In this document: one piece after another, positions 1 through 64,000 of the stretch
How the letters are laid out: every line of letters begins with the position of its first letter
Numbering within the stretch: the first letter of the stretch is position 1
NCBI GenBank assembly: GCA_037349105.1
Contig: JAYJMM010000017.1
Location: 434,001 to 498,000 of the forward strand
Source: Limnomonas spitsbergensis
Lineage: Eukaryota; Chlorophyta; Chlorophyceae; Chlamydomonadales
Direction of reading: 5' to 3'
Length of the DNA stretch: 64,000 nt
Translations under genes and position numbers: made by a program
The notes under the pieces: model-generated
Seen by the model: only the letters and a program-made list of their open reading frames with translations
Database searches by the model: none
What the model was told of the DNA's origin: nothing

Positions 1-626
1 AATGCGATGCCCCGCTGGACTATAAAAACTGCCATGCTCATGGACTTCCCACTGGGAAATATTATGCATACACAAATCCTAATATAGAATCAGGGAAAGT
101 CAATTGGCATATACACGGGCTGCGACAGCCATGTCTACACTCTACAGTGCATTCCAGATTTCAAAGACTCCGTTCAGCATCAAGATTGGAGCATGAAACA
201 GAAACTCAAATCAAAGTTCAATTGAACAAAGCCATAGACCACTATTTTGACCACTGGAACATGTTGGAGTTAGGTGATGCAGAGCAGGGGGATGCAGAGA
301 GCCATAAAATGCCCGATACCTCCCCCTCCCCCTCCCCCTGATGCAGAGAGTCATACAATTCGTTACAAGATCCCGATCAGAGATCATGCCTAGACATTTT
401 ACCATTGTGCTGGCCAAAGCCTGGCCCTCACATTGTGCCAAACCCTGGTGGTAAACACCGTGCGGGCGGCAGTGCAGGAACCATCAAGGGGGAGCCCAAT
501 CCCATTGTTCGTGATGGCAACTGCTGGAGGGGGTACCCTAGGGGAAAATGGACACCCTGGCCGGGAATAGCGGGTCCAACACAAGCGATTGCCATGGAAC
601 CGTGCCGACCGGCTGATGGAACAGAA
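1..626. other. No gene recognised; left edge
   Basis: No open frame here shows a domain, a credible splice structure or a signal peptide. A short C/T-rich simple stretch lies near 318-340. The stretch could be intron or UTR of a gene that starts to the left, but nothing in it proves that. Confidence 0.4.
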
Positions 627-840
627 GGATGTCCTGCTGCTGGATGTATTGTTGTTCCTGGTGGTTGTACCGCTGCTGGGCGTGGCTGTCCTGCTGCTGG
701 ATGTACAGCTGCTGCTGCTGCTGCTAGACGTGGCTTGCCCTGCTGCTGGATGTACTACTGTCGCTGCTGGTTGTACTGCTGCTGGCCATGGTTGCCTTGC
801 TGCTGGATGTACTGCTGCAGCTTCAGGTTGTATTGGTGTA
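627..840. repeat. CTG-rich minisatellite
   Basis: Imperfect units built around CTGCTGCTGGATGTA recur about eight times, with a pure (CTG) run near 709-726. Open frames through it in several phases are by-products of the triplet repeat and are not taken as genes. Confidence 0.75.
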
Positions 841-883
841 GCATCGAGTTGTACTGACCTTCCTGCGTCTGACGTAAAGCTGT

Positions 884-1545
884 TGGCAGGCTGGCAGGCA
901 TCAGGCAGACAAGCAGGCATCAGGTAGGCATCAGGCAGGCAGACATGCAAGCGTCAGGCAGGCAACAGGCAGGCATCAGGCATCAAGCAGGCAGGCATGC
1001 AATCATCATGCAGGCATGCAATCATCAGGCATGCATCAGACAGGCAGGCAGACAAGCAGGCAGACAGGCAGGCAGGAAGACAGGCATCAGGCAGGCAGGC
1101 AGGCTGGCATCAGGTGGGCCAACAGGCAGACATCAGGCATCAGTCAGTCAGTCAGTCAGTCAGTCAGGCAGGCATCAGGCAGGCATCAAGCATGCATGCA
1201 TCAGGTGGACAGGCATCAGGCGGGTATCAGGCGGTCATCAGGCAGGTATTAGGCGGGCATCATGCAGGCATCAGGCAGGCAGGCATCAGAAAGGCAGACA
1301 TCAGGCATGCATGCATGCATGCATCATGCATGCAGGCAGGCATGCAAGCATGCATCAAAAAGGCAGGCAGGCAGGCAGGCATCAGAAAGGCAGGCATCAG
1401 AAAGGTAGACAGGCAGACAGGCAGGCAGGGAGGCAGGCATCAGACAGGCAGACAAGCAGGCAGGCAGGCAGGTGGGCAGGCCGGCAGGCATCAGGCAGAC
1501 AAGCAGGCAGTGGGGCAGGCGGGGAGGCAGGCAGGCAGGCGAGCA
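884..1545. repeat. GGCAGGCATCA minisatellite array
   Basis: About 660 bases made of GGCA, GGCATCA and CAGACA units in irregular order, including a CAGT run at 1140-1166 and alternating GCAT near 1308-1330. Because there are few stops, long Gln/Ala/Gly/Arg/His frames open in all three plus phases. No single phase is favoured, so this is repeat DNA rather than coding sequence. Confidence 0.9.
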
Positions 1546-1795
1546 TTGTTCACCTTATACTCCCCTGGTCGCGAAAAGCATGCACGGGCGTATTGAGCTG
1601 TGCAGCAGTCGCGGGCGAGATTGATCAGCGCTGCTGCAGGCCACATGATTATAGCGATTACGCGAGATTCTGCCGTACGGGCAGCTCTCATGTGTGAGAC
1701 TTTCTTGACAGGAGGCGCGGCAGCACCTCTGGTTCCTTGTATTTTCAGTCTCCAACGTTGGTCCACACAGTCATTACACACACGGCGCGTGCAGG

Positions 1796-2377
1796 ATGCC
1801 CTCATGCATTGCGTGTTTTCGCACTGGTCCTGGAATCCCTGAACTGGGAAATACTGTTTCGGTGGTCAGGGCGTCACATGGCGACCCCAACATGTCGTGT
1901 CAAGACAGTGGCAGGGGCCAGCAACTCGTGGTGATGCTTGCAAACGCAGCTGACAGTGCTGGCGTCAAGCATCCCTTGGGCAACACCGCGTTCCATTCTT
2001 CAGACAGCCGCCCAGACACCATCTTGAATACTGCCCCTGACGAGCTTTCCAACTCGCATATCCATCAAGCGTGCATTTCCGAGGACGCGAGCAACACAAT
2101 GGACAAATACCAGGCACATATACGCATGTCACAGTGCTCAACTTCCAATCCATCGACGACTGTGGCACCTGACAGCATTGCCTCGGCAGCTGCCGTGTCA
2201 CGGTCCACAACCCGTGCCGCTGTGGCCATCGTCATGTCACCAACAAGCCACGTGCACCAGCCGCTTTCGGTGGGTCCTCGCTTTTACTGTGCACCCGTTG
2301 CCAGGAAGTACTCGTTAGCGGTATGCCCCCCAAAATGCCGATTCTGTCATCCTGCATTTCGTATGCACAACCAGTAA
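1796..2377 (+). CDS. Hypothetical open frame, doubtful
   Basis: A 193-codon ATG-initiated frame with ordinary composition (Ser/Ala/Thr-rich, scattered Cys) and no repeats. I recognise no domain, signal peptide or membrane segment. It lies between a minisatellite and the start of the next modelled gene on the same strand. It could be a single-exon gene, an exon of an unseen gene, or chance. No homology could be tested. Confidence 0.2.
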   Translation: MPSCIACFRTGPGIPELGNTVSVVRASHGDPNMSCQDSGRGQQLVVMLANAADSAGVKHPLGNTAFHSSDSRPDTILNTAPDELSNSHIHQACISEDASNTMDKYQAHIRMSQCSTSNPSTTVAPDSIASAAAVSRSTTRAAVAIVMSPTSHVHQPLSVGPRFYCAPVARKYSLAVCPPKCRFCHPAFRMHNQ

Positions 2378-2946
2378 CTGGCTACGGACTACCTAGAACT
2401 GTTCCGAAGCGTGTACTCGCCAGCCATCTCAACATTTCAGTGACCTATCCCTCCGGGTGTATATCAGCATCTCAGCATCTCAACAACACGTGTACCGACT
2501 ATGGTTAGACGGGGCTCTGTATGGTCGACCTCTTAGCACCCGCCTGTCATAATGACGTCACAACGAAAAACCTACAATCGCGCAGGGTCATTTCGAATGC
2601 GAGGAAGACCGAGTGAAGACCGGATCGACCAGTAGCAGCTACAACCCCATGCAAGGTGTTCCGGCTCAGCAGGCATCACATGCGTCGTCCACCAAGTTCC
2701 TGCCAAAGTCTGAAATTGTGAGTATGTCTGTCATGTGAAACAACACAGCCAGTAGGATTGACAGAGCCTGATGGTCACCAATGCTGTCCTCAAGTAACTC
2801 GCCCTCAGCATGGACGGTTTGGAAAAGCGACAGCAGACAGGTCAGCTGCCTGGTGCGGAATATCAGCAGTCGGTTCGACGTATTGTGCAGGCGGTTATTA
2901 TATTTTGTATCTGTATAGACGGCTAGGTGAAGAATTATTTGATTGA
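2378..2946. other. Probable upstream region of the next gene
   Basis: No supported gene. The stretch ends in an AT-rich segment (about 2885-2946) directly before the modelled start ATG at 2947, which follows an in-frame TGA. It may hold the promoter and 5' UTR of the gene at 2947-6165. No clear TATA box was identified. Confidence 0.35.
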
Positions 2947-5900
2947 ATGCAATGCGAGCTGCGAGCCAACGACCCTGGTCTGACGCATGGTGTATCTGCT
3001 TCGCGCTTGCCACCGCAGGAGGCCGACCAGCCTACGCTGTCGACGTCTATCGACTCGACTTGGAGGCTGGCGGCCCTGCTTAATCCCGGCTCCAGGATGC
3101 AAGATATCGACGAGGCCTCAGTCAAAGAAGATATCGACGAGGCCTCAGTCAAAGACGAGGTGAGCGAAGAGGGTAGAATTCGGCTGGATTTTAGGCGAGG
3201 AGCGAATCGTATTAGCAAGGGTGGTGGTAGGAGGTTCCATTATATGTTGCGCTGGAATTCGGGTTGTAGGTGTAATTGGGATTCGTTGACATGGAGCGAA
3301 TTCGAAGGCAAGGATGGTGGGTGCTTCTCTTTGGGTTTGTAAAATTCGTATCAGGGTGGGTGGAAATTTTAGCCAAGTACCGTTGGTGTCAATGGTGTTG
3401 AGTCTTTCAGCAAGGGGGTGTACATCAGGGAAGGGTGACCTAATGGCTACAATTAATAGCTGTGGAGGGAATCCGTGGTGCGTGGTCCCATATGGTGCGT
3501 GGTCCCATGACGGGAGGCGGTTATGCGAAGGGGAATGAGAATTCATCCTTACGCAGCCAAGGATAAAATCTGTGGGGTCAGGAATGTGGGATGATGGTTG
3601 GTCTTACCAGGAGGATTCAATGATGCTACACCTCTATGTCCTGCTGTTGGCCTTACCAGGAGGGGTGAACGCGTATAGTTTGTAGTAGGATTGGTAATAG
3701 TCACTGGCAATGGCACAATCCTGGGAATTATGATGATGGAGGACCCACCTCAGCACAAATGCATGGCTGGCACCAGCTGTTGTGCAGCTCAAGAATGGAG
3801 CCAGTACTATTTTAGACGGCTGAAGGTGTGACATGTATTATAGAATGGTGAGAATGTTAAGAAAGGCATACTTTCCAAATGAGTGCATTGAAATAAACCC
3901 AGTACATGCACGCAATTATTCACCATGCAACAAGCCTGAGAACGCAAAATGCGTTTGCAGATTGCTACAACTCATTTTCGGTTCTGGTGTCATGAGATTA
4001 CCATGGACAAGGCAGAATCATCATTAGATTTGCCTCCCGGATGTCTACCCTGTCGACACAGTTATCGATTGACCAGTGTTGCCAACATCAACTCAATTGC
4101 TCCTAATGCCGCAGGTACCTGAGGATTTGTGTCCTGAGGAACAACTCCACAGTGCATCTCCCGGCTGTAACCCGTGCCAGGGCCCTGAGGACACGCTGCC
4201 TGGCCACCCAGTCGGCAGTCCTGCCCTCATGCGCTCCCCCCTAGGCAGAGTTGACCGAGCCTCCCCGATGCTCATCGTCAATTCTGGCTCTATGGCAGGC
4301 CCTCCGGGAATTATCAGCCCCGCAGAAAACAGCGCGGCCATTGCTGCCGCGGCCGCCGCCAACTTTTCGGTGTCCTCGTCTGACTTCAATGCGCCGGACA
4401 GCTGCCCCTCGTCCCATCCCAAGGCGGGGGGGATGAGGAAGGTCTTGTTACCGCTCACATCCGGGGTGAGCAATATGCTGCGGAGGGTACCTCCTGGGAG
4501 GTCGGTGTTGTGGAATGTGGCAATGCCGCGGCCAGAGCCTGCAGGCTCCTTGGGCATCCAAGTTTCAGAGGGAGCCGAGGCGTTGGCCAAGGCCCTGCCA
4601 TTGCGCCGCCCCCCCCGCAAGCACCAGACTTACGGCGGCTCAGCGACCGCCTTGAACGGGATTGACGGCCGGGGCATCGCGGGGAATCAAGGCTCGCCCT
4701 TGTCCTCACTCTCTGGGTCTGTGTCCGGCGCCCTGCACATGGCTGCGGAGGGGATCGGCGCGCTGCTGCGGAGCGGTTTCCGCCGGACCCCGGACAAGAC
4801 ACCCTCTTGTCCGGCCGGGCAGCTACTCAAGTCTGGCGCGAGGTGGAGCCTCGTGGATTCCGCTGACGAGGACCGTGACAGCCCGGCTACCTTAGCGACG
4901 GCAGGCAATGACGCCATGCTCAACTCCGCCTCGTTCGTCAGAGCCCTGGTCAGCGGGCCTGCTGCAGGGTCGGCGCAGCAGCGGGTGGGCACCTTACTCG
5001 GCAGGCGTCAGCCGCCGCGGAAGTCTGAATCTTGTCAGGCCGCAGGCCTGATCGCTGCGGAGAACAGCAGCCGCTTCTCCCCGGGATCCTCCCCACCCGT
5101 TTCAGGGCGCCTACGGCGACCGCCGCCTAGGTCCTCGACCTGCCGCTTCCTCGCAACAACCGTGCCGGCGCCGGCCTACTGCATGCCGCCGACGCCGGCG
5201 GTCTCCGCACCCTCAGGCGCAGACGCAGCGTCGCCCGCCCCCGCACCGGCTGCTGCAGCACCGCCGACGATTCGCCGTCGGCCTCCCCCGCGGTCGGCAT
5301 CGTGTTTGCCCGGTTCAGCTGCCGCTTTGGCGCCGTTGCGTCTGCCGGCCTCTGTGATTCATGCCCTGAAGGTTCGAGACGGCGAGGTGGCCAGGTGAGA
5401 GATACGACACACACGACAGTGCTCATGTTTATTTTGCGTCGGTTCGTCAACTGTTGGCGGGCCATACTGCAGGCTGCTTGAGGGCCTATGGGGACCAAAC
5501 CTTGATCGGCCCTCAGCCAGGCTGGTGGCCTCAGAAGCAGGGCCTGCTGCAACAAGACCTGTCAGCCGCAGGCTGGGATGTAGCTGCAAGGCAGCTGAAG
5601 CACCCTCCATAAAGCACTGGCATCAACCGAGAACCTGTCTATATGCCTTGATAAACTCCAAAGGCGTAGTCATCACTAGGCAAATGAAGATTGAGGACCA
5701 ATCTTCACGGGCCTAATGCCGCTGGCCTGCGCTGCTTTGTAGCTGATTGTAGCTGAAGCACCCTGTTATAAACACTGCCCCCCCCCCTCCCATGCACTTC
5801 ACAGCTGAATTACCCTGTCATGAACACTGCCCCCCCCCTCCCATGCACTTCACAGGATTGACAGCAATCCTAGCTCTGGTTCTGGCTGGCTGCAGTTGCC

Positions 5901-6165
5901 GCCGACATTGCAAACCTGGCCCGCTCCTGAGGCCCAAACCGAGGCTCCGCTAGCCCCCACAGCACCGAGCCTTGAGCTGCGGGCCAGGGCCGCAGCGGCA
6001 ATCTCTGCCAGGGCTGCCGAGTACGGGGCCCGCGCCTCGAACGCTTCGATTGCATTCTCAGAATGGAGCCAGCAGGAGGAGACCCGGCGCACAAGGGGGA
6101 CGCGCCCGGGTCAGCCGAGAGCATCTGTATCCTTCCCCGGGACCTTCTCCTTCAAGAAGAAGTGA
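2947..6165 (+). CDS. Unrecognised disordered protein with six RRxPPR motifs (3 exons)
   Basis: Model: 2947-3159, 4115-5394, 5856-6165, about 600 residues. Donors GTGAGC and GTGAGA and CAG acceptors keep phase throughout (0, then 2). If the second donor were not used, the frame would stop at TGA 5396-5398. Exon 1 carries a perfect 27-base tandem duplication (3103-3156) giving DIDEASVK twice. Exon 2 is Ala/Ser/Pro-rich and holds six spaced copies of a basic motif, close to LxRRxPPRxSxSC: RRVPPGRS, RRPPRKHQTY, RRTPDKTPSC, RRQPPRKSESC, RRPPPRSSTC and RRPPPRSASC. Exon 3 is Ala/Arg-rich and ends in KKK. There is no signal peptide or membrane helix. The motif resembles a basophilic-kinase or docking site, but that is inference; the family is not recognised. 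The last intron ends in two tandem copies of its own acceptor segment. Confidence 0.55.
3103..3156 (+). repeat. 27-base in-frame duplication in exon 1
   Basis: Two 27-base units differ at one base (final codon GAA versus GAC), adding nine residues without shifting frame. It lies directly before the donor at 3160, so it is another case of duplication at an exon end. Confidence 0.85.
5454..5605 (+). repeat. Dispersed CAGCTACA/GTAGCTGA element, copy 1
   Basis: Matches the family core (GGGACCAAACCTTGATCGG, then GCAGGCTGGGATGTAGCTG). Divergent copy inside the second intron of the 2.9-6.2 kb gene. Confidence 0.6.
5750..5855 (+). repeat. Tandem duplication of an intron acceptor
   Basis: Two ~55-base units, each running from ACCCTGT through a C homopolymer to CCCATGCACTTCACAG. 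The second CAG (5853-5855) is the acceptor used in the model because it continues phase from the upstream exon; the first is an equally good AG. Both homopolymer tracts make this assembly-sensitive. Confidence 0.8.
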
Positions 6166-6202
6166 TTTAGCTGGATTGTGGGAATCCATCAGTGCTTCAT
6201 TT

Positions 6203-6356
6203 TCGGCTACAATTTCAAGTTCGGCAGGCCGCCCAGCCGCCGCCACCAAGGGCCCAATCAGGATCAAACCTGGACCGGCCAGCAACTGGTGACCAAAGCA
6301 GCAAGGCTGGCCGTATCCAGCCAGCGGCCTAAGTGTAGCTGACATGTAGCTGAGTC
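6203..6356 (+). repeat. Dispersed CAGCTACA/GTAGCTGA element, copy 2
   Basis: Near-complete copy: it starts CGGCTACAATTTCAAGTTCGG, carries the core ATCAAACCTGGACCGGCC, and ends in the doubled GTAGCTGACATGTAGCTGAG. It sits just after the stop codon of the upstream gene, probably in its 3' UTR. Confidence 0.8.
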
Positions 6357-6635
6357 TCGAAAGAAAAACACTGGCATCCATGTATCCCTCCCAGCCTTTC
6401 TCCTTCAGGAGGGTGAAATTTGAAGCCAATCAAACCGTCAGGCTAGCCTTTCCGCCTTTTTTGCAATCAGGCAGGCTAAGGGGAACCAACGGCTCCATGG
6501 ATGCCATTTGTGTCACGTGCACACGATATTTGAATATGATACCGCACTCTGGATCACTGCTATGTCTATGCTCTGCTCCTTCTTCTTCAGGTCTGCCCAC
6601 TGTTACTCATCAGGGGGCAGGCTCGGATGATGGCT

Positions 6636-6716
6636 GATTTATAACTAGAGTTACAATGGCTGATGAACAGTGGCTGATTTACAATGGCTGATGAACAGTG
6701 GCTGATTTATAAGTAG
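6636..6716 (+). repeat. Short TGGCTGAT tandem repeat
   Basis: Four to five imperfect units of TGGCTGATTTATAA and TGGCTGATGAACAG alternate. No coding signal. Confidence 0.6.
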
Positions 6717-7398
6717 ATTCACTGTAGGATGTCTGGGCCTCATGTTTATGCCTTACAAGAGGAGTACTTGAGCACTGCAAAATTGTGGGCTAGTAGGTCA
6801 TCAGGTTTTGGTGAAGCTACCGCGTGCATGTATATTTATTTATTCATGACTTGTGCACGTGAATGCCTGGGTTGCTCACCCTCTCATATTCATATCTGGG
6901 TTGAAATGCGGTGATGTGATGTCACATTGTATGTCGCCATATGCGTATGTCTGGCTTACAGGATGATCGATCTGAGTCATCACAGCCGATAGGCCTCAGC
7001 ATGAATTCGCTGGCGCATCCAGCCAGTTTGTAAGGGAACCCCCACTGAATTACTGAAGAGCATTCGTGCAGGCAGAAAACATTTTGCAATTTATTTGGAA
7101 CAGAAATTTACCATGACACTGACCCCACCGTGCGAGCGCCCTGTTTCTTTTGCTGAGGAGCCTGCCTCTCTCGTGTTTGTTTGTCCTCGGTAGTGCATTA
7201 CAGTGACCAGATGTACGTGGCATTGGGTGTCCACATTTACGTTGCCTTGGCGCTGTTGTCGACACTCCCATGAAATTTTTGACTATGTACCGGCTTTGGG
7301 GGTCTGGATTAAAAAGAGTGTCGCTAGATGGGCATAGGGGTTGGGATGAGCTGTCTTGTGCTCATTTTGTGTGTGTGAATAAGACCACCTCGGAAGGC

Positions 7399-7500
7399 TG
7401 CTGGGCGGCCACTGTTTGGCGAACAGGGACCAAACCATGACTGGCATGTGTCCTCGGCTTCCAGGCCCTGTGCGCCATGGTATAGGCCGTACCAGTAGCC
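7399..7500 (+). repeat. Fragment of the dispersed element
   Basis: Retains GGGCGGCCACTG and GGGACCAAACCATGACTGG, matching the middle of the family. Both ends are lost. Confidence 0.4.
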
Positions 7501-8734
7501 TAAAGCTTGCTTGAACAGTGTTTGAGTTGGACTGGCATGGGCGGAAAGGTGTGACGAAGAGTTTACCCCTAGTTAATGGTTATACCTAATGGGCAAGTAC
7601 TGTATGTGGTAGTTTTTGGCGAGTGGAATATGACTTGTAATACTTGTGAATAGTAATTCAATGAATGCAATATCGCAGAAGAAACGGAACCAAACATCGT
7701 AATTGCTAACAAAGGACTCGAGCCTGCAACATTTCGAACTTACGGCGCATGGTTTGTGAATCTACACCGATGATCCATGCAAGCTGAGTTCGGGATTATA
7801 TTACAAGGCGGGGGGTCCCTCCTCCAGGACAGGTAGAAACCGTTGAAGCGCATACACACATACACACATCCCTATTATTTCAATACACCTAGAACACCGT
7901 GTGATCGACTCCCTACCGGCATTACACAAGTTTTGGGCATGTCTGCACCTTGGATATTTTTGCTGGGCTCCCTGTCCCTGCCCCTCACATAGGAGTTTCG
8001 CATGGCTGCTCCATGGTTCTAGACGTGCATGGTCCAATCTGGAATTGAGCTTGCTTATCCCCTACTAGCCCCCCACCTAGCCTCACGAAAAGCGACGGTC
8101 GCGGTGGCAATGATCGCGGCGCCAATGACTGCGGCGGGAGTAGGTGGCCGTGGCGGCAGCTACTATGTATTAACCATCGATACATTACCATTCTAAATTT
8201 GAGTAGGCATGGTGGAAGCTTCAAAGTATATACCATCAGACCGGTGCTGTCGACCCACAAAAACGATTCAGTTGGCCCGGACAGGCCCCGGACAGGGTGG
8301 GTCTATGCGGAAGTTTGGAAGCTGCAACATTTCATCCAGGGATTTCATCTTTCACATAAGCACCGCAAACATTTCCCACAAGAAACAAAACGTTGCAGGT
8401 GTGCTAGAGCTGAGACTTGATCGTGGCTGCAGTTCTGCGTTTCGCATTCGATTTTGGAAGCTGCTCCGAGCCAGCGGATTTAAATCTGCCGCGATCCAGC
8501 CCCCCATGTGATGACTGATGACAGAAGCTACGGCGCATTTGTATGTGAACAATGCTACTTTACCGAAGCTGTGCTGAACTTAAGAATTAAAGGACTCAAT
8601 CATAACCGTCTTAACAAATCGAGGTGGCCACCATTGGACTGAGGAGTCACTGCCCCATCTGCAGCGCCCGGCCATACCGTCGCCGCGCGAAATCTCCCGC
8701 TCGTCGCTGCGCACTGCCCGTTGACTCAATCTGT
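7501..8734. other. No gene recognised; upstream of pherophorin A
   Basis: AT-richer intergenic DNA with no supported exon. The last few hundred bases should contain the promoter and 5' UTR of the pherophorin gene that starts at 8735; no convincing TATA box or regulatory motif was identified. Confidence 0.4.
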
Positions 8735-11700
8735 ATGATGGCCTTTCCGGCTTGTCGCACGGCGACGAAGGCATTCGTGTCATTCATCTGCCTTAGCTTA
8801 GTCGCTTCGGCGGCCTCGGCATCATTAGGTGCGCCTGCATGAATGAACACTGGATGCGAACAGCGCAGCTTGTTGCAACAACAGTGCGACTGAGTGGCCG
8901 TCGTCACGTGTCTTGCATGGCACTGTTTTCTTGCTGCCCATATGTCGTAGCCAGAGGTCTCTGGTCGTAGCTTCATCTGCCCAAGAAACAACTCTCCAGC
9001 AATGTCTCACCTTCCACCAATTACTCACCTTGGAACATTTGCTACACCAGAATCATGTCTTGAAAATATGCTACATGATAGCTCAGATGTTATCTCTCAT
9101 CAGTCTGGTATGCCCTCACTGCCAGCAGAAACAGAAGCAAGCAGTGACAGGGACTCGAGCGTCGCATCTCGATGGTCATCAAGAAGGTGTGAATCAGAAA
9201 CGCTCGATTTCCAGCGGAGAAACCACGCTGTTAGAATTGAGCAGGCACCAGGAAGTCCCAATTCCAAGTCTCTTTCACCCTGCCTTCCTCTCTGTCCCCT
9301 GGCCTGCAAATATAATGCATGTACATGCCTAGCAAAGGCGTCGCTTAACCTGTGTGACGCCCTACGCCCTGCCCGGATTGACGACCAACAGTTTTTCCGC
9401 AACTGAAGACGATATTTCCTTCTCGTCGTCTTGCAGGGCACTGACACAAACAGGTCCAGACAGCGACGGCAACTACACCTTCCCCCTCAAATACCAAGCA
9501 TTTCCCTGGTGCCTTTGCGACCACGGCTTCTTGTACAATCCGCTGCGCCTCACTTATGATGGCGTCAGCGAAATTAACGGGGACAGCTACATGATGTTCT
9601 TCTTAACGACGATCTCGGTGATAGCCTTGCAGCCGCCCACACCGTGTGCCAGTATGAACGTTCAAAAAGTGGAGTGGAGTGTTGGTGAGTCCTCCATGTA
9701 GTACTAGTACAATGCCCGAGGGGCTTCGCCCATACGAGGAGCATGTTCAGAATGGTGCATACCCGCTGGGCATTGTTGAACGCTCGGCCGCTTAGGGCTG
9801 GTATTGGATGAGCAAGCTCAATTCAAGGTACCGAATCCCTTGGTAGGACTGAAAAGGACTGGTTTTGTCCCAGTTTTTTTGTGTCTTCGCGTCTCAGGTT
9901 TTTAGGGTTGGGCGGCAGGTCTCACACCTTTGTTTAGTCCTAGAAAGAAAAAGTTTGTCCCAGGTTACGAGTCTTTAGTTTTCTAGGGTTGGGCGGCCGG
10001 CCTCACATCTTGTTAAGTCCAAGCACAACATACTCCCGCTCTCTAGCCTGCTGAAAGGGTCTCACAGGACATACCGGGAATGATTGGAGTGCCAGGAAAA
10101 CCGCCTTAAGAAATATGCGCGCATGGGGGACACGTGGCAGTGGCCAGTGGGCAGTGGCTGATGCGCACCAGCGTTTATTTTAGTGTGCACCAGACCAGCT
10201 TACACCGGCTGCTGTGCGGCAGCCACTGGGCCAACGGGGCCCAAACCTTGATCGGCCTCTGGTTGGTGGCCCAAGTAGCAGGGCACGCTGCACCAGGCCC
10301 CCATGCTTGTAAGCCGTGATGTAGCTGAATTGTAGCTGAATTGCCTACGAAATGGGCCACTCAACAATGCGCATGGCGCCTCTCCCTGGATTTGTCCTGC
10401 TTGGCTAACCTTGCCCCCTTCCCCCATCTACCCCTATGCAGCCGGAAATCAACGCGGCTGTGTGCGCAAAGCCCTGGTGGGTTGGCAACAGACGCCCACC
10501 AGCATCGTATTCAACGAGCTCAATAACGGGCGAGCCGATCTGCGGGTCACCGGCCTGTCCTTCTCACAGCAGCAGATACAGGCGCAAGGTAGATTATTAT
10601 GGGGCAAGCGAGAGGGTGTGGCTGTGGGTGGGCAGCAGGAGGATGGGTGGTGGGTCCTCCAACCTGCGGGGGGCACCGGCCTGTTCTTCTCACTGCAGCA
10701 GATACAGGCGGAAGGTACATTACGGAGGGTGTGGCTGTGGGTGGGCAGCGGGAGGATGGGGTGGTGAGCCCTCCAACTTGCGGGAGGTACCTGCCTGTCC
10801 TTCTCACTGCAGCAGATACAGGCGCAAGGTAGATTATGAGGCAAGCAAGAGGGTGTGGCTGTGGAAGGGAAGCGGGAGGATGGGGAGGAGGGCCCTCCAA
10901 CCTGTGGGCCATGGGCCTGTCCTTCACACTGCAGCAGATACAGGCGCAAGGTAGATTATGGGGCAAGCGGGAGGGTGCGGCTGTGGAAGGGAAGCGGGAG
11001 GATGGGGAGGAGGGCCCTCCAACCTGTGAGCCATGGGCCTGTCCTTTACACAGCAGCAGATACAGGCGCAAGGTAGATTATGGGGCAAGCGGGAGGGTGC
11101 GGCTGTGGAAGGGAAGCGGGAGGATGGGGAGGAGGGCCCTCCAACCTGTGGGCCACGGGCCGGTCCTTCACACAGCAGCAGAGACAGGTGCAAGGTTGGC
11201 GAGGGGACAAGTGGGAGGGCGGTATGCGGTGTGCGGGTTGCAGGAGGGTGGGGTTGTGGGTGGGCAGTGGGAGGATGTGACACTGGCCGGTGGGGAGCAG
11301 AAGGAGGGTGTGGCGGTGGTTGAGCTGGGGGAGTGGAGGAACGTGTGGCGGGGCGTGAGCAAGGAGTGGGTGAGGGGGGGGCTGTGGGTGAGCAGTGGAG
11401 GAGCCATCAGCAGGGGCTCAGTCAGAGAGCAGGCTGGTAACGCAGGTTGCAGGAGAAAAGGTGCCCCAATGAAATCTGTGCAGGGCCGCATTTCCTTTGT
11501 TGTTGTCCATGTGTTTGTGAATCCATTCAGCCAATAGCCGTGTCCAAAAGGGCCAGGCAGTGCCGAGATGGTAAGAAAAAACAGCTGTATTTTTTTAGTT
11601 TGGGGGTAAGATCTCTAGTTATGTCTAGTCATGTCCAGTTATATCCAGTTATGTCTAGTTATGTCTAGCTATGTCTAGTTATGCCTAGTCATATCCAGTT

Positions 11701-14700
11701 ATGTCCAGTTATGTCTAGCTATGTCAAGTCATGTCAAGTCACATCTAGTCATGTGTAGTCATGTCCAGTTATGTATAATTATGTCTAGATATGTTACTAC
11801 TAGTAATATATGCCCTCCTTACCCGTAAGCCTTCTCTTGCTGCACAGGGAACATGATCCCCGTTTTCCTGAAACTCGAGCCTGGATGCTCACCCCTCCAG
11901 CTCTTCGGTTTCAACTACTTTGAGTACGCCATCTTCAACCCTGGACACACATGCTGCCCTGTCTCCAAGTTTTTCCCTCGAAATCCTCCGCCGCCGTTTG
12001 TGCCACAGGACATGTCACCGCCGTCTCCTCCACCACTCATGCCTCCCTCTACCCCTCCTCCTTCACCTCCCCCTCCCCCATCTCCCCCTCCCCCACGCCC
12101 TCCTCCTCCCCCGCCAAGCCCACCTCCTCCGAGTCCCCCTCCCCCTCGTCCTCCTCCCCCTCCCCCTCCTCCTCCACCCAGATCTCCCCCTCCCCCTCCC
12201 CCTCCCCCTCCTCCCCCTCCTCCTCCTCCTCCACCCCCTCCCACAAGCCCTCCTCCCCCTCCTCCTCCTCCCCCACCTCCCCCTCCTCCTCCCCCACCTC
12301 CACCCAACCCTCCACCCGAGTCTCCTCCCCCTCCTCCCCCCCCTCCTCCCCCTCCCCCCCCTCCTCCCCCTCCCCCTCCTACCCCTCCTCCTCCTCGCCC
12401 CTCCCCTCCACCTCCGCGCCCCCCTCCTCCGCGCCCCTCCCCTCCCCCTCCAAGCCCCCCTCCTCCGCGCCTCTCCCCTCCCCCTCCAAGCCCCCCTCCT
12501 CCTCCACCACCCCCCTTCATGCCTCAAGCCTACTTCCCTCCTCCACCAGGGGGATTCCCTTACTGCAAGTGAGTTGAGCTGGCTGGACCCATATTTTCCA
12601 CTCTCACTGTGTTAACCCTCTATAATAATATGTATGGTACATATCCGTACGTTCCTCTTCCGCAAGCAAGTGAATCTCCCTTTAGAAAATATATAAGTCG
12701 TGCATCCTGGGTGGAGGATGAAGGAGCCCACCCGTTCGGCTGTAGCAATGAGAAGGCTACTATTTCCACGAGGATGGTCAGGGCCTTTGTAACTAACCGC
12801 GAGCCCAACCGCCTATCAAATGCTAGTGTATTGCCAACCACCCGTCAAAGCATGCTTGGACCTGTCTAATCGTGGCCGTTGCAGGCCGACCCATTGCCTC
12901 GTCAGACTTCAAGCCTTTGTAACTCCACAACAGAGTCCCAGACGCAATGCTACTGACACATCTGTATCCCCTGCATCAACCTAGCAACTAGCATCTAGGA
13001 TCCCAGCATTGATTTGCTTCCTGCTTACTGCCCGCCTGTCTCCCTCCGTGCCGCAGCTGCAACCCGAGCATCAACTCCAGCCCCTGGCGCACAGCCGTGC
13101 AGAGCATCCAAAACCTTGCGAACAACGGCGGACAACGCGTGCAGCTGCAGCTGTATCCCGATGCGTCTGTCATGAAATGCACCCAGTCCATGAGCAAGCT
13201 GGAATTCAACCTGCCGAGCATCGACGGTGAGTTTGATTGTTAAGGGTGAAGGGATCGGCAATACCTTGAAACGCTGGTCATAAAATGCGCTCAGCAACCC
13301 TCAATCCAACATGCGTGGCACTGCTGGCGAGGTTCAGGATAAAAGGATTGGCATTACCTAGGGTTTAGAATTGCCTTGACCCGTTTGTCATGAAATGCGC
13401 TCAGCAAGCTTGAATCCAACCTGACAACTGCTGGTGATTTTGATTGTGAAGGGTGAAGGGATTGGCATTACCTCGACATGCTTGTCATGAAACACACTCA
13501 GTCCATGAGTGGGCTTGAATTCAACCTGCCTAGGGATTGTCGTAAAATGCACTCAGGTCAGTAGAAAGAGTTCAATCTACCGGTAGGCAAGGTTGACTGT
13601 AAGGACCAGCGTTTAGGTTGAGGGTTTGCGATCAAGCTCAAGGATGAGTTACATTGAGCGGCATCAACAGCTTGGACCAGTGTCAAATGAAGTGGGCGCT
13701 AACTGGCGAATGTCTGCTGTTGAATGTGTTCAGTGTCCATGAAGTTTCGCGGCACCTTCCAAGATGTGGACATTAATGGGCGCTCCACCACCGCAGTGTA
13801 CTGGGAGACGAATAGGTGGGTGCCATGACACTGCGCTGTGGGCGTAGCTGGGTACTGGGTGTTGTGGGTAGCTGGGTAGAGGGCGCAATGACAATGGCTT
13901 GTGTGCAATTGGGTAGTGGGTGCTATGACTATGCGTTGTGGGTAGCTGGGTAGAGGGTGCTGTGACAGTGGTTTGTGTGTAATTGGGTAGTGGGTGCTAT
14001 GATAGTGCGGTGTGGGTAGCTGGGTAGAGGGTGCTGTGGGTGCTGTGTCAGTGTGTTAAGGGTAGCTGGCATGGGGCGCTGTGGCGGAAAATTGTAGGTT
14101 GTGGGTTCTTAGTAGCTGTGCTGTGGGCTTCGTGAGTTGACGTGGTGGGAGCCTTGTGCTGGGCACTGGGAGATGACCATGTGGGAGCTAGGGCACTTAG
14201 CTGACAGGGACAAAAAATATTCTGCAGCCGGCGATTGAAGCAGCAGGGCTGGCTGCAACAGCCACCCTGGCCGCAGGCTGTGATGTAGTTGAATTGCAGC
14301 TGAAGCGGGCTAGGACCATCAGCTCCTAAACACAGTAACACGCTCACCTTTCTCCTCGCCCGCCCTGCTTTCATTCTCAGGCCCACTGTGAAGTTCACGA
14401 CTCTCAACGCGCCCTGCCCCGCACCCGGGGCGCCGCCATTCATTCTATCCTTCACGGTCAAAGGAGCCGCCACGTGAGTGCTGCTGGAAGTATGCCCCTG
14501 CACTGCCTGGCGTGGCCTTGTAGTCTGCAGTCAGACTGCAACTTCAGAAGCTTGTTTTGAAGGATCCGTTTGGATGCCTTGGATTGTTGCCATGTGGAGT
14601 GGGGCAGAAGATTAAATGGTATGCTTTGTCATCTATTTCCTCCGCCAGGCCCTGATGGTAGTATTAGTACGGGCACTAGACTAGCATTGTCATGTAACAG

Positions 14701-15344
14701 CAAGTGAGCAGGACTGCACTAGAGTTGCTCTTGTAACGTCACGTGATTAGCACTGGCAGTCTGGCACTACACTTATATTGATGCTGCCACATGGGCAGTA
14801 CTGGCACTACACTTGTGTTTGTTCTGCTGCGTCAGTATTATTGGTACTGCAGTAGTAGGGGAATGGCCATTTGCATGTGAGTTCCAATTATACACTCGTT
14901 TCGGTACCGTCCGCTCCTTCCTCTCCCCGTCAAGCTGCCTGAATTGCAGTCCCCCCCCCCTTCCATTCCCTGCGGTGAAAGAAATATAATCTACGCCCCC
15001 CTAGGGGCGTGCGGGTTAAGGGAACAGCGCAGCTTAAGGCCGAAGCCACATCCGCACCGTTACCATGTGGATTTCCCTGAGGTGTTGCTCTTGTCGCATG
15101 CATGCATGTGCCACATCCATAAGGGGTGCTGTTGGGACATGTCATGTGGTTTAAGTTCTACCAATGTCGAGGACGTACAACAGCTGACACGCATTGCTTG
15201 TTGTGTTTCTGCCCGATATGCAGGTCTCTGTTCCAAGTCTGCGGGCAGCCCTTCTGCCAATACGCCATGTTCCATACTGATGACCTGTCGGGGGCCTGCC
15301 CCGTCAGCTGGTTTTCAACGCGCTCAACGGCCCCCGACCTGTGA
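8735..15344 (+). CDS. Pherophorin A (9 exons, about 578 residues)
   Basis: Extracellular-matrix glycoprotein of the pherophorin family. Exons: 8735-8828, 9126-9186 (start could be 9129), 9437-9684, 10442-10588, 11848-12568, 13057-13226, 13734-13815, 14381-14473, 15224-15344; phases agree throughout. Exon 1 encodes a signal peptide (hydrophobic [16 protein letters not shown]). The first pherophorin domain spans about residues 72-228 (FPWCLCD to [10 protein letters not shown], paired cysteines). A Pro-rich rod of about 190 residues of PPPSPPPP type follows (about 229-415), probably hydroxylated and glycosylated. The second domain starts [16 protein letters not shown] at about 420 and includes [12 protein letters not shown] near the C-terminus. 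The family role is secretion and assembly into the algal matrix. Several introns carry stacked copies of exon ends. Start: two adjacent ATGs (8735, 8738). Confidence 0.9.
10195..10340 (+). repeat. Dispersed element copy in pherophorin A intron 3
   Basis: Divergent copy with core GGGGCCCAAACCTTGATCGG and the doubled end GATGTAGCTGAATTGTAGCTG. It lies about 100 bases before the exon 4 acceptor. Confidence 0.65.
10552..11194 (+). repeat. Six-copy array of exon 4 end plus donor
   Basis: The last ~36 bases of exon 4 (CCTGTCCTTCTCACAGCAGC onward), its GTAGATT donor and ~80 bases of intron are repeated five more times. Donor-equivalent positions follow 10588, 10714, 10828, 10950, 11072 and 11194 (steps 126, 114, 122, 122, 122). 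Donors 2 and 3 keep reading frame relative to the first; using donor 2 would add 42 residues without a stop. Confidence 0.92.
11617..11796 (+). repeat. TTATGTCTAG decamer minisatellite
   Basis: Roughly 17 imperfect 10-base units (TTATGTCTAG, TCATGTCCAG, CTATGTCTAG) in pherophorin A intron 4, ending shortly before the acceptor of the rod exon. Confidence 0.9.
11985..12530 (+). repeat. Pro-codon low-complexity tract (pherophorin rod)
   Basis: CCT/CCC/CCA-rich coding repeat for the Pro-rich rod of pherophorin A. It opens long antisense Gly- or Arg-rich frames that are not genes. Confidence 0.95.
13169..13600 (+). repeat. Copies of exon 6 end in the following intron
   Basis: The exon 6 segment GTCATGAAATGCACCCAGTC through the GAATTCAACCTGCC block recurs, increasingly altered, at about 13278, 13388, 13486 and 13540 (period ~55-110). 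Copies include the intron piece AAGGGTGAAGGGATTGGCAT. None keeps the exon frame intact. Confidence 0.85.
13816..14070 (+). repeat. GTGGGTAGCTGGGTAGAGGGTGC minisatellite
   Basis: Units of ~30-35 bases alternating GTAGCTGGGTAGAGGGTG and GTAATTGGGTAGTGGGTGC follow the exon 7 donor (GTGGGT), so the array begins at the splice site itself. Confidence 0.85.
14205..14312 (+). repeat. Dispersed element fragment in pherophorin A intron 7
   Basis: Retains GCAGCAGGGCTGGCTGCAAC and GATGTAGTTGAATTGCAGCT, the 3' half of the family. Confidence 0.5.
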
Positions 15345-15399
15345 GGCCTTACTAGCGGCCCAGTCAGGAGCAGCTGAAGACATGATTACTGCAGCCAAG

Positions 15400-15458
15400 G
15401 ACGGGCTTGCCTGGCCTGCCAGCTGGTTTTCAACCCGCATGACGGCCCCCTAACGGCA
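15400..15458 (+). repeat. Copy of the terminal exon end after the stop
   Basis: CCAGCTGGTTTTCAACCCGC and a following ATGACGGCCCCC repeat the end of the last pherophorin A exon (CAGCTGGTTTTCAACGCGCT...ACGGCCCCCGAC) about 110 bases downstream, beyond its TGA. It appears to be a relic of duplication of the 3' end. Confidence 0.75.
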
Positions 15459-15639
15459 GCAAGCAATGGTGGCCTTGCTGGCTGCACTGTCAGTAGCTTA
15501 TCACTTGCCTGCTGACTAGGTTGCCTATAAGTGCACGAATGCACGATTGCTAGGCGCTCGACCTTCAACGTGAATGGCATGACTTGTTGAAGGACTCAGT
15601 ACAGCACCTCATTCATCTAATGGCGAGCTGTTGATGACT

Positions 15640-15768
15640 GCGTGACACCCTTGCATCCAGGCTGTCATTGCGTGACACTCCTGCATGCAGGCTATCATTT
15701 CGTGACATTCCTGCATCCAGGCTGTCACTGCGTGACACTCCTGCATCCAGGCTGTCATTCCACCCTCC
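15640..15768 (+). repeat. 30-base tandem repeat downstream of pherophorin A
   Basis: Four units of TGCATCCAGGCTGTCATTGC followed by GTGACACTCC. Non-coding. Confidence 0.85.
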
Positions 15769-18050
15769 TGTGGCCGTGTGCTTCACTCAGTTCGTTTTTG
15801 TTGTGCTTTGGCACGGCCGCTGAGGACTAACGCACGCAGTATTAGGCCTTTGACGTTTTACTTTATTGATTGCTTGATGGATGGGTCGTTGTGTTGGTCG
15901 TGGTTGTGCATCAAACTGGTGGTGTATGTGTTGTTGTACAGCTGGCAGGGTTCAATTTTGTGTCTTGCTAAGGAGGACTTCCTGGCGGTTCGTTTCACCG
16001 CCCATGCACTCAACACATCTCTTGTCGTGCTCAGGCACCATTCTCCCCTGCTTTCCCGATACAAGACCTTGCCTCTATTTATATCTCCTATATTCTTGTC
16101 TGCATGTTGCTGCCCGGGCGTCAGCTCGGCATGCATGGTGCTGTATCCCTTGATCATTCTTTTCCAACTTGCTCTCTCAAGTTCCCACGAACGCACCCGT
16201 TCATGTTTGAGGTTTTAATTTTCTAACTTGCTCCCAAGAGACCTCGCGTACGCACCCGTACAAGTTTGCTATTATTAAGTGGTGTCTGAGGTCTTAAACA
16301 GTTTACAAAAGACAATACTGGATTGGCCCTGCCCTGGTTTGGAATGACCTTGCCTTGCATTGGTTCATATGCACACGCATTATTCACATGATGAAGGGTG
16401 CATGCAGCAGCTAGCCCGCAATGTATGAGCCACTTGCATATTCAGCCCATGTTTAATGTGCCCGGAGAGTTGTCTGCAGTTCTCACCGCTGGTGTTACAA
16501 ATCCGCATTTTCCTATGTTTGTAAAAATATAGATGGACCGATACTACACCATTCGTACGCAGATCAGGACCATGCTAGGGCCAGCCTCCGGCCAGTGCTC
16601 AAGCAGTGCGCACCTGTGTAAGGACCTGGGGAGCAACAGTCTGTCATGAAGGACTGCACATGCTGCCGTTAGTCCATCCCGCATCCTGCGAAAGTACATA
16701 TGGCATTTGGGGCAGTGACCTCCCTCTCTCTAAGCCGTGCTAAACGCAGCTGCATAAATTTTAGACAATTAAAATGTGAATTCGCGCGACCTTTCAGTAA
16801 ATAATTAATAGATCGCATGTCATTCCACGTGGGCCAATCAACATTAAATGGTGCGAAGGCAAAGAACATCAACGGTACTGCCACAACATGGAGGATAATG
16901 GATACAAGAGCATGCTGCGGAGGGTTCCAAGACTTTCAACTGAACAAGGCACTCACGTTTGCAATGCCGGCCTCTTCATTACCGCAGGTTGCTGCTAACT
17001 GTTGGAATCTCACCTTGGCTGTTGAAAAACAACCACTTGAACAGGATCAGCGGGCAGTCAAATTGAATGCGTCTCTCATTCATGGAGATTTGTGGCGTGT
17101 GAGGAAGACACATTTGTGTGGCAGCTGAGTGGGCTGGCCTCCCAAGCTGGATTTGTGCAACCGGCCACCCATGCTGGATTTGTGTTTGATGGTTTGGAAG
17201 TTTGATATTTGCAATCCAGACTTTTGCTTAGATGCCATGCCGCCATGGCCTGTGGAGAGCTTGGCTGCATTTTTGTTCTTCTTCCCCAGCCCTTCAGAAA
17301 TAACTGTGTTGGATTTTTTATTATCAGGTCGTCTGTGCAACCAAAATTGCACATGACGGGGAACTTGCTGACCGCCTCAGATTCTCAGACTGCTTCAGAT
17401 ACAACAGAAATACTGCCAGGCCGGGTTGCCTGTTCAGTGCGACTAGTCTTGGCATATAAATGCGTTTATACCTCCTAATTATCATGTTACGGTGTGCCAC
17501 TTCTACTACTCACTTATTACGGTACATTGATTTTGTACAAATGCTCACTAGATTTAGGCATCAATTGCATTCGCTGAATGTTTGTCAGACTTAATTTCCC
17601 ACTGACTTTGTGAAATGGTGGGGATATGAATTAGAGAAATTTCCACGCCCTTGGAGCATCATATTTGTGGACTACCCTAGAACGCCATAGGGTCCACGCA
17701 GCAAGAAAAAATCCTTTATTTTTACGTCGCGCAGCAAAAACAATTTAAAGAACGGTCGCGCGGCGACAAAATATTTTGTACTTAATTTAATTTAACGTTG
17801 CGTACAGGTACAATAGACACCTGAATAAAACTGGGTGCAGCAATTCCGAAGAAAACATGATCACTTTTGCAGCGGCGACTTTTGAATTATTATTAGCGCG
17901 CAGCCATGTCCGCGCAGGCCAATTATTCATTCAGATTGAGCGAAGTTATCAGGTTCCACGGTAGGTCGGGTGCCCGCAAACAGGGTCGTTCGAGTATTAA
18001 GATAAGCTAGGTCATTGCACATGTCGTGCCATAAACCCGTGAGCGGGCAG
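15769..18050. other. Intergenic, no supported gene
   Basis: One ATG frame of 103 codons (16817-17128) has no recognisable domain, codon pattern or splice context. Short direct duplications occur, such as GGCCACCCATGCTGGATTTG with a partner just upstream (near 17140-17185). The part around 17690-17960 is AT-rich. Nothing else seen. Confidence 0.45.
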
Positions 18051-18067
18051 TTAACGGGATATAAGAG

Positions 18068-18185
18068 GGAAAAGGCCTTAGAGAGGCCAAACTACTCACA
18101 ACTCGGGGGACAGGCCTTAGAGATGCCAAACTACTTATAACTCAGGGGACAGGCCTAAGAGAGGCCAAGCTACTCACAACTCGTG
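18068..18185. repeat. Three direct repeats with a retroelement-flank motif
   Basis: Three ~50-base units of GGCCTTAGAGAGGCCAAACT then ACTCACAACTC. The same motif (CTTAGAGAGGCTCAAACTAC) occurs once at 29559-29585 beside the Gag ORF, suggesting a related retroelement remnant here. No coding domain or complete LTR pair was found. Confidence 0.55.
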
Positions 18186-18284
18186 ATGCCCGTACTGTAC
18201 TGTACGACAGTAACTGGGAAAGTACTATAGGAAAGTACTGCAAGGCGGCATGCACCGCTAGAACTGATGCAACTACTGACTCGG

Positions 18285-18445
18285 ATGGGTCTTCAGCACC
18301 AACAACGAGACTGCTCCCGGTAAGGGGCCGCTGAGGGGCTCTGACTAACGAGTGTCCCCTCACCTAACTCCACTGAGGATAGTTCTTCGGCGCCGACAGC
18401 GGGACTTTTCCCGGTATAGGGGCCGCTGAAGGGCTTCCGGGGACC
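18285..18445. repeat. ~90-base tandem duplication
   Basis: CGAGACTGCTCCCGGTAAGG with GGCCGCTGAGGGGCTC is repeated as CGGGACTTTTCCCGGTATAG with GGCCGCTGAAGGGCTT. Probable debris of a mobile element together with the adjacent direct repeats. Confidence 0.6.
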
Positions 18446-19837
18446 GGGTGGGGCCAAGACAGGCCCAGACCGCCCTGGAGCCTAGGCTTACTTCCCCTAC
18501 AATCCCTGTCTCTGGCTTTCGCTGTCTCTCGCACGCAGCTTCTTCTAGCTGCTCGGAGTCAGGGCTGAGAGGACTCGCTAGGCAGGATCTCCGGGCGCTG
18601 ACTCGCGCGCTGAAGCTCCTGGAGAGCAAATGGTCTTGTGGCGAGCCCTCGTCGCCTTCCGCTGTGACTAAGCTGAAAATCCGCTGGGATGCTGTGGACA
18701 CGCACACGTAGGTTGCAGTGACCGGAGGCTCCAGTGAGTCGAGCTAGCTTTACTTCTGATATGCTAGTACACTTTGTCTTTGGTGAGGTACAGTTGATTG
18801 CTTAAAGGCTGGGACTAAACTGTTAGGTAACTTTAGTCGGCAGTCGGTCACTTTGATACACAAAAGGATTGGTATGCATGCGGACCAAGAGGACTGTCCT
18901 CTTGAGGACTTAAGTGACGAGGGACAGAAAGGCGGCCGGGATGAAAGCCCCGGCGGCAAGCCCTTTATTAATATGGATAACGTGAAGACGCGCATGTGAC
19001 TGGACTAACTGAATGTAACTGCTTTAAGGTTCCGGTATCCCCGTAAAGTCAGGGGTTCCGGGACCGGAAAAGGAGGCGAGTACGCTTCTGTCACGAATAC
19101 GAAAGTATCATTTGACATACACGTTATAACAGGGCAAATACTTCTTTCAGATGCTACTATCCACGACTCTAAGTTCCAAATTGTGCGGCCACTTTGATCA
19201 AAATACTTGTATTATAAGCTCCTTTAAGGCCTGGGAAAAGCAGCCAAGAATCCTGCAATTGTGCGTGCCATGGTTTGAACTTTGAAGCTGGCCAGGCAGG
19301 GAACATATGACCACTTTTGGAAATTACCCAGCTCAAGCTTGCGCCAGCCCTAGCTTGGCTTGACATTAAAACATTGAACAAAACAAGGCATTAAGCTATG
19401 ATTCCCGATCACAAGAGCTTAGAGCAATTCTAACCAAGAAAAAAGTTATACAAACAAAATATGTACACGTGGAACAGAAGCTAGAACCAGAGACACTGAG
19501 GTCCCAAGGAGCCCCAAGGGAAGGCAGCAACAGCCAGCAATGAGGAAAGGAACCATCGCAAGAAACTTTTCCATAAAACATACTCAGTCGGTAAGAAATA
19601 CAAACCAGGATGGGAGTGGGCACAGAGATGAAACCAGGAGGCAATACATCAACCAAAGAGCTGAAATACACCAGAACCGGAAAGCAGTCCAGCAAACAGC
19701 AGGATACGAAGCCTCATGCCTGTCTGGGGATGATGCAACATTGACTACATTGACCAAAGCAGGACAGCCAAGATTTCCAGGAAAATCACAAGTCTAAAGA
19801 GACGAGCCACCAATTCATAATCCTCCTCATGATACCC
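18446..19837. other. Intergenic, possible element debris
   Basis: An 87-codon plus-strand frame at 18448-18711 (Ser-, Arg- and Leu-rich) has an antisense partner of similar length; neither carries a recognised motif. Otherwise nothing supported. Confidence 0.35.
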
Positions 19838-20025
19838 GTAGATTTGATTTGCATTCCCTCGGGTTTAAAAAGGGGAATTATTTCAATGCTGCGCTCAGAG
19901 CAATTTAACGTCCAAAACTCTTATTTTCTGACTCAAACCTGGCGTCGACAATCCACAACTAGTATATGCATGGAGCCCTCAACCTCAAACAACGTAGATT
20001 ATGAGAGAAGGTAAAGCAAATCTAC
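19838..20025 (+). repeat. 188-base inverted-terminal element, copy 1
   Basis: Starts GTAGATTTGATTTGC and ends GCAAATCTAC, giving ~10-base terminal inverted repeats. A second copy lies in opposite orientation at 41053-41242; shared blocks include ATTCCCTCGGGT (first) and TGGCGTCGACAATC. Size and ends fit a non-autonomous DNA transposon (MITE). No clear target-site duplication was identified. Confidence 0.75.
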
Positions 20026-20783
20026 AGTATGCAAAGTCCATTTTCCATCACGGGGAGCAAAGCATGCATTGACCGGCTCGTACGGCTCGGTGGTGGCCGC
20101 TCCACGTACCGCCCTCACAACTGACGTGGCCTGGTTTTGCGAAAGAAAAACTGCTGTCCCCGGTTTCTATTGACGACTCGATACCGACCAATAAAAACAG
20201 TGTACCGGGGCCGTCTCACAACCGTGGAGTGGTCTCGAGTTCTCGACTCACTCAACTCTTTCAATTTCCCGCCAATTTCCCAAAGACGCTGTGCGGTCGT
20301 ATACTTGTTCATACCAAAGCAGCGAGAGCTACAAACAGACGTCATCATGAATTCACGACGATCGCATTGTTCGCGTAATCAGCCACGCACACGCCACGCA
20401 CACGCCACGTCCCCACTGTTGATTCTTCAGTGTACAGCAGAGAGATGAAATCAGGAGTTTCCACGCTCATTTCCCGATATGCTTCATGGCCGAGGTTACT
20501 GAAGGGCAACGTGGGCATGCCAGGCAGCTGCGTAGCATGTGCACCCAGCTAGAACGCAGCTACTCAACCGCTGCAGCCACCCCGCACGGCAGTAATTGTG
20601 ACTCACGGAAAGACGTATCCATCCATTGATCGCCGGTCTCGATTCTAGTCTTAAAGACGACACGCCCAATTTGATTGAATCCACAACATTAGTAGGGCAT
20701 TTTACAAGCCCCTACCCGCACAGAGACGTCACGCCAGCCAGAACTTCGCTCGTTGATCACCTGCTGGAGGGATTGACAGCTGA
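20026..20783. other. Upstream region of pherophorin B
   Basis: No gene supported. A short ACGCACACGCC direct repeat lies near 20391-20412. Expected to contain the promoter and 5' UTR of the pherophorin gene at 20784. Confidence 0.4.
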
Positions 20784-23700
20784 ATGATGAAAACCATGGT
20801 CGCCACACACCAACACCGATCGATGGCGATATATTCGCTCATCGCGTTTCTTTGTTTCAACATCGTAGCAGCGGCAATCACAGTGTCAGCAGGTGAGGGT
20901 GCGGACCATACCGGCAATTAGTACATATTGACCAGCATCAGTAATCATGTTGCTCACCATGCCTCGCTTGTGATCTTGAACCGCCCATCTCGACCAAGCC
21001 CTGCCTCGTTTGAAGCGGTCTATGGTCATCGACATTTACTACCGCGTTGAATGCTTGCCGCTTTTGTTTTGCGCCACATCATGAAGGGCTTGATCAGGCA
21101 TGATCACTAGGCATGTACTAAACCCATGCATGTCATATGCAGGCGACTCGAGCGGCTCAGCAGGCAGCGCGTCCCGATGGCCGAGAAGGTGTGCTCAAAA
21201 CATAACGATTGTCTTGTAGCCATGTACTGGACATTTCTTACTCATTTTCGTATCATGACATTGTGCGTCTGTCACATCGCCTGTACCAGGTAGGTCAACC
21301 CATTCGATTTTCTGGCCTCTCATCACATGCCTGCCTTGCATGCTGTCTCGTCTTGCAGGGCTCTGATGCAAGCCGGCCCCGTGGACACCGACGGCACCTA
21401 CACCTTCCCCCTCCGATACCAGGCCTTCCCCTGGTGTCTGTGTGATCACGACTTCTTGTACAACCCGCTTCGCCTCCTTTACGATGGCGTCGGCGAGATT
21501 GACGGGGACAGCTACATGAAGTTCTACCTGACGACGATCACGGTGCCCATCCTTTACGAGCCTACGCCTTGCTCTTCGTCCAACGCGGGGAAAGTTGAAT
21601 GGGACGTTGGTGAGTTTGCGAACCCAACTGGCCCACTGCTGAACCCTGCCTAGGCATGACTGATGTCATCTTGCCAGCATGCAGTGGGGCAAGGCAGATT
21701 GACAGTCAGTCCAGCGAGCAGTACGTAAGTCAATGGATCTGGGACTATGAATGGGGGGTCCCACTTTGCCTTCCTTAATTCACGCCCCAACAGCGTTTTT
21801 GCTGCCATCCCTATTTTCCAGTGGGCTGGAAATATTGCCTAACAATAGCTGAAGTGTGGAACAGGCAGTATGCTGGAGCTTGGCGTTGTCCATTCAGTAT
21901 GTAGTAGGGCGGATTGGCCTACTGCGTCTTCAGCGTCCACCTCCTTTCCGGAGTATGCAGCACGTGCTTCCATGCATGTATCTGTTGTACTGCACTACTG
22001 CAAACCCTTAGATCACAGTGCCAGCAAGGAACTTATCGCAATAACCCACAGACTGAGCTGGCGCAGCATGGGTTCAACCTTTATCCCTAAACAGCATGGT
22101 GCCTCCCATGCATGGTGCCTGACTACATGGCGTGGTGTACAACCTCACCTGTCAACCATAGGTGGCACCTGCTCCCCGCTCCCTCCTGCTCCCGTGCCCT
22201 TGCAGCTGGCACCCAGCCCGACCCTCACCCTGCTTCCCTCACCCCATCCCGCAGATGGCTCTCAACGTGACTGCGTGCGCAGCGCCCTAGTGGGCCTGGA
22301 CCTGACCCCATCCAGCATCGTTTTCAGCTCGCTCCAAAACGGGCGCGCCGACCTCCGCATCACGGGGCTCTCTTATTCCCAACTGGATATCAAGCTATTA
22401 GGTGAGAGTACTGAACAACACTACTCACTGCCTAATTTATGATGCTTCAGCCACTGTTGAGCTGCATCATGATGGCTGGTCTATCAAGAGCTGCAGCCTA
22501 AGACCCGGCTGCTGGTCGGTCATCAAGTGTAGTGAGTCCCCCTTAGCCTACAACTGCGCCCACTACTGCATGCCCAATGGCCTGGTGCACACATACATTT
22601 TTTCTTGAGCAGCGCATTGCTTAGCAGTGGTAGGCCCCTACCTGCCAAACGCAGCAGTAGCTCCAGTCTGCACAACAGTTCCCCCTCGGACAGCAGCGGT
22701 AGCCAGGCCCCAGCCTGCACAACCTTTTCCCCTTGATTTTATTTCCTCTTAGAACAAGCCTATAGCCCCCAAGCATTTACAGGCCCTGCATACTACTGTA
22801 CTGAACGTACCTTGCATCAAATGTTCTTCAGGTATAGCAATATGCCCAACTTTCTCATGAGTTGCCACTTCAGCTCAAGTCATCCCTTTGCCCTCAATCT
22901 CTCATCCTCACCTTTACAGGCAACAAGGTCCCCGTGTTCCTGAAATTGGAGCCTAGCTGCACTCCCACCAAGCTTTTCACCTATGGCTTCTACCAGTACG
23001 CAATCTTCAACACAGATCACAGCTGCTGCCCCGTCACCAAGATCTTCCCAGGCCTACCAGGCCTACCCATGTCATCCCCGCCGCCGCCCTTTGTTCCACA
23101 AGACCAGTCCCCGCCCTCTCCCCCACCTCTTTCTCCCCCCTCCCCCCCTCCCCCCTCTCCTTCTCCCCCTGCTCCCCCTCCTCCCTATCCACCACCCCCA
23201 AGCCCTCCTCCTCCTCCCCCTCCCCCTCCTCCAAGATCGCCCCCCCCCTCCTCCCCCCCCTCCCCCTCCCCCTCCCCCTCCCCCTCCCCCTCCTCCTCCT
23301 AGACCCCCTCCCCCTTCTCCCCAAGTTCCGCCGCCGCCCCCACCCTTCATGCCCCAGGCATTCTTCCCCCCACCGCCCGGTGGATTCCCCCCACCGCCGC
23401 CCAATTCATTCCCGTACTGCAAGTGAGTGTAATTCAAAAGACCATGCAGCCCTTTTGGGGGGCACTCGTTCTTAGCCCCTGCCCCCCCTTGCTTGGTGTC
23501 CCCCTCAAAGGCCGAACCACACCGGCAGAGGACGTACTGCACTGCATTCAGTGGATCATATTTTTTGCAACCTCCACGCATAGTACCCAACATTTCTTCG
23601 CATCCTACATTGACCGTGGGCCTGTTTGCCACCCCCAGACGCTACTCCCCTCTCCTTCCCCCTGGTGCATTCTTAATCATAGTGACTTCCTCTGATCCTC

Positions 23701-25457
23701 TCCTTGGATGCCGCTCCCCCTCCTCGCATCCTACATTGACCGCGGGCCTGTTTGTCACCTTGCCCCACAGCTGCAATCCGGATATCAACTCCGGCCCCTG
23801 GCGCACAGCAGTTCAGAGCATTGAGGACCTTCCGGGCGGTGGCGGGCAGCGTGTCAAGCTCCTCCTCTTCACTGACGAGTCCGTTGTGAAGTGCACCAAG
23901 CCCATGCAGAAGCTGGAGTTCAACGTGGGAAGCATTTACGGTGAGGACAAGCGTGCAGGGTTTTAGCCGAGCTAAACCATAAAAAGTGTTAAAAAAAACT
24001 AAACCCTAAGCTGGAGTTCTGCTTGTGCTCCCTGAGGCTGCGGCCTGGACAATTTCCATTTAAAGTTTGTTTTGTGTTGCCCATGTTTCACCCATGTGCA
24101 CTTTCAATTCAGTGATGATGGCTTCACAAGTGCTTGCAACCACATGAAGTTAACTAGCTAAACCATGCACCTCAGTCCAGGTTGCGCTTTTTTTGAACTA
24201 TGCAAAGTTTTGCTCATGTGCTCCTGAACGCGACTTCCCATGCCTCAATGTCCCCTCTGGTCCTCCTCTCTAGGGATAGGTATTATGTTTTTCTTTATTT
24301 ACCTGTTGATAGAAGGGGGAAGAGTTCTATGCATTTTTTGTGTTCTAAGCATTTTTGTGTTAACCCATGTGACCCTGCAGCGTCCAACCAGTACCGGGGC
24401 TCCATCAGCCTCAACCCCAACCTTTAAACCCTTTACCCATGTGATTCTGCAGCATCCAACCAGTACCGTGGCTCCATCAGCGATGTCGACCTCAACAACG
24501 TTGGTACCACAGCTGTCTATTGGGAGACATCGAGGTAACAGTGAGATTGGATCTGAAATTATGTAGATGTAGGTTGTCCCTTGGTAGTAATGGGATCTAA
24601 GTTGGGTCCTAACATTATAGGAGAATGTCGATCTGAATGATGTTGGCACCACAGCTGTCTATTGGGAGACATCCAGGTATCAGTGGGATTGGATATGAAA
24701 TTCAACAGATCTAGGTAGCGTCCATCTCAATTGTCGGTTTTCAATTGTGTGGCCCCACTTCCCTGGACCCTTAACCCTGACCTTAAGCCCTATTCCACAC
24801 CCCTTTATTGTGTACCAACCCTGACCTCCTTTCCACACACCCCACCACCTGTGTAGGGCTATTGTCAAGTTCACAACCCTCAGGATCCCCTGCCCGCCAC
24901 CCGGCATTCCGCCATCCGTGCTGACCTTCACCGTTTCGGGAGCGGCTGTGTGAGTGGGATGGCTGACAGATATATGGGCTGTGGGATGGCAGGCAGATAT
25001 CTAGGTCTTGGGATGGCTGACAGATATATGGGCTGTGGGATGGCAGGCAGATATCTAGGTCTTGGGATGGCTGACAGATGTATAGGGTGTGGGATGGCTG
25101 GCCGTTATATAGGGCTTCTGGAGTGCATTCGATGCTGCCTTCTCTAAAACACGTCCGCATCCAGCAAAGTGCACTGACTGGCTGTCTTTTGATGATACTG
25201 TTGCGCACACAAAAAAAGTTGTATATGTTGATATGTAGAGCTTTCATGCCCACTCTGGTACCTTCCTATTGGCTTCCTGGCATCCCATGCCCTTGCTCTT
25301 GTAGCCACCTGCTGACTTGCTTTGCCCTCCTTCATGCCTTTACAGATCTTTGTTCCAAGTGTGTGGTCAGCCCGTGTGCGAGTACGCAATTTTCAACACA
25401 GACGATCTCTCGGGCGCCTGCCCAGTGGGAAGATTTTCCACAAGAGTGTATCGCTGA
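20784..25457 (+). CDS. Pherophorin B (9 exons) with a frame break in the Pro-rich rod
   Basis: Paralogue of pherophorin A. Exons: 20784-20892, 21143-21188, 21359-21609, 22255-22401, 22920-23422, 23771-23940, 24453-24534, 24857-24949, 25346-25457. Exons 4, 6, 7 and 8 have exactly the lengths of A (147, 170, 82, 93) and all phases match. Exon 1 gives a signal peptide (SLIAFLCFNIVAAAITVSA). The first domain includes [20 protein letters not shown] and ends SCCPVTKIFP; the second includes NPDINSGPWRTAVQ and VCGQPVCEYAIFNTDD. Exon 5 has 503 bases, one more than phase requires (or two fewer). The rod frame entered from domain 1 therefore ends at TAG 23300-23302, while the rod frame leading to domain 2 is the neighbouring one. 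The break lies in C-runs near 23236-23265, so an assembly error is as likely as a real mutation. Confidence 0.85.
23090..23400 (+). repeat. Pro-codon tract of pherophorin B, site of frame change
   Basis: CCT/CCC repeats with runs of eight or more C. Between about 23236 and 23300 the frame must shift by one base to join the two pherophorin domains. Confidence 0.85.
24366..24690 (+). repeat. Three staggered copies of pherophorin B exon 7
   Basis: The full exon (24453-24534) is flanked upstream by a copy of its 5' half with acceptor (CCCTGCAG then GTCCAACCAGTACCGGGGCT, 24373-24412) and downstream by a copy of its 3' half with donor (ACAGCTGTCTATTGGGAGAC then ATCCAGGTATCAG, 24626-24690). The upstream copy loses frame to a TAA. 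This is the clearest example of acceptor-side copies lying before and donor-side copies lying after an exon. Confidence 0.92.
24950..25120 (+). repeat. Tandem repeat starting at the exon 8 donor
   Basis: GGGATGGCTGACAGATATAT and GGGATGGCAGGCAGATATCT units (about 30 bases each) alternate five to six times, beginning at the GTGAGTGGGATGG donor sequence itself. Confidence 0.88.
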
Positions 25458-26980
25458 TCAAGATATTTACGAGCGCTGTGCAGCTGAATCAGAAAAATGG
25501 CCGTTTGATCAGCGTTGTGGGCATCATAATCAACAGCTAACGTCGCTCCACTGCCGGTGATGTCCTGTCCATGAATAAAACTCGATCGTTGGCCTCAGGC
25601 TATTGCCTGGAGCGGTCTAGGCTCATGCTGATGCTTGTGGAGACACAGTTGGGTATGTGTACTGAAGCCATGGGATGAGTCGTCCTTCTGAATAGTGGTC
25701 CATATTCTGTGTTGGATCGTTGAAACGTATTTTGGGTAGTTCGAAGTGTTCTGGGGGCAGTAAGGATCCTGAGTTCTTATAATTTCTTTGTGCTACATAA
25801 GTACATAATTACATAAAAGCTGAGATGGCTACTCCAGCAGCAGGCTCGTCGCGACCCAAGGAATAGATGAGGGAGCTAGAAATCCAGAAGATTTCCTGCA
25901 ATTTGCATTTTTACATAAGCGCATGAAGAAGCTTAAGGGTGGGGTTATGATCCTAATAAATTCACTCCTTCATTTGTTTATACCACCCTTTGACACAGCT
26001 ATATCAAAACTGTACATATTTCAGGACACTGTGGTTGACTTGTGTGCTCTGTAGGTGTAGAGAGAGAGATCTTCTGTGTGAAGTGCTTAGTCCACCTCAC
26101 ATTATATACCTGTTGACAGAAGAGTGACCTGATAACATGACTGGTTGATGTGCTCCTGATAAGCATGTGTTGCCCTATTCAGCAGCGACGCCAGTTCTTC
26201 TTGAAGTCCACATTGCCCTTACAGATAACTGATATGTTTGACTTGATTTTCATGATATACCAGAGACCCCTGCTGGTGTAACCTGGTTCAGTAATCAACA
26301 AGTCTCTTACCATTATGTAATTATGTTCTAGAGTTATGCCTAGTGGCTGGCCTGAGTGCTATGGTGGCTCAGTTTCTTCCCGACCGCTTTCCTTTCTCTC
26401 CGACTGACACGTAACTTATTCTGCTTCAGGGCTGGAGGATCCCCCTACTGGACAGGTAGAAAGCGGAAACTCTCGATATCTCTAACACAAATGTCACTTG
26501 GTTCAATAAGATAGTGCCTCGTTTGATGTGCTGTGTGTGCAGCAAGCCCTACTGCTTGGGCCACTGGCGGTAAGCCCCAACCTTCAGTTCACTGTGTCCC
26601 TGTGGTACCTGCCCACCTGCCCCAAAGGTGGCCTGGCACGCCCATAAGAAGCGATAAAACATGCATGCTGTTGTGGCAATAAAAGAACATTAGCAGACTA
26701 CAAGACAACCACCTTGCTCATAAAAAGTGTAGCCTGAAAGTTGGTTGCAAGGGGCGATTGCTGCAGAGGTGATTTGTAGCTTCATGGAGATCCATGAGGG
26801 CATGAGGGTTACCATGGCCATGCTGCTTTTAATTCATGTTTTGTTACTGGCAGTGCATTGTCGGAGCAACCGGTTTGTAGGTTAAGTCTCGTGCACCGTT
26901 GACAGTTGCCTGAATTCTTTGTACCAAGAAGCACCATTATGTATGGCCATGCAGGCTTGCACAGTTGCACTCACTACCCT
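25458..26980. other. No firm gene; 3' flank of pherophorin B
   Basis: Two very short segments bounded by good splice consensus (26430-26455 and 26545-26571) could be micro-exons of an unidentified gene, but their phases are not decisive. Nothing else is supported. Confidence 0.35.
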
Positions 26981-26984
26981 GGCT

Positions 26985-27192
26985 TTCATTTGTGGAACAT
27001 GTAGTCGAGCATTTTGAAGGCTAGTCTTTTCAGGACGAGGCAGTACACTTTGCCTGACCTTTTCGTCGCTGTTCTTGCTGTTTTGTGGTGAACTTTTTTC
27101 CTGTCTTTCCTCTTGTGCCTTCTCCCTTGAGTTTCCTAGCTGACTTTTTGTTCGCCGACCTTTATTTATGCAGGGCCTAGAGGTGTAACGTC
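26985..27192 (-). repeat. Dispersed ~200-base repeat, copy 1
   Basis: Its reverse complement matches 50769-50975: shared blocks include GACGTTACACCTCT, GAACAAAAAGTCAG (ACAAACAAAAAGTCAG in the other copy), ACAAGAGGAAAG and ACTAGCCTTCAAAA. No coding domain or terminal structure was recognised. Confidence 0.75.
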
Positions 27193-27242
27193 ATTAATTG
27201 ACTACCAGGGTGACTCAGAACCGAAATACGATATGGTCAAAG
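27174..27242 (+). other. Candidate isolated exon
   Basis: Flanked by a TTTATTTATGCAG acceptor and a GTGAGTAT donor. The open phase reads PRGVTSLIDYQGDSEPKYDM then VK (69 bases, starts and ends in phase 1). The composition looks coding, but no partner exon could be fixed, and its first bases overlap a dispersed repeat. May belong to an unresolved gene or be chance. Confidence 0.25.
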
Positions 27243-28600
27243 GTGAGTATACGGGTGTATGGACAAAAGGGATGCCGCACACGCTGCCTTCGCGTGAGGT
27301 AATCAATTGATTGTTTCTCTTACTGATAAGCCCAAAAGTAGTTTTTTAAGCCGCAAGGGCCATGAAAAGTTAAATGTCCATCCGCGATTGAAGGACTCCA
27401 GATGGAGTGTGGCTGATGGATCAGAGGCGTCCTTAACGTTGGGTTGGAAAGTCAGTGTCCTGCTCAAGGTTCCAGCCCACCAGGTCACCCCTTTGCAATT
27501 TCAGCCTCATTTTCTCCAGGTATCATTGCGACATGCGTGGTGTGGCCCCCTGACTGCTGCTCATCCACCCTGGTCAGGAGCTGACATAGGCAGATGTGAC
27601 AAGATATGCCATTTGACATTTGTGAACCAGCTGCATTGAGCGATACCATTAGAAGCGCCTCTCCCCCTACAGAATTCTTATTTGTCACTGAGAATTAATG
27701 TTTGCCTAGGCTCCGGCAACAGGGAGGGGGGCATCCAGGGGTCTCGTTAAATATATTTTATGTTTTTCATGATGGGGGTCAGGGTCCTGGGGGACCTTTC
27801 TATTTTGCTGGGGTTCAGCCAAACCCCTAATTTTCCTCGTCGGCTTAAGCCGACCGGGTGTTTTTTCCGGGGCTGGAAAGTGTGGAAAAGTGTGGACGTT
27901 GATTTCGTTATTTTACAAAACGATCCTGAATACCTGTCGATGCCAAAGAAAGAAAGCTACCTGCCGATACACATGGATGCAACATGTCCCGGCATAGCAA
28001 TTCGGTTCTATGAGAGTTTCTATGTCGGGACGGATGCCATGCGGATATGGCATCCGTCCAGCGACGAGGGAGAGACCCGAGCTGAGCTGGCATACCGCTT
28101 GAAATGGATCAAAAACACGCATGCCTTGCCCAGATTCAAACTTCCCACATTCGTTCAGAGTGCACGAGCTTTATCGATAAAGTGTTGGCTTGGTTAAAGA
28201 GCTTACCGTTCATCCATATCTCGATGTTCTCAGCGAACCGTTGAAGACGTCGTGAGCTGTCTTGTGTGTACTAAATTTTGCACGTTTTCGAAACGCCGCA
28301 CATTTCAACTCATATATGTGACGACACGTCTCCGTTTGAAACAAAATGTGTTCAAAAGAAAGCTCTTAAACCAAGCCAGCAGCCTATACAGAAGGCTCGT
28401 GAAAATTCATGTCTTCGGTTCCGCGAGTCCCACATCTGTCGGGGAGGTTACCCCAGCGCTAATTTTGAAACGGAAAGTGTGGGTCTGGTGGTCAAGACAG
28501 CCGGCTTCGACCTCGTCGTCGATTACAATGGTGCCTTCCAGATTTACGGTATCTCTGAGTTCTACATTATATCGCTTACGCCGACGAGCCGAGTTGCCGA
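27243..28600. other. Open frames of unknown status
   Basis: Plus-strand frames at 27760-28197 (145 codons) and 28278-28880 (about 200 codons) overlap hairpin-rich DNA. The first contains PIHMDATCPGIAIRFYESFY and looks protein-like, but I recognise no family. Could be relics of a mobile element. Confidence 0.25.
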
Positions 28601-28745
28601 GCTGCCAGTCAAATCTGCTCGGCTTAGCCGAGCCGCGGGTCTAAAAGGGTCGTCTGGTCTCGGCTGGCACCGAGACCAGGGTTTTACACTTTTACTGAGC
28701 CCGTTTTATTTTGCCTCGGCCGTTCCCGGCCGGGCTCGGAACCCG
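28600..28745. repeat. Cluster of perfect short hairpins
   Basis: Successive inverted repeats: GCTCGGC/GCCGAGC (28617-28633), CTGGTCTCGG/CCGAGACCAG (28654-28663 with 28670-28679), and CGGCCG/CGGCCG around TTCC (28717-28732). Possibly the subterminal structure of an element. Confidence 0.7.
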
Positions 28746-29734
28746 ATCGGCTCCCAGGACCCCGATGGGGGTATAAGCTTGTTTTGCCCCCCCCCATGCA
28801 GTCTGCCGATCCCCATGTATGCATGGGCCGGAACTCGCCCCCCCAAGCCACCATACATACGTGCAGCTTTGCTATGTTAGGAAGCAGTACCCGGTTGTTT
28901 CGGCAGAGCCCCCCCAGGCGGCCGAAGGTCGCGGGGGCGAAGCCCCCAGAGTCACCCCGTATCCGTCAGTCAGTCCATCAGTCTGTCCGTCCGTCAGCCC
29001 GATGATTCTGGAATGTCACGAAAACTTTATGCGCTACAGCGCAAATCAATCGGCTGTATTTATAAAGGTTATTCCTGGCAGACATCAAAGGCCGAGGTGC
29101 AGAAATAAGAAACTCAGCTACCAAGGCTGGATCTCACAGCGGATGACGTAAGGTGTTGTCACGCTGTCCCCTGGTGTCACGCGACAGGCCGACAGCTGCA
29201 GCTTCGCTTCTCTATGCGCAATTCGATACGCATCACTAAAAACACGCACTTTGCCAGCGATATAGTTGTGAATAATATTTTGAAATCTTGCAACATGGCG
29301 AGGGGGTTTGCATGGGGTCCTGTTGACCCCGTCCGCACCTGCACCTGCCCTCTGATAAGTCATATGCCCGACTGCTCTGCCGTTTTTCGTGCTGTGCAGC
29401 AGCACCTCTGATTACTTATCCAAGCGGTTTGATAAACAGGACAGATTTTCAGCTGAAATGGCAGGACGACTGGTGACACTGCTCACTGCCGTCTAACGGT
29501 GCTGTCGCACCATAAAGCAGTAATCGTGCCAAAATGGTGTAAGCTGTCCTTACTGCCTTAGAGAGGCTCAAACTACTCACAACTAAGGTTCAACACCTGT
29601 ACATACGTGCCTCTTGTACTACACTGCTGAGGTACAAGGGCTGTAAAGGGGTAACTTGGTACAGCGTACCGTATAAGAGCTAAGGCTGGTGTAAGGCTGG
29701 CCTGCCCGGGCGCCCCTAGCTGTGGGTACCGCCC
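28746..29734. other. Downstream flank of the Gag ORF
   Basis: No gene supported. Contains CAGTCAGTCCATCAGTCTGT-type simple sequence near 28967-29000 and, at 29559-29585, the motif shared with 18068-18185. No reverse transcriptase, RNase H or integrase frame is visible after the Gag stop on the minus strand. Confidence 0.45.
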
Positions 29735-32700
29735 CTACTTTACTGTACATTGTGGGGTTAAGTCTGGGTTCATCTCGCCCCAATCTGCCGGCCACTCTTC
29801 AGGCACCCAGGCGGGGTCGTCCAAGCCTGCCCAGGTTGCCGCGGCCGCCTGGTGGGATCCTGCTGGTGATATCAGTTCTAGCGGCAGGGTGAGCCCGTCG
29901 GCTCCTCCTTGAGGGAACAGGGTGAGGCGCCCTGCGGCTTCTAGGACTCCCCCATACTTGAGGAATTCGGGGTTCCCTACCAGGTGCTCATACGCGTCAG
30001 GAGGCGTCTTGACCACCCTGACTGCTGCCTTCTCCACGATCGCATTCGGGCTTCCATACCCGTATACGACGTAGATGAACAGAATCCCGTACAGGTCTGC
30101 TCCTGCATTATCGGTTGTCCTGATCTTTTCATCCGTCCTCACCAGCTTGGCCCCCATGGCTACCAGCTGTTCTGCTATGTTGACGGTGATGACATGGCAT
30201 GAACATGCCGTGTCCATTAGTGCCTTCTGGGCCACCAGCACCTTCCCTTTCACCATGAGGCCTACGCACTGGCTGTAATCTCGCCTGTCGTTTGTGAAGT
30301 ATTGTAGCCTCGGGCTGATGGTGATCTTACGACCCTGACCTATCCAGCCCGGCTCACCACGGACCGGCGTGACTCCCATGGGCATGGTGGTGTGCGCCAG
30401 CGCTGTAAGTCGTTCGTTGATGTAGCCCACCTGCGCACGGACATCGCACAGGCCGTCAGCTAGTCGCCTAAGAGCAAGCCTTTTCTCTCCCTTCCTGGAA
30501 GGGTGTTCAACAGCCAGTGGCTCCTCCTCCTCCTCACTGCTAGAGGAGGGTCTAAAGGACCGTGGCCTGGCGTTGTGGGCTGCCTGCTTGTACTCTCCAG
30601 GCTTGGGTGCCAGCCCAACCTGCGTTAGGAGGGCCACGGACTCGCTGAGCATTTCGGCCACCGTTTGGTGCCACCCATCCGGCTCAGCGAGCTCGGAGGG
30701 GCCAGAAAGGTGAGACAGATGAGCGGACTGCTGGCCATGCCCCGCCTGCCCCTGCGGCTGCCTCTGGGCCGGCCTGCCTCCTTGGTTCCTGTCGTAGGTC
30801 CTGTTCACGGGTGGCCCCTGTGGTCTTGGAGGCGGTGGATACTGCTGTTGAGGCGGCCGTGCCTGCCCCGTGGTGATGTCAGTGGCCAGGGGGGCAGGGC
30901 GGCGTTCATCTCTAGCCCTGGGGGTCCTGCAGTCCCTTGCCAGGTGGTCCAGGCTGCCGCATTGGAAGCAGGCTTTGGGGGCGCCCCCAGCGCTGTGGGT
31001 GCTGGTTGTCAAGGCTGTGGCTTGGTCGGCCCACGTGACGCCCTTGGCACTGCTTTCCTGCCTGGCAGGCTGGCTGCTGTTCTGGTATGGCGCAACTCCT
31101 GGTCCATCCCCTCTGGGCCTGGCTTCCCACTGGCTGGGCCGATCTCGCCTGCCGCGCCCCGCCTGTTGCTCCCCCTGGCTCCTCTGCTGATGGTCTCCTG
31201 GTCCTTGCCTGGAGTCCATGGCAGCCAGGTCCCCCAATTCCAGGGCGAACCTCTCCCACAGCAGTACCTGCTGCGTCAGGACCTCTACCTGGGCCTCGTC
31301 TGTCATGTGCAGGTATCCTGGCACGGTCATGATGAACGCTGTCAACTTCACCCTGACTGCCCCTGGCAGCCCTTCGTAGAACATGTGGGCTACCGAATGC
31401 CTCCTGCCGAAGTGGTCCACTGCGTCTCTGGAGATTTGCAACAGCTCTGCTGTAGACATGACTCGGAAGGCGAATGCCTCCACTGTCTCCTCTGGCTTGA
31501 CGCCTGGGTCCAAGGTGGTCTTGACCCCGAGTTTCAGGCCGGTGATTGCTGCCCTCTCATCTGAAGTCGGCTTGCCCACCTCCCTTTGGACCACCCTGAT
31601 CCACAAGGTTAGCAGGGATACCTCACAGGTCGGCTCCTCCACTGGGGCTCTCCATGCTTCCCGGATCCGCTCGACCTCCCTGGAAGCTTTGTCTCCTTGC
31701 GGCGCTGATCGTATGGCGACCACCAGTGGGCCCACGCAGGCCGGCTTGGCTGTCCACATATCCACCAAGGAGCGGACCAACAGGGCCATGGCTGAAGGAG
31801 ACTGGCAAGACCCTGCAATCTCGCCAGCCACCACAGCCAGGGCTGGCGGCTCGTCCGATAAAGCCAGGCGGTTGTGCGAGCCCCAAGAGCTGCAGGCCTG
31901 GCAGTATTGCCTGGCTGCGACTGCCCCCGGGTGGGACATGTCCAGCACTGGCACGTTGCCCTGAATGTTGGGGATCTTGGTGAACCGCGTTCCACCAGCC
32001 AACTGCAGGATCATCTGTTGCTGCAGCCGTATGTTTGTCTCCGCCTGCTCTTGGGCTATCCTTTCCCTTCTGCGCCTTGCAGATTCCCTGCTGGAGCCTG
32101 GGCCGCGCCCCTCTGTATCCTCCGAGCTTGACATGCTGGGGTCCGAGCCAGATCCGCCGCCGCCGTTCCTGGTTGGGCTCTGCCTGCGCCGATCCCGCTG
32201 GTCTCTGCGGTCCGCGCTCAGGTGGGATTGCCTTCTACCGGATGGCCTACTGCCCTCCGAAGGCTGCCTTGCCGGGTCCTGGCTCCTACCCCCTTCTGAC
32301 TCTGCCTGCCTGCTGGGCTGGTAGCTGCTATGCCTGCTGGGCTGCGTTCCACCTGTGTACTCCCTTGCCTCGGAAGCTGACAGGCAGTCGTCCCTGCTTT
32401 CCTGTCTTTGCTGGTAGTCTCCCCCCGTGGGGCCTGCCGGGTTGATTTCCTGAACGACCCTCCTTCCTTGGCTGGGGCCTTGGCTCCTCTCCGGCCTGCC
32501 TCGTGCCTGCGCTGCTTGTCCTCGCAGGAACTCAGCAATGTGATCCACCTGGCTTTCCTGGCCACTGTGCTGATCTACGAAGCGCAACAAGTCGTGAGAT
32601 TCTTGCCTGCTGGCCCTCCTTGGCGCTGGGTCCTGCTGGAAGCTGGTTGCCCTGGGCTGTTCGCTGGCCGCTGGGCTGCTGGGTCTGGGTCTGCGCTCTA

Positions 32701-34231
32701 CGTCTAGCCGCTGGTTTCGGAGGCTGGGCTCACTGCTGGCTTCCAGGCTCTCCCATCTGGCCTGTCGTGCAACAGGAACGGTCCCTTCCGTCTGCTGCTG
32801 CCATTGCCCCTCCCTGCGGTCATCTTGCTGTAGCCTGGATGCCTCGAACCCTTCCCACTCCTCGAGCTCCTCCTGCTCTGATTCGGGCTCCTCCAGATCC
32901 CCTGCTGTGCCGTTGCACCACTTGTCGGCAAAGGCCTTGACAGCCAGAGCCGCCTCTGGCCCTGCTGGTCCTCTGGACACTCTGCGCAAGGCCGCCAGCA
33001 GCGTTGCTCGGTCCTGTCCCGTGTGCGGGATGCCCATAAGGGCCTTTGTTGCCCATTCCGCCAAGTGGTGGCTTTGGAACTCCTTGATAGCCCGGGCCTG
33101 ATCGCTGAGGTGGACGAAACACTTGGAGCACACCTGCTGCCATAGCCGCCCCGCCCATTGCAGGATGTCTGCCCACCCAATGGGCTGGAGTCCTGGTGGC
33201 TCTGCTGCACCCGGCTGGCTTATGGTCCCTGCGCGTTCTCCCGCTGCCGGGCGCCGTTCTCCTGGGATGGGCGTCCACTCTGGATTGCTGAAATATCCGT
33301 AAAGGCTATGGGCCTGGCCGCTGTCCTCCTTTTCCCTGCTGGTGCCCTCTGCCACGGTCTCCTGGCTTGGCCTATTTGCACTGGCCGGGAACCTGGACTG
33401 GGGTGTGCCGTACGTTGACGCCTCTGTTGCTTCCTCTGCCGGGATACGGGGCGGCCTTGCCTGTTTCACCCTGTGCGGATCTGGCCTGGGCGGGATTCCC
33501 GTTGGCGCCTGCATTCTTCCGTGCTGATCTGGCGGCACCACCTTGGCGTGTGGCTCAGCCTGCGGCTGCCATATTCTGGTAGCCTGCATTGTCGTGGCTT
33601 GTGTGTCGCTGTATTTCTGCAGCTCCCGTGGCCTCCCTGTTGTTTCCGCTGACTCCCCTTGGGACTGCTGTTCGCTGGATCTCGTCCGCTCCATCCTGAC
33701 CACTGTTGACTGGACCATCCCCTTGACCACTGTGGGTTCAAGCTGGGGCTCCTGGTCTGGTCTGGGCTCAGCCTTGCCTCCTTCTCTTTCTGCCTCCGCA
33801 GGCAGGTCATCCGGAGGTCGTGCTGGCCCGCCACCCTCTCCTACACCACCGGTCTGAGACCTCACAGTGGGTGGCTCTGAGGTCGGGTCCAGGGACTCAT
33901 CGTCGGGAACCGGCCATTGCTCGTCCTCCTGGCTTGGGCCAGGGGGGATGCGCGCTATGCCGCCTCGTCCGATACCCCTGCGCGTCACTTGAACCTGCAC
34001 CATATCCTCATCCAAGGCTAGGGTGCTGTCGGCCCCTTGGACCTTGTTTTCCATTATGCCTGCATATTCACCATCTGACAACCCAATGGCAATTAGCCTA
34101 GCTTCCTCTGCTACGGCTGCATTGATGGGTGTCATGGGGTCATTGCCTGGTTCCATTCCTCTCACTCGTGCACTGCGTCTTGCAGCCTCTGGATGCAGGT
34201 GACGATCATGATCTACCACTGCGTCCTGCAT
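29735..34231 (-). CDS. Retrotransposon Gag with CCHC knuckle and protease-like tail
   Basis: One uninterrupted 1498-codon frame starting at ATG (34229-34231 on the plus strand). About the first 870 residues are polar and disordered, rich in Gln, Arg, Ser and Pro (RRxQSP-like stretches). A Gag-like helical region follows at about 880-1030 (EAFAFRVMSTAELLQISRDA; QVEVLTQQVLLWERFALELG). A CX2CX4HX4C zinc knuckle, CFQCGSLDHLARDC, lies near residue 1087. A retropepsin-like segment near 1336 reads ALMDTACSCHVI, where the usual D-[ST]-G is DTA, so activity is doubtful. Gag packages element RNA; the knuckle binds nucleic acid. No polymerase or integrase is adjacent and no LTR pair was found. This may be a Gag-only non-autonomous element, a truncated copy or a host-retained gag. 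Plus-strand frames over it are shadows. Confidence 0.85.
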   Translation of the reverse strand: MQDAVVDHDRHLHPEAARRSARVRGMEPGNDPMTPINAAVAEEARLIAIGLSDGEYAGIMENKVQGADSTLALDEDMVQVQVTRRGIGRGGIARIPPGPSQEDEQWPVPDDESLDPTSEPPTVRSQTGGVGEGGGPARPPDDLPAEAEREGGKAEPRPDQEPQLEPTVVKGMVQSTVVRMERTRSSEQQSQGESAETTGRPRELQKYSDTQATTMQATRIWQPQAEPHAKVVPPDQHGRMQAPTGIPPRPDPHRVKQARPPRIPAEEATEASTYGTPQSRFPASANRPSQETVAEGTSREKEDSGQAHSLYGYFSNPEWTPIPGERRPAAGERAGTISQPGAAEPPGLQPIGWADILQWAGRLWQQVCSKCFVHLSDQARAIKEFQSHHLAEWATKALMGIPHTGQDRATLLAALRRVSRGPAGPEAALAVKAFADKWCNGTAGDLEEPESEQEELEEWEGFEASRLQQDDRREGQWQQQTEGTVPVARQARWESLEASSEPSLRNQRLDVERRPRPSSPAASEQPRATSFQQDPAPRRASRQESHDLLRFVDQHSGQESQVDHIAEFLRGQAAQARGRPERSQGPSQGRRVVQEINPAGPTGGDYQQRQESRDDCLSASEAREYTGGTQPSRHSSYQPSRQAESEGGRSQDPARQPSEGSRPSGRRQSHLSADRRDQRDRRRQSPTRNGGGGSGSDPSMSSSEDTEGRGPGSSRESARRRRERIAQEQAETNIRLQQQMILQLAGGTRFTKIPNIQGNVPVLDMSHPGAVAARQYCQACSSWGSHNRLALSDEPPALAVVAGEIAGSCQSPSAMALLVRSLVDMWTAKPACVGPLVVAIRSAPQGDKASREVERIREAWRAPVEEPTCEVSLLTLWIRVVQREVGKPTSDERAAITGLKLGVKTTLDPGVKPEETVEAFAFRVMSTAELLQISRDAVDHFGRRHSVAHMFYEGLPGAVRVKLTAFIMTVPGYLHMTDEAQVEVLTQQVLLWERFALELGDLAAMDSRQGPGDHQQRSQGEQQAGRGRRDRPSQWEARPRGDGPGVAPYQNSSQPARQESSAKGVTWADQATALTTSTHSAGGAPKACFQCGSLDHLARDCRTPRARDERRPAPLATDITTGQARPPQQQYPPPPRPQGPPVNRTYDRNQGGRPAQRQPQGQAGHGQQSAHLSHLSGPSELAEPDGWHQTVAEMLSESVALLTQVGLAPKPGEYKQAAHNARPRSFRPSSSSEEEEEPLAVEHPSRKGEKRLALRRLADGLCDVRAQVGYINERLTALAHTTMPMGVTPVRGEPGWIGQGRKITISPRLQYFTNDRRDYSQCVGLMVKGKVLVAQKALMDTACSCHVITVNIAEQLVAMGAKLVRTDEKIRTTDNAGADLYGILFIYVVYGYGSPNAIVEKAAVRVVKTPPDAYEHLVGNPEFLKYGGVLEAAGRLTLFPQGGADGLTLPLELISPAGSHQAAAATWAGLDDPAWVPEEWPADWGEMNPDLTPQCTVK

Positions 34232-34876
34232 TGTACTATTGCTGGGTGCTGAGCAGCCGTGCCGGCTCGCTGTGTGGGCTCACAGCAGCAGGTCACTGGC
34301 TCAAAGCCTGCTTCCGTTCTCCTCTACCTTCTGCAGGCTGGTTAGGCGTTGCTAGACAGGTCAAGCACGGGTAAATTTTTTAACCTGGTTCTGGCGGATA
34401 TTTTCACCTTCTGGACTGCTGTCTCGTCCGCTATCTTGCTGGTCTCGTCCGCTATTCCTCCGCTGATTCGTCGCGCAGCTTCCTCCTCGATCTCCGCAGG
34501 GCCTGCTCAGGCTGCAATCTGCAGCTTCGGATATTCCTGCACACAGTCTTGGGTTGCCTGCTTTTAAACTCGGATCCCAGATCCTTGCTCACTTCTGTCA
34601 ACACGCAGGCTGTGCACTCTACCACGGATGCAGGCCACGTGCACAGGCAATATCAGCTGGGTTTATAACTCCACAGCCTGATCTTCAAGCTACGTCTGCT
34701 TCTGGGTTGCCACGCCCAGCGCAAGCAGGAATTGACTTGGGTTCTATGGAGAATCCTCTGCTAAGTGATTTCGAGCTGTCCAAGGTAGATCACTGCCTTC
34801 AAAAAGAAATTCAAGTTCACAGCACATGCACCTTTAGCAGGATTCGCTGGATCAAGCTGATCAGGCTTAGACCCAC
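34232..34876. other. Leader region of the Gag element
   Basis: No independent gene. As the 5' side of the minus-strand Gag ORF it may be the element's leader. No primer-binding site was confirmed. Confidence 0.4.
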
Positions 34877-35333
34877 TTCGTCCTTTTAAGTGGACACGCG
34901 ATGGTTGCTTCGGGTCCGTGGTGGACTTCTTCCCCACTGAGTGGCGGACACCTACGGGCGGACTCAGCGACTACACGCTGGCCGCGAATGCGCAGCGCGT
35001 TAAGCTGTGGCTGGAACTTCTAGGTGACAGGCGTGGATCTGGTCGCTTGTAGAGCTGCGACTAAAGGCCTGCCGGGTCGCGAACCCTGCAGGTCGTTATG
35101 AGTCACTTACCGCGTGTAGCGGGCGAAACCGTAGCCGTAGACTGCGGACGACGTAGTCCTAGGCAGGGCTGGGCTTCGAGTTAGGTGTTCTCGTGCTTGC
35201 TAGATGGCGGGGTCGCTGTTCTAGGCTTGACTGGCTTAGTGGTACTGGCTTTGATGCACTTCACTGGGTAGGTCTCCGAGATCTAGCCGGTGCTGGTTAC
35301 AAATAGAGGCCTGTCCACTTAAAAGGAACGAAG
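34877..35333. repeat. 457-base unit with 22-base terminal inverted repeats
   Basis: The left end ACTTCGTCCTTTTAAGTGGA (then CA) and the reverse complement of the right end (ACTTCGTTCCTTTTAAGTGG then ACA) match except for one extra base. No coding frame of note inside and no clear target-site duplication. Most like a MITE, inserted next to the Gag element or part of its 5' end. Confidence 0.75.
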
Positions 35334-36291
35334 TGAACGTCAAGCGTGCAAGCCGGGATTCAAAGGTCCCGGCAAGCCCTATGCACTGAGTACGGGAAAC
35401 CCTGCCTCAGACCTTCCCGAAAGTGGGAAGCTGGGCTCCTAACCCTAAAAAGGGGCTCCGCAGGGAAGCTGCGGAGTCTACGGGGGCGCGTCAGCGGTCC
35501 CTACGGTTTTGGCACGTATACTGCATTATACCGTGACAGTGCTGTCACATGGCTGCAGCATTCGGGGCAGCATCTACTTTGGCAGAGGGCACCTACTAAT
35601 CATATCATTACCTCCAATAACTGTTTGGGCCACTTGTGCCAGCATTAAATGACTCAAGATAGGTGGGCTGCCTTTGCTCTAGGCAACAAACCGCCCCAAG
35701 CTGTTCACTCACCGGCGCGGCTAGGGCAGATCTCACGTGCGCGCCAGGTGGCGCGTGGATACGGCATTCGCAGAGATGCCTCTGAGCATTCTTGCGCCAT
35801 TGTCAAGGAGGGAGGCCGATCTGCTGCGGTTGGAATGTACGTCGATATAGCACGTGTTTTTTGCTGTTGCAGATCTTGCCTCACGGATGGTCTTTCAGCG
35901 CAGGTGGTTACGCAGGCTCAGCAAGTCTCAGTAGTCTGTCTGATAAGCTGAAAGCGGTAACGCTGGCCTAAAAACTGACTACTTCACGCCAGGGGCCATC
36001 TTTGCCCCGAGCCAAGAGTCACCTCGCTCCGTCGCCGCTCGTACCATCGAACCGACCGGTAGTTGGATTATGCCAGGCGACTGGCAGCAATTGCATTGCT
36101 GCTGAGGATATCTCTATTTAACCTGGCGCTTATTCAACAACATTAGGCTTCACATTGTCCTGCTGAAATCCAAGCTGTGCCGATCCGCTTTTTAGGGGTA
36201 TCGTGCAAATGCGTCCATGAGGCTGATGCCTGGTTCCGTCTCATTAAGCTCACCAAACAGCCTGTCATAAAAAGGAAAGGAAGTGAATACG
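35334..36291. other. Upstream region of the EDR2-C gene
   Basis: Two ~100-codon frames (35346-35648, 35649-35951) lack recognisable features. The segment 36200-36291 probably holds the promoter and 5' UTR of the next gene; no core motif identified. Confidence 0.35.
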
Positions 36292-39200
36292 ATGGTCAAG
36301 TTTTTCAGCTGTGTGTCCAAGGTGAGAGCCCAAGCTAGTGGAGCGGGTTGAAATGGAATAATGGATGGCAAAACAGCGCAAGGAAATTCTTGCGTGCACG
36401 CAATCTCTGAATCTTGTACCCTCTATATTATTGGGCGTGCATGGGGCCGTCCGAGAGCGTAGGGCGACGCCAAGGAAATTCAAAAAGGGAGCCACGTCTC
36501 TGAGACACCAGGATGCTTCAAGCTTGGCAGCATGGGCATTTACTTTCGCGTCTCCCCTTGATAATTTTACAGCAACCCGAGGCCGCGCCGTCGCCAAAGC
36601 TGAAATCAGGGAATCTTCAGGCGAATCTTTTGGCCTCGTGTTCAACAATCGACCAAAGACCCGCCTCGCAAGTGCCTGCCATCTTGAAGAGAAAGAGCAG
36701 CAGTGGGGGTGGTGCAGGAGGCATGGGCGGGGTTGGACCGGACAACCTCCTGGCATGCATGCAGCCCGTCATTGCCGTCATGGCACGACAGCAGCTCCCG
36801 TCAGCCGTTACCCGGGCACGGCGTCCGCAGTGGATGTCAGGCATTGAATTTGTAGATGAAATCGATATGGGTGCAGAGCAACCTTCCATCAGCGGCTGTC
36901 ACATGGAGCAGTTGCCGCCGCATGGGTCCCAACAGGTGTGTCAATGTTTGAGCGTGCTCAGCTGCTTCAGCTATATCACGGCCTAGGGCTGAGGGGCCTG
37001 GGGCTGAGGGGACCTGGTGCGTGGGTGACTAGCCGAAAGCTGGTCAAGGTTTGGTCTTATTGGTGCCAGCGGTCGCCACCCAATGGCCCCCCAAGGTGGA
37101 TACATGCATACCCACAGGCCATGCGTGGATCTAAGTCATGCATGGCTTCAAGTCTTGCACAGATCCAAGCCATGCATGGATTAAGGTATCATGCGTGGAT
37201 GCAAGCCCCATACTTACATCCAAGCCATGCATGGATCCAAACCACGCATGAATCTAAGTCATGCATGGAATAAGTCATGCATAGCTTCATGTCATGCATG
37301 GATCTAAGCCATGTATGAATTTAGACCTCATGCATGGATCCAGGCCATGCAAAGATCTAAGCCATGCATGCATCCAAGCCATGCATGGATCTAAGTCATG
37401 CATAGCTTCATGTCATGCATGGATCTAAGCCATGCATGGATTTAGGGTTCATGCATGGATCCAGGCCATGCATAGATCTAAGCTATGCGCAGATGCAAGC
37501 CATGCACTGTGTCCAATTTCTCCCGCGCCGATTCATCCGCTGCTATCCCTGCATATCTGCATGCTTGACTGACAAACCTACGAGCCGGCCCCTTTCTCGG
37601 CCTGGTCGACGAGTCTTGCTTCTTATTTGACGCATTGTGGAGGCCTAGCATGCGCTCCACCCCGCCATAATGGCTGTCCATGCGCATGCTTGATGGAAAT
37701 CCCATGTGCCAACCCTGCCCTGACCAGGGCGGCGAGTTCAGCTTCCTGTTTGACGCCTTGTGGCGGCTTAGCTTGAGCTCCACTCTGCGCGTGAAGCTCA
37801 CAGCGGCGTATATTAAATGGGCGAAGGACACGCACAAGCAAGTTCTGCCTGAAGTAATGGACATAAAGGTGCTGGGTGCAGAGGTGAGAAATGGTTGTTG
37901 AAGTGGGGGCCGCTGTGGTGGGGGTATGCTGGGGAGTGGTTGTGCTGTGATCGTGGCATGCTGGGGTGGTGGTGGTGGTACCATTGAGTACGCTGTGGTG
38001 GGGGTATGTGGGAGGGGGTATCCTGAGGGGGGGGGGGGGGAGGCAAATGAGTATGCTGTGTTGAAGGCATGTGGAAGAGTGGTGGCGGGGGTATGCTGGT
38101 GGGGGGAATGTTGGGTGTGTGTAGGGGGGGACGGCAGTGTGTTCGACACGTACCAGCTGACACTTGCTAATGTGATGGACATGAAGGCACTGAGTGCAGA
38201 GGTGAGTCCAACTGGTGTGGTAAGGTCAAGGGGTATGCTGGGAGGGCGTATGTCTGGAGGGGGATGCACGCTGTAACTGCAATAAGATGTTACAGCGTGC
38301 ACCCCCCTCCAGGTTGTTAGGAACTCGGGATGCCTTTTTACACACGCCCGTCGGGGGGGGGATACGTTGTGGCAGAATGTAAGGATGCCATCATACATCT
38401 CGCGTGTGTGACGTTCACACTTCCACACTTGTATTCACACATTGTGGGCTGCAGCTGCAGGCAATCGATTCCTGGAGGTGAGAAAAATGTTCAGCTTCCC
38501 GTGGCGGCTATGCCGCACCGGCTGAGATTTGCATCTTCCTTCTTCTTCCGGTGGAGGCGTCCCTAAGGCTGAAGCATGCTCTGTAGCCGCGATGCACTGG
38601 TTCAGCCCTTTCAACAACGAACCCTTGATAGCCATGCCGCACCGGCTATGCGTTTAAACACCCAACCCTTCACAGCTGAGCCACTCCGGCTGATGTTTGC
38701 ATGCCTCGTCTGATGTAGGCGTCCCTGAGGCTGAGCATGACGCCCTTGGCAGCCGTGACGCATCAGCTAAGCCCTTTTAACACCCAACCTTTGACAGCCA
38801 TGCCACACCGGCTATCTGTTTAAACACCCAACCCTTGACAGCCAAGCCGCACCAACTGAACCCGTTTAAATACGAACCCCTTGGCAGCGATGACACAATG
38901 ACTAAACCCTTTAAACACGAACCCCTTGGCAGCGATGACACAATGACTAAACCCTTTAAACATGAAAACCTTGGCAGCAATGATGCACTGGCTAAACTTT
39001 TAGGAACTCAAAACATCGTCTTGGCAGGCATGTCACAACAGCTGGAAGCCTGAACCTGAAACCAGCTGCAGGTGGAGGCGTCCCTGAGACTGAGCATGTC
39101 ACCCTGGGCAGGCATGGCACACTGGCTAAGCTCCTCTAACACTGAGCCTTTGGAGGCGATGATGCACCGTCTATGCCCCTTGAACACATAACTCAAGGCA

Positions 39201-42200
39201 GTGGCCATGCACCGGCTCAAAGCCTGATCCTGAAATCTGCTGCAGGTGGAGGCGTCTCTGAGGCTGAGCATGGCACCCACAGGGATGCGGTTGCGGCTGC
39301 TTAAGCGGCCCGGGCTAGACCTGCATCTTGCCTATGACGCACTGCCAGCGGAGGACAAGACCGCAGCAGGTTTGTACCCGTCCGTGTCATTTTTAGCATG
39401 CATCAGGGCCGCTTTTGACAGTTATATAGCTGCCGGTTGCGGCTCCTTAAGCGGCCTGGGCTAGACCTGCATCTTGCCTATGGCGCGCTGCCGGCGGAGG
39501 ACAAGACCACATCAGGTTTGCACCGTTCCGTGCCGTTTTCAGCCTGCATTATGTCACCTTTGTCGGGAAAATGGTTGCGGATGCTGAGTTGGCATGCATC
39601 TCGCCCGATGACTCGCTGTCAGCCTAGGACAAGACTGCAACAGGTTTATACCGATCGGTGCCGTTTGTTTAGGATGCATCAGGCCGCTCTTGGCAGTAAT
39701 ATAGCTGCCGTTTGCGGCTGCTCAAGCGGCCCGGGCTATACCTGCATCTTGCCTTTGACTCTGCTGCCAGGTGCGGACAAGCCCGCAGCAGGTTCGTACC
39801 GGTCCGTGTCATTTTTTGCATGCATCAGACCACCTCTGACGGGGATGCAGTTGCGGATGCTGAAACAGCCTGAGAGTTGGATCTGCCTCTTATTGTTAAC
39901 CCGGAACCAGGGTTGGATCTACTTCTCGCCCTAAACCCTTAACCTGGGATGGATCAGCCGTTGACCCTCAGCCCTAAACCTGGGTTGGATCTGTTTCTGG
40001 CCCTAAACCCTAAACCTGGATTGGATCTGCCTCTCACCCTAAACCCTTTACCCTAAACCTGGGTTGGATCTGTCTCTGGCCCTAAACCCTAAACCTGGAT
40101 TGGATCTGCCTCTCACCCTTAACCCTTAACCCCAAACCTGGGTTGGATCTGCCTCTCACCTTTGACTCGTTGCACGCTGCAAACAGGACTGCAATGTGTC
40201 AGTGCTGACAAAACAATGTTACCACCATGGTTGCCTGTGCCCCGACCAGCACGTCTTGACCCCTCTGCCTGCAGAGGGCCATGCGGTCACTGAATTGCTT
40301 ATATCACCTTATTTTGAACGATTAACTGTCTGAATTGCTTGCCTGGCAAATTGTTTGCCTGCGATGAGATCTGCCCCTTTTGGCCAGTTGCTTGCAGAGG
40401 GCCATGCGGTCACTACATTATTTACACCATCTTATTTGTAAGGATAATTAGCTTGGCATATTGGTTTTTTACCCGACCCTTTGCCTGCTCCATTTCTGTG
40501 GTAGATTAATTGCCTGGCAGATCGGTTGCAATGAGCCATGTTCTGCCCCGTTGCTTACAGGGGACAAGGCAGGCTGTGGCGAGGCTGTGGAGGAGACCCT
40601 CAAGCTTCTCAAGCTCTGGCTCAGGCAGACGATCTGCGCTTTCCTGCTGGGCACAGAGGCAAGTGGTTGAGGCCTTATCTCTCCTGTGCGACTTTGCAGT
40701 TTTTCCTGCACCCCTGATCCGCACAGTGTCCGATTGTATGGCTTTGTAGTTGATATTTTATAGTTGACCTCTCCCCCCTATGCGGTTTGGGAGTGAGAGC
40801 AGGACACCTGACGGCCTATCATCATTTGGTGGCGTGGGGGCCTAGTGCTCCTACTGCGCCTCCATAACTTTAAACCCAGCAGGTCCAGCCTGGCGACCTT
40901 CTTTATCCGCAGCCTCCCTGCTCTGTGCCCTCCCCCAAGCTGGTGGAAGGCCTCTCAAACAGTAGACAGCTCAACCCCAAACCTGTACGCATTGCCATCG
41001 ACCATGCAGGTCCAGCCTAACGGCAGGCCTCTCAAATACCAGCCAGCCTACCGTAGATTTGCTTAGTCTTCCCTCATATTTAACTTTGATTGGGGCTGAG
41101 GGATCCATGCATATAGTAATGATCGATTGTCGACGCCAGTTTACAGTGAGAAATGTAGAGTTTGGGTCGATAATCTGCCCCGAGGGCAGCAGCATGAAAA
41201 TAAATCGTTTTTCACACCCGAGGGATGGCAAATAAAATCTACGATAACCCAAATCCTTCCGCACTACCCTAAACCCTAAACCCTGCAGGTCCAGCCTGGC
41301 GACATCCTGACCCCTCAGGGGCTCCCCAGTTTATCAATGCCGGAGCTGGGGACCGTCCTCTCAAACAACGGCCGCACGCCAACGCGCCTCGCCCGCCACT
41401 CCCGATACTACAGGTAAGAAGCCCTACCGGGTCACACCATCACTTCACCCTATCACCCTTCATTCAAACCCTCCACCCTTCAATCCTTCACTTAAACCCT
41501 CAACCCTTTATCTAAACCCGAAATGCTTGAATCCCTCACTCAAACCTCAAACCCTAACCTCCTTCCTCCCTCAGCGCGGTTGACCTCCCTGACGTGACCG
41601 CCGACGAAACGTCGGTTACGGAGCCTGCGCTGGCGATGCCCCAGCCCTGCGTGCCGGCCCTAAACCCCAAATGCTTCTCCTCTTTCAGCGCGGACGACCT
41701 CCCGGACGTGTCTGCGGACGACACGTCGGTTTCGGAGTCGGCGCTGGTGATGCCACTGCCCAGCGCGATGGACAAGCATGAGGAACTGGGGTGCACTAAG
41801 TCACACCTCAACACCCTGCGTGAGGAGCCGGTGAGCCTGGGTTTTAGAAGCCCAGACGTGTAACCCCCTGTACCCTGAAAGATAAGCCTTGAGCTCCTAA
41901 ACCCTGACGTTGAATCCCTCAACCCTGGATTGTGGCCCCTGGTGTATGATGTGAACCCCATAGACCCTGAAGGATAAACCCTGAGCCCTTGAACCCTGAA
42001 GTGTGACCCCTTAGCCCGTAAGTGTAATCCTGAACATGAAGTGTGGCCCATACACCCTAAAGTGTAACCCCTACACCCTGGTTCTGCGCGCCATGGTTGG
42101 GTGTTGCTGATCTCTGGGAGTGGCATTGGATCCAAAGCACGGGATCTTAAGTTATGCATCCAAAGAGCGGGATCTGAAGTGTTGGATCCAAAAAGGGGGG

Positions 42201-45200
42201 TCAGCAGTATTGTCCGAGCCCGGTTATTGCTTTCTGCACGTGGGCCGCTCTGCCTTGTTGCGTACTCTGCATAATGTGGGACAGCCGCCGAGCTTGGATG
42301 TGATATTAGCTCCACACATTTCCCGATGTGATGATCTCGTCTCGCCGCAACATTTCACACAATTTCAGCTTGTATGACCTCGCCTTGCTTCTACACTTTT
42401 CTAACAGCTCCCGCCAGTATGATCTCGTCTCACTTCCACACCTTGCTTTGCAGGAAGTGCTACTAGACCTGGCAGCTGTCCGGAAGCTGGCGACCATAAA
42501 GGAATCTGTCTGGGATGGTCTGCATGTGCCTGGCAAGGTAACACTCGTTTGTTTGCAAGTTACCGGTATATTTTGTTTCATTTATGGGGGGGGTGACATG
42601 ACTTCAAGCACTATGGTATGTACTTTTTAGTGTGTGGGTGTGAATTATTATACTGTGGCACCTTTCCCTCATTGGGTGTGGGACGGTCTGCATGTGCCTG
42701 GCAAGGTAACATCTATTTGTACACTTAATAGTATGTTTTATATCACGGGGGAATGAAATGACGCGAACACTGTGTCATATTGGGTACCTTTCCCTCCTTG
42801 GGTGTGGGATGGTCTGCATGTGCCTGGCAAGGTCGTTGGTTTGTGGTATGGATGGTGTGAAACTGAATAATTAAGCTGAAATAACAATACCAAAGTAATG
42901 AAAGCGCAGCACCAATGCCGTGGTGTGAATCAAGGGACCTGCCCTTTGGGCTTTGGGGAGCGTGGGCATTACTGACTTTTCATTTAGGGTGACTCAGCTC
43001 AATTCATTAGTTTCGAGCCTGTCCCGGTTTCCCGCCGGTACAGCAGCTGCCTTTCCGAACTCCAGCCTTTCCGCACTCCAGCAGCCGCCGGTACTGCTAT
43101 TGGCGGCTGCCTTTCCAAAGTCCATGTGACGCATGTCCCACCCGTCCCGCTGCCCCGCCCGTACTGCAGTCATGCCCTTGCAAAATCCACGCCCCCCCAC
43201 ATCTGAACAAACGCGTTATGATCCCACCTGTACCGCATTCCCGCCCGTACCGCTTTCCCACCCACATTACAATCTTGCCCTTCAATGATTCACGCCCACC
43301 CCCAAAAAAAAATTGAAGGACCGCGTTACATTCCGCCTGCGCCACCCTCCCACCTGCCCCAATTCTAAAATCCGTCTCGTCCTGTAGTCTTGCCCCGGCA
43401 AGATTCACAGCCCTATGGATCTGAAGAAAAGCGATAAAATCCTCTCTGCACCACTGTCCCACCCGTACAGCTTCACCGCCCCTCCCGTCCCGCTGTCTTG
43501 CCCCAGCAAGATCCAGGGCCCTCTATATCTGAAGAAGCGCGTGAAGGTTCTGCCTGCACCGCTTCCCCACTCGTCCCGCTTAACCGCCCATCCCGCCTTT
43601 TTGTACCGCAGTCTTGCCCTTACAAGATCCGCGGCCCCCTGTATCTGAAGAACCGTGTGAAGATCCCGGCGGGCATGTCTGCCTTCACACTTTCAGCGTT
43701 TGACATGGTCGCCCTACCCCACACTGTGGAGCACGTGGCCCGCTACCTGCCTTCAGTCAGGTGTGGAAGAGTGTGAATGAGGGACATGAGGCCTGCTTTC
43801 TGCCTTCAGTGCGGACTGGAACTGTGAACGAGGGGCATGTGGCCCACTTCGTGCCTCTAGTCAGGTTTGGAGGTGTGCGGAATGTGTGAAGGAGGTAACA
43901 AGCAGTAGGGACATGCTGCCTTTTGAGTACCATTGATTTTTTATTTACAAAATATGTATTTAAGTGTTCACCAGACCACCTTCCCACCAAACACCTTGAC
44001 ACATTCGGTTCACCGAAGGGTGTATCCCCCCCCCCAGACATCCTGTGGCCTCCGCAGGAAGATCGGAGCACAGCTCGTGATTGTCATAATCTGTATTATA
44101 CCCGGGAGGCAGGGACCTTGCTGCTGAGCCTGTTAGCAAGCAGCGTTAGTGACAGAAAGTGACTGCTGTATCCAACACCCTAACACCTACTCACTCCTGC
44201 AGTTAGAGCGGGGCAGTGGGCACCGTTTCATCAGCATGAGTGACGGATCGTGATTGACTTTTGCCTTTTGTTTTTTGAACACTCTAACACCTACGCTCCT
44301 GCAGGATGAGCGGAGCAATCGTGATCAACCTGGTCATACCAGGGACCCCGCTGCTGAGCCTGGTGGCAACATCAGTGACGGATCTCAATTGCTCAATTTG
44401 TACCCCCCCAAAAAACTAACACCTGGACATACACCATGTGCATCAAATGTGATGCTCTGTTGGACTTGAAATATGTCGCATGCTTCACTATGCAGGAAGA
44501 GCAGAGCATTATTGCCTCGAGCTTTTTTGAACACTTTGGCACCTACTCGCTCCTGCAGGAAGAGCGGCGCACCCTTCGCAATCGTGATCAACTTGGTCAT
44601 CCCCGGGGTCCCGCTGCTGAGCCTGGTGGCCACGTTTGTGACAGATCGGGATTGCTTTGCGCTGGCCGCGCGCACGCCGCCGAAGAACCCGGAGGACGGG
44701 GCCAAGCAAGGGTGGGCGCCCTTCGACTTTGCGCTGCACAGGTGTGATGCGTGACATGGGATGAGTGATGTGTGATAAAATGTGTGTGACGGGGAATTCC
44801 GAGGACGGGCCCAAGCAAGGGTGGGTGCCCTTTCACTGCACAGGCGTGGTGAGTACATGTGGGGTGATGTGTGGTTTGCGGGTGAGACCGGGGAGCCCTA
44901 TGGCTAGGCCAAGCAACGGTGGGCGCCCTTCGACTTTGCGCTGCGCAGTTGTGATGAGTGACATGTGGGTCATGTGTGATTTGGGTCATATGGTGTGGTG
45001 GAGATTTGCGAGGGCTGGGTCAAGCAGAGCTGTACATCACTCAACTGGGTGTTGTTCAGGTGTGATGTACGAATGTGTGACATGTGGGGTCATGTGTCAT
45101 TTGGGCCATTGCTTGTGACAGAGGACCTCTAGGACGGGGCTAAGCAGGGCAGTACAACACTCGGCGGTGTGTTGTACAGGTGTGATGTGTGACACATGTA

Positions 45201-48200
45201 GGTTGGTGTTGGATGTGTGACATGAGGTTGTGACGGAGGACCTCTACGGCTGGGCCAGCACGGCTGTACACCACTGGACTGTGTGTTGCATATGTGTGAT
45301 GTGTGACATGTAGGGTGATGTGTGATTTGGTTTTGATGCAGAAACCCGAGGACAGGGCCATGCAGGGCTGGATGCCATTCGGCTTTGATATGCACAGGTG
45401 CGATGTGTGACATGTGGGTGGGATGCAACTAGAAGCTCAAGCTGATCCGACACAGTGCCGTGTAGTATGAATGTATGATGTGTGTGACATATGGTGTGAC
45501 GTGTGATATGTGCCCGTCTTCACATGTTATATGGGAACGCTGCCGTCCGGAACAAGGTGCTGAAGCTGATCTCACAAATTGCTGTATGTATGCATAGTGT
45601 GATGTATGATGTTATGTGTGTGGTGTATAGTGTAATGTGTGTGATGTATAGTGTAATGTGTGTGATGTATAGTGTAATGTGTGTGATGTTCCCGCTCGTG
45701 TACAGGCTAACCAGCGGGATCACGGCAATAAGATGCTCAAGCTGATTGACCCACCCATGATGTTACGTTTCACATTTGACAGATTGTGTTTGTGTGATGT
45801 ATGTGCCCCTGAAGGTTTATCAACGGGGACACTGCCACGCGCAACAAGATGCTCAAGCTCATCCCACACATTGACAGCGGCAACTGGCTGGTCAAATCTG
45901 CAGTTGGCACCAAGCCGCTCATCGTCGGAAAGGTGTGTGAATAATGTGTGGAATGTGTGGACATATGTGTGGCTGGCTGGTCAATCTGCAGTTGGCACCA
46001 AGCCGCTCATCGTCGGAAAGGTGTGAAAAATGTGTGGGATGTGTGTACAGATGTGTGGCTGGCGGGTCAAATCTGCAGTTGGCACCAAGCCGCTCATCGT
46101 CGGAAAGGTGTGTGAACAATGTGTGGGATGTGTGGACAGATGTGTGGCTGGCGGGTCAAATCTTCAGTCGACACCAAGCCTGTCATCATGGGAAAAGTGT
46201 GTGAAGCATGTGAAGTTATCTGAGTGTATGGCTGGCGAAATGAGTCCCCAATTTGGTTGCAAGTGGGCATGGAGAAAAAGGGGTCGGTAGGTGTATTGCC
46301 CTTCGACTTATAAGAAGAAACGAAATCCGCCTTTTGCCCTGATCTGTCCCTTGTCCTCTTTCGTCCTGCAGGGCGCTGTGGACGCGGCCTTCATGGTACC
46401 AAGCAGGGCATTGAGATGAAAGGGGGGTGAAGGGAAATTGAAATATGCATTGATGTTGACCTGTGAGGGGAAGCTTACGTCTTGTTTTCCTGTTGATTCC
46501 TGTTCCATCTTGCAGGTGCTGATGGCCACCTACCCACCTCGACCCCAAGCAGGGCTTTGAGATCAAAGGGCAAACTGAAATGCATGTATTTGCTTCTTCT
46601 GCCCAGAGGACACTGAAGTGAAGTATTGTTTCGTTGTTTGTTCCTGTGCTGCCTTTCGGGCCCTGAAGACAACCTACCACGATACCAAGCATTACATCGA
46701 GGAATGTGAAATATTAAGCGTCCACACTTTCTCAACGAGGAATTTGAAGTTCATGCTTCTTTGTCTTTCAGGCCCTGAAGACGACATATCACGATTCCAA
46801 GCAGTACATTGAGGATTGTCAAATACTGATGGAAGGAGGAATTTTAAATGCATGCATTTGCTTTTATTCTACGCAAAGGATGCTGACCTTTTTCCTTTCC
46901 TGCCTTATAAGCCCTGAAGACAACCTACCACGATATCAAACAGTACATTGAGGAATGTGAAATACATGCTCGTTTGCTTGTTCTGCCCAGAGGACGCTGA
47001 CCTTTTTATTTCTGCCTTTCAGGCCCTAAAGACGACCTACCACGATACCAAGCAGTACATTGAGATCGACATTGACGTGTCAGCTGACCCCACCGCCGCT
47101 TACATCACGGGCATGGTCAGGGGGGCCACATCCAGCCTGGTGATCGATTTAGGTGAGATAGGTTGTGCGTCCGAATGGCCTAGATCCAGGATGCCTGTGA
47201 GCATTGGATATGAACACAAAGGCACAGTAATACCCTACTGTCATGGTCAGGGGGCCACACATCCAGCCTCGTGATCGACTTAGGTGAGACGGGCTGTGCG
47301 TCCTCATGGTCTAGATCCAGGATGCCTGAAAGCATTTGATATAACACACTAAGACACACTCATAGGGTTTAGGGTTGAAACCCTAAACCCTTAACCCTTT
47401 GATATAACACACTAAGACACACTCATAGGGTTTAGGGTTGAAACCCTTAACCTTGAAGTCCTAAACCCTTTTATATAATCACACAAAGACACACTCATAC
47501 CCTACTGCTATGGAGAGAGGTGCCACCTCCAGCCCACTGATCAACCTAGGTGAACCCGGTTGTGCATCCTAATGGTGTGGATCTAGAACGGTTGAACGTC
47601 TTCACGTACAAAGACACACACACATACTGCCGTAGAGAGGGGTGCCACCTTCAGCCTGGTGATCAATGGGTCGGTGTATGTGGACATGGCTGCATGGTGA
47701 AGGGGGGCAACTTATGCTTGGTGATAAAAGTGATAGGTCTAGGTACACTAGGTGGTGGATTTAGCCCCTGGATACGGCTGGGAGAGGGGTGGTCAGGTGG
47801 ACCATCTCCAGCCTAGTGATGGGCCTGGGTGAGATGCCGTGGGAGCTCCTGGAGTACACACATACTCCCCACTCTTTGCCCACACTCTCTTTCCTCAAGC
47901 TTTGTGCTCGAGGGGCAGATGCTATGGGAGCTGCCGGAGTACACACCTATTTACCACTCTTTGCCCACACTTTCCTCCCTCAGGCTTTGTCCTGAAGGGC
48001 CAGATGCCGTGGGAGCTGCCGGAGTGCACACATGTTTTCCGATCTTTGCCCACACTTTCCTCCCTCAGGCTTTGTCCTGGAGGGCCAGTTTCCATGGGAG
48101 CTGCCGGAGTGCCTGATCGGCGCCTCGCGGGTGTGCCACTTGGACGTGAGGGATGCCAAGCCGCTGGACATATCAGTGGAGATCCCGCTACTGAGGCCGG

Positions 48201-48220
48201 CAACGGGGGCGCCGGTGTAG
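36292..48220 (+). CDS. EDR2-C (DUF1336) domain protein (13 exons, about 617 residues)
   Basis: Exons: 36292-36321, 36573-36935, 37728-37883, 39246-39369, 40561-40658, 41289-41413, 41689-41830, 42454-42537, 43612-43760 (or from 43627), 44559-44741, 45815-45932, 47023-47152, 48069-48220. All phases agree. The C-terminal half is the ENHANCED DISEASE RESISTANCE 2 C-terminal domain: RGPLYLKNRVKIPAG, HTVEHVARYLPSVRKSGAPF, AIVINLVIPGVPLLSLVATF, NKMLKLIPHIDSGNWLVKSA, YHDTKQYIEIDIDVS and LPECLIGASRVCHLDV. In plants this domain occurs in membrane-associated, lipid-binding regulators. No START or PH domain was recognised upstream; residues 1-345 are unplaced. Exon 5 ends in a GC donor (GCAAGT). The first exon (MVKFFSCVSK) is inferred; the alternative start is ATG 36513 in the second exon's frame. 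Nearly every intron holds copies of neighbouring exon ends. Confidence 0.85.
37105..37505 (+). repeat. AAGCCATGCATGGATC minisatellite
   Basis: Over 20 imperfect 16-20 base units centred on the palindrome CCATGCATGG, with GATCTAAG or GATCCAAG spacers, in an early intron of the EDR2-C gene. Confidence 0.92.
37595..38205 (+). repeat. Copies of EDR2-C exon 3 ends
   Basis: Exon 3 (37728-37883) has an upstream decayed copy of its 5' part (TTGCTTCTTATTTGACGCAT, 37598-37660, matching TTCAGCTTCCTGTTTGACGC). A downstream copy of its 3' part with donor (GTGATGGACATGAAGGCACT then GAGTGCAGAGGTGAGT) lies at 38145-38206. G-rich GGGGGTATGCTGGG repeats fill the gap. Confidence 0.85.
38480..39010 (+). repeat. 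Tandem repeat with CCTTGGCAGCGATGACACA units
   Basis: Units of ~45-50 bases (AACCCTTTAAACACGAACCC, CTTGGCAGCGATGACACAAT) occur in tandem, with earlier, more diverged GACAGCCATGCCGCACCGGC units. Intronic. Confidence 0.88.
39065..39880 (+). repeat. Copies of EDR2-C exon 4 on both sides
   Basis: Before exon 4: a copy of its acceptor and start (CTGCAGGTGGAGGCGTCCCT, 39066). After it: four copies of its end, around 39430, 39590, 39710 and 39840, carrying GCGGCTCCTTAAGCGGCCTG-, GAGGACAAGACC- and AGGTTTGCACCGTTCCGTG-like blocks. The donor-like AGGTTT is retained in most. Confidence 0.9.
39885..40160 (+). repeat. Telomere-like CCCTAAACC tandem units
   Basis: Units of ~45 bases combine CCCTAAACCCTAAACCTGG with GGTTGGATCTGCCTCTCACC, about five times. 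CCCTAAA is the complement of the plant-type TTTAGGG telomere motif; here it is interstitial and intronic. Confidence 0.85.
41053..41242 (-). repeat. 190-base inverted-terminal element, copy 2
   Basis: Inverse orientation to 19838-20025, with GTAGATTTGC at the left and AAAATCTAC at the right. It sits in the intron before exon 6 of the EDR2-C gene, about 46 bases from that exon. In one phase both copies encode similar residues around WRRQS and ICM[ED]PS. Confidence 0.75.
41430..42075 (+). repeat. CCCTNAACCCT-rich degenerate repeats around exon 7
   Basis: Degenerate telomere-like strings (CCCTTCAACCCT, TAAACCCTGAG, AGTGTAACCCCTACACCCT) flank exon 7 on both sides. They supply C/T-rich tracts near acceptors. 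Exon 7 (41689-41830) itself is not repeat. Confidence 0.6.
41575..41653 (+). repeat. In-frame duplicate of EDR2-C exon 7 start
   Basis: The acceptor and first ~80 bases of exon 7 are duplicated 114 bases upstream: TCAG then CGCGGTTGACCTCCCTGACG against CGCGGACGACCTCCCGGACG. Protein: SAVDLPDVTADETSVTEPAL versus SADDLPDVSADDTSVSESAL. Using the first acceptor and reading through adds 38 residues without a stop, so both forms are possible. Confidence 0.9.
42503..42840 (+). repeat. Three copies of EDR2-C exon 8 end plus donor
   Basis: CTGGGATGGTCTGCATGTGC then CTGGCAAGGTAACA ends exon 8 and recurs at about 42680 (GGACGGTCTGCATGTGCCTG) and 42806. Two copies keep the AAGGTAACA donor, the third has AAGGTCG. 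Confidence 0.92.
43130..43660 (+). repeat. Copies of EDR2-C exon 9 start
   Basis: The exon 9 start TCTTGCCCTTACAAGATCCG is preceded by copies at about 43168, 43267, 43389 and 43494 (TCTTGCCCCAGCAAGATCCA and CTGTATCTGAAGAA-like continuations). The copy at 43494 still reads PSKIQGPLYLKKRVKVLPAP, so it is a nearly intact alternative exon start. Confidence 0.9.
44035..44558 (+). repeat. Copies of EDR2-C exon 10 start
   Basis: The acceptor plus GAGCGGCGCACCCTTCGCAA through the CTGCTGAGCCTGGTGGC block is copied at 44055-44160, 44199-44250 (short) and 44302-44390. Each copy carries CTCCTGCAG or CCGCAG before it and loses the exon after about 90 bases. Confidence 0.9.
44685..45405 (+). repeat. Copies of EDR2-C exon 10 end plus donor
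   Basis: GAGGACGGGGCCAAGCAAGG through GCGCTGCACAGGTGTGATG recurs about six times (44800, 44900, 45015, 45130, 45245, 45345), each ending in an AGGTGTGATG donor-like site. Period about 100-115. Divergence increases in the middle copies. Confidence 0.9.
45528..45860 (+). repeat. Copies of EDR2-C exon 11 start
   Basis: GACACTGCCACGCGCAACAA then GATGCTCAAGCTCAT is preceded by copies at 45535-45590 and 45705-45760 (GATCACGGCAATAAGATGCT). The exon in the model uses a weak AAG acceptor (45812-45814). The 45705 copy has a better TACAG acceptor but diverges downstream. A TGTGTGATGTATAGTGTAA repeat lies between them. Confidence 0.85.
45885..46205 (+). repeat. Four copies of EDR2-C exon 11 end plus donor
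   Basis: CTGGTCAAATCTGCAGTTGG through ATCGTCGGAAAGGTGTG ends at 45932, 46020, 46107 and ~46196 (steps 88, 87, 89). The first three retain a perfect GGAAAGGTGTG donor; the fourth is GGAAAAGTGTG. Confidence 0.95.
46655..47070 (+). repeat. Four copies of EDR2-C exon 12 start
   Basis: GCCCTGAAGACAACCTACCA then CGATACCAAGCA starts at 46660, 46772, 46911 and 47023 (the exon in the model). Upstream dinucleotides are GG, AG, AA and AG, so copies 1 and 3 have lost the acceptor while copy 2 remains usable. Copies drop out of homology after CAGTACATTGAGGA. Confidence 0.95.
47100..47670 (+). repeat. Copies of EDR2-C exon 12 end plus donor
   Basis: GGGGGCCACATCCAGCCTGG with TGATCGATTTAGGTGAGA (47129-47160) recurs near 47249-47289 (ATCGACTTAGGTGAGACGG), 47519-47556 and 47640-47670, each weaker. 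A CACACTCATAGGGTTTAGGG duplication lies between them (47345-47470). Confidence 0.88.
47790..48125 (+). repeat. Copies of the EDR2-C last-exon start
   Basis: CTTTGTCCTGGAGGGCCAGT then CCATGGGAGCTGCCGGAGTG is the exon in the model (from 48069). Copies begin at ~47898 and 47984, with a shorter one at 47833. Two keep TCCCTCAG acceptors. The 85-base step from 47984 to 48069 is out of frame. Confidence 0.93.
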
Positions 48221-48954
48221 GGGGCAGCGGGTGGAAATGGGGGCGAGACGCATCAGAGACGAAACATTCTTTAATTTACCCACTTTAATGTCAGGAAATC
48301 TATAAAGTAGCAGACGTAAACAAGATACGTTGCCTGCGGCCTGCCTAGGGGGAGGGGCAGATGGCAGGGGCCGAGACAGGCTGGCACAAGGAAGGCTAGG
48401 TTGGACTGTAGGTCATTCAAAAGTACGGAAGGCCGTGAAGGGAGGTGGTTGCATTGGGATATGCCGGCTGCGTTTAGGCAGGTGGGTTCACCGACGCAGC
48501 ACACTATTTATTGAGCGGGGTTCAGCTACAGTTCAGCTACAATTCAGCTACGGCCGGGCGCAGCAAGCCTGGCTGCATGAGCCCATGGAGGCCGGGGAGG
48601 TTTGGTCATCCTGGGTGCCCAGTGGTGACCGCCGGGCCGACCCCGCCCGAAGGTGTTCTGGCACGCACACGAGGCACTAGTGCAGTTTTAGGCGAGGTGG
48701 AGTGCTGGACCAACGAGGCGGTGCAGGCGCGATCACTTCTGTTCCTGTGCCACGCAGCGATTCATTTTTGTTGGGGACGGGAGGGATCAGAACCCTCCCT
48801 TTTGTTTTATTGGAGTCCACTGTGACTTTGTTGCGCTTTGCTTGGTTGGGTTGTGTGCGTTGTTTGGCGTTCTCTATGTTGCATGGCGTTGCAAGTTCCA
48901 TGGCGTGTTGCATGGCAAGCTTTGCGCTATTATTTATAACATCGGTTTGTTCGA
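48221..48954. other. 3' flank of the EDR2-C gene
   Basis: Holds a partial dispersed element at about 48521-48600 (TTCAGCTACAGTTCAGCTAC, reverse orientation). No gene recognised. T-rich and TTGCATGGCGTTGC-like short repeats near 48870-48920. Confidence 0.5.
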
Positions 48955-50097
48955 ATGACTGGTGTTAACCCAGATGCTGGAAAGAGGCCGCGTCCCGCCG
49001 CTTTCAGCTTCCAATCCTGGATGATGGGGCCTGAGAAAGACAAGCCGAACGAATTTGTTGCAGAGATCGACCTCACCGATGCGGCAGAGCTTCCTTCGAG
49101 ACTGTTCCACCTCGCGATCTTCGTTTAAGAAGACGCCCCCCCTGACGCCCTCACACCAATCAAACTTATCAAAGTTTTTATGGTCCCGACCGAACCTATG
49201 CCGGCCTTGCGAGAGACACACATAGAGATAGCGGTCATTCCAGCGGAGAAGCTCAGCAAAGCTTTCCAGAGCAATACTTTGAAGGGCACAGATATCAAAA
49301 ATTGTGTTGATGAGGCAAAGAGGGGTCTGATGGTGTTCGCAGCCCCCTCTTTTGACCCCAAGCTTTCCTCCAATCTGAAATCCTTGTTGGATGATGTCTC
49401 ACCAGAGGATGAATGGCTCCGGTCTGGTGCCTCCAGTAAATCGGACCCCATCCCTTTGCACCGTGGGGTCTACGGTACGCTTTTTCTTGCCTCCTTGTGT
49501 TTGATCCTCAAGGTTACCATGGCTTGTCCTCTGATGTCAGCCCTGAGGAGCTCACTAGCGAGCTGTCAGAATTTGGGTTGAGTGATATTGGTAAGATTTT
49601 TGCCCATTATTGGACTGGTGAAGTCACTGAAGGCTCACAGTTCCCAGAGCGGGGTGACGGTATCAAAGCATCCACAGGCTTATCAAGACACGGCTGCGAA
49701 GCAGGCTTGATGTTGTCACTGTGGACTCGCTCATTCTGGTAAAAATGCTGGTTAAACCGTTTTCTTTTGATGCTAAGGATGCTCATGATGGTCTTATCAT
49801 CTCAGCTGTTCAGGTGGCCAACAAGCAGCCCTTGCATCTGGGCGACAAGCCTCCTGTTCTTTGGCCAAATTGGCCCTTGATGTGTGTGGCATTCAAGTCC
49901 CCTTTATGGGCACGTCTTTGGCTGACGGCGTTGCTGACTAGGAGGCAGGGGGGGGGAGGTAGACGAGGAGGAGGCAGCGCAGCCGCTGCTGCAAGAGGAG
50001 GATGAAGAGGATGCAGATCCTGCTCCCTTAGAGTCGGATGACGACGACGTGCCAGCTAGTTTTCTGGAACTGACTCTTGCTAAGCGGCGTGAACAAT
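48955..50097 (+). pseudogene. Broken intronless gene, family unknown
   Basis: Reads from ATG 48955 (MTGVNPDAGKRPRPAAF) for 57 codons to an in-frame TAA at 49126-49128, then continues in the same frame with clearly protein-like sequence (PAEKLSKAFQSNTLKGTDIK, LSSNLKSLLDDVSPEDEWLR). It changes frame near 49490 (SPEELTSELSEFGLSDIGKI) and again near 49720 (VDSLILVKMLVKPFSFDAKD). A TAG at about 49948-49950 and one more shift precede an acidic C-terminus (QEEDEEDADPAPLESDDDD) ending at TGA 50095-50097. No introns, unlike its neighbours, so a retrocopy or mobile-element ORF is likely. I do not recognise the family. Confidence 0.6.
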
Positions 50098-50768
50098 GAC
50101 ATTTTTTCGTAGTGGTCTGCATATGTGTATGTATGCTTTTAATGCATGCATCGATTTTATTATTTAAGAGTGCGTCTGTTATCAACAAGTATGTTGATTG
50201 AGAACAATTTGTAAAATACTGGAGATTTTTACACTTTTCACACTTCTCGGGAAACCGGACAAAAAGATTAACACGCCTCCGGCTCGGAGAAAAAACCCGG
50301 AGAGGGCATAAATCGAGTCCGGCTAACCCTCTGAGATCCCAAACCCATTGCATAACCCTGGGTGATGCTAGTTGCATTCTTATACATCGTGTTGCAGGGC
50401 GTTACATAGTGTTACGTTTTTGCATGGCATTGGGGAGAACCAGTGCAGAGTAATAATGGCTGAATCATTGCGGCATGATTGCCCTGTTCCTGTCCCATCA
50501 TAAAAGCATGTCGTCATCCAGCCCGGCAAGTTGTGTATGTTCTTCGGGCACAGGACCCTAGTGTCATATAAGAACGAGCATATTAGAACGAGCAAACAAT
50601 ACAGCAGCCCTAAGGCATCACTAAGAAGGGGCAGTGTGTCAGAAAGGGGCTGAGACTCTGAGAGGCGGGACGACTTTGTTCAGGGCTAGATTATGTTCCC
50701 TTTTGTTTCTAACCTTGCTTCTAGACACCCATGAGGCCAAGCTTTCTGAGCAAAGCCCAAAGGCTAAA
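50098..50768. other. Non-coding flank of the broken gene
   Basis: Contains a small imperfect inverted repeat (CCTCCGGCTCGGAG / CCCGGAGAGG, near 50275-50305). No gene or complete element end identified. Confidence 0.4.
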
Positions 50769-50975
50769 GACGTTACACCTCTGGGCCATGCTGAAAAGCC
50801 ACGTTGACAAACAAAAAGTCAGCCAGGAACGCTAAGAAAGAAGGTACAAGAGGAAAGAAAGGATAGTAAGTTCACCCACCAAACAACAAGAACGCAAAGA
50901 TCAGGCAAATCGCATCCTCTGCCCCTGAAGAGACTAGCCTTCAAAAATCTCAACTAAAAGTTGCACAAAAACAGG
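50769..50975 (+). repeat. Dispersed ~200-base repeat, copy 2
   Basis: Reverse-complement partner of 26985-27192 (ACAAACAAAAAGTCAGCCAG, TACAAGAGGAAAGAAAGG, AGACTAGCCTTCAAAA). Followed by purine-rich DNA to about 51230. Confidence 0.75.
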
Positions 50976-51983
50976 GCCTCCCACCGACCCTGCCTGCGGG
51001 CTCTCCAACGTCCTGTCTATTTCCTGTCTGGTCTGGAAGGAAATAGGAAAGGAACTGAAGGCTAGAGGAAAGGAAAGGAACTTATATAAGGCTAGAAGAC
51101 AGAGAGGAGCACAAAGGGCAAAGAAAAGCACTCCTCCAGAAAATGGAAAGGAAGACCGAAGGATCTCCGCTTCTGAAAGCAAGAGAGACAAAAAGGGAAA
51201 GGATCAGTCTTTAGGGAGCCAAAAAAAGACAGCAGACTAGCCCTCAACAAATTCTACCATGTCCTCCAGAGAGACAAAAGCCAGAGCCTGCCACCCATGC
51301 CTGCCCTGGTGCAACTGCTGAAAGTCCGTGGCCGGCGTGGCGCCCTTCGGGGGGCCTGCCCAACCTCTCACCCTCAGCCTCTCTTTGACGCTAGGGCCCT
51401 GAAAGCACACATGCAGCGCATCCTCCATATGTTGACCGTATCCCTCAGCCCAGCACCGTTTGCAGTAGTGCGCATCACGCTGCTGATCGCTGCGCCGTCC
51501 TCTATTATCAGCTGTACTGGCCGCTCCAAGTCGCTACCTAAAGTTAGTGCACACACGAGCGCACGCCCTTTTGCTAGTGCGGTTCCTGGCGTGCGCCAGC
51601 GTGGCACCTGTTGTGGGCTGAAACCAGGCGTGGTAGGCGGCCGCAGACCTGTGTTTGGTGGCGGGTCCCCTGGGTCTTCCCGGCCAACGACCTCCATCTG
51701 CGCCCACTCATAGGCAGCAGCGTCCACTAGCGCTAGCACCCTGGCGACGGGGAGAAGTTGTAGGACAGCCGACAGCCGCTACCTGACGCAGTTTGGGGGT
51801 GGCTGATCCCCGCTCTAGCTCCTCTTAGGCGCCCACTTGCGTCCTCCAATGGTCTGACCGAGCGTGAGCTGCATATCAGCTGCCTGAGTAGGCTGTCTTT
51901 ATTTGCTGCTGGTGCTACTGCTTCATTGTTGAAGCAAACATGGCGCCACCAACCTCGCTGTAACGGTTAGATATATTGCTCCC
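50976..51983. other. No firm gene; possible element remnant on minus strand
   Basis: A minus-strand frame at 51374-51739 (121 codons) begins MLALVDAAAYEWAQMEVVG, faintly like a degenerate retropepsin. The evidence is too weak for a call. The rest is purine-rich or featureless. Confidence 0.25.
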
Positions 51984-52430
51984 TCAGGACTCCCCAGCTG
52001 GCGGCTGAGGCAGGGAGCCCTGCTGCCTGACGCAGGTGCTGTAGAAAGCTGGACTGCAGCTTGCTCTAGAGATAGTGTTGCGGTCAGAGGTGACCGGTGG
52101 CCCAGACCACATCAGTACATCACCGTAGTTGGCTGTAGGCGCTGCGTATGTGGCCGCTAGCCGGATGCAATTAGGCAAATGATGCCTCAGACGCACCTTG
52201 GCTGCCATGGCGGACACGCTGCAGCGTAGCAGCCGGGGGCACTCTCTTCCTTGCATGGCCTTCTGCATGCTTCTGCTCTCGTGCTGAATGATGCCCAAGA
52301 ACTTGAATTATTGGACACGCTTCAGCACTGTTTTATCGGGGCCGAACACGCATATATGGGCTGGTTGCTGGTGCTGCGCTGTAAAGCGCAGAGCCCAAAA
52401 GTATCACGGCGCCATGCAGGCTGCTTTGTC
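51984..52430 (-). pseudogene. LINE-type reverse transcriptase fragment
   Basis: On the minus strand the frame reads ICVFGPDKTVLKRVQ, a TAA, then FKFLGIIQHESRSMQKAMQG and later IRLAATYAAPTANYGDVLMW, ending at TGA 51984-51986. The VFGP...FKFLGI...YxxPTANYGDVLW order matches the end of the palm and the thumb of non-LTR retrotransposon reverse transcriptases. The catalytic region is absent and a stop interrupts the frame, so this is a dead 5'-truncated or eroded copy. Confidence 0.6.
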
Positions 52431-52696
52431 AGGGACTAAACCGGACTAAACCCTAGTTCCGTTATAAAATGGCGTTGGAACGAAGTGTGGGTAAGCGTCG
52501 CGCAGGACGAGGTTCGTGGTGTAAAACAGTGTGCAGAACTGCACAACATGTCTTGTTATATTACGGGGAGGTGCATACATTTGCGGGCCACCGCTCGCGG
52601 TCGTTTAAACCTACGTCACTGTAGATTCCGACGGGTGGGCAGATTCTTGATTTGTCCGAGTCACTGAAGTGTGGAAGACAGAGGGTAATGTTGCCA

Positions 52697-53124
52697 TGAT
52701 TTCGCAGGGTGGCCATAGCCAACATCTAAACATGACTTTAAACGCACATAAACGACGGGACTCGGATCTTAACCTGGTGCCCCCCACGGACCTGGTTGAG
52801 ACATCGGTTGTCAGCCCGAGCAGTCTCCACTCAACGAGCACCACAATGTCACGCACGTCTCAGTCAAAGAAGGAACCTCTGCTCAAGGAAAGCGGCTGGT
52901 GCGAAGGGAGGGGCGAAGTGCAAGGGGCGCTTTGTTTGGCTGTTGCAGTGGCGCTTGCGGTTGCTGCCACCCTCGCGTCTCTGCATAATCTGACCCCCCT
53001 TTGCATGCCAATGTCGAATGCTGAAAATGATACACAATTTGTGCTTCTCGCAGCGGCACGTCATCCAGTAGCGCCTCGACCAGCCCGTCTGGTAGGCAGT
53101 AGGGTCACGTCACGTCAGCCCTAG
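52697..53124 (+). CDS. Hypothetical small protein with one membrane segment
   Basis: From ATG 52697 the frame gives about 142 residues: a polar, Ser/Thr-rich N-terminal part (SQSKKEPLLKESGW), one hydrophobic stretch (ALCLAVAVALAVAATLASLH, about residues 76-95) and a short C-terminal tail. That is the shape of a single-pass type II membrane protein. No family recognised. It lies ~200 bases before the ceramide-kinase-like gene and could instead be an upstream exon of it, but no donor was convincing. Confidence 0.35.
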
Positions 53125-53329
53125 AGCCATGGCACGTCAGCCAGCACACCTCTTAGCAATTCACATCACCAATCTGCTGCACAGCAGCACACGCTCTCAA
53201 TATGTCCAGCTGTCACCCTCCCATCGCAAGCTACCTAGCCCTCGGCCCCCCGGATCGGCCCCCCGGATCTGAATATCTCACACACCTCGGGTTGCAGGTC
53301 ACTCGGAGTCGGGCTGCCTCGAGGCCTGG

Positions 53330-56300
53330 ATGCTGTGTAAAGGCGATCGAGTCGTCTGTAAACGCACCTCCTCGCGCGTGTCTTGGAAGCCCGCGGCGGG
53401 CGGCTCAGTCTCCTCCTGCTGCGGCACCGCGGCAGAGGCCTCAACTCGCAAAAGTGAGGCACCGTCAGCGCTGCCTGGTTCCCTCACCCAGAGGTCAACC
53501 TTGTACTGATGAAGCTGGGGACATTGCTGCTCAGCCACACATGGATCAGAGTTGCTCAGCGTGGTGTTGGGGCAGTTACAGCATGACAGTGCAAGGGGTG
53601 CAAGCCAATGCATTGAACTGGTGCCTCCCTCCCCATCCTCATAGCATGAATCCCCTCCCCTAAATAAATCTACACGCGACACCCATCTCCGGAGCCAAAG
53701 CCTAACTGCCTGCTATTGAAGAGGGATTAAGGCCATTCCCCCTGTTGTTGTGGGTGTCTGGGTTTGTTGCAGCGCGCATCAAACCACCTTTAGCAGGCCA
53801 CTGGGCAGCCGCCACAGAATCGATGGGGAACAAACCTTTTACCGGATTTAAATTCAGGGGACAGCTCAGCTACATCACACGACCTACGACCGGTGGCCCA
53901 AGCAGCAGGGCTTACTGCAGTAATCCAACCTAGCATATGGCAGTGGTGTAGCTGAGCTGTGGCTGAAGCACCTTAAAGTAACATATAAACAGTGCTGGGG
54001 GACATGTTCAGCTACCTATCAGCCTCTTTCATGCCTCGCCTGCCATTCTGCTTGGGCCTGGTGGTAGCCTGGTCCAGGTTTGGTTCCCATTGGGGTTCTC
54101 GCCGCCAAAAGGATGGCCCGCCGGTGGTCAAGCGCCCAGCCTCAAATCCTTATCCCTTTAGCTCCACCTCATCCAGTCTAGCCTCAAATCCTGAACCTTT
54201 GACCTCCAACTCCTTCAACCTAGCCTTAAATCCTGAATTCTTTGTTGCAGCCTCAAATCTAGGACCCTGAACCCTTAACCAGAGTTTGTTTTTCGGCTAC
54301 AAGCTCAACTTTGGCAGGCCGCCCATCTGCGGCAGATGGCCCAATTGGGACCAAACCTGGACCGGCCTGCCACTGGTGACCAAAGCAGCAAAGCTGGCCA
54401 CGAATAGGGCCTAAGGCCAGAGGCCGGAGTGTAGCTGACATGTAGCTTAGTGACGCAAAACTGAAACACTGCCTTTTAACCCTAAACCTCAAGCCTCATG
54501 CCCTGATGGCATCCTGTTCGGAGCGGCTCGCAAATATGCTGGCACGCCCTCAGAATCGTCAGGCCCATTGTGCTGTCGCTGTCCTGGCGCCCTGAACTCC
54601 ATGTCCAGATGCCTGTCTTCCCCCCTTCCCCCCATAGGGCACATGAGTTTTAGCGCGAGTTTGTTGACAAAGGCTCGTCCCCTGGCTCACCCCGAAATGG
54701 CTCTGTCCCATGCGCATGGTGCCTCTTGCGGCATGCTCATCCACGTCTCAGATTATTTGAAATAGGCCCTAAGCCCCGCTTCATACTTTGCCTTCAGTCT
54801 TGTATGATGAGATCTTGTCGGCATGGCTGGTGTCGCCTGACTCGTCGTGCGGCTTCTTCAGCAGCCCCAACAAGGTGCGCCGACGTGCAGATTGATTGCG
54901 TTATCATGGCTTGAGGCGTAGGCCATTGCTCCATGCATGTGCCAGTGCTCCATGCATGCATGCATGCTTGCATGTGCCATTGAGCCACGTGCCTCGCATC
55001 ATGTTTCCATCTGCCATCTTGCCATCTTGCCATGCATTCTCGGAAGCATGGGCTATGCGTCATGTTCCACACATGCACTCCCGCTCAAAAGGAAACATGT
55101 CCACTGTAGTACATTATGTCCATCGTAGTACACTATGTGGAGGAACACCAAAAGCCCGCCCCCCACATAGGACCGTCTGACTTGGGATCGTTGCCATGCC
55201 CCCCCCCCCCTGCCGTATCTGACTCTAGCTACTTCCATGCCTCTCCTGCCCGCCCCACAGGACTTCCCTTTCACCATCTACAGCTTGGAGAGAGAGAAGG
55301 GCAAGCCCAGCAGCTGGAATGTGCGGGAAGACACACTGGCTGCGCCCACCCTAGAGCAGGCGGGTTTCATCTTAGCGTTTTTCAGCTACATTTCAGCTAC
55401 GTCAGGGTAGAAATGCTGGCTGCACCCACTGTTGGGGCTCAGCACTGTTTGATTGAAGGGGGCTCAATATTCAGCTACATCCCAGCATACTGCTGGGGGG
55501 GGTCCATGCTGGCAGCCCTGCTGCTTGGGCCACCGGCTGTAGGCTGGGCGAGGTTTGGTCCCGATCGGCTGACTGATGGCTACTCTGCAAGCCGATTAGC
55601 CGAAGGAGGTCTGCTGGGTACGAAAATCCACCTGAGGTCACCCATGGGCAGTGTCTATTTCTTCGTGACTCAGCTACATGTCAGGTACACTCCGGCCTCT
55701 GGCCGGGGGGCCATTTTTGGCCAGCCATGCTGCTTTGGCCACCAGCTGTAGGCCAGCCCAAGTTTGGTCCTAATCGGGCCTTTCGCGGCCGTGGCGCGGC
55801 CTGCCAGAAGGAAAATTTGTAGCTGGAAGAAGAAATACTACCGGCAACCATGGGATGCCTACATAAGCACATTGCATCCATTTGAGGGTACCGGTATACC
55901 AATATGGCCACATAGCATCCATTTGAACCCATTTCCCAGTTCTTTGTTTTATCCTATGGATTTTATAACGTATGGAAAGCTTGTGCCGTACGCCTATACT
56001 CTGCGTACCGATGCAAGCATGATCTTTTGTTGATCGCATTATTGATACGTGGTGGCCTGCCACTTTTAGCGGCAGGCCATAAGCACGCTTTGAAAATGCC
56101 TCAGATCTGCCTCCATTCCCAAAACCCTGCATTGTACTTCCTTTGCTGCAGGCCAAAGAGTGGGTTGTTGCCATCAACTCAGCAGTTGCCCTCAACCAGG
56201 ACAGGTGGGCAGCAGTGATTCTTTTCTTGGCTACGAGGCCACTACCATCAGCAGGCCGCCCCGTGGCCGTTACCGGCCCCATTGTTACCAAACCTGGACC

Positions 56301-59300
56301 AGCCTACGGCGGCAGCCCAAGCAGCATGGCTGGCCTCACCTGGGGCCTCTGGCAGGGAGCCTGTTTGTAGCTGATATGTAGCTGACTCGAGAAGAAAAAA
56401 ACGCTTGTGGGCGAAAGGAGGATGTCTTAGGCACTTGTTTGGCCACATCCACATATCCAGCGGAGCAGTCCCGGTGTGCTGCCCAGTATTTTTTTTCCGG
56501 CTACAAGTTCAACTTCGGCAGGCCGCCCAGCAGCCGTCACAGGCCCCATTGGGACCAAAATTGACCTGTGAATGGTGGCCAGCGCAGCATGGCTGGCCAC
56601 ACCTGGGTCCTCTGGCCAGAGGCTGGTGTGTAGCTGACATGTAGCTGAGTCACCAAAAATAAGCACTGGTGCTGCCAGCCCCGCCGCCTGGGCTGCCAGG
56701 CAGCGCCAGTGATGCTTTGATCCCAATTGGCCCTCCAGAGGCCGCCGGACTGCAACTGAAAGGTTGTCTAGTTAGCACTAGCAACAGCCCCAGATGTAGG
56801 GTCTGCAGAATGCTATTCGGTCCAACACTTTTTGCACTAAATCAGCCTTGACTGTGCCATTTTTCTTGCAAACAAAAACTTGCTTCTTCAGCCTCCGGTG
56901 TCCATCATGCCCTCATCAATGGCACCTGCCTGGTTGTGTGTCATTCACACTTCTGTACATCAGTACATGTTAGTCATTCACACTTCTGTACATCAGTACA
57001 TGTTAGTCATTTTCTGAACCCTGAGGGTCACAGCCTGAGAAAGTGTGTGCATGCGAATCCGATTGGCATATGTATATTGGGGCATGTGCGAGCAAGCGAT
57101 TCCTGCAAATGTGTGAATGCAAAGCCTGGGAGTGGGCGCGCGAGTGTGTGTCTGTGTGTGCACGCCTCGCAGCCTACTCGTCTTGATTGCCGCCTCGGTT
57201 TCAAAACAGTTTGTCTGCTTTAAATGAGTAGCCAAGGCCTGAGAGTGTGCTATCCTTTGTCTGCAGGCCTCGCAGCCTGCTAATTTTTGTCAACCCCGTC
57301 AGTGGATCCTGGCAGTCAAGAGAGGTGCGTGGGACAGGCAGACATGAACAAGACCCTCGCGCACATGGCCCATGAGGCTGGGACCCGTGTTACTTTTTTG
57401 ACAACGAGGCTGTCATCGGCAGGCCGCCCCGCGGCCGTCAGAGGACCCATCTGGACCAAACCTGGATTGGCGGCAGCCCAAGCAGCATGGCTGGCCCACG
57501 CCTGGGGCCTCTGGAGGGGAGCCTGCTTGTAGCTGATGTCATTACGTGATTGTGTACCTGACTCGCGAAAAAGAGGAATGCTGGCTGGGACGAGTCCTGT
57601 ACTGCCAGTGTTACTTTTTGGCTTCAAGTTCAACTGCAGCAGGCCGCCAAAGGCCCAATAAGAATCAAACCTGGACCGGCCTGCAACTAGTGGCAAGAGC
57701 AGCAAGGCTGGACACGAACGGGGCCTCCGGCCAGCGGCCTGTGTGTAGCTGACATGGAGCTGAGACACGAAACTGTCTGAAAGCCGCCTTTCGCCCCTGT
57801 GCCCGCAGCTCTGGAAGGCCCGCGCGGCCCCTGTGTTCCAGAAGGCTCGCATCCGCTGCACCGTGATCGAGACGCAACGCACGGGCCACGCCATTGAGGT
57901 CATCGCAGGCATGAAGGCGGAAGAGATGGAGCAGTACCAAGGCCTGGTGGCGGTTGGTGGCGACGGGCTCTTTCAGGTGGGGGGAGTATTTAGAGGGGTG
58001 TGTGTGTGTGTGTGGCTCAGACACATGTCAGCTACACAGCCGGAGTTAAACTTGTCGCCAAACAAATAAGCTCTGGGAGTGGAGGGACGGGTGTTAGCGT
58101 GGAATTTTTATCCCACTCGGCTAAAGGGATGCTCAAGACAGCAGGAAAGCACATGGCTGCTAGTTATTCCTTTGACAAGGGGGGAAGGTGGTATGATTTA
58201 GCAGTGTTTAGCAATGCCTGGTGGCGGTGATGTAGCTGACTTGCAGCCATGAGATAGGTAGTGCAAAGCTGCGCTCGACCCTGCAGGAGCTAGTGTTTGC
58301 GCTGATCAAGTGGTGGGTAGCTGTTCGCTGTTTGATTAATCTGAAGTGAAATGTAAGCACCCTGATAAAAAAACCTTGTCAAATATGGGATGAGGCTTTA
58401 GGCTAAACCCTCAACCCTGCATTAAAGCAGGAGCACCCTGAAACAAACATTGTTAACCATGGGATTAGGGTTACGCCTACACTTTTAACCCTGAATTGAA
58501 GCAGGAGCACCTTGATACAAACATTGTCAACCAAGGTTTAGGGTTAAGGCTTCACCCCTAACCCTGAAGTGAAGCAGGAGCACCCTGATAAATAAACATT
58601 GCCAACCATGTTTCCATATTCAGGAGCTAGTAATTGGGCTGGTCAAGCAGCGAGGAGCGGGTATGTCCAAGGGAGGGCGCATGAGGGTGGGGCACATCCC
58701 CGGAGGCAGCACTGACGCAGTGGCCTACACGTGAGTGGGTGGGCAAGAGAGGGTGGTGAGGGTTCAGGGGGACACGTCTAGGATGCAGGGTTCCAAACCT
58801 GAATTGCATCCCGAGTAGATTGTGGGAGGTGACGCTGATGCTTTGACCTGCTCAACCGTTAACCCTGATGGCCTAGCTTTAACGGTCAAGTCCTGTCAGG
58901 CTGCATGGCATGCATTCTGGGGCATTGTGTCGCTTTTGTTCTAGACTCAGCTACATGTCAGGTACACTCTGACCTCTGGTTGGAAGGCAGAACTTCTGGT
59001 TCGCCTTGCTGCTTGGCCACCAGCCGAAAGCCGGTCCAGATTTGTTCCCAATCGGGCCTTCGGCAGCCCCGCGGCGGCCTGCCAAAGGTGGACTTGCAGC
59101 CCAAATTGTAACCAGACTCTGTGAAGGCCCTGTTTAACCCTCTACCTTCAACTCTACAAATCTTACATCAACCCGTAAATCCTCTCAGGCTGCATGACAA
59201 GCGGTCCGTTGAGGCCTTACCTAACCCATAATGGCTATCCCTTGTCCCTGAGTTCCTCGATTTGACCCCTCTCACGCTGCATGACACGCAGTCCGTGGAG

Positions 59301-62300
59301 GCCTTACTTTACCCTCTACGGCAATCCCTAAACCCTGAACCCTTCATCTAAGATCCTTACCTTGATCCCTCTCAGGCTGCACACCATGCAGTCCGTGGCG
59401 ACCTTGATTTACCCTTAACAGCAAACCATCAACCCTAACCCTCAACCCTTCCTTTGACCCCTCTCAGGCTCCATAACACGCGGTCTGTGGAGGCCGCCGC
59501 GCTGCACATCGCTTTAGGGGACCGGCAGATGCTGGATGTGGCTCGTGTCGACGCTCAGGTAGGGAATGGTGTTGGAGCAGATCTGGGGGGCTGGCAGGTG
59601 CTGGATGTGGCTTGTGTGGATGCTCAGGTGGGGAAGTGTGGGAGCAGATCTGGGGGAGCTCACAGATCTGGGGGGCTTGCAGGTGCTGGATGTGGTTCGC
59701 GGGGACGCGCAGGTGGGGAACGGTGTCGGATCAGATCTGGGAGATCTCTCAGACCTGGGGGGCTGGCAGGTGCTGCATGTGGCTCGTGTTGATGCTCAGG
59801 TGGGGAAAGTGTGGGAACAGATCTGGGAGATCTCTCAGGTCTGGGGAGTTGGTAGGTGCTGGATGTGGCTCGTGTGGACACCCAAGTGAGCGGAAATATC
59901 TTACCAGGGGATGCGGGATATGTTTTATTATTTTATTCATTGGCAGCTGTACATCTAAAAAGCCGGCAAGTTATGGATGTCGCTCAATTGCGGTGTGCAC
60001 AGTTTTGCATGTTTTTATCAGGGGAAGTTGATATAGCAAGTTGTTTGTTGTAGATTGACAGTTTGTAGATCAGGCAGGCCCTCTGCGCTGCGCTGCCTCT
60101 GGCCTGCCTACCCGCCTTTTTGCCGCCAAGGTTCCTGTACACAACAGACAGTGGGAGGCGACATAGGTACCGTTATGACTAACTTGGATGATAATGACAA
60201 GAACCGTCACGGTATCCACGATGATTCATAAGGATATTCACGATGACTGATGAGGGTATCCACGATGATTCATAAGGATATTCACGATGACTGATGAGGG
60301 TGTTCACGATGATTCATAAGGATATTCACGATGACTGATGAGGGTGTTCACGATGATTCATAAGGATATTCACGATGACTGATGAGGGTGTTCACGATGA
60401 TTCATAAGGATATTCACGATGACTGATGAGGGTGTTCACGATGATTCATAAGGATATTCACGATGACTGATGAGGGTGTTCACGATGTCAAATTAGGGTT
60501 TCCAAATGAATTGTGTGCACCATTTGTGGATACCATGATTCAGAATCACAAGGGTGCAGTCTGCGGCTCGGAGGCTGCTGGATGTCTTACTGAATGCAGG
60601 CAGTCTGACAGCCCTCATCCGCCTCACACATGTTCACACATGTTCACACTTCTTCATACGCATGCAGGACGGGTCTCATCGGCACTTTGTGTGTCAGGCT
60701 GCGTACGGCTTCCTCGGGGATGTCATGAAGTTCAGCGAGGGGCTGCGCATGCTAGGACCAAGCAGGTATGGGGGAACTGGGGGGGGTGGGGAGAGCAGGT
60801 ATGGACACTGGGGGGGAGGCTGCGCATGCTAGGACCAAGCAGCAGGTATGGGGAAGTGTGGGGGGAGAGGCAGGTGCATGTTGGTATGCCTAGAAGGTAT
60901 GCATACAGCGTGACTGAGTGGAGTTGGAGGGTTATCCTAGGACCAAGCAGGTATGGGGGCTGGGGGGGAGAGGGGCGCCTGATGGGATCAAGCAGTATGA
61001 AGACTAGAGGAGGACAGGTGTGTGTGGGGGGGCTTTCAGGAAACCTCCTCGTGTGTAGTTTGTCTTGTCATCTAGAATGTAGTGACCTCACACGCACACT
61101 GTAGACTATGCTTATTCTTCTGTTATTTGCCACACATGCCGAAGGCTGATATGTACCACTGACTCGTAGCCAGAGGACCCTGAAATAAACAATGTCCTTG
61201 ACGTCTGCGTTTGTTGCAAGCATGACCCCCCTCCGTCTGAAGCTGATTTATAGCTGAATCATGCTTTGATAGATCGTCCTGTTGTGTTTGTTGCAGGTAT
61301 GAAACCTCCGTATGTAGCTGATTTGTAGCTGAATCACGCTATACGAGATCGTCCTGTTGCGTTTGTTGCAGGTATGACCTCTCCGGCGCGCTGAAGTACT
61401 TGCAGCTCAAGTCGTACCGCATGCTGATCAGCTACCAGTCCGCCTCTGACACGCGGCTTGACACGGTGTGTGCAGTACAGAATGCTCTGGCATAGTGGAA
61501 TGCTATCGGCAGGAAGGGGGCAAAATGCACTCTGCGGAGCAGCAGTGCATGTCCCTAAACCATTCTGCATGACAAATGGTTGGACATCCAAACAGGGCGC
61601 TGGACACAAGATACCGGGCGGTACTAGTGATTCTTTTATCTGACTCGGCTACATGTCAGCTACAATCCGGCCTCGGGCCTGTGACCCCAATTCTGGCCAG
61701 CCATGCTGCTTTGGCCACCAGTTGTAGGCTGGTCACGGTTGGTCCAAATTGGGCCTAAGGCGGCCGCTGGGCGGCCTGTTGATGGTGGATATGTGGCAGA
61801 AAAAAGAATCACTGGGCGGTACCTGGCCCGGGCTACGTGTACGCTGCCAATCGTGTTTGAAACCTGAAGGAGGCACTTCTTTGTACATCATATGACACTA
61901 AGGCCGCCATGGCTGCCCAAAGACCCCCTCTAACAGCGGCAACAGGGTACGTTGCTCTAGCATGACGAATATCTGGTTGGGAAACAAAAACGGGCCCGGG
62001 AAACACATACCGACACAGTGGTGCAAGATGTCCAGTATTGTTTTTGGTTCTTAAGTTTAAAAAATTAAGGCGGTACTTCATTGTACATCGTGGTAACAAG
62101 GCCGCCATGGCTGACGAAAGATCCCACCCCCCCACCAGCATCGGGCAGCATAAGTCCCCGGCCCTGAGCATGTGCATTAGAAAAGCCAGACACCGAATGC
62201 TGGCACGTTGCCCCCCTCCGCTTGTCTGCCGCCCCCCACCCCGCTGGAGTCCATCCGGCATGCCAGTGTGGCTCTTCACCCCGGCTGATGCTTAGCCTCG

Positions 62301-64000
62301 GGCCTCCCCTTGTACCCTGCTTTCTTCACCCCCCCTGATTTCCTCAACCCCTCTGATTTCCTCCTCCAGATCTGTGCGCACCGCTGCCACACCTGCAACG
62401 AGGCTGGAAACATTGTGTCCCTGCCCATGGCGTCTGACGCCGCCAACACGTTCCTGACCCCGGCAAAAGTAGCGGCAGCAGCGGCGGCTGGCAAGGCGGC
62501 CGGCAAGGCAGCAACTGCTGTCCCGCCTACTCAAGGCTCAAGCAGCAGCAGCAGCAGTAGGAGCAGCAGGAGTAGCGACGACGAGGGGAAGTTAGTGGCT
62601 AAGCAGCAGCCGGGCCAGCAGCGGGCCGCTGAGACGTTGCCGACGCCGCTTCTGTCAAGCACGACGGGGAAGAGCGACGAGCAGCAGCCGGGCGACGGAG
62701 CGGCAGCCGGGCGGTGGCAGTCGGGCGCCAGCGCGAAGACGGCGGGCGGGGCGGGAGCAGCTGCTGCGGCAGCAGCGGACGGTCCGGACGGCGTTGGGGA
62801 GCACAGCAGCAGAGACGAGGGCGGGGGCGCGTGGACATCGCTTGAGGGGGAGTTCATTTCGGTCATGTCTGTTGTGACGCCTTGCCGCAGCGATAAGAGC
62901 AAAAAAGGTGAGCCACCTGGCAGGCCACGGGGGGCAAGCCTCGAGTCTATGTGATGGGAGCTGGGTAGGGTTGACATGCAAGTCTTTGCAAGTGGACATG
63001 CATTTGTTTTTCCTTTTTTTAGTTTTAGGGTTAAGAGTTTTAGGTTTTTAGGTTTTTTTTTACAGTTCTCTGAAATTATTGAGATTGTACCTTGTTCATT
63101 CTTGAGGTTGAATCTCTGGACCCCCTGCTCTAGATGAGCTTGAGGTAGATGATCAGCTACCAGTCCGCGTACCACCACCAAAAGCGCACCAGCCACCAAG
63201 GAAGGAGCGGCAGGTCCGGGTAAATATTCATTTGTTGAATGGTAGCTCACCTGGTGCTACGGCCGAACGGGTGGCTTCCTTAATCCGCGCGTCAGGGCGA
63301 ATCGTTTATTCATTTGTTTTGAAGGTCAGTGGGGCAGGTCTGAGGTGCAGCCTCTGGATAAGCTCTCGATGTGGCGCCAGGGCCCTTGCCCGTGCCCCAT
63401 TCCCTCTGCATTGAGCTGCCCGTGCCCCTGTTCGGTTCCCAAGGCCATCGAGATGACTGGGCAACCGTCAGACGCTTTCCCGCCCATCCTGCAGGTCGGC
63501 ACACACAAAATGCGACTCATGCCCGGCTGCCCGCTCAGTGACGCATTTCCTGCCCAGTAATGCTTGTCCCAAACGTCCCCTGCCCACAGCGTATCTGCAT
63601 GTACCTGATCCTCTTGCGGAAATAACACCCTTCTAGTACCGGTGCACATCGAATATTTCCTTGTTGAAAAAACGAACGCTTTCCAATCTCCATGCGTGGG
63701 GACAAGGCACGCATGGAAAGCGTTCGTTTTTTGTCTTGTCCCCACCTGTCACTCGGCGGACGGGCACATGTATGCGTACCCCATCTCCGTGCAGAAGTGC
63801 AACCTGTCCACAGTGCACCGAATCTTTCCTTGTTAATCAAGCAAGAACCCTGTTCCATGCCTGCAGGTCTTGTCCCCACTGGGCACCTTGCGGATGGGCG
63901 CATGCATGGGCACCTCATCCTCGTGTTGTTGCGGAAGTGCAACCTGTCCACAGTACACTGAATCTTTCCTTGTTAATAAAGCAAGAACCCTGTTCCATGC
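53330..64000 (+). CDS. Ceramide kinase-like lipid kinase (partial, runs off right edge)
   Basis: Phosphorylates ceramide or a related sphingoid lipid using ATP, by family. Exons: 53330-53453, 54798-54874, 55261-55359 (GC donor), 56152-56204, 57267-57324, 57809-57976, 58624-58730, 59468-59558, 60668-60765, 61372-61465, 62370-62907, then a phase-compatible 3' exon from 63867. Residues 1-118 are PH-like (DFPFTIYSLEREKGK, AKEWVVAIN). The DAGK-type catalytic domain starts PRSLLIFVNPVSGSWQSRE, with VGGDGLFQE (GGDG at 187-190), HIPGGSTDAVAY (219-224), AAYGFLGDVMKFSE and RYDLSGALKYL. C325, C329 and C332 form the CxxxCxxC motif typical of ceramide kinase. An Ala/Ser/Gly-rich insert (about 350-470) follows, then EGEFISVMSVVTP and GHLADGRMHGHLILVLLRKC. 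Start is the first in-frame Met after a stop. Introns hold exon-end copies and many dispersed elements. Confidence 0.85.
53785..53973 (+). repeat. Dispersed element copy, CERK intron 1
   Basis: Core GCAGGCCACTGGGCAGCCGC and a GTGTAGCTGAGCTGTGGCTG end; contains a ~30-base insertion relative to other copies. Confidence 0.65.
54294..54452 (+). repeat. Dispersed element copy, CERK intron 1
   Basis: Near full length: CGGCTACAAGCTCAACTTTG start, GGGACCAAACCTGGACCGGC core, GTAGCTGACATGTAGCTTAG end. Confidence 0.85.
55381..55582 (-). repeat. Dispersed element copies (reverse), CERK intron 3
   Basis: A short end fragment (TTCAGCTACATTTCAGCTAC, 55381) is followed by a larger reverse copy from 55470 (TTCAGCTACATCCCAGC, then TGCTGCTTGGGCCACCGGC). 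Confidence 0.65.
55666..55828 (-). repeat. Dispersed element copy (reverse), CERK intron 3
   Basis: Full-length reverse copy: GACTCAGCTACATGTCAGGT start, CTGCTTTGGCCACCAGCTGT core, AAATTTGTAGCTGG end. Confidence 0.85.
56228..56388 (+). repeat. Dispersed element copy, CERK intron 4
   Basis: Begins 24 bases after the exon 4 donor, with GCAGGCCGCCCCGTGGCCGT core and GTAGCTGATATGTAGCTGAC end. Confidence 0.8.
56498..56652 (+). repeat. Dispersed element copy, CERK intron 4
   Basis: Best-preserved copy: CGGCTACAAGTTCAACTTCG start, GTAGCTGACATGTAGCTGAG end, 155 bases. Confidence 0.9.
57115..57195 (+). repeat. Upstream copy of CERK exon 5 acceptor region
   Basis: GCCTCGCAGCCTACTCGTCT here mirrors exon 5's GCCTCGCAGCCTGCTAATTT ~110 bases later, with similar preceding sequence (AAGCCTGGGAGTG versus AAGGCCTGAGAGTG). 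This copy has no AG acceptor. Confidence 0.75.
57400..57565 (+). repeat. Dispersed element copy, CERK intron 5
   Basis: GGCAGGCCGCCCCGCGGCCG core and TTGTAGCTGATGTCATTACG end; internally shortened. Confidence 0.75.
57618..57768 (+). repeat. Dispersed element copy, CERK intron 5
   Basis: GGCTTCAAGTTCAACTGCAG start, AATCAAACCTGGACCGGCCT core, GTAGCTGACATGGAGCTGAG end. It ends about 40 bases before the exon 6 acceptor at 57808. Confidence 0.85.
58287..58620 (+). repeat. Copy of CERK exon 7 start and intronic tandem units
   Basis: CCCTGCAG then GAGCTAGTGTTTGCGCTGAT (58287) copies the start of exon 7 (GAGCTAGTAATTGGGCTGGT, 58624). Between them lie three to four ~70-base units of GAAGCAGGAGCACCCTGATA with AAACATTGTCAACCATGG and TTAGGGTT. 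Confidence 0.88.
58944..59108 (-). repeat. Dispersed element copy (reverse), CERK intron 7
   Basis: GACTCAGCTACATGTCAGGT start with GCTGCTTGGCCACCAGCC core; the far end is eroded. Confidence 0.8.
59175..59467 (+). repeat. Three copies of CERK exon 8 start
   Basis: The acceptor and first ~30 bases of exon 8 (CCCTCTCAGGCTCCATAACA then CGCGGTCTGTGGAGGCC) recur at about 59185, 59271 and 59371 as CTCTCAGGCTGCATGACA-type units ending in GAGGCCTTAC or GCGACCTTGA. Two of the three keep the CTCTCAG acceptor; one has CTCTCACG. Confidence 0.92.
59525..59890 (+). repeat. Five copies of CERK exon 8 end plus donor
   Basis: CAGATGCTGGATGTGGCTCG then TGTCGACGCTCAGGT ends at 59558. Copies end at 59627, 59712, 59799 and 59885 (steps 69, 85, 87, 86). 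The first alternative donor, GGTGGGGAAG at 59628, is 69 bases on and in frame. AGATCTGGGGG or AGATCTGGGAGATC separates units. Confidence 0.93.
60207..60487 (+). repeat. 44-base tandem repeat in CERK intron 8
   Basis: At least six near-identical units of TTCATAAGGATATTCACGAT followed by GACTGATGAGGGTGTTCACGATGA-type sequence. There is no spacer diversity, so it is a satellite-like array and not CRISPR. Confidence 0.95.
60745..60985 (+). repeat. Copies of CERK exon 9 end plus donor
   Basis: GCTGCGCATGCTAGGACCAA then GCAGGTATGGGG ends at 60765. The same string recurs near 60810-60850 and, shorter, near 60935-60955 (CCTAGGACCAAGCAGGTATG) with GGTATGGG donors intact. Confidence 0.92.
61222..61371 (+). 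repeat. Duplicated acceptor region of CERK exon 10
   Basis: Two ~70-base units of TAGCTGAATCATGCTTTGAT, GATCGTCCTGTTG and GTTTGTTGCAGGTATGA. The upstream copy (CAG at 61295-61297) has the same TTGCAGGTATGA but then diverges into CCTCCGTATG. Confidence 0.9.
61642..61800 (-). repeat. Dispersed element copy (reverse), CERK intron 10
   Basis: GACTCGGCTACATGTCAGCT start and CATGCTGCTTTGGCCACCAG core. Confidence 0.82.
61855..62125 (+). repeat. Two diverged copies of a ~70-base segment
   Basis: GGAGGCACTTCTTTGTACAT...AAGGCCGCCATGGCTG at 61868-61916 and GGCGGTACTTCATTGTACAT...AAGGCCGCCATGGCTG at 62068-62113. Intronic; no function seen. Confidence 0.7.
63480..63866 (+). repeat. Decayed copies of the 3' CERK exon
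   Basis: The segment TGCAGGTCTTGTCCCCACTG ... GCGGAAGTGCAACCTGTCCA at 63862-63956 is preceded by a copy at about 63728-63835 (GCACATGTATGCGTACCCC; AAGTGCAACCTGTCCACAGT) and an older one near 63585-63660 (TGCATGTACCTGATCCTCTT). A GAACCCTGTTCCATGC block ends two units and also ends the window, so the array continues. Confidence 0.85.
63667..63734. repeat. Fold-back inverted repeat
   Basis: AAAAACGAACGCTTTCC (left) pairs with GGAAAGCGTTCGTTTTT (right), and CATGCGTG pairs with CACGCATG. The loop is about nine bases and a six-base bulge lies in the left arm. It sits between the first and second copies of the 3' CERK exon. Confidence 0.88.

Follow-up and report, generated by a model that had tools for sequence, protein, structure and literature searches.

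Tandem copies of exon edges within introns of a chlamydomonadalean green alga

What lengthens an intron, and how does it come to hold copies of the ends of its own exons? The initial annotation of the window (the whole stretch of 64,000 nucleotides analysed here; C17:434001–498000) reported that the introns of four unrelated genes, that is, pherophorins A and B, an EDR2-C gene, and a ceramide kinase-like gene, contain stacked copies of exon edges together with their splice sites. The locus raises the questions of whether these copies are real, whether they recur elsewhere in the genome, and whether exon–intron junctions are special targets of the duplication.

Exon-edge copies in the window

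The window DNA is nuclear and belongs to a chlamydomonadalean green alga; the assembly has 260,226,709 bp in 124 contigs, and contigs of up to 10.7 Mb suggest that it is a long-read assembly. The best named relatives of the ceramide kinase-like and EDR2-C proteins are from Chlamydomonas eustigma (67% over 69% of the query) and Haematococcus lacustris (59% over 92% of the query), respectively; no relatives were found in viral contig and genome contig collections. The five EDR2-C exons (E1–E5) were located by tblastn with homologs, as were most of the ceramide kinase-like exons, and the exons of pherophorins A and B were taken mostly from the alignment of the two paralogs. Splice sites were read off the sequence, as was a small number of pherophorin exon ends that fall within or ahead of the proline-rich part; homology support is lacking for four putative exons at 39246–42537, which contribute 8/64 junctions. 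The window has 28 complete introns (18,603 bp in total; median length 634 bp). In pherophorin B (22920–23422), the proline-rich part shifts frame in a C-rich stretch at ~23240–23300, the result of either a sequence error or a real break. At 29735–34279 (− strand) lies an open frame of 1514 aa, apparently retrotransposon gag-like, with a zinc knuckle (CFQCGSLDHLARDC) and perhaps a protease motif.

Each 40-nt exon edge was aligned to its adjoining intron and compared with dinucleotide-preserving shuffles (p<0.01); using this edge test, copies are found at 24/64 junctions (0.64 expected), that is, at 11/33 acceptors and 13/31 donors. Homology-supported exons alone give 19/56 junctions, and middle-of-exon controls give 3/28. 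Exon-plus-intron queries with a score of at least 18 identify 69 copies at 27/64 junctions, with 1–6 at each; shuffled queries for the same 64 junctions identify 0 copies. Side and orientation are also as first described, with copies of exon starts and their acceptors located upstream, copies of exon ends and their donors located downstream, and all in direct orientation: correct-side copies are found at 18/56 window junctions and 15/26 junctions in EDR2-C paralogs, as compared with 1/67 in the wrong-side control and 0/82 in the reverse-complement control. The junction copies are therefore real, but their extent was overstated. All four genes have them, unevenly: the pattern is dense in the EDR2-C gene (9/9 junctions), moderate in the ceramide kinase-like gene (6/18), and sparse in the pherophorins (4/29; 2/13 in A and 2/16 in B), with 5/8 in the putative exons upstream of the EDR2-C gene; and 14/28 complete introns, that is, half and not ‘most’, have at least one significant junction. 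The exons and arrays are as follows.

10442–11402 (+): pherophorin A exon 10442–10588 (exon by A/B paralogy) and five downstream exon-end copies with donor, spacing 114–126 bp
13057–13624 (+): pherophorin A exon 13057–13226 and decayed exon-end copies, three at a score of at least 18 (edge test, copy search)
13734–14203 (+): pherophorin A exon 13734–13815 and a donor-side array with a short exonic part, missed at p<0.01 by the 40-nt edge test alone
24360–24716 (+): pherophorin B exon 24453–24534 (82 bp), one acceptor-side copy at 24360–24421 and one donor-side copy at 24625–24716 (edge test)
38506–39828 (+): putative exon 39246–39369, no homology support, acceptor-side copies upstream and donor-side copies downstream (edge test, copy search)
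40849–41830 (+): putative exons 41289–41413 and 41689–41830, no homology support, acceptor-side copies upstream (edge test, copy search)
42454–42843 (+): putative exon 42454–42537, no homology support, two donor-side copies downstream (edge test, copy search)
43138–43895 (+): EDR2-C E1, 43612–43760, acceptor-side copies at 43138–43546 and donor-side copies to 43895 (tblastn exon, edge test)
44050–45420 (+): EDR2-C E2, 44559–44741, acceptor-side copies upstream and six donor-side copies at 44801–45420 (tblastn exon, edge test)
45425–46236 (+): EDR2-C E3, 45815–45932, acceptor-side copies upstream and three donor-side copies, ~88 bp spacing (tblastn exon, edge test)
46332–47835 (+): EDR2-C E4, 47023–47152, five copies on the acceptor side upstream and, downstream, four on the donor side (score at least 18; tblastn exon, edge test)
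47854–48221 (+): EDR2-C last exon E5, 48069–48221, two acceptor-side copies, 85-bp spacing (tblastn exon, edge test)
58852–59895 (+): ceramide kinase-like exon 59468–59558, four copies on each side, acceptor-side ones upstream and donor-side ones downstream (tblastn exon, edge test)
60668–61465 (+): ceramide kinase-like exon 60668–60765 with donor-side copies at 60818–60975, and exon 61372–61465 with acceptor-side copies at 61206–61310 (edge test p=0.017)
63733–64000 (+): 134-bp tandem repeat with acceptor-side copies of the following ceramide kinase-like exon (start at ~64433, beyond the window)

The copies are spaced by a median of 115 bp (36/57 spacings within 85–147 bp). In 57/69 copies the alignment includes 15 nt or more of exon and 15 nt or more of intron, and the unit therefore covers the junction. 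Offsets at the acceptor near L009:426 are 140, 280, 426, 566, and 700. Decay tends to be stronger in copies farther from the exon (mean rho −0.48 for the 18 junctions with at least two copies, p=0.011), although the closest copy is the best match at only 10/18 junctions; the decay first described is thus a tendency. Local duplication of any sort covers 46% of the complete introns and junction-linked families cover 31%; in the EDR2-C gene, the figure is 55–89% for each of four introns.

Where copies align through the junction, the splice dinucleotide is intact in 28/32 donor copies and 20/31 acceptor copies, so purging of decoy sites is not evident. In a wider set (103 copies at 38 junctions in the window, three EDR2-C paralogs, and one kinesin donor), the donor dinucleotide matches in 108/113 cells vs 2334/2670 for other positions (p=0.008, a value that is generous because the copies are related to one another), hinting at selection on the donor GT; the acceptor dinucleotide in the same set is not specially kept (79/90 vs 1759/2050, not significant).

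Several observations stand apart from the arrays. Telomere-like CCCTAAA/TTTAGGG words are scattered in the introns, some as tandem units (39876–40160, 47360–47450, and 58341–58610), and probable GC-AG introns are located at position 55359 of the window and at position 2111 of the kinesin locus L060 (reverse complement). The pherophorin B exon at 24453–24534 gave the idea that start- and end-copies have complementary breakpoints; this was dropped because the end-copies of the putative exon 39246–39369 seem to span most of that exon.

Recurrence in EDR2-C paralogs and other genes

Diverged EDR2-C paralogs are present in the same genome, and the same exons were annotated in four of them (C9, C90, C41, and C124). 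Copies are found at 23/38 junctions of this family, that is, at 9/9 in the window, 7/9 in C9, 4/4 in C90, 3/7 in C41, and 0/9 in C124. At the E3 donor, the unit is 88 bp in the window, ~104 bp in C9, and ~144 bp in C41; C90 has one copy at 119 bp and C124 has none. At sites where the window and C9 exons differ, the window copies match their own exon by 146:36 and the C9 copies match theirs by 141:18, with no clear own-exon preference at 3/9 window junctions (E1 donor, 5:4; E2 acceptor, 5:4; E5 acceptor, 5:8). Because the copies mostly match their own exon, most arrays arose, or became uniform, after the paralogs split.

A pair of kinesin genes located 15 kb apart on C124 (94% alike over the exon concerned and ~84% over the other aligned pieces) provides a second comparison. 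In L060, an exon end with a GC donor (CAG/GCAAGT) and some intron is present nine times as an 89-bp unit; in the other paralog, the equivalent donor has no copy and the same intron contains one acceptor-side copy. The differing arrays at the same EDR2-C junctions and the nine-unit array in one kinesin paralog only show that the duplications recur independently, and recurrent tandem duplication across exon–intron junctions, as first proposed, is well supported by the paralog arrays, the own-exon matching, and the kinesin pair.

Intron positions in the EDR2-C family are unchanged. All five paralogs, whether they have arrays or not, have E3 (118 bp) and E4 (130 bp) in the same places, as well as the beginning of E5, and at the exons compared in this family (the one family compared) no new intron was created. 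The E3–E4 intron is 225 bp in the array-free C124 and 1090, 1131, 1367, and 3220 bp in the four genes with arrays; for the E4–E5 intron, the length is 202 bp in C124 and 816–1263 bp in the others except C41, where it is 557 bp and no copy reaches p<0.01. Introns in this family thus tend to be longer where arrays are located; for 17 introns, the correlation between length and copy number is weak (rho 0.48, p=0.05), and two long introns have no copies at p<0.01 (1355 bp in C124 and 1865 bp in C41). A homolog from another organism (P0009) seems to read through the E3–E4 intron (42 codons, ~126 nt, counted by eye). The E2–E3 intron of C41 (L058) contains an intron-internal array of ~40-bp units with TTCAG/GTGC, in which acceptor-like and donor-like words are adjacent.

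For kinesins, 11 stretches from 143 matches were chosen by domain and by compactness with several hits, a choice that under-samples long introns; copies are found at 12/66 junctions, in 6/11 stretches, as compared with 1/21 in controls; in this count, one L060 intron yielded no splice sites and one L060 donor was misplaced. For CCT chaperonins (30 of 86 matches, taken as loci), copies are found at 5/57 exon edges and 2/56 controls; the edges are the ends of domain hits and not exact junctions, so this count is likely to be low. Some CCT genes are paired on different contigs with similar domain hits (C36/C119, C39/C99, and C84/C114), as alleles or old duplicates would be. Beyond the window, 2/3 edges of the ceramide kinase-like gene have copies. 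Several unrelated gene families thus have the pattern, though unevenly, and copies are more frequent in the window than in the rest of the genes sampled. To call junction duplication a main route by which introns grow in this genome is justified for the EDR2-C gene and, given the kinesin and CCT counts, too strong as a general statement.

Tolerated duplication as a probable explanation, and its alternatives

We favor the explanation, with a probability of roughly 0.7, that frequent head-to-tail duplication of 50–200 bp segments, tolerated across junctions, lengthens introns with decaying edge copies while leaving their number unchanged. Short segments, mostly of this size, would be duplicated frequently in the alga's genes, and the resulting arrays would grow or shrink. 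Within a coding exon, most such duplications would disrupt the protein; one that spans a junction would be tolerated because an intact junction remains beside the exon and the extra copies fall within the intron. Introns would lengthen at both ends as copies of exon edges and splice sites stack and decay. The origin of the duplications would probably be ordinary slippage, unequal exchange, or end-joining, junction-specific machinery would not be needed, and splicing presumably ignores the copies. Several results count against tolerated duplication: the weak correlation of copy number with intron length, the two long introns free of copies, the three window junctions with no clear own-exon preference, the donor GT that is kept, and the flush excess and family density described below. 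In addition, with a conserved exon as the reference, the exon and intron parts of the copies should differ clearly in identity, yet their means are 0.83 vs 0.82 in the 69-copy set (p=0.26); in the larger set they are 0.881 vs 0.867 for donors and 0.881 vs 0.834 for acceptors. Faster decay of the intron part is absent in the former and small in the latter, where it is clearest on the acceptor side; local alignment may mask a larger difference.

The alternative with the most to commend it is that junctions are favored, either by duplication tied to transcription or splicing or by selection for redundant splice sites and exon-end signals that help splicing. In the raw form of the comparison that the initial annotation named as its refuting test, applied here to the window, 20/56 junction-centered windows and 282/623 intron-interior windows are duplicated, the opposite of a junction excess; this comparison was set aside as the sole test because the interior windows include the junction copies themselves. 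We then asked whether duplicated families end flush with a junction: exons were masked, 50–200 bp families were collected from intron sequence alone using their fundamental period, and the expectation was obtained by random placement of units in introns reduced to the length that they would have without the duplications. Flush families number 15/20 in the window (8.9 expected, p=0.003), 10/14 in the EDR2-C paralogs (6.3 expected, p=0.027), and 6/13 in the kinesins (5.4 expected, p=0.46), or 31/47 when pooled (20.6 expected, p=0.0007). The window and EDR2-C sets were picked for their visible pattern, whereas the kinesin set, chosen by domain, was not, and its flush families agree with geometry alone; the kinesin test used 27/33 introns (domain gap <25 positions), with L060 re-set by hand, and the six introns left out include two with donor-side copies (L063 and L068). 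An earlier version took each family's strongest period and thereby misplaced arrays that matched best at a multiple of the unit; earlier versions gave 14/20 in the window (1.9, 5.0, 6.3, or 8.9 expected, depending on the model), 9/14 in the EDR2-C paralogs (5.7 expected), and 5/10 in the kinesins (4.7 expected).

The flush excess in the window and EDR2-C paralogs, together with the donor GT that is kept in copies above other positions and the low density of 50–200 bp families in sequence that lacks gene models (4 in 15.2 kb vs 20 in the 18.6 kb of window introns), favors a junction preference; the kinesin result, the choice of the other two sets, the acceptor AG that is not specially kept, and the raw windows argue against it. 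The initial claim that junctions are favored over intron interiors is therefore upheld in the first two sets and not in the kinesins or the raw windows. In these small samples, the unit size (~100 bp) and the short introns account for most of the junction association, and a real preference is possible. We regard a mechanism that favors junctions as improbable, and the broader proposal, that junctions in this lineage genuinely attract ~100-bp duplication or are selected for it, with decoy splice-site arrays made and kept by a junction-linked process or by selection favoring extra donors as a genome-wide mode of intron growth, as unlikely also, if slightly less so.

The copies could also be alternative exon ends that diversify the protein. 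Many retain the GT or AG that such ends would require, but use of the 42 intact copies in genes of known frame would break the protein in 40 (an in-frame stop in 37 and a frameshift in 3, with 2 open). The copy spacings also show little regard for frame (remainders modulo 3 of 0, 2, and 1 for 26, 24, and 19 spacings), and the arrays differ between paralogs, so we give this possibility very little weight.

An artefact of assembly or collapse is more improbable still. A few near-identical arrays (L060, E5 of C90, and E3 of C9) could be miscounted by an assembler; most window copies, however, differ by >10% from the exon, which mis-assembly does not produce, and the pattern recurs at many loci in an assembly with such long contigs. 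We judge equally remote the insertion of introner-like or other mobile elements at splice junctions. Introners likewise make introns appear in bursts, and interspersed repeats do occur in the ceramide kinase-like introns; yet at 24/24 significant junctions no edge from an unrelated window gene scores as high in that intron, and the paralog arrays are largely locus-specific. The repeat in and near the ceramide kinase-like gene (TGTAGCTGACATGTAGCTGAG, GGCAGGCCGCC) is diverged and interspersed (54279–54471, 56203–56671, 57375–57772, and others) and is not a junction array. Mutually exclusive or alternative tandem exons were rejected, as exon edges and not exon middles are copied and 2/42 intact copies are open and in frame.

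Known systems and significance

The closest published case that we found is the potato RdRp gene, for which the available text describes one tandem duplication across an intron–exon boundary (Ma, Lan and Niu 2016, PMC4974935). As in the alga, an exon edge, its splice site, and some neighboring intron make up the unit, which is repeated in direct tandem; unlike the alga, the potato gene has, in that text, a single event on the acceptor side that created a new intron, whereas the algal arrays occur on both donor and acceptor sides, reach nine units, affect many junctions and genes, arise independently in paralogs, and, as far as the EDR2-C exons compared show, are not accompanied by a new intron. 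In the Rogers 1989/Hellsten 2011 model, as summarized in PMC3443670 and PMC4974935, duplication of an exonic AGGT segment gives a new intron that is flanked by the two AGGT; local tandem duplication that reuses splice signals is common to that model, so summarized, and the alga. In the alga, however, an existing exon–intron junction is doubled and the old intron lengthens, and an exon-only origin of the copies does not fit the 57/69 that align intron as well. Internal gene duplication duplicates gene-internal segments, some with introns (Gao and Lynch 2009, as cited in PMC4974935); the portion of PMC4974935 at hand does not mention stacked, decaying exon-edge arrays that grow introns, and the original paper may.

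Introners are described in the accessible part of a 2022 PNAS article (PMC9860276) as a recurrent intron-shaping process, mainly in fast-evolving groups such as green algae. As presented there they are mobile and common to many genes, whereas the algal copies are local and junction-specific; similar sequence across unrelated genes was not found in the cross-gene edge control in the window, and the arrays are paralog-specific. In the related alga H. lacustris, 47.3% of the genome is reported as repeats, mostly <2 kb with tandem patterns, and the available sections of that report draw no link to exon–intron junctions (PMC7617258). For six core-Reinhardtinia algae, the corresponding part of PMC8226300 gives median intron lengths of 198–343 bp, as compared with 634 bp (n=28) in the window, and leaves open what drives intron length. 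We found no description of systematic junction arrays in the literature searched, which excludes most subscription journals, nor in the accessible portions of PMC12702839, PMC3488318, and PMC6330051; a single event of the same type, that of the potato gene, has been published.

In this alga, growth of introns by stacked copies of their own ends can be read directly and repeats independently in paralogs. Intron lengthening is usually ascribed to transposons and small insertions. The arrays are also natural tests of splice-site choice: they present rows of similar donors or acceptors, of which only the one adjacent to the exon is expected from the protein. Simple splice rules (the first AG after the branch point, the intron-proximal donor) would often choose another copy. 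With such strings of spare splice sites in its introns, the cell must apparently ignore them to make the right protein.
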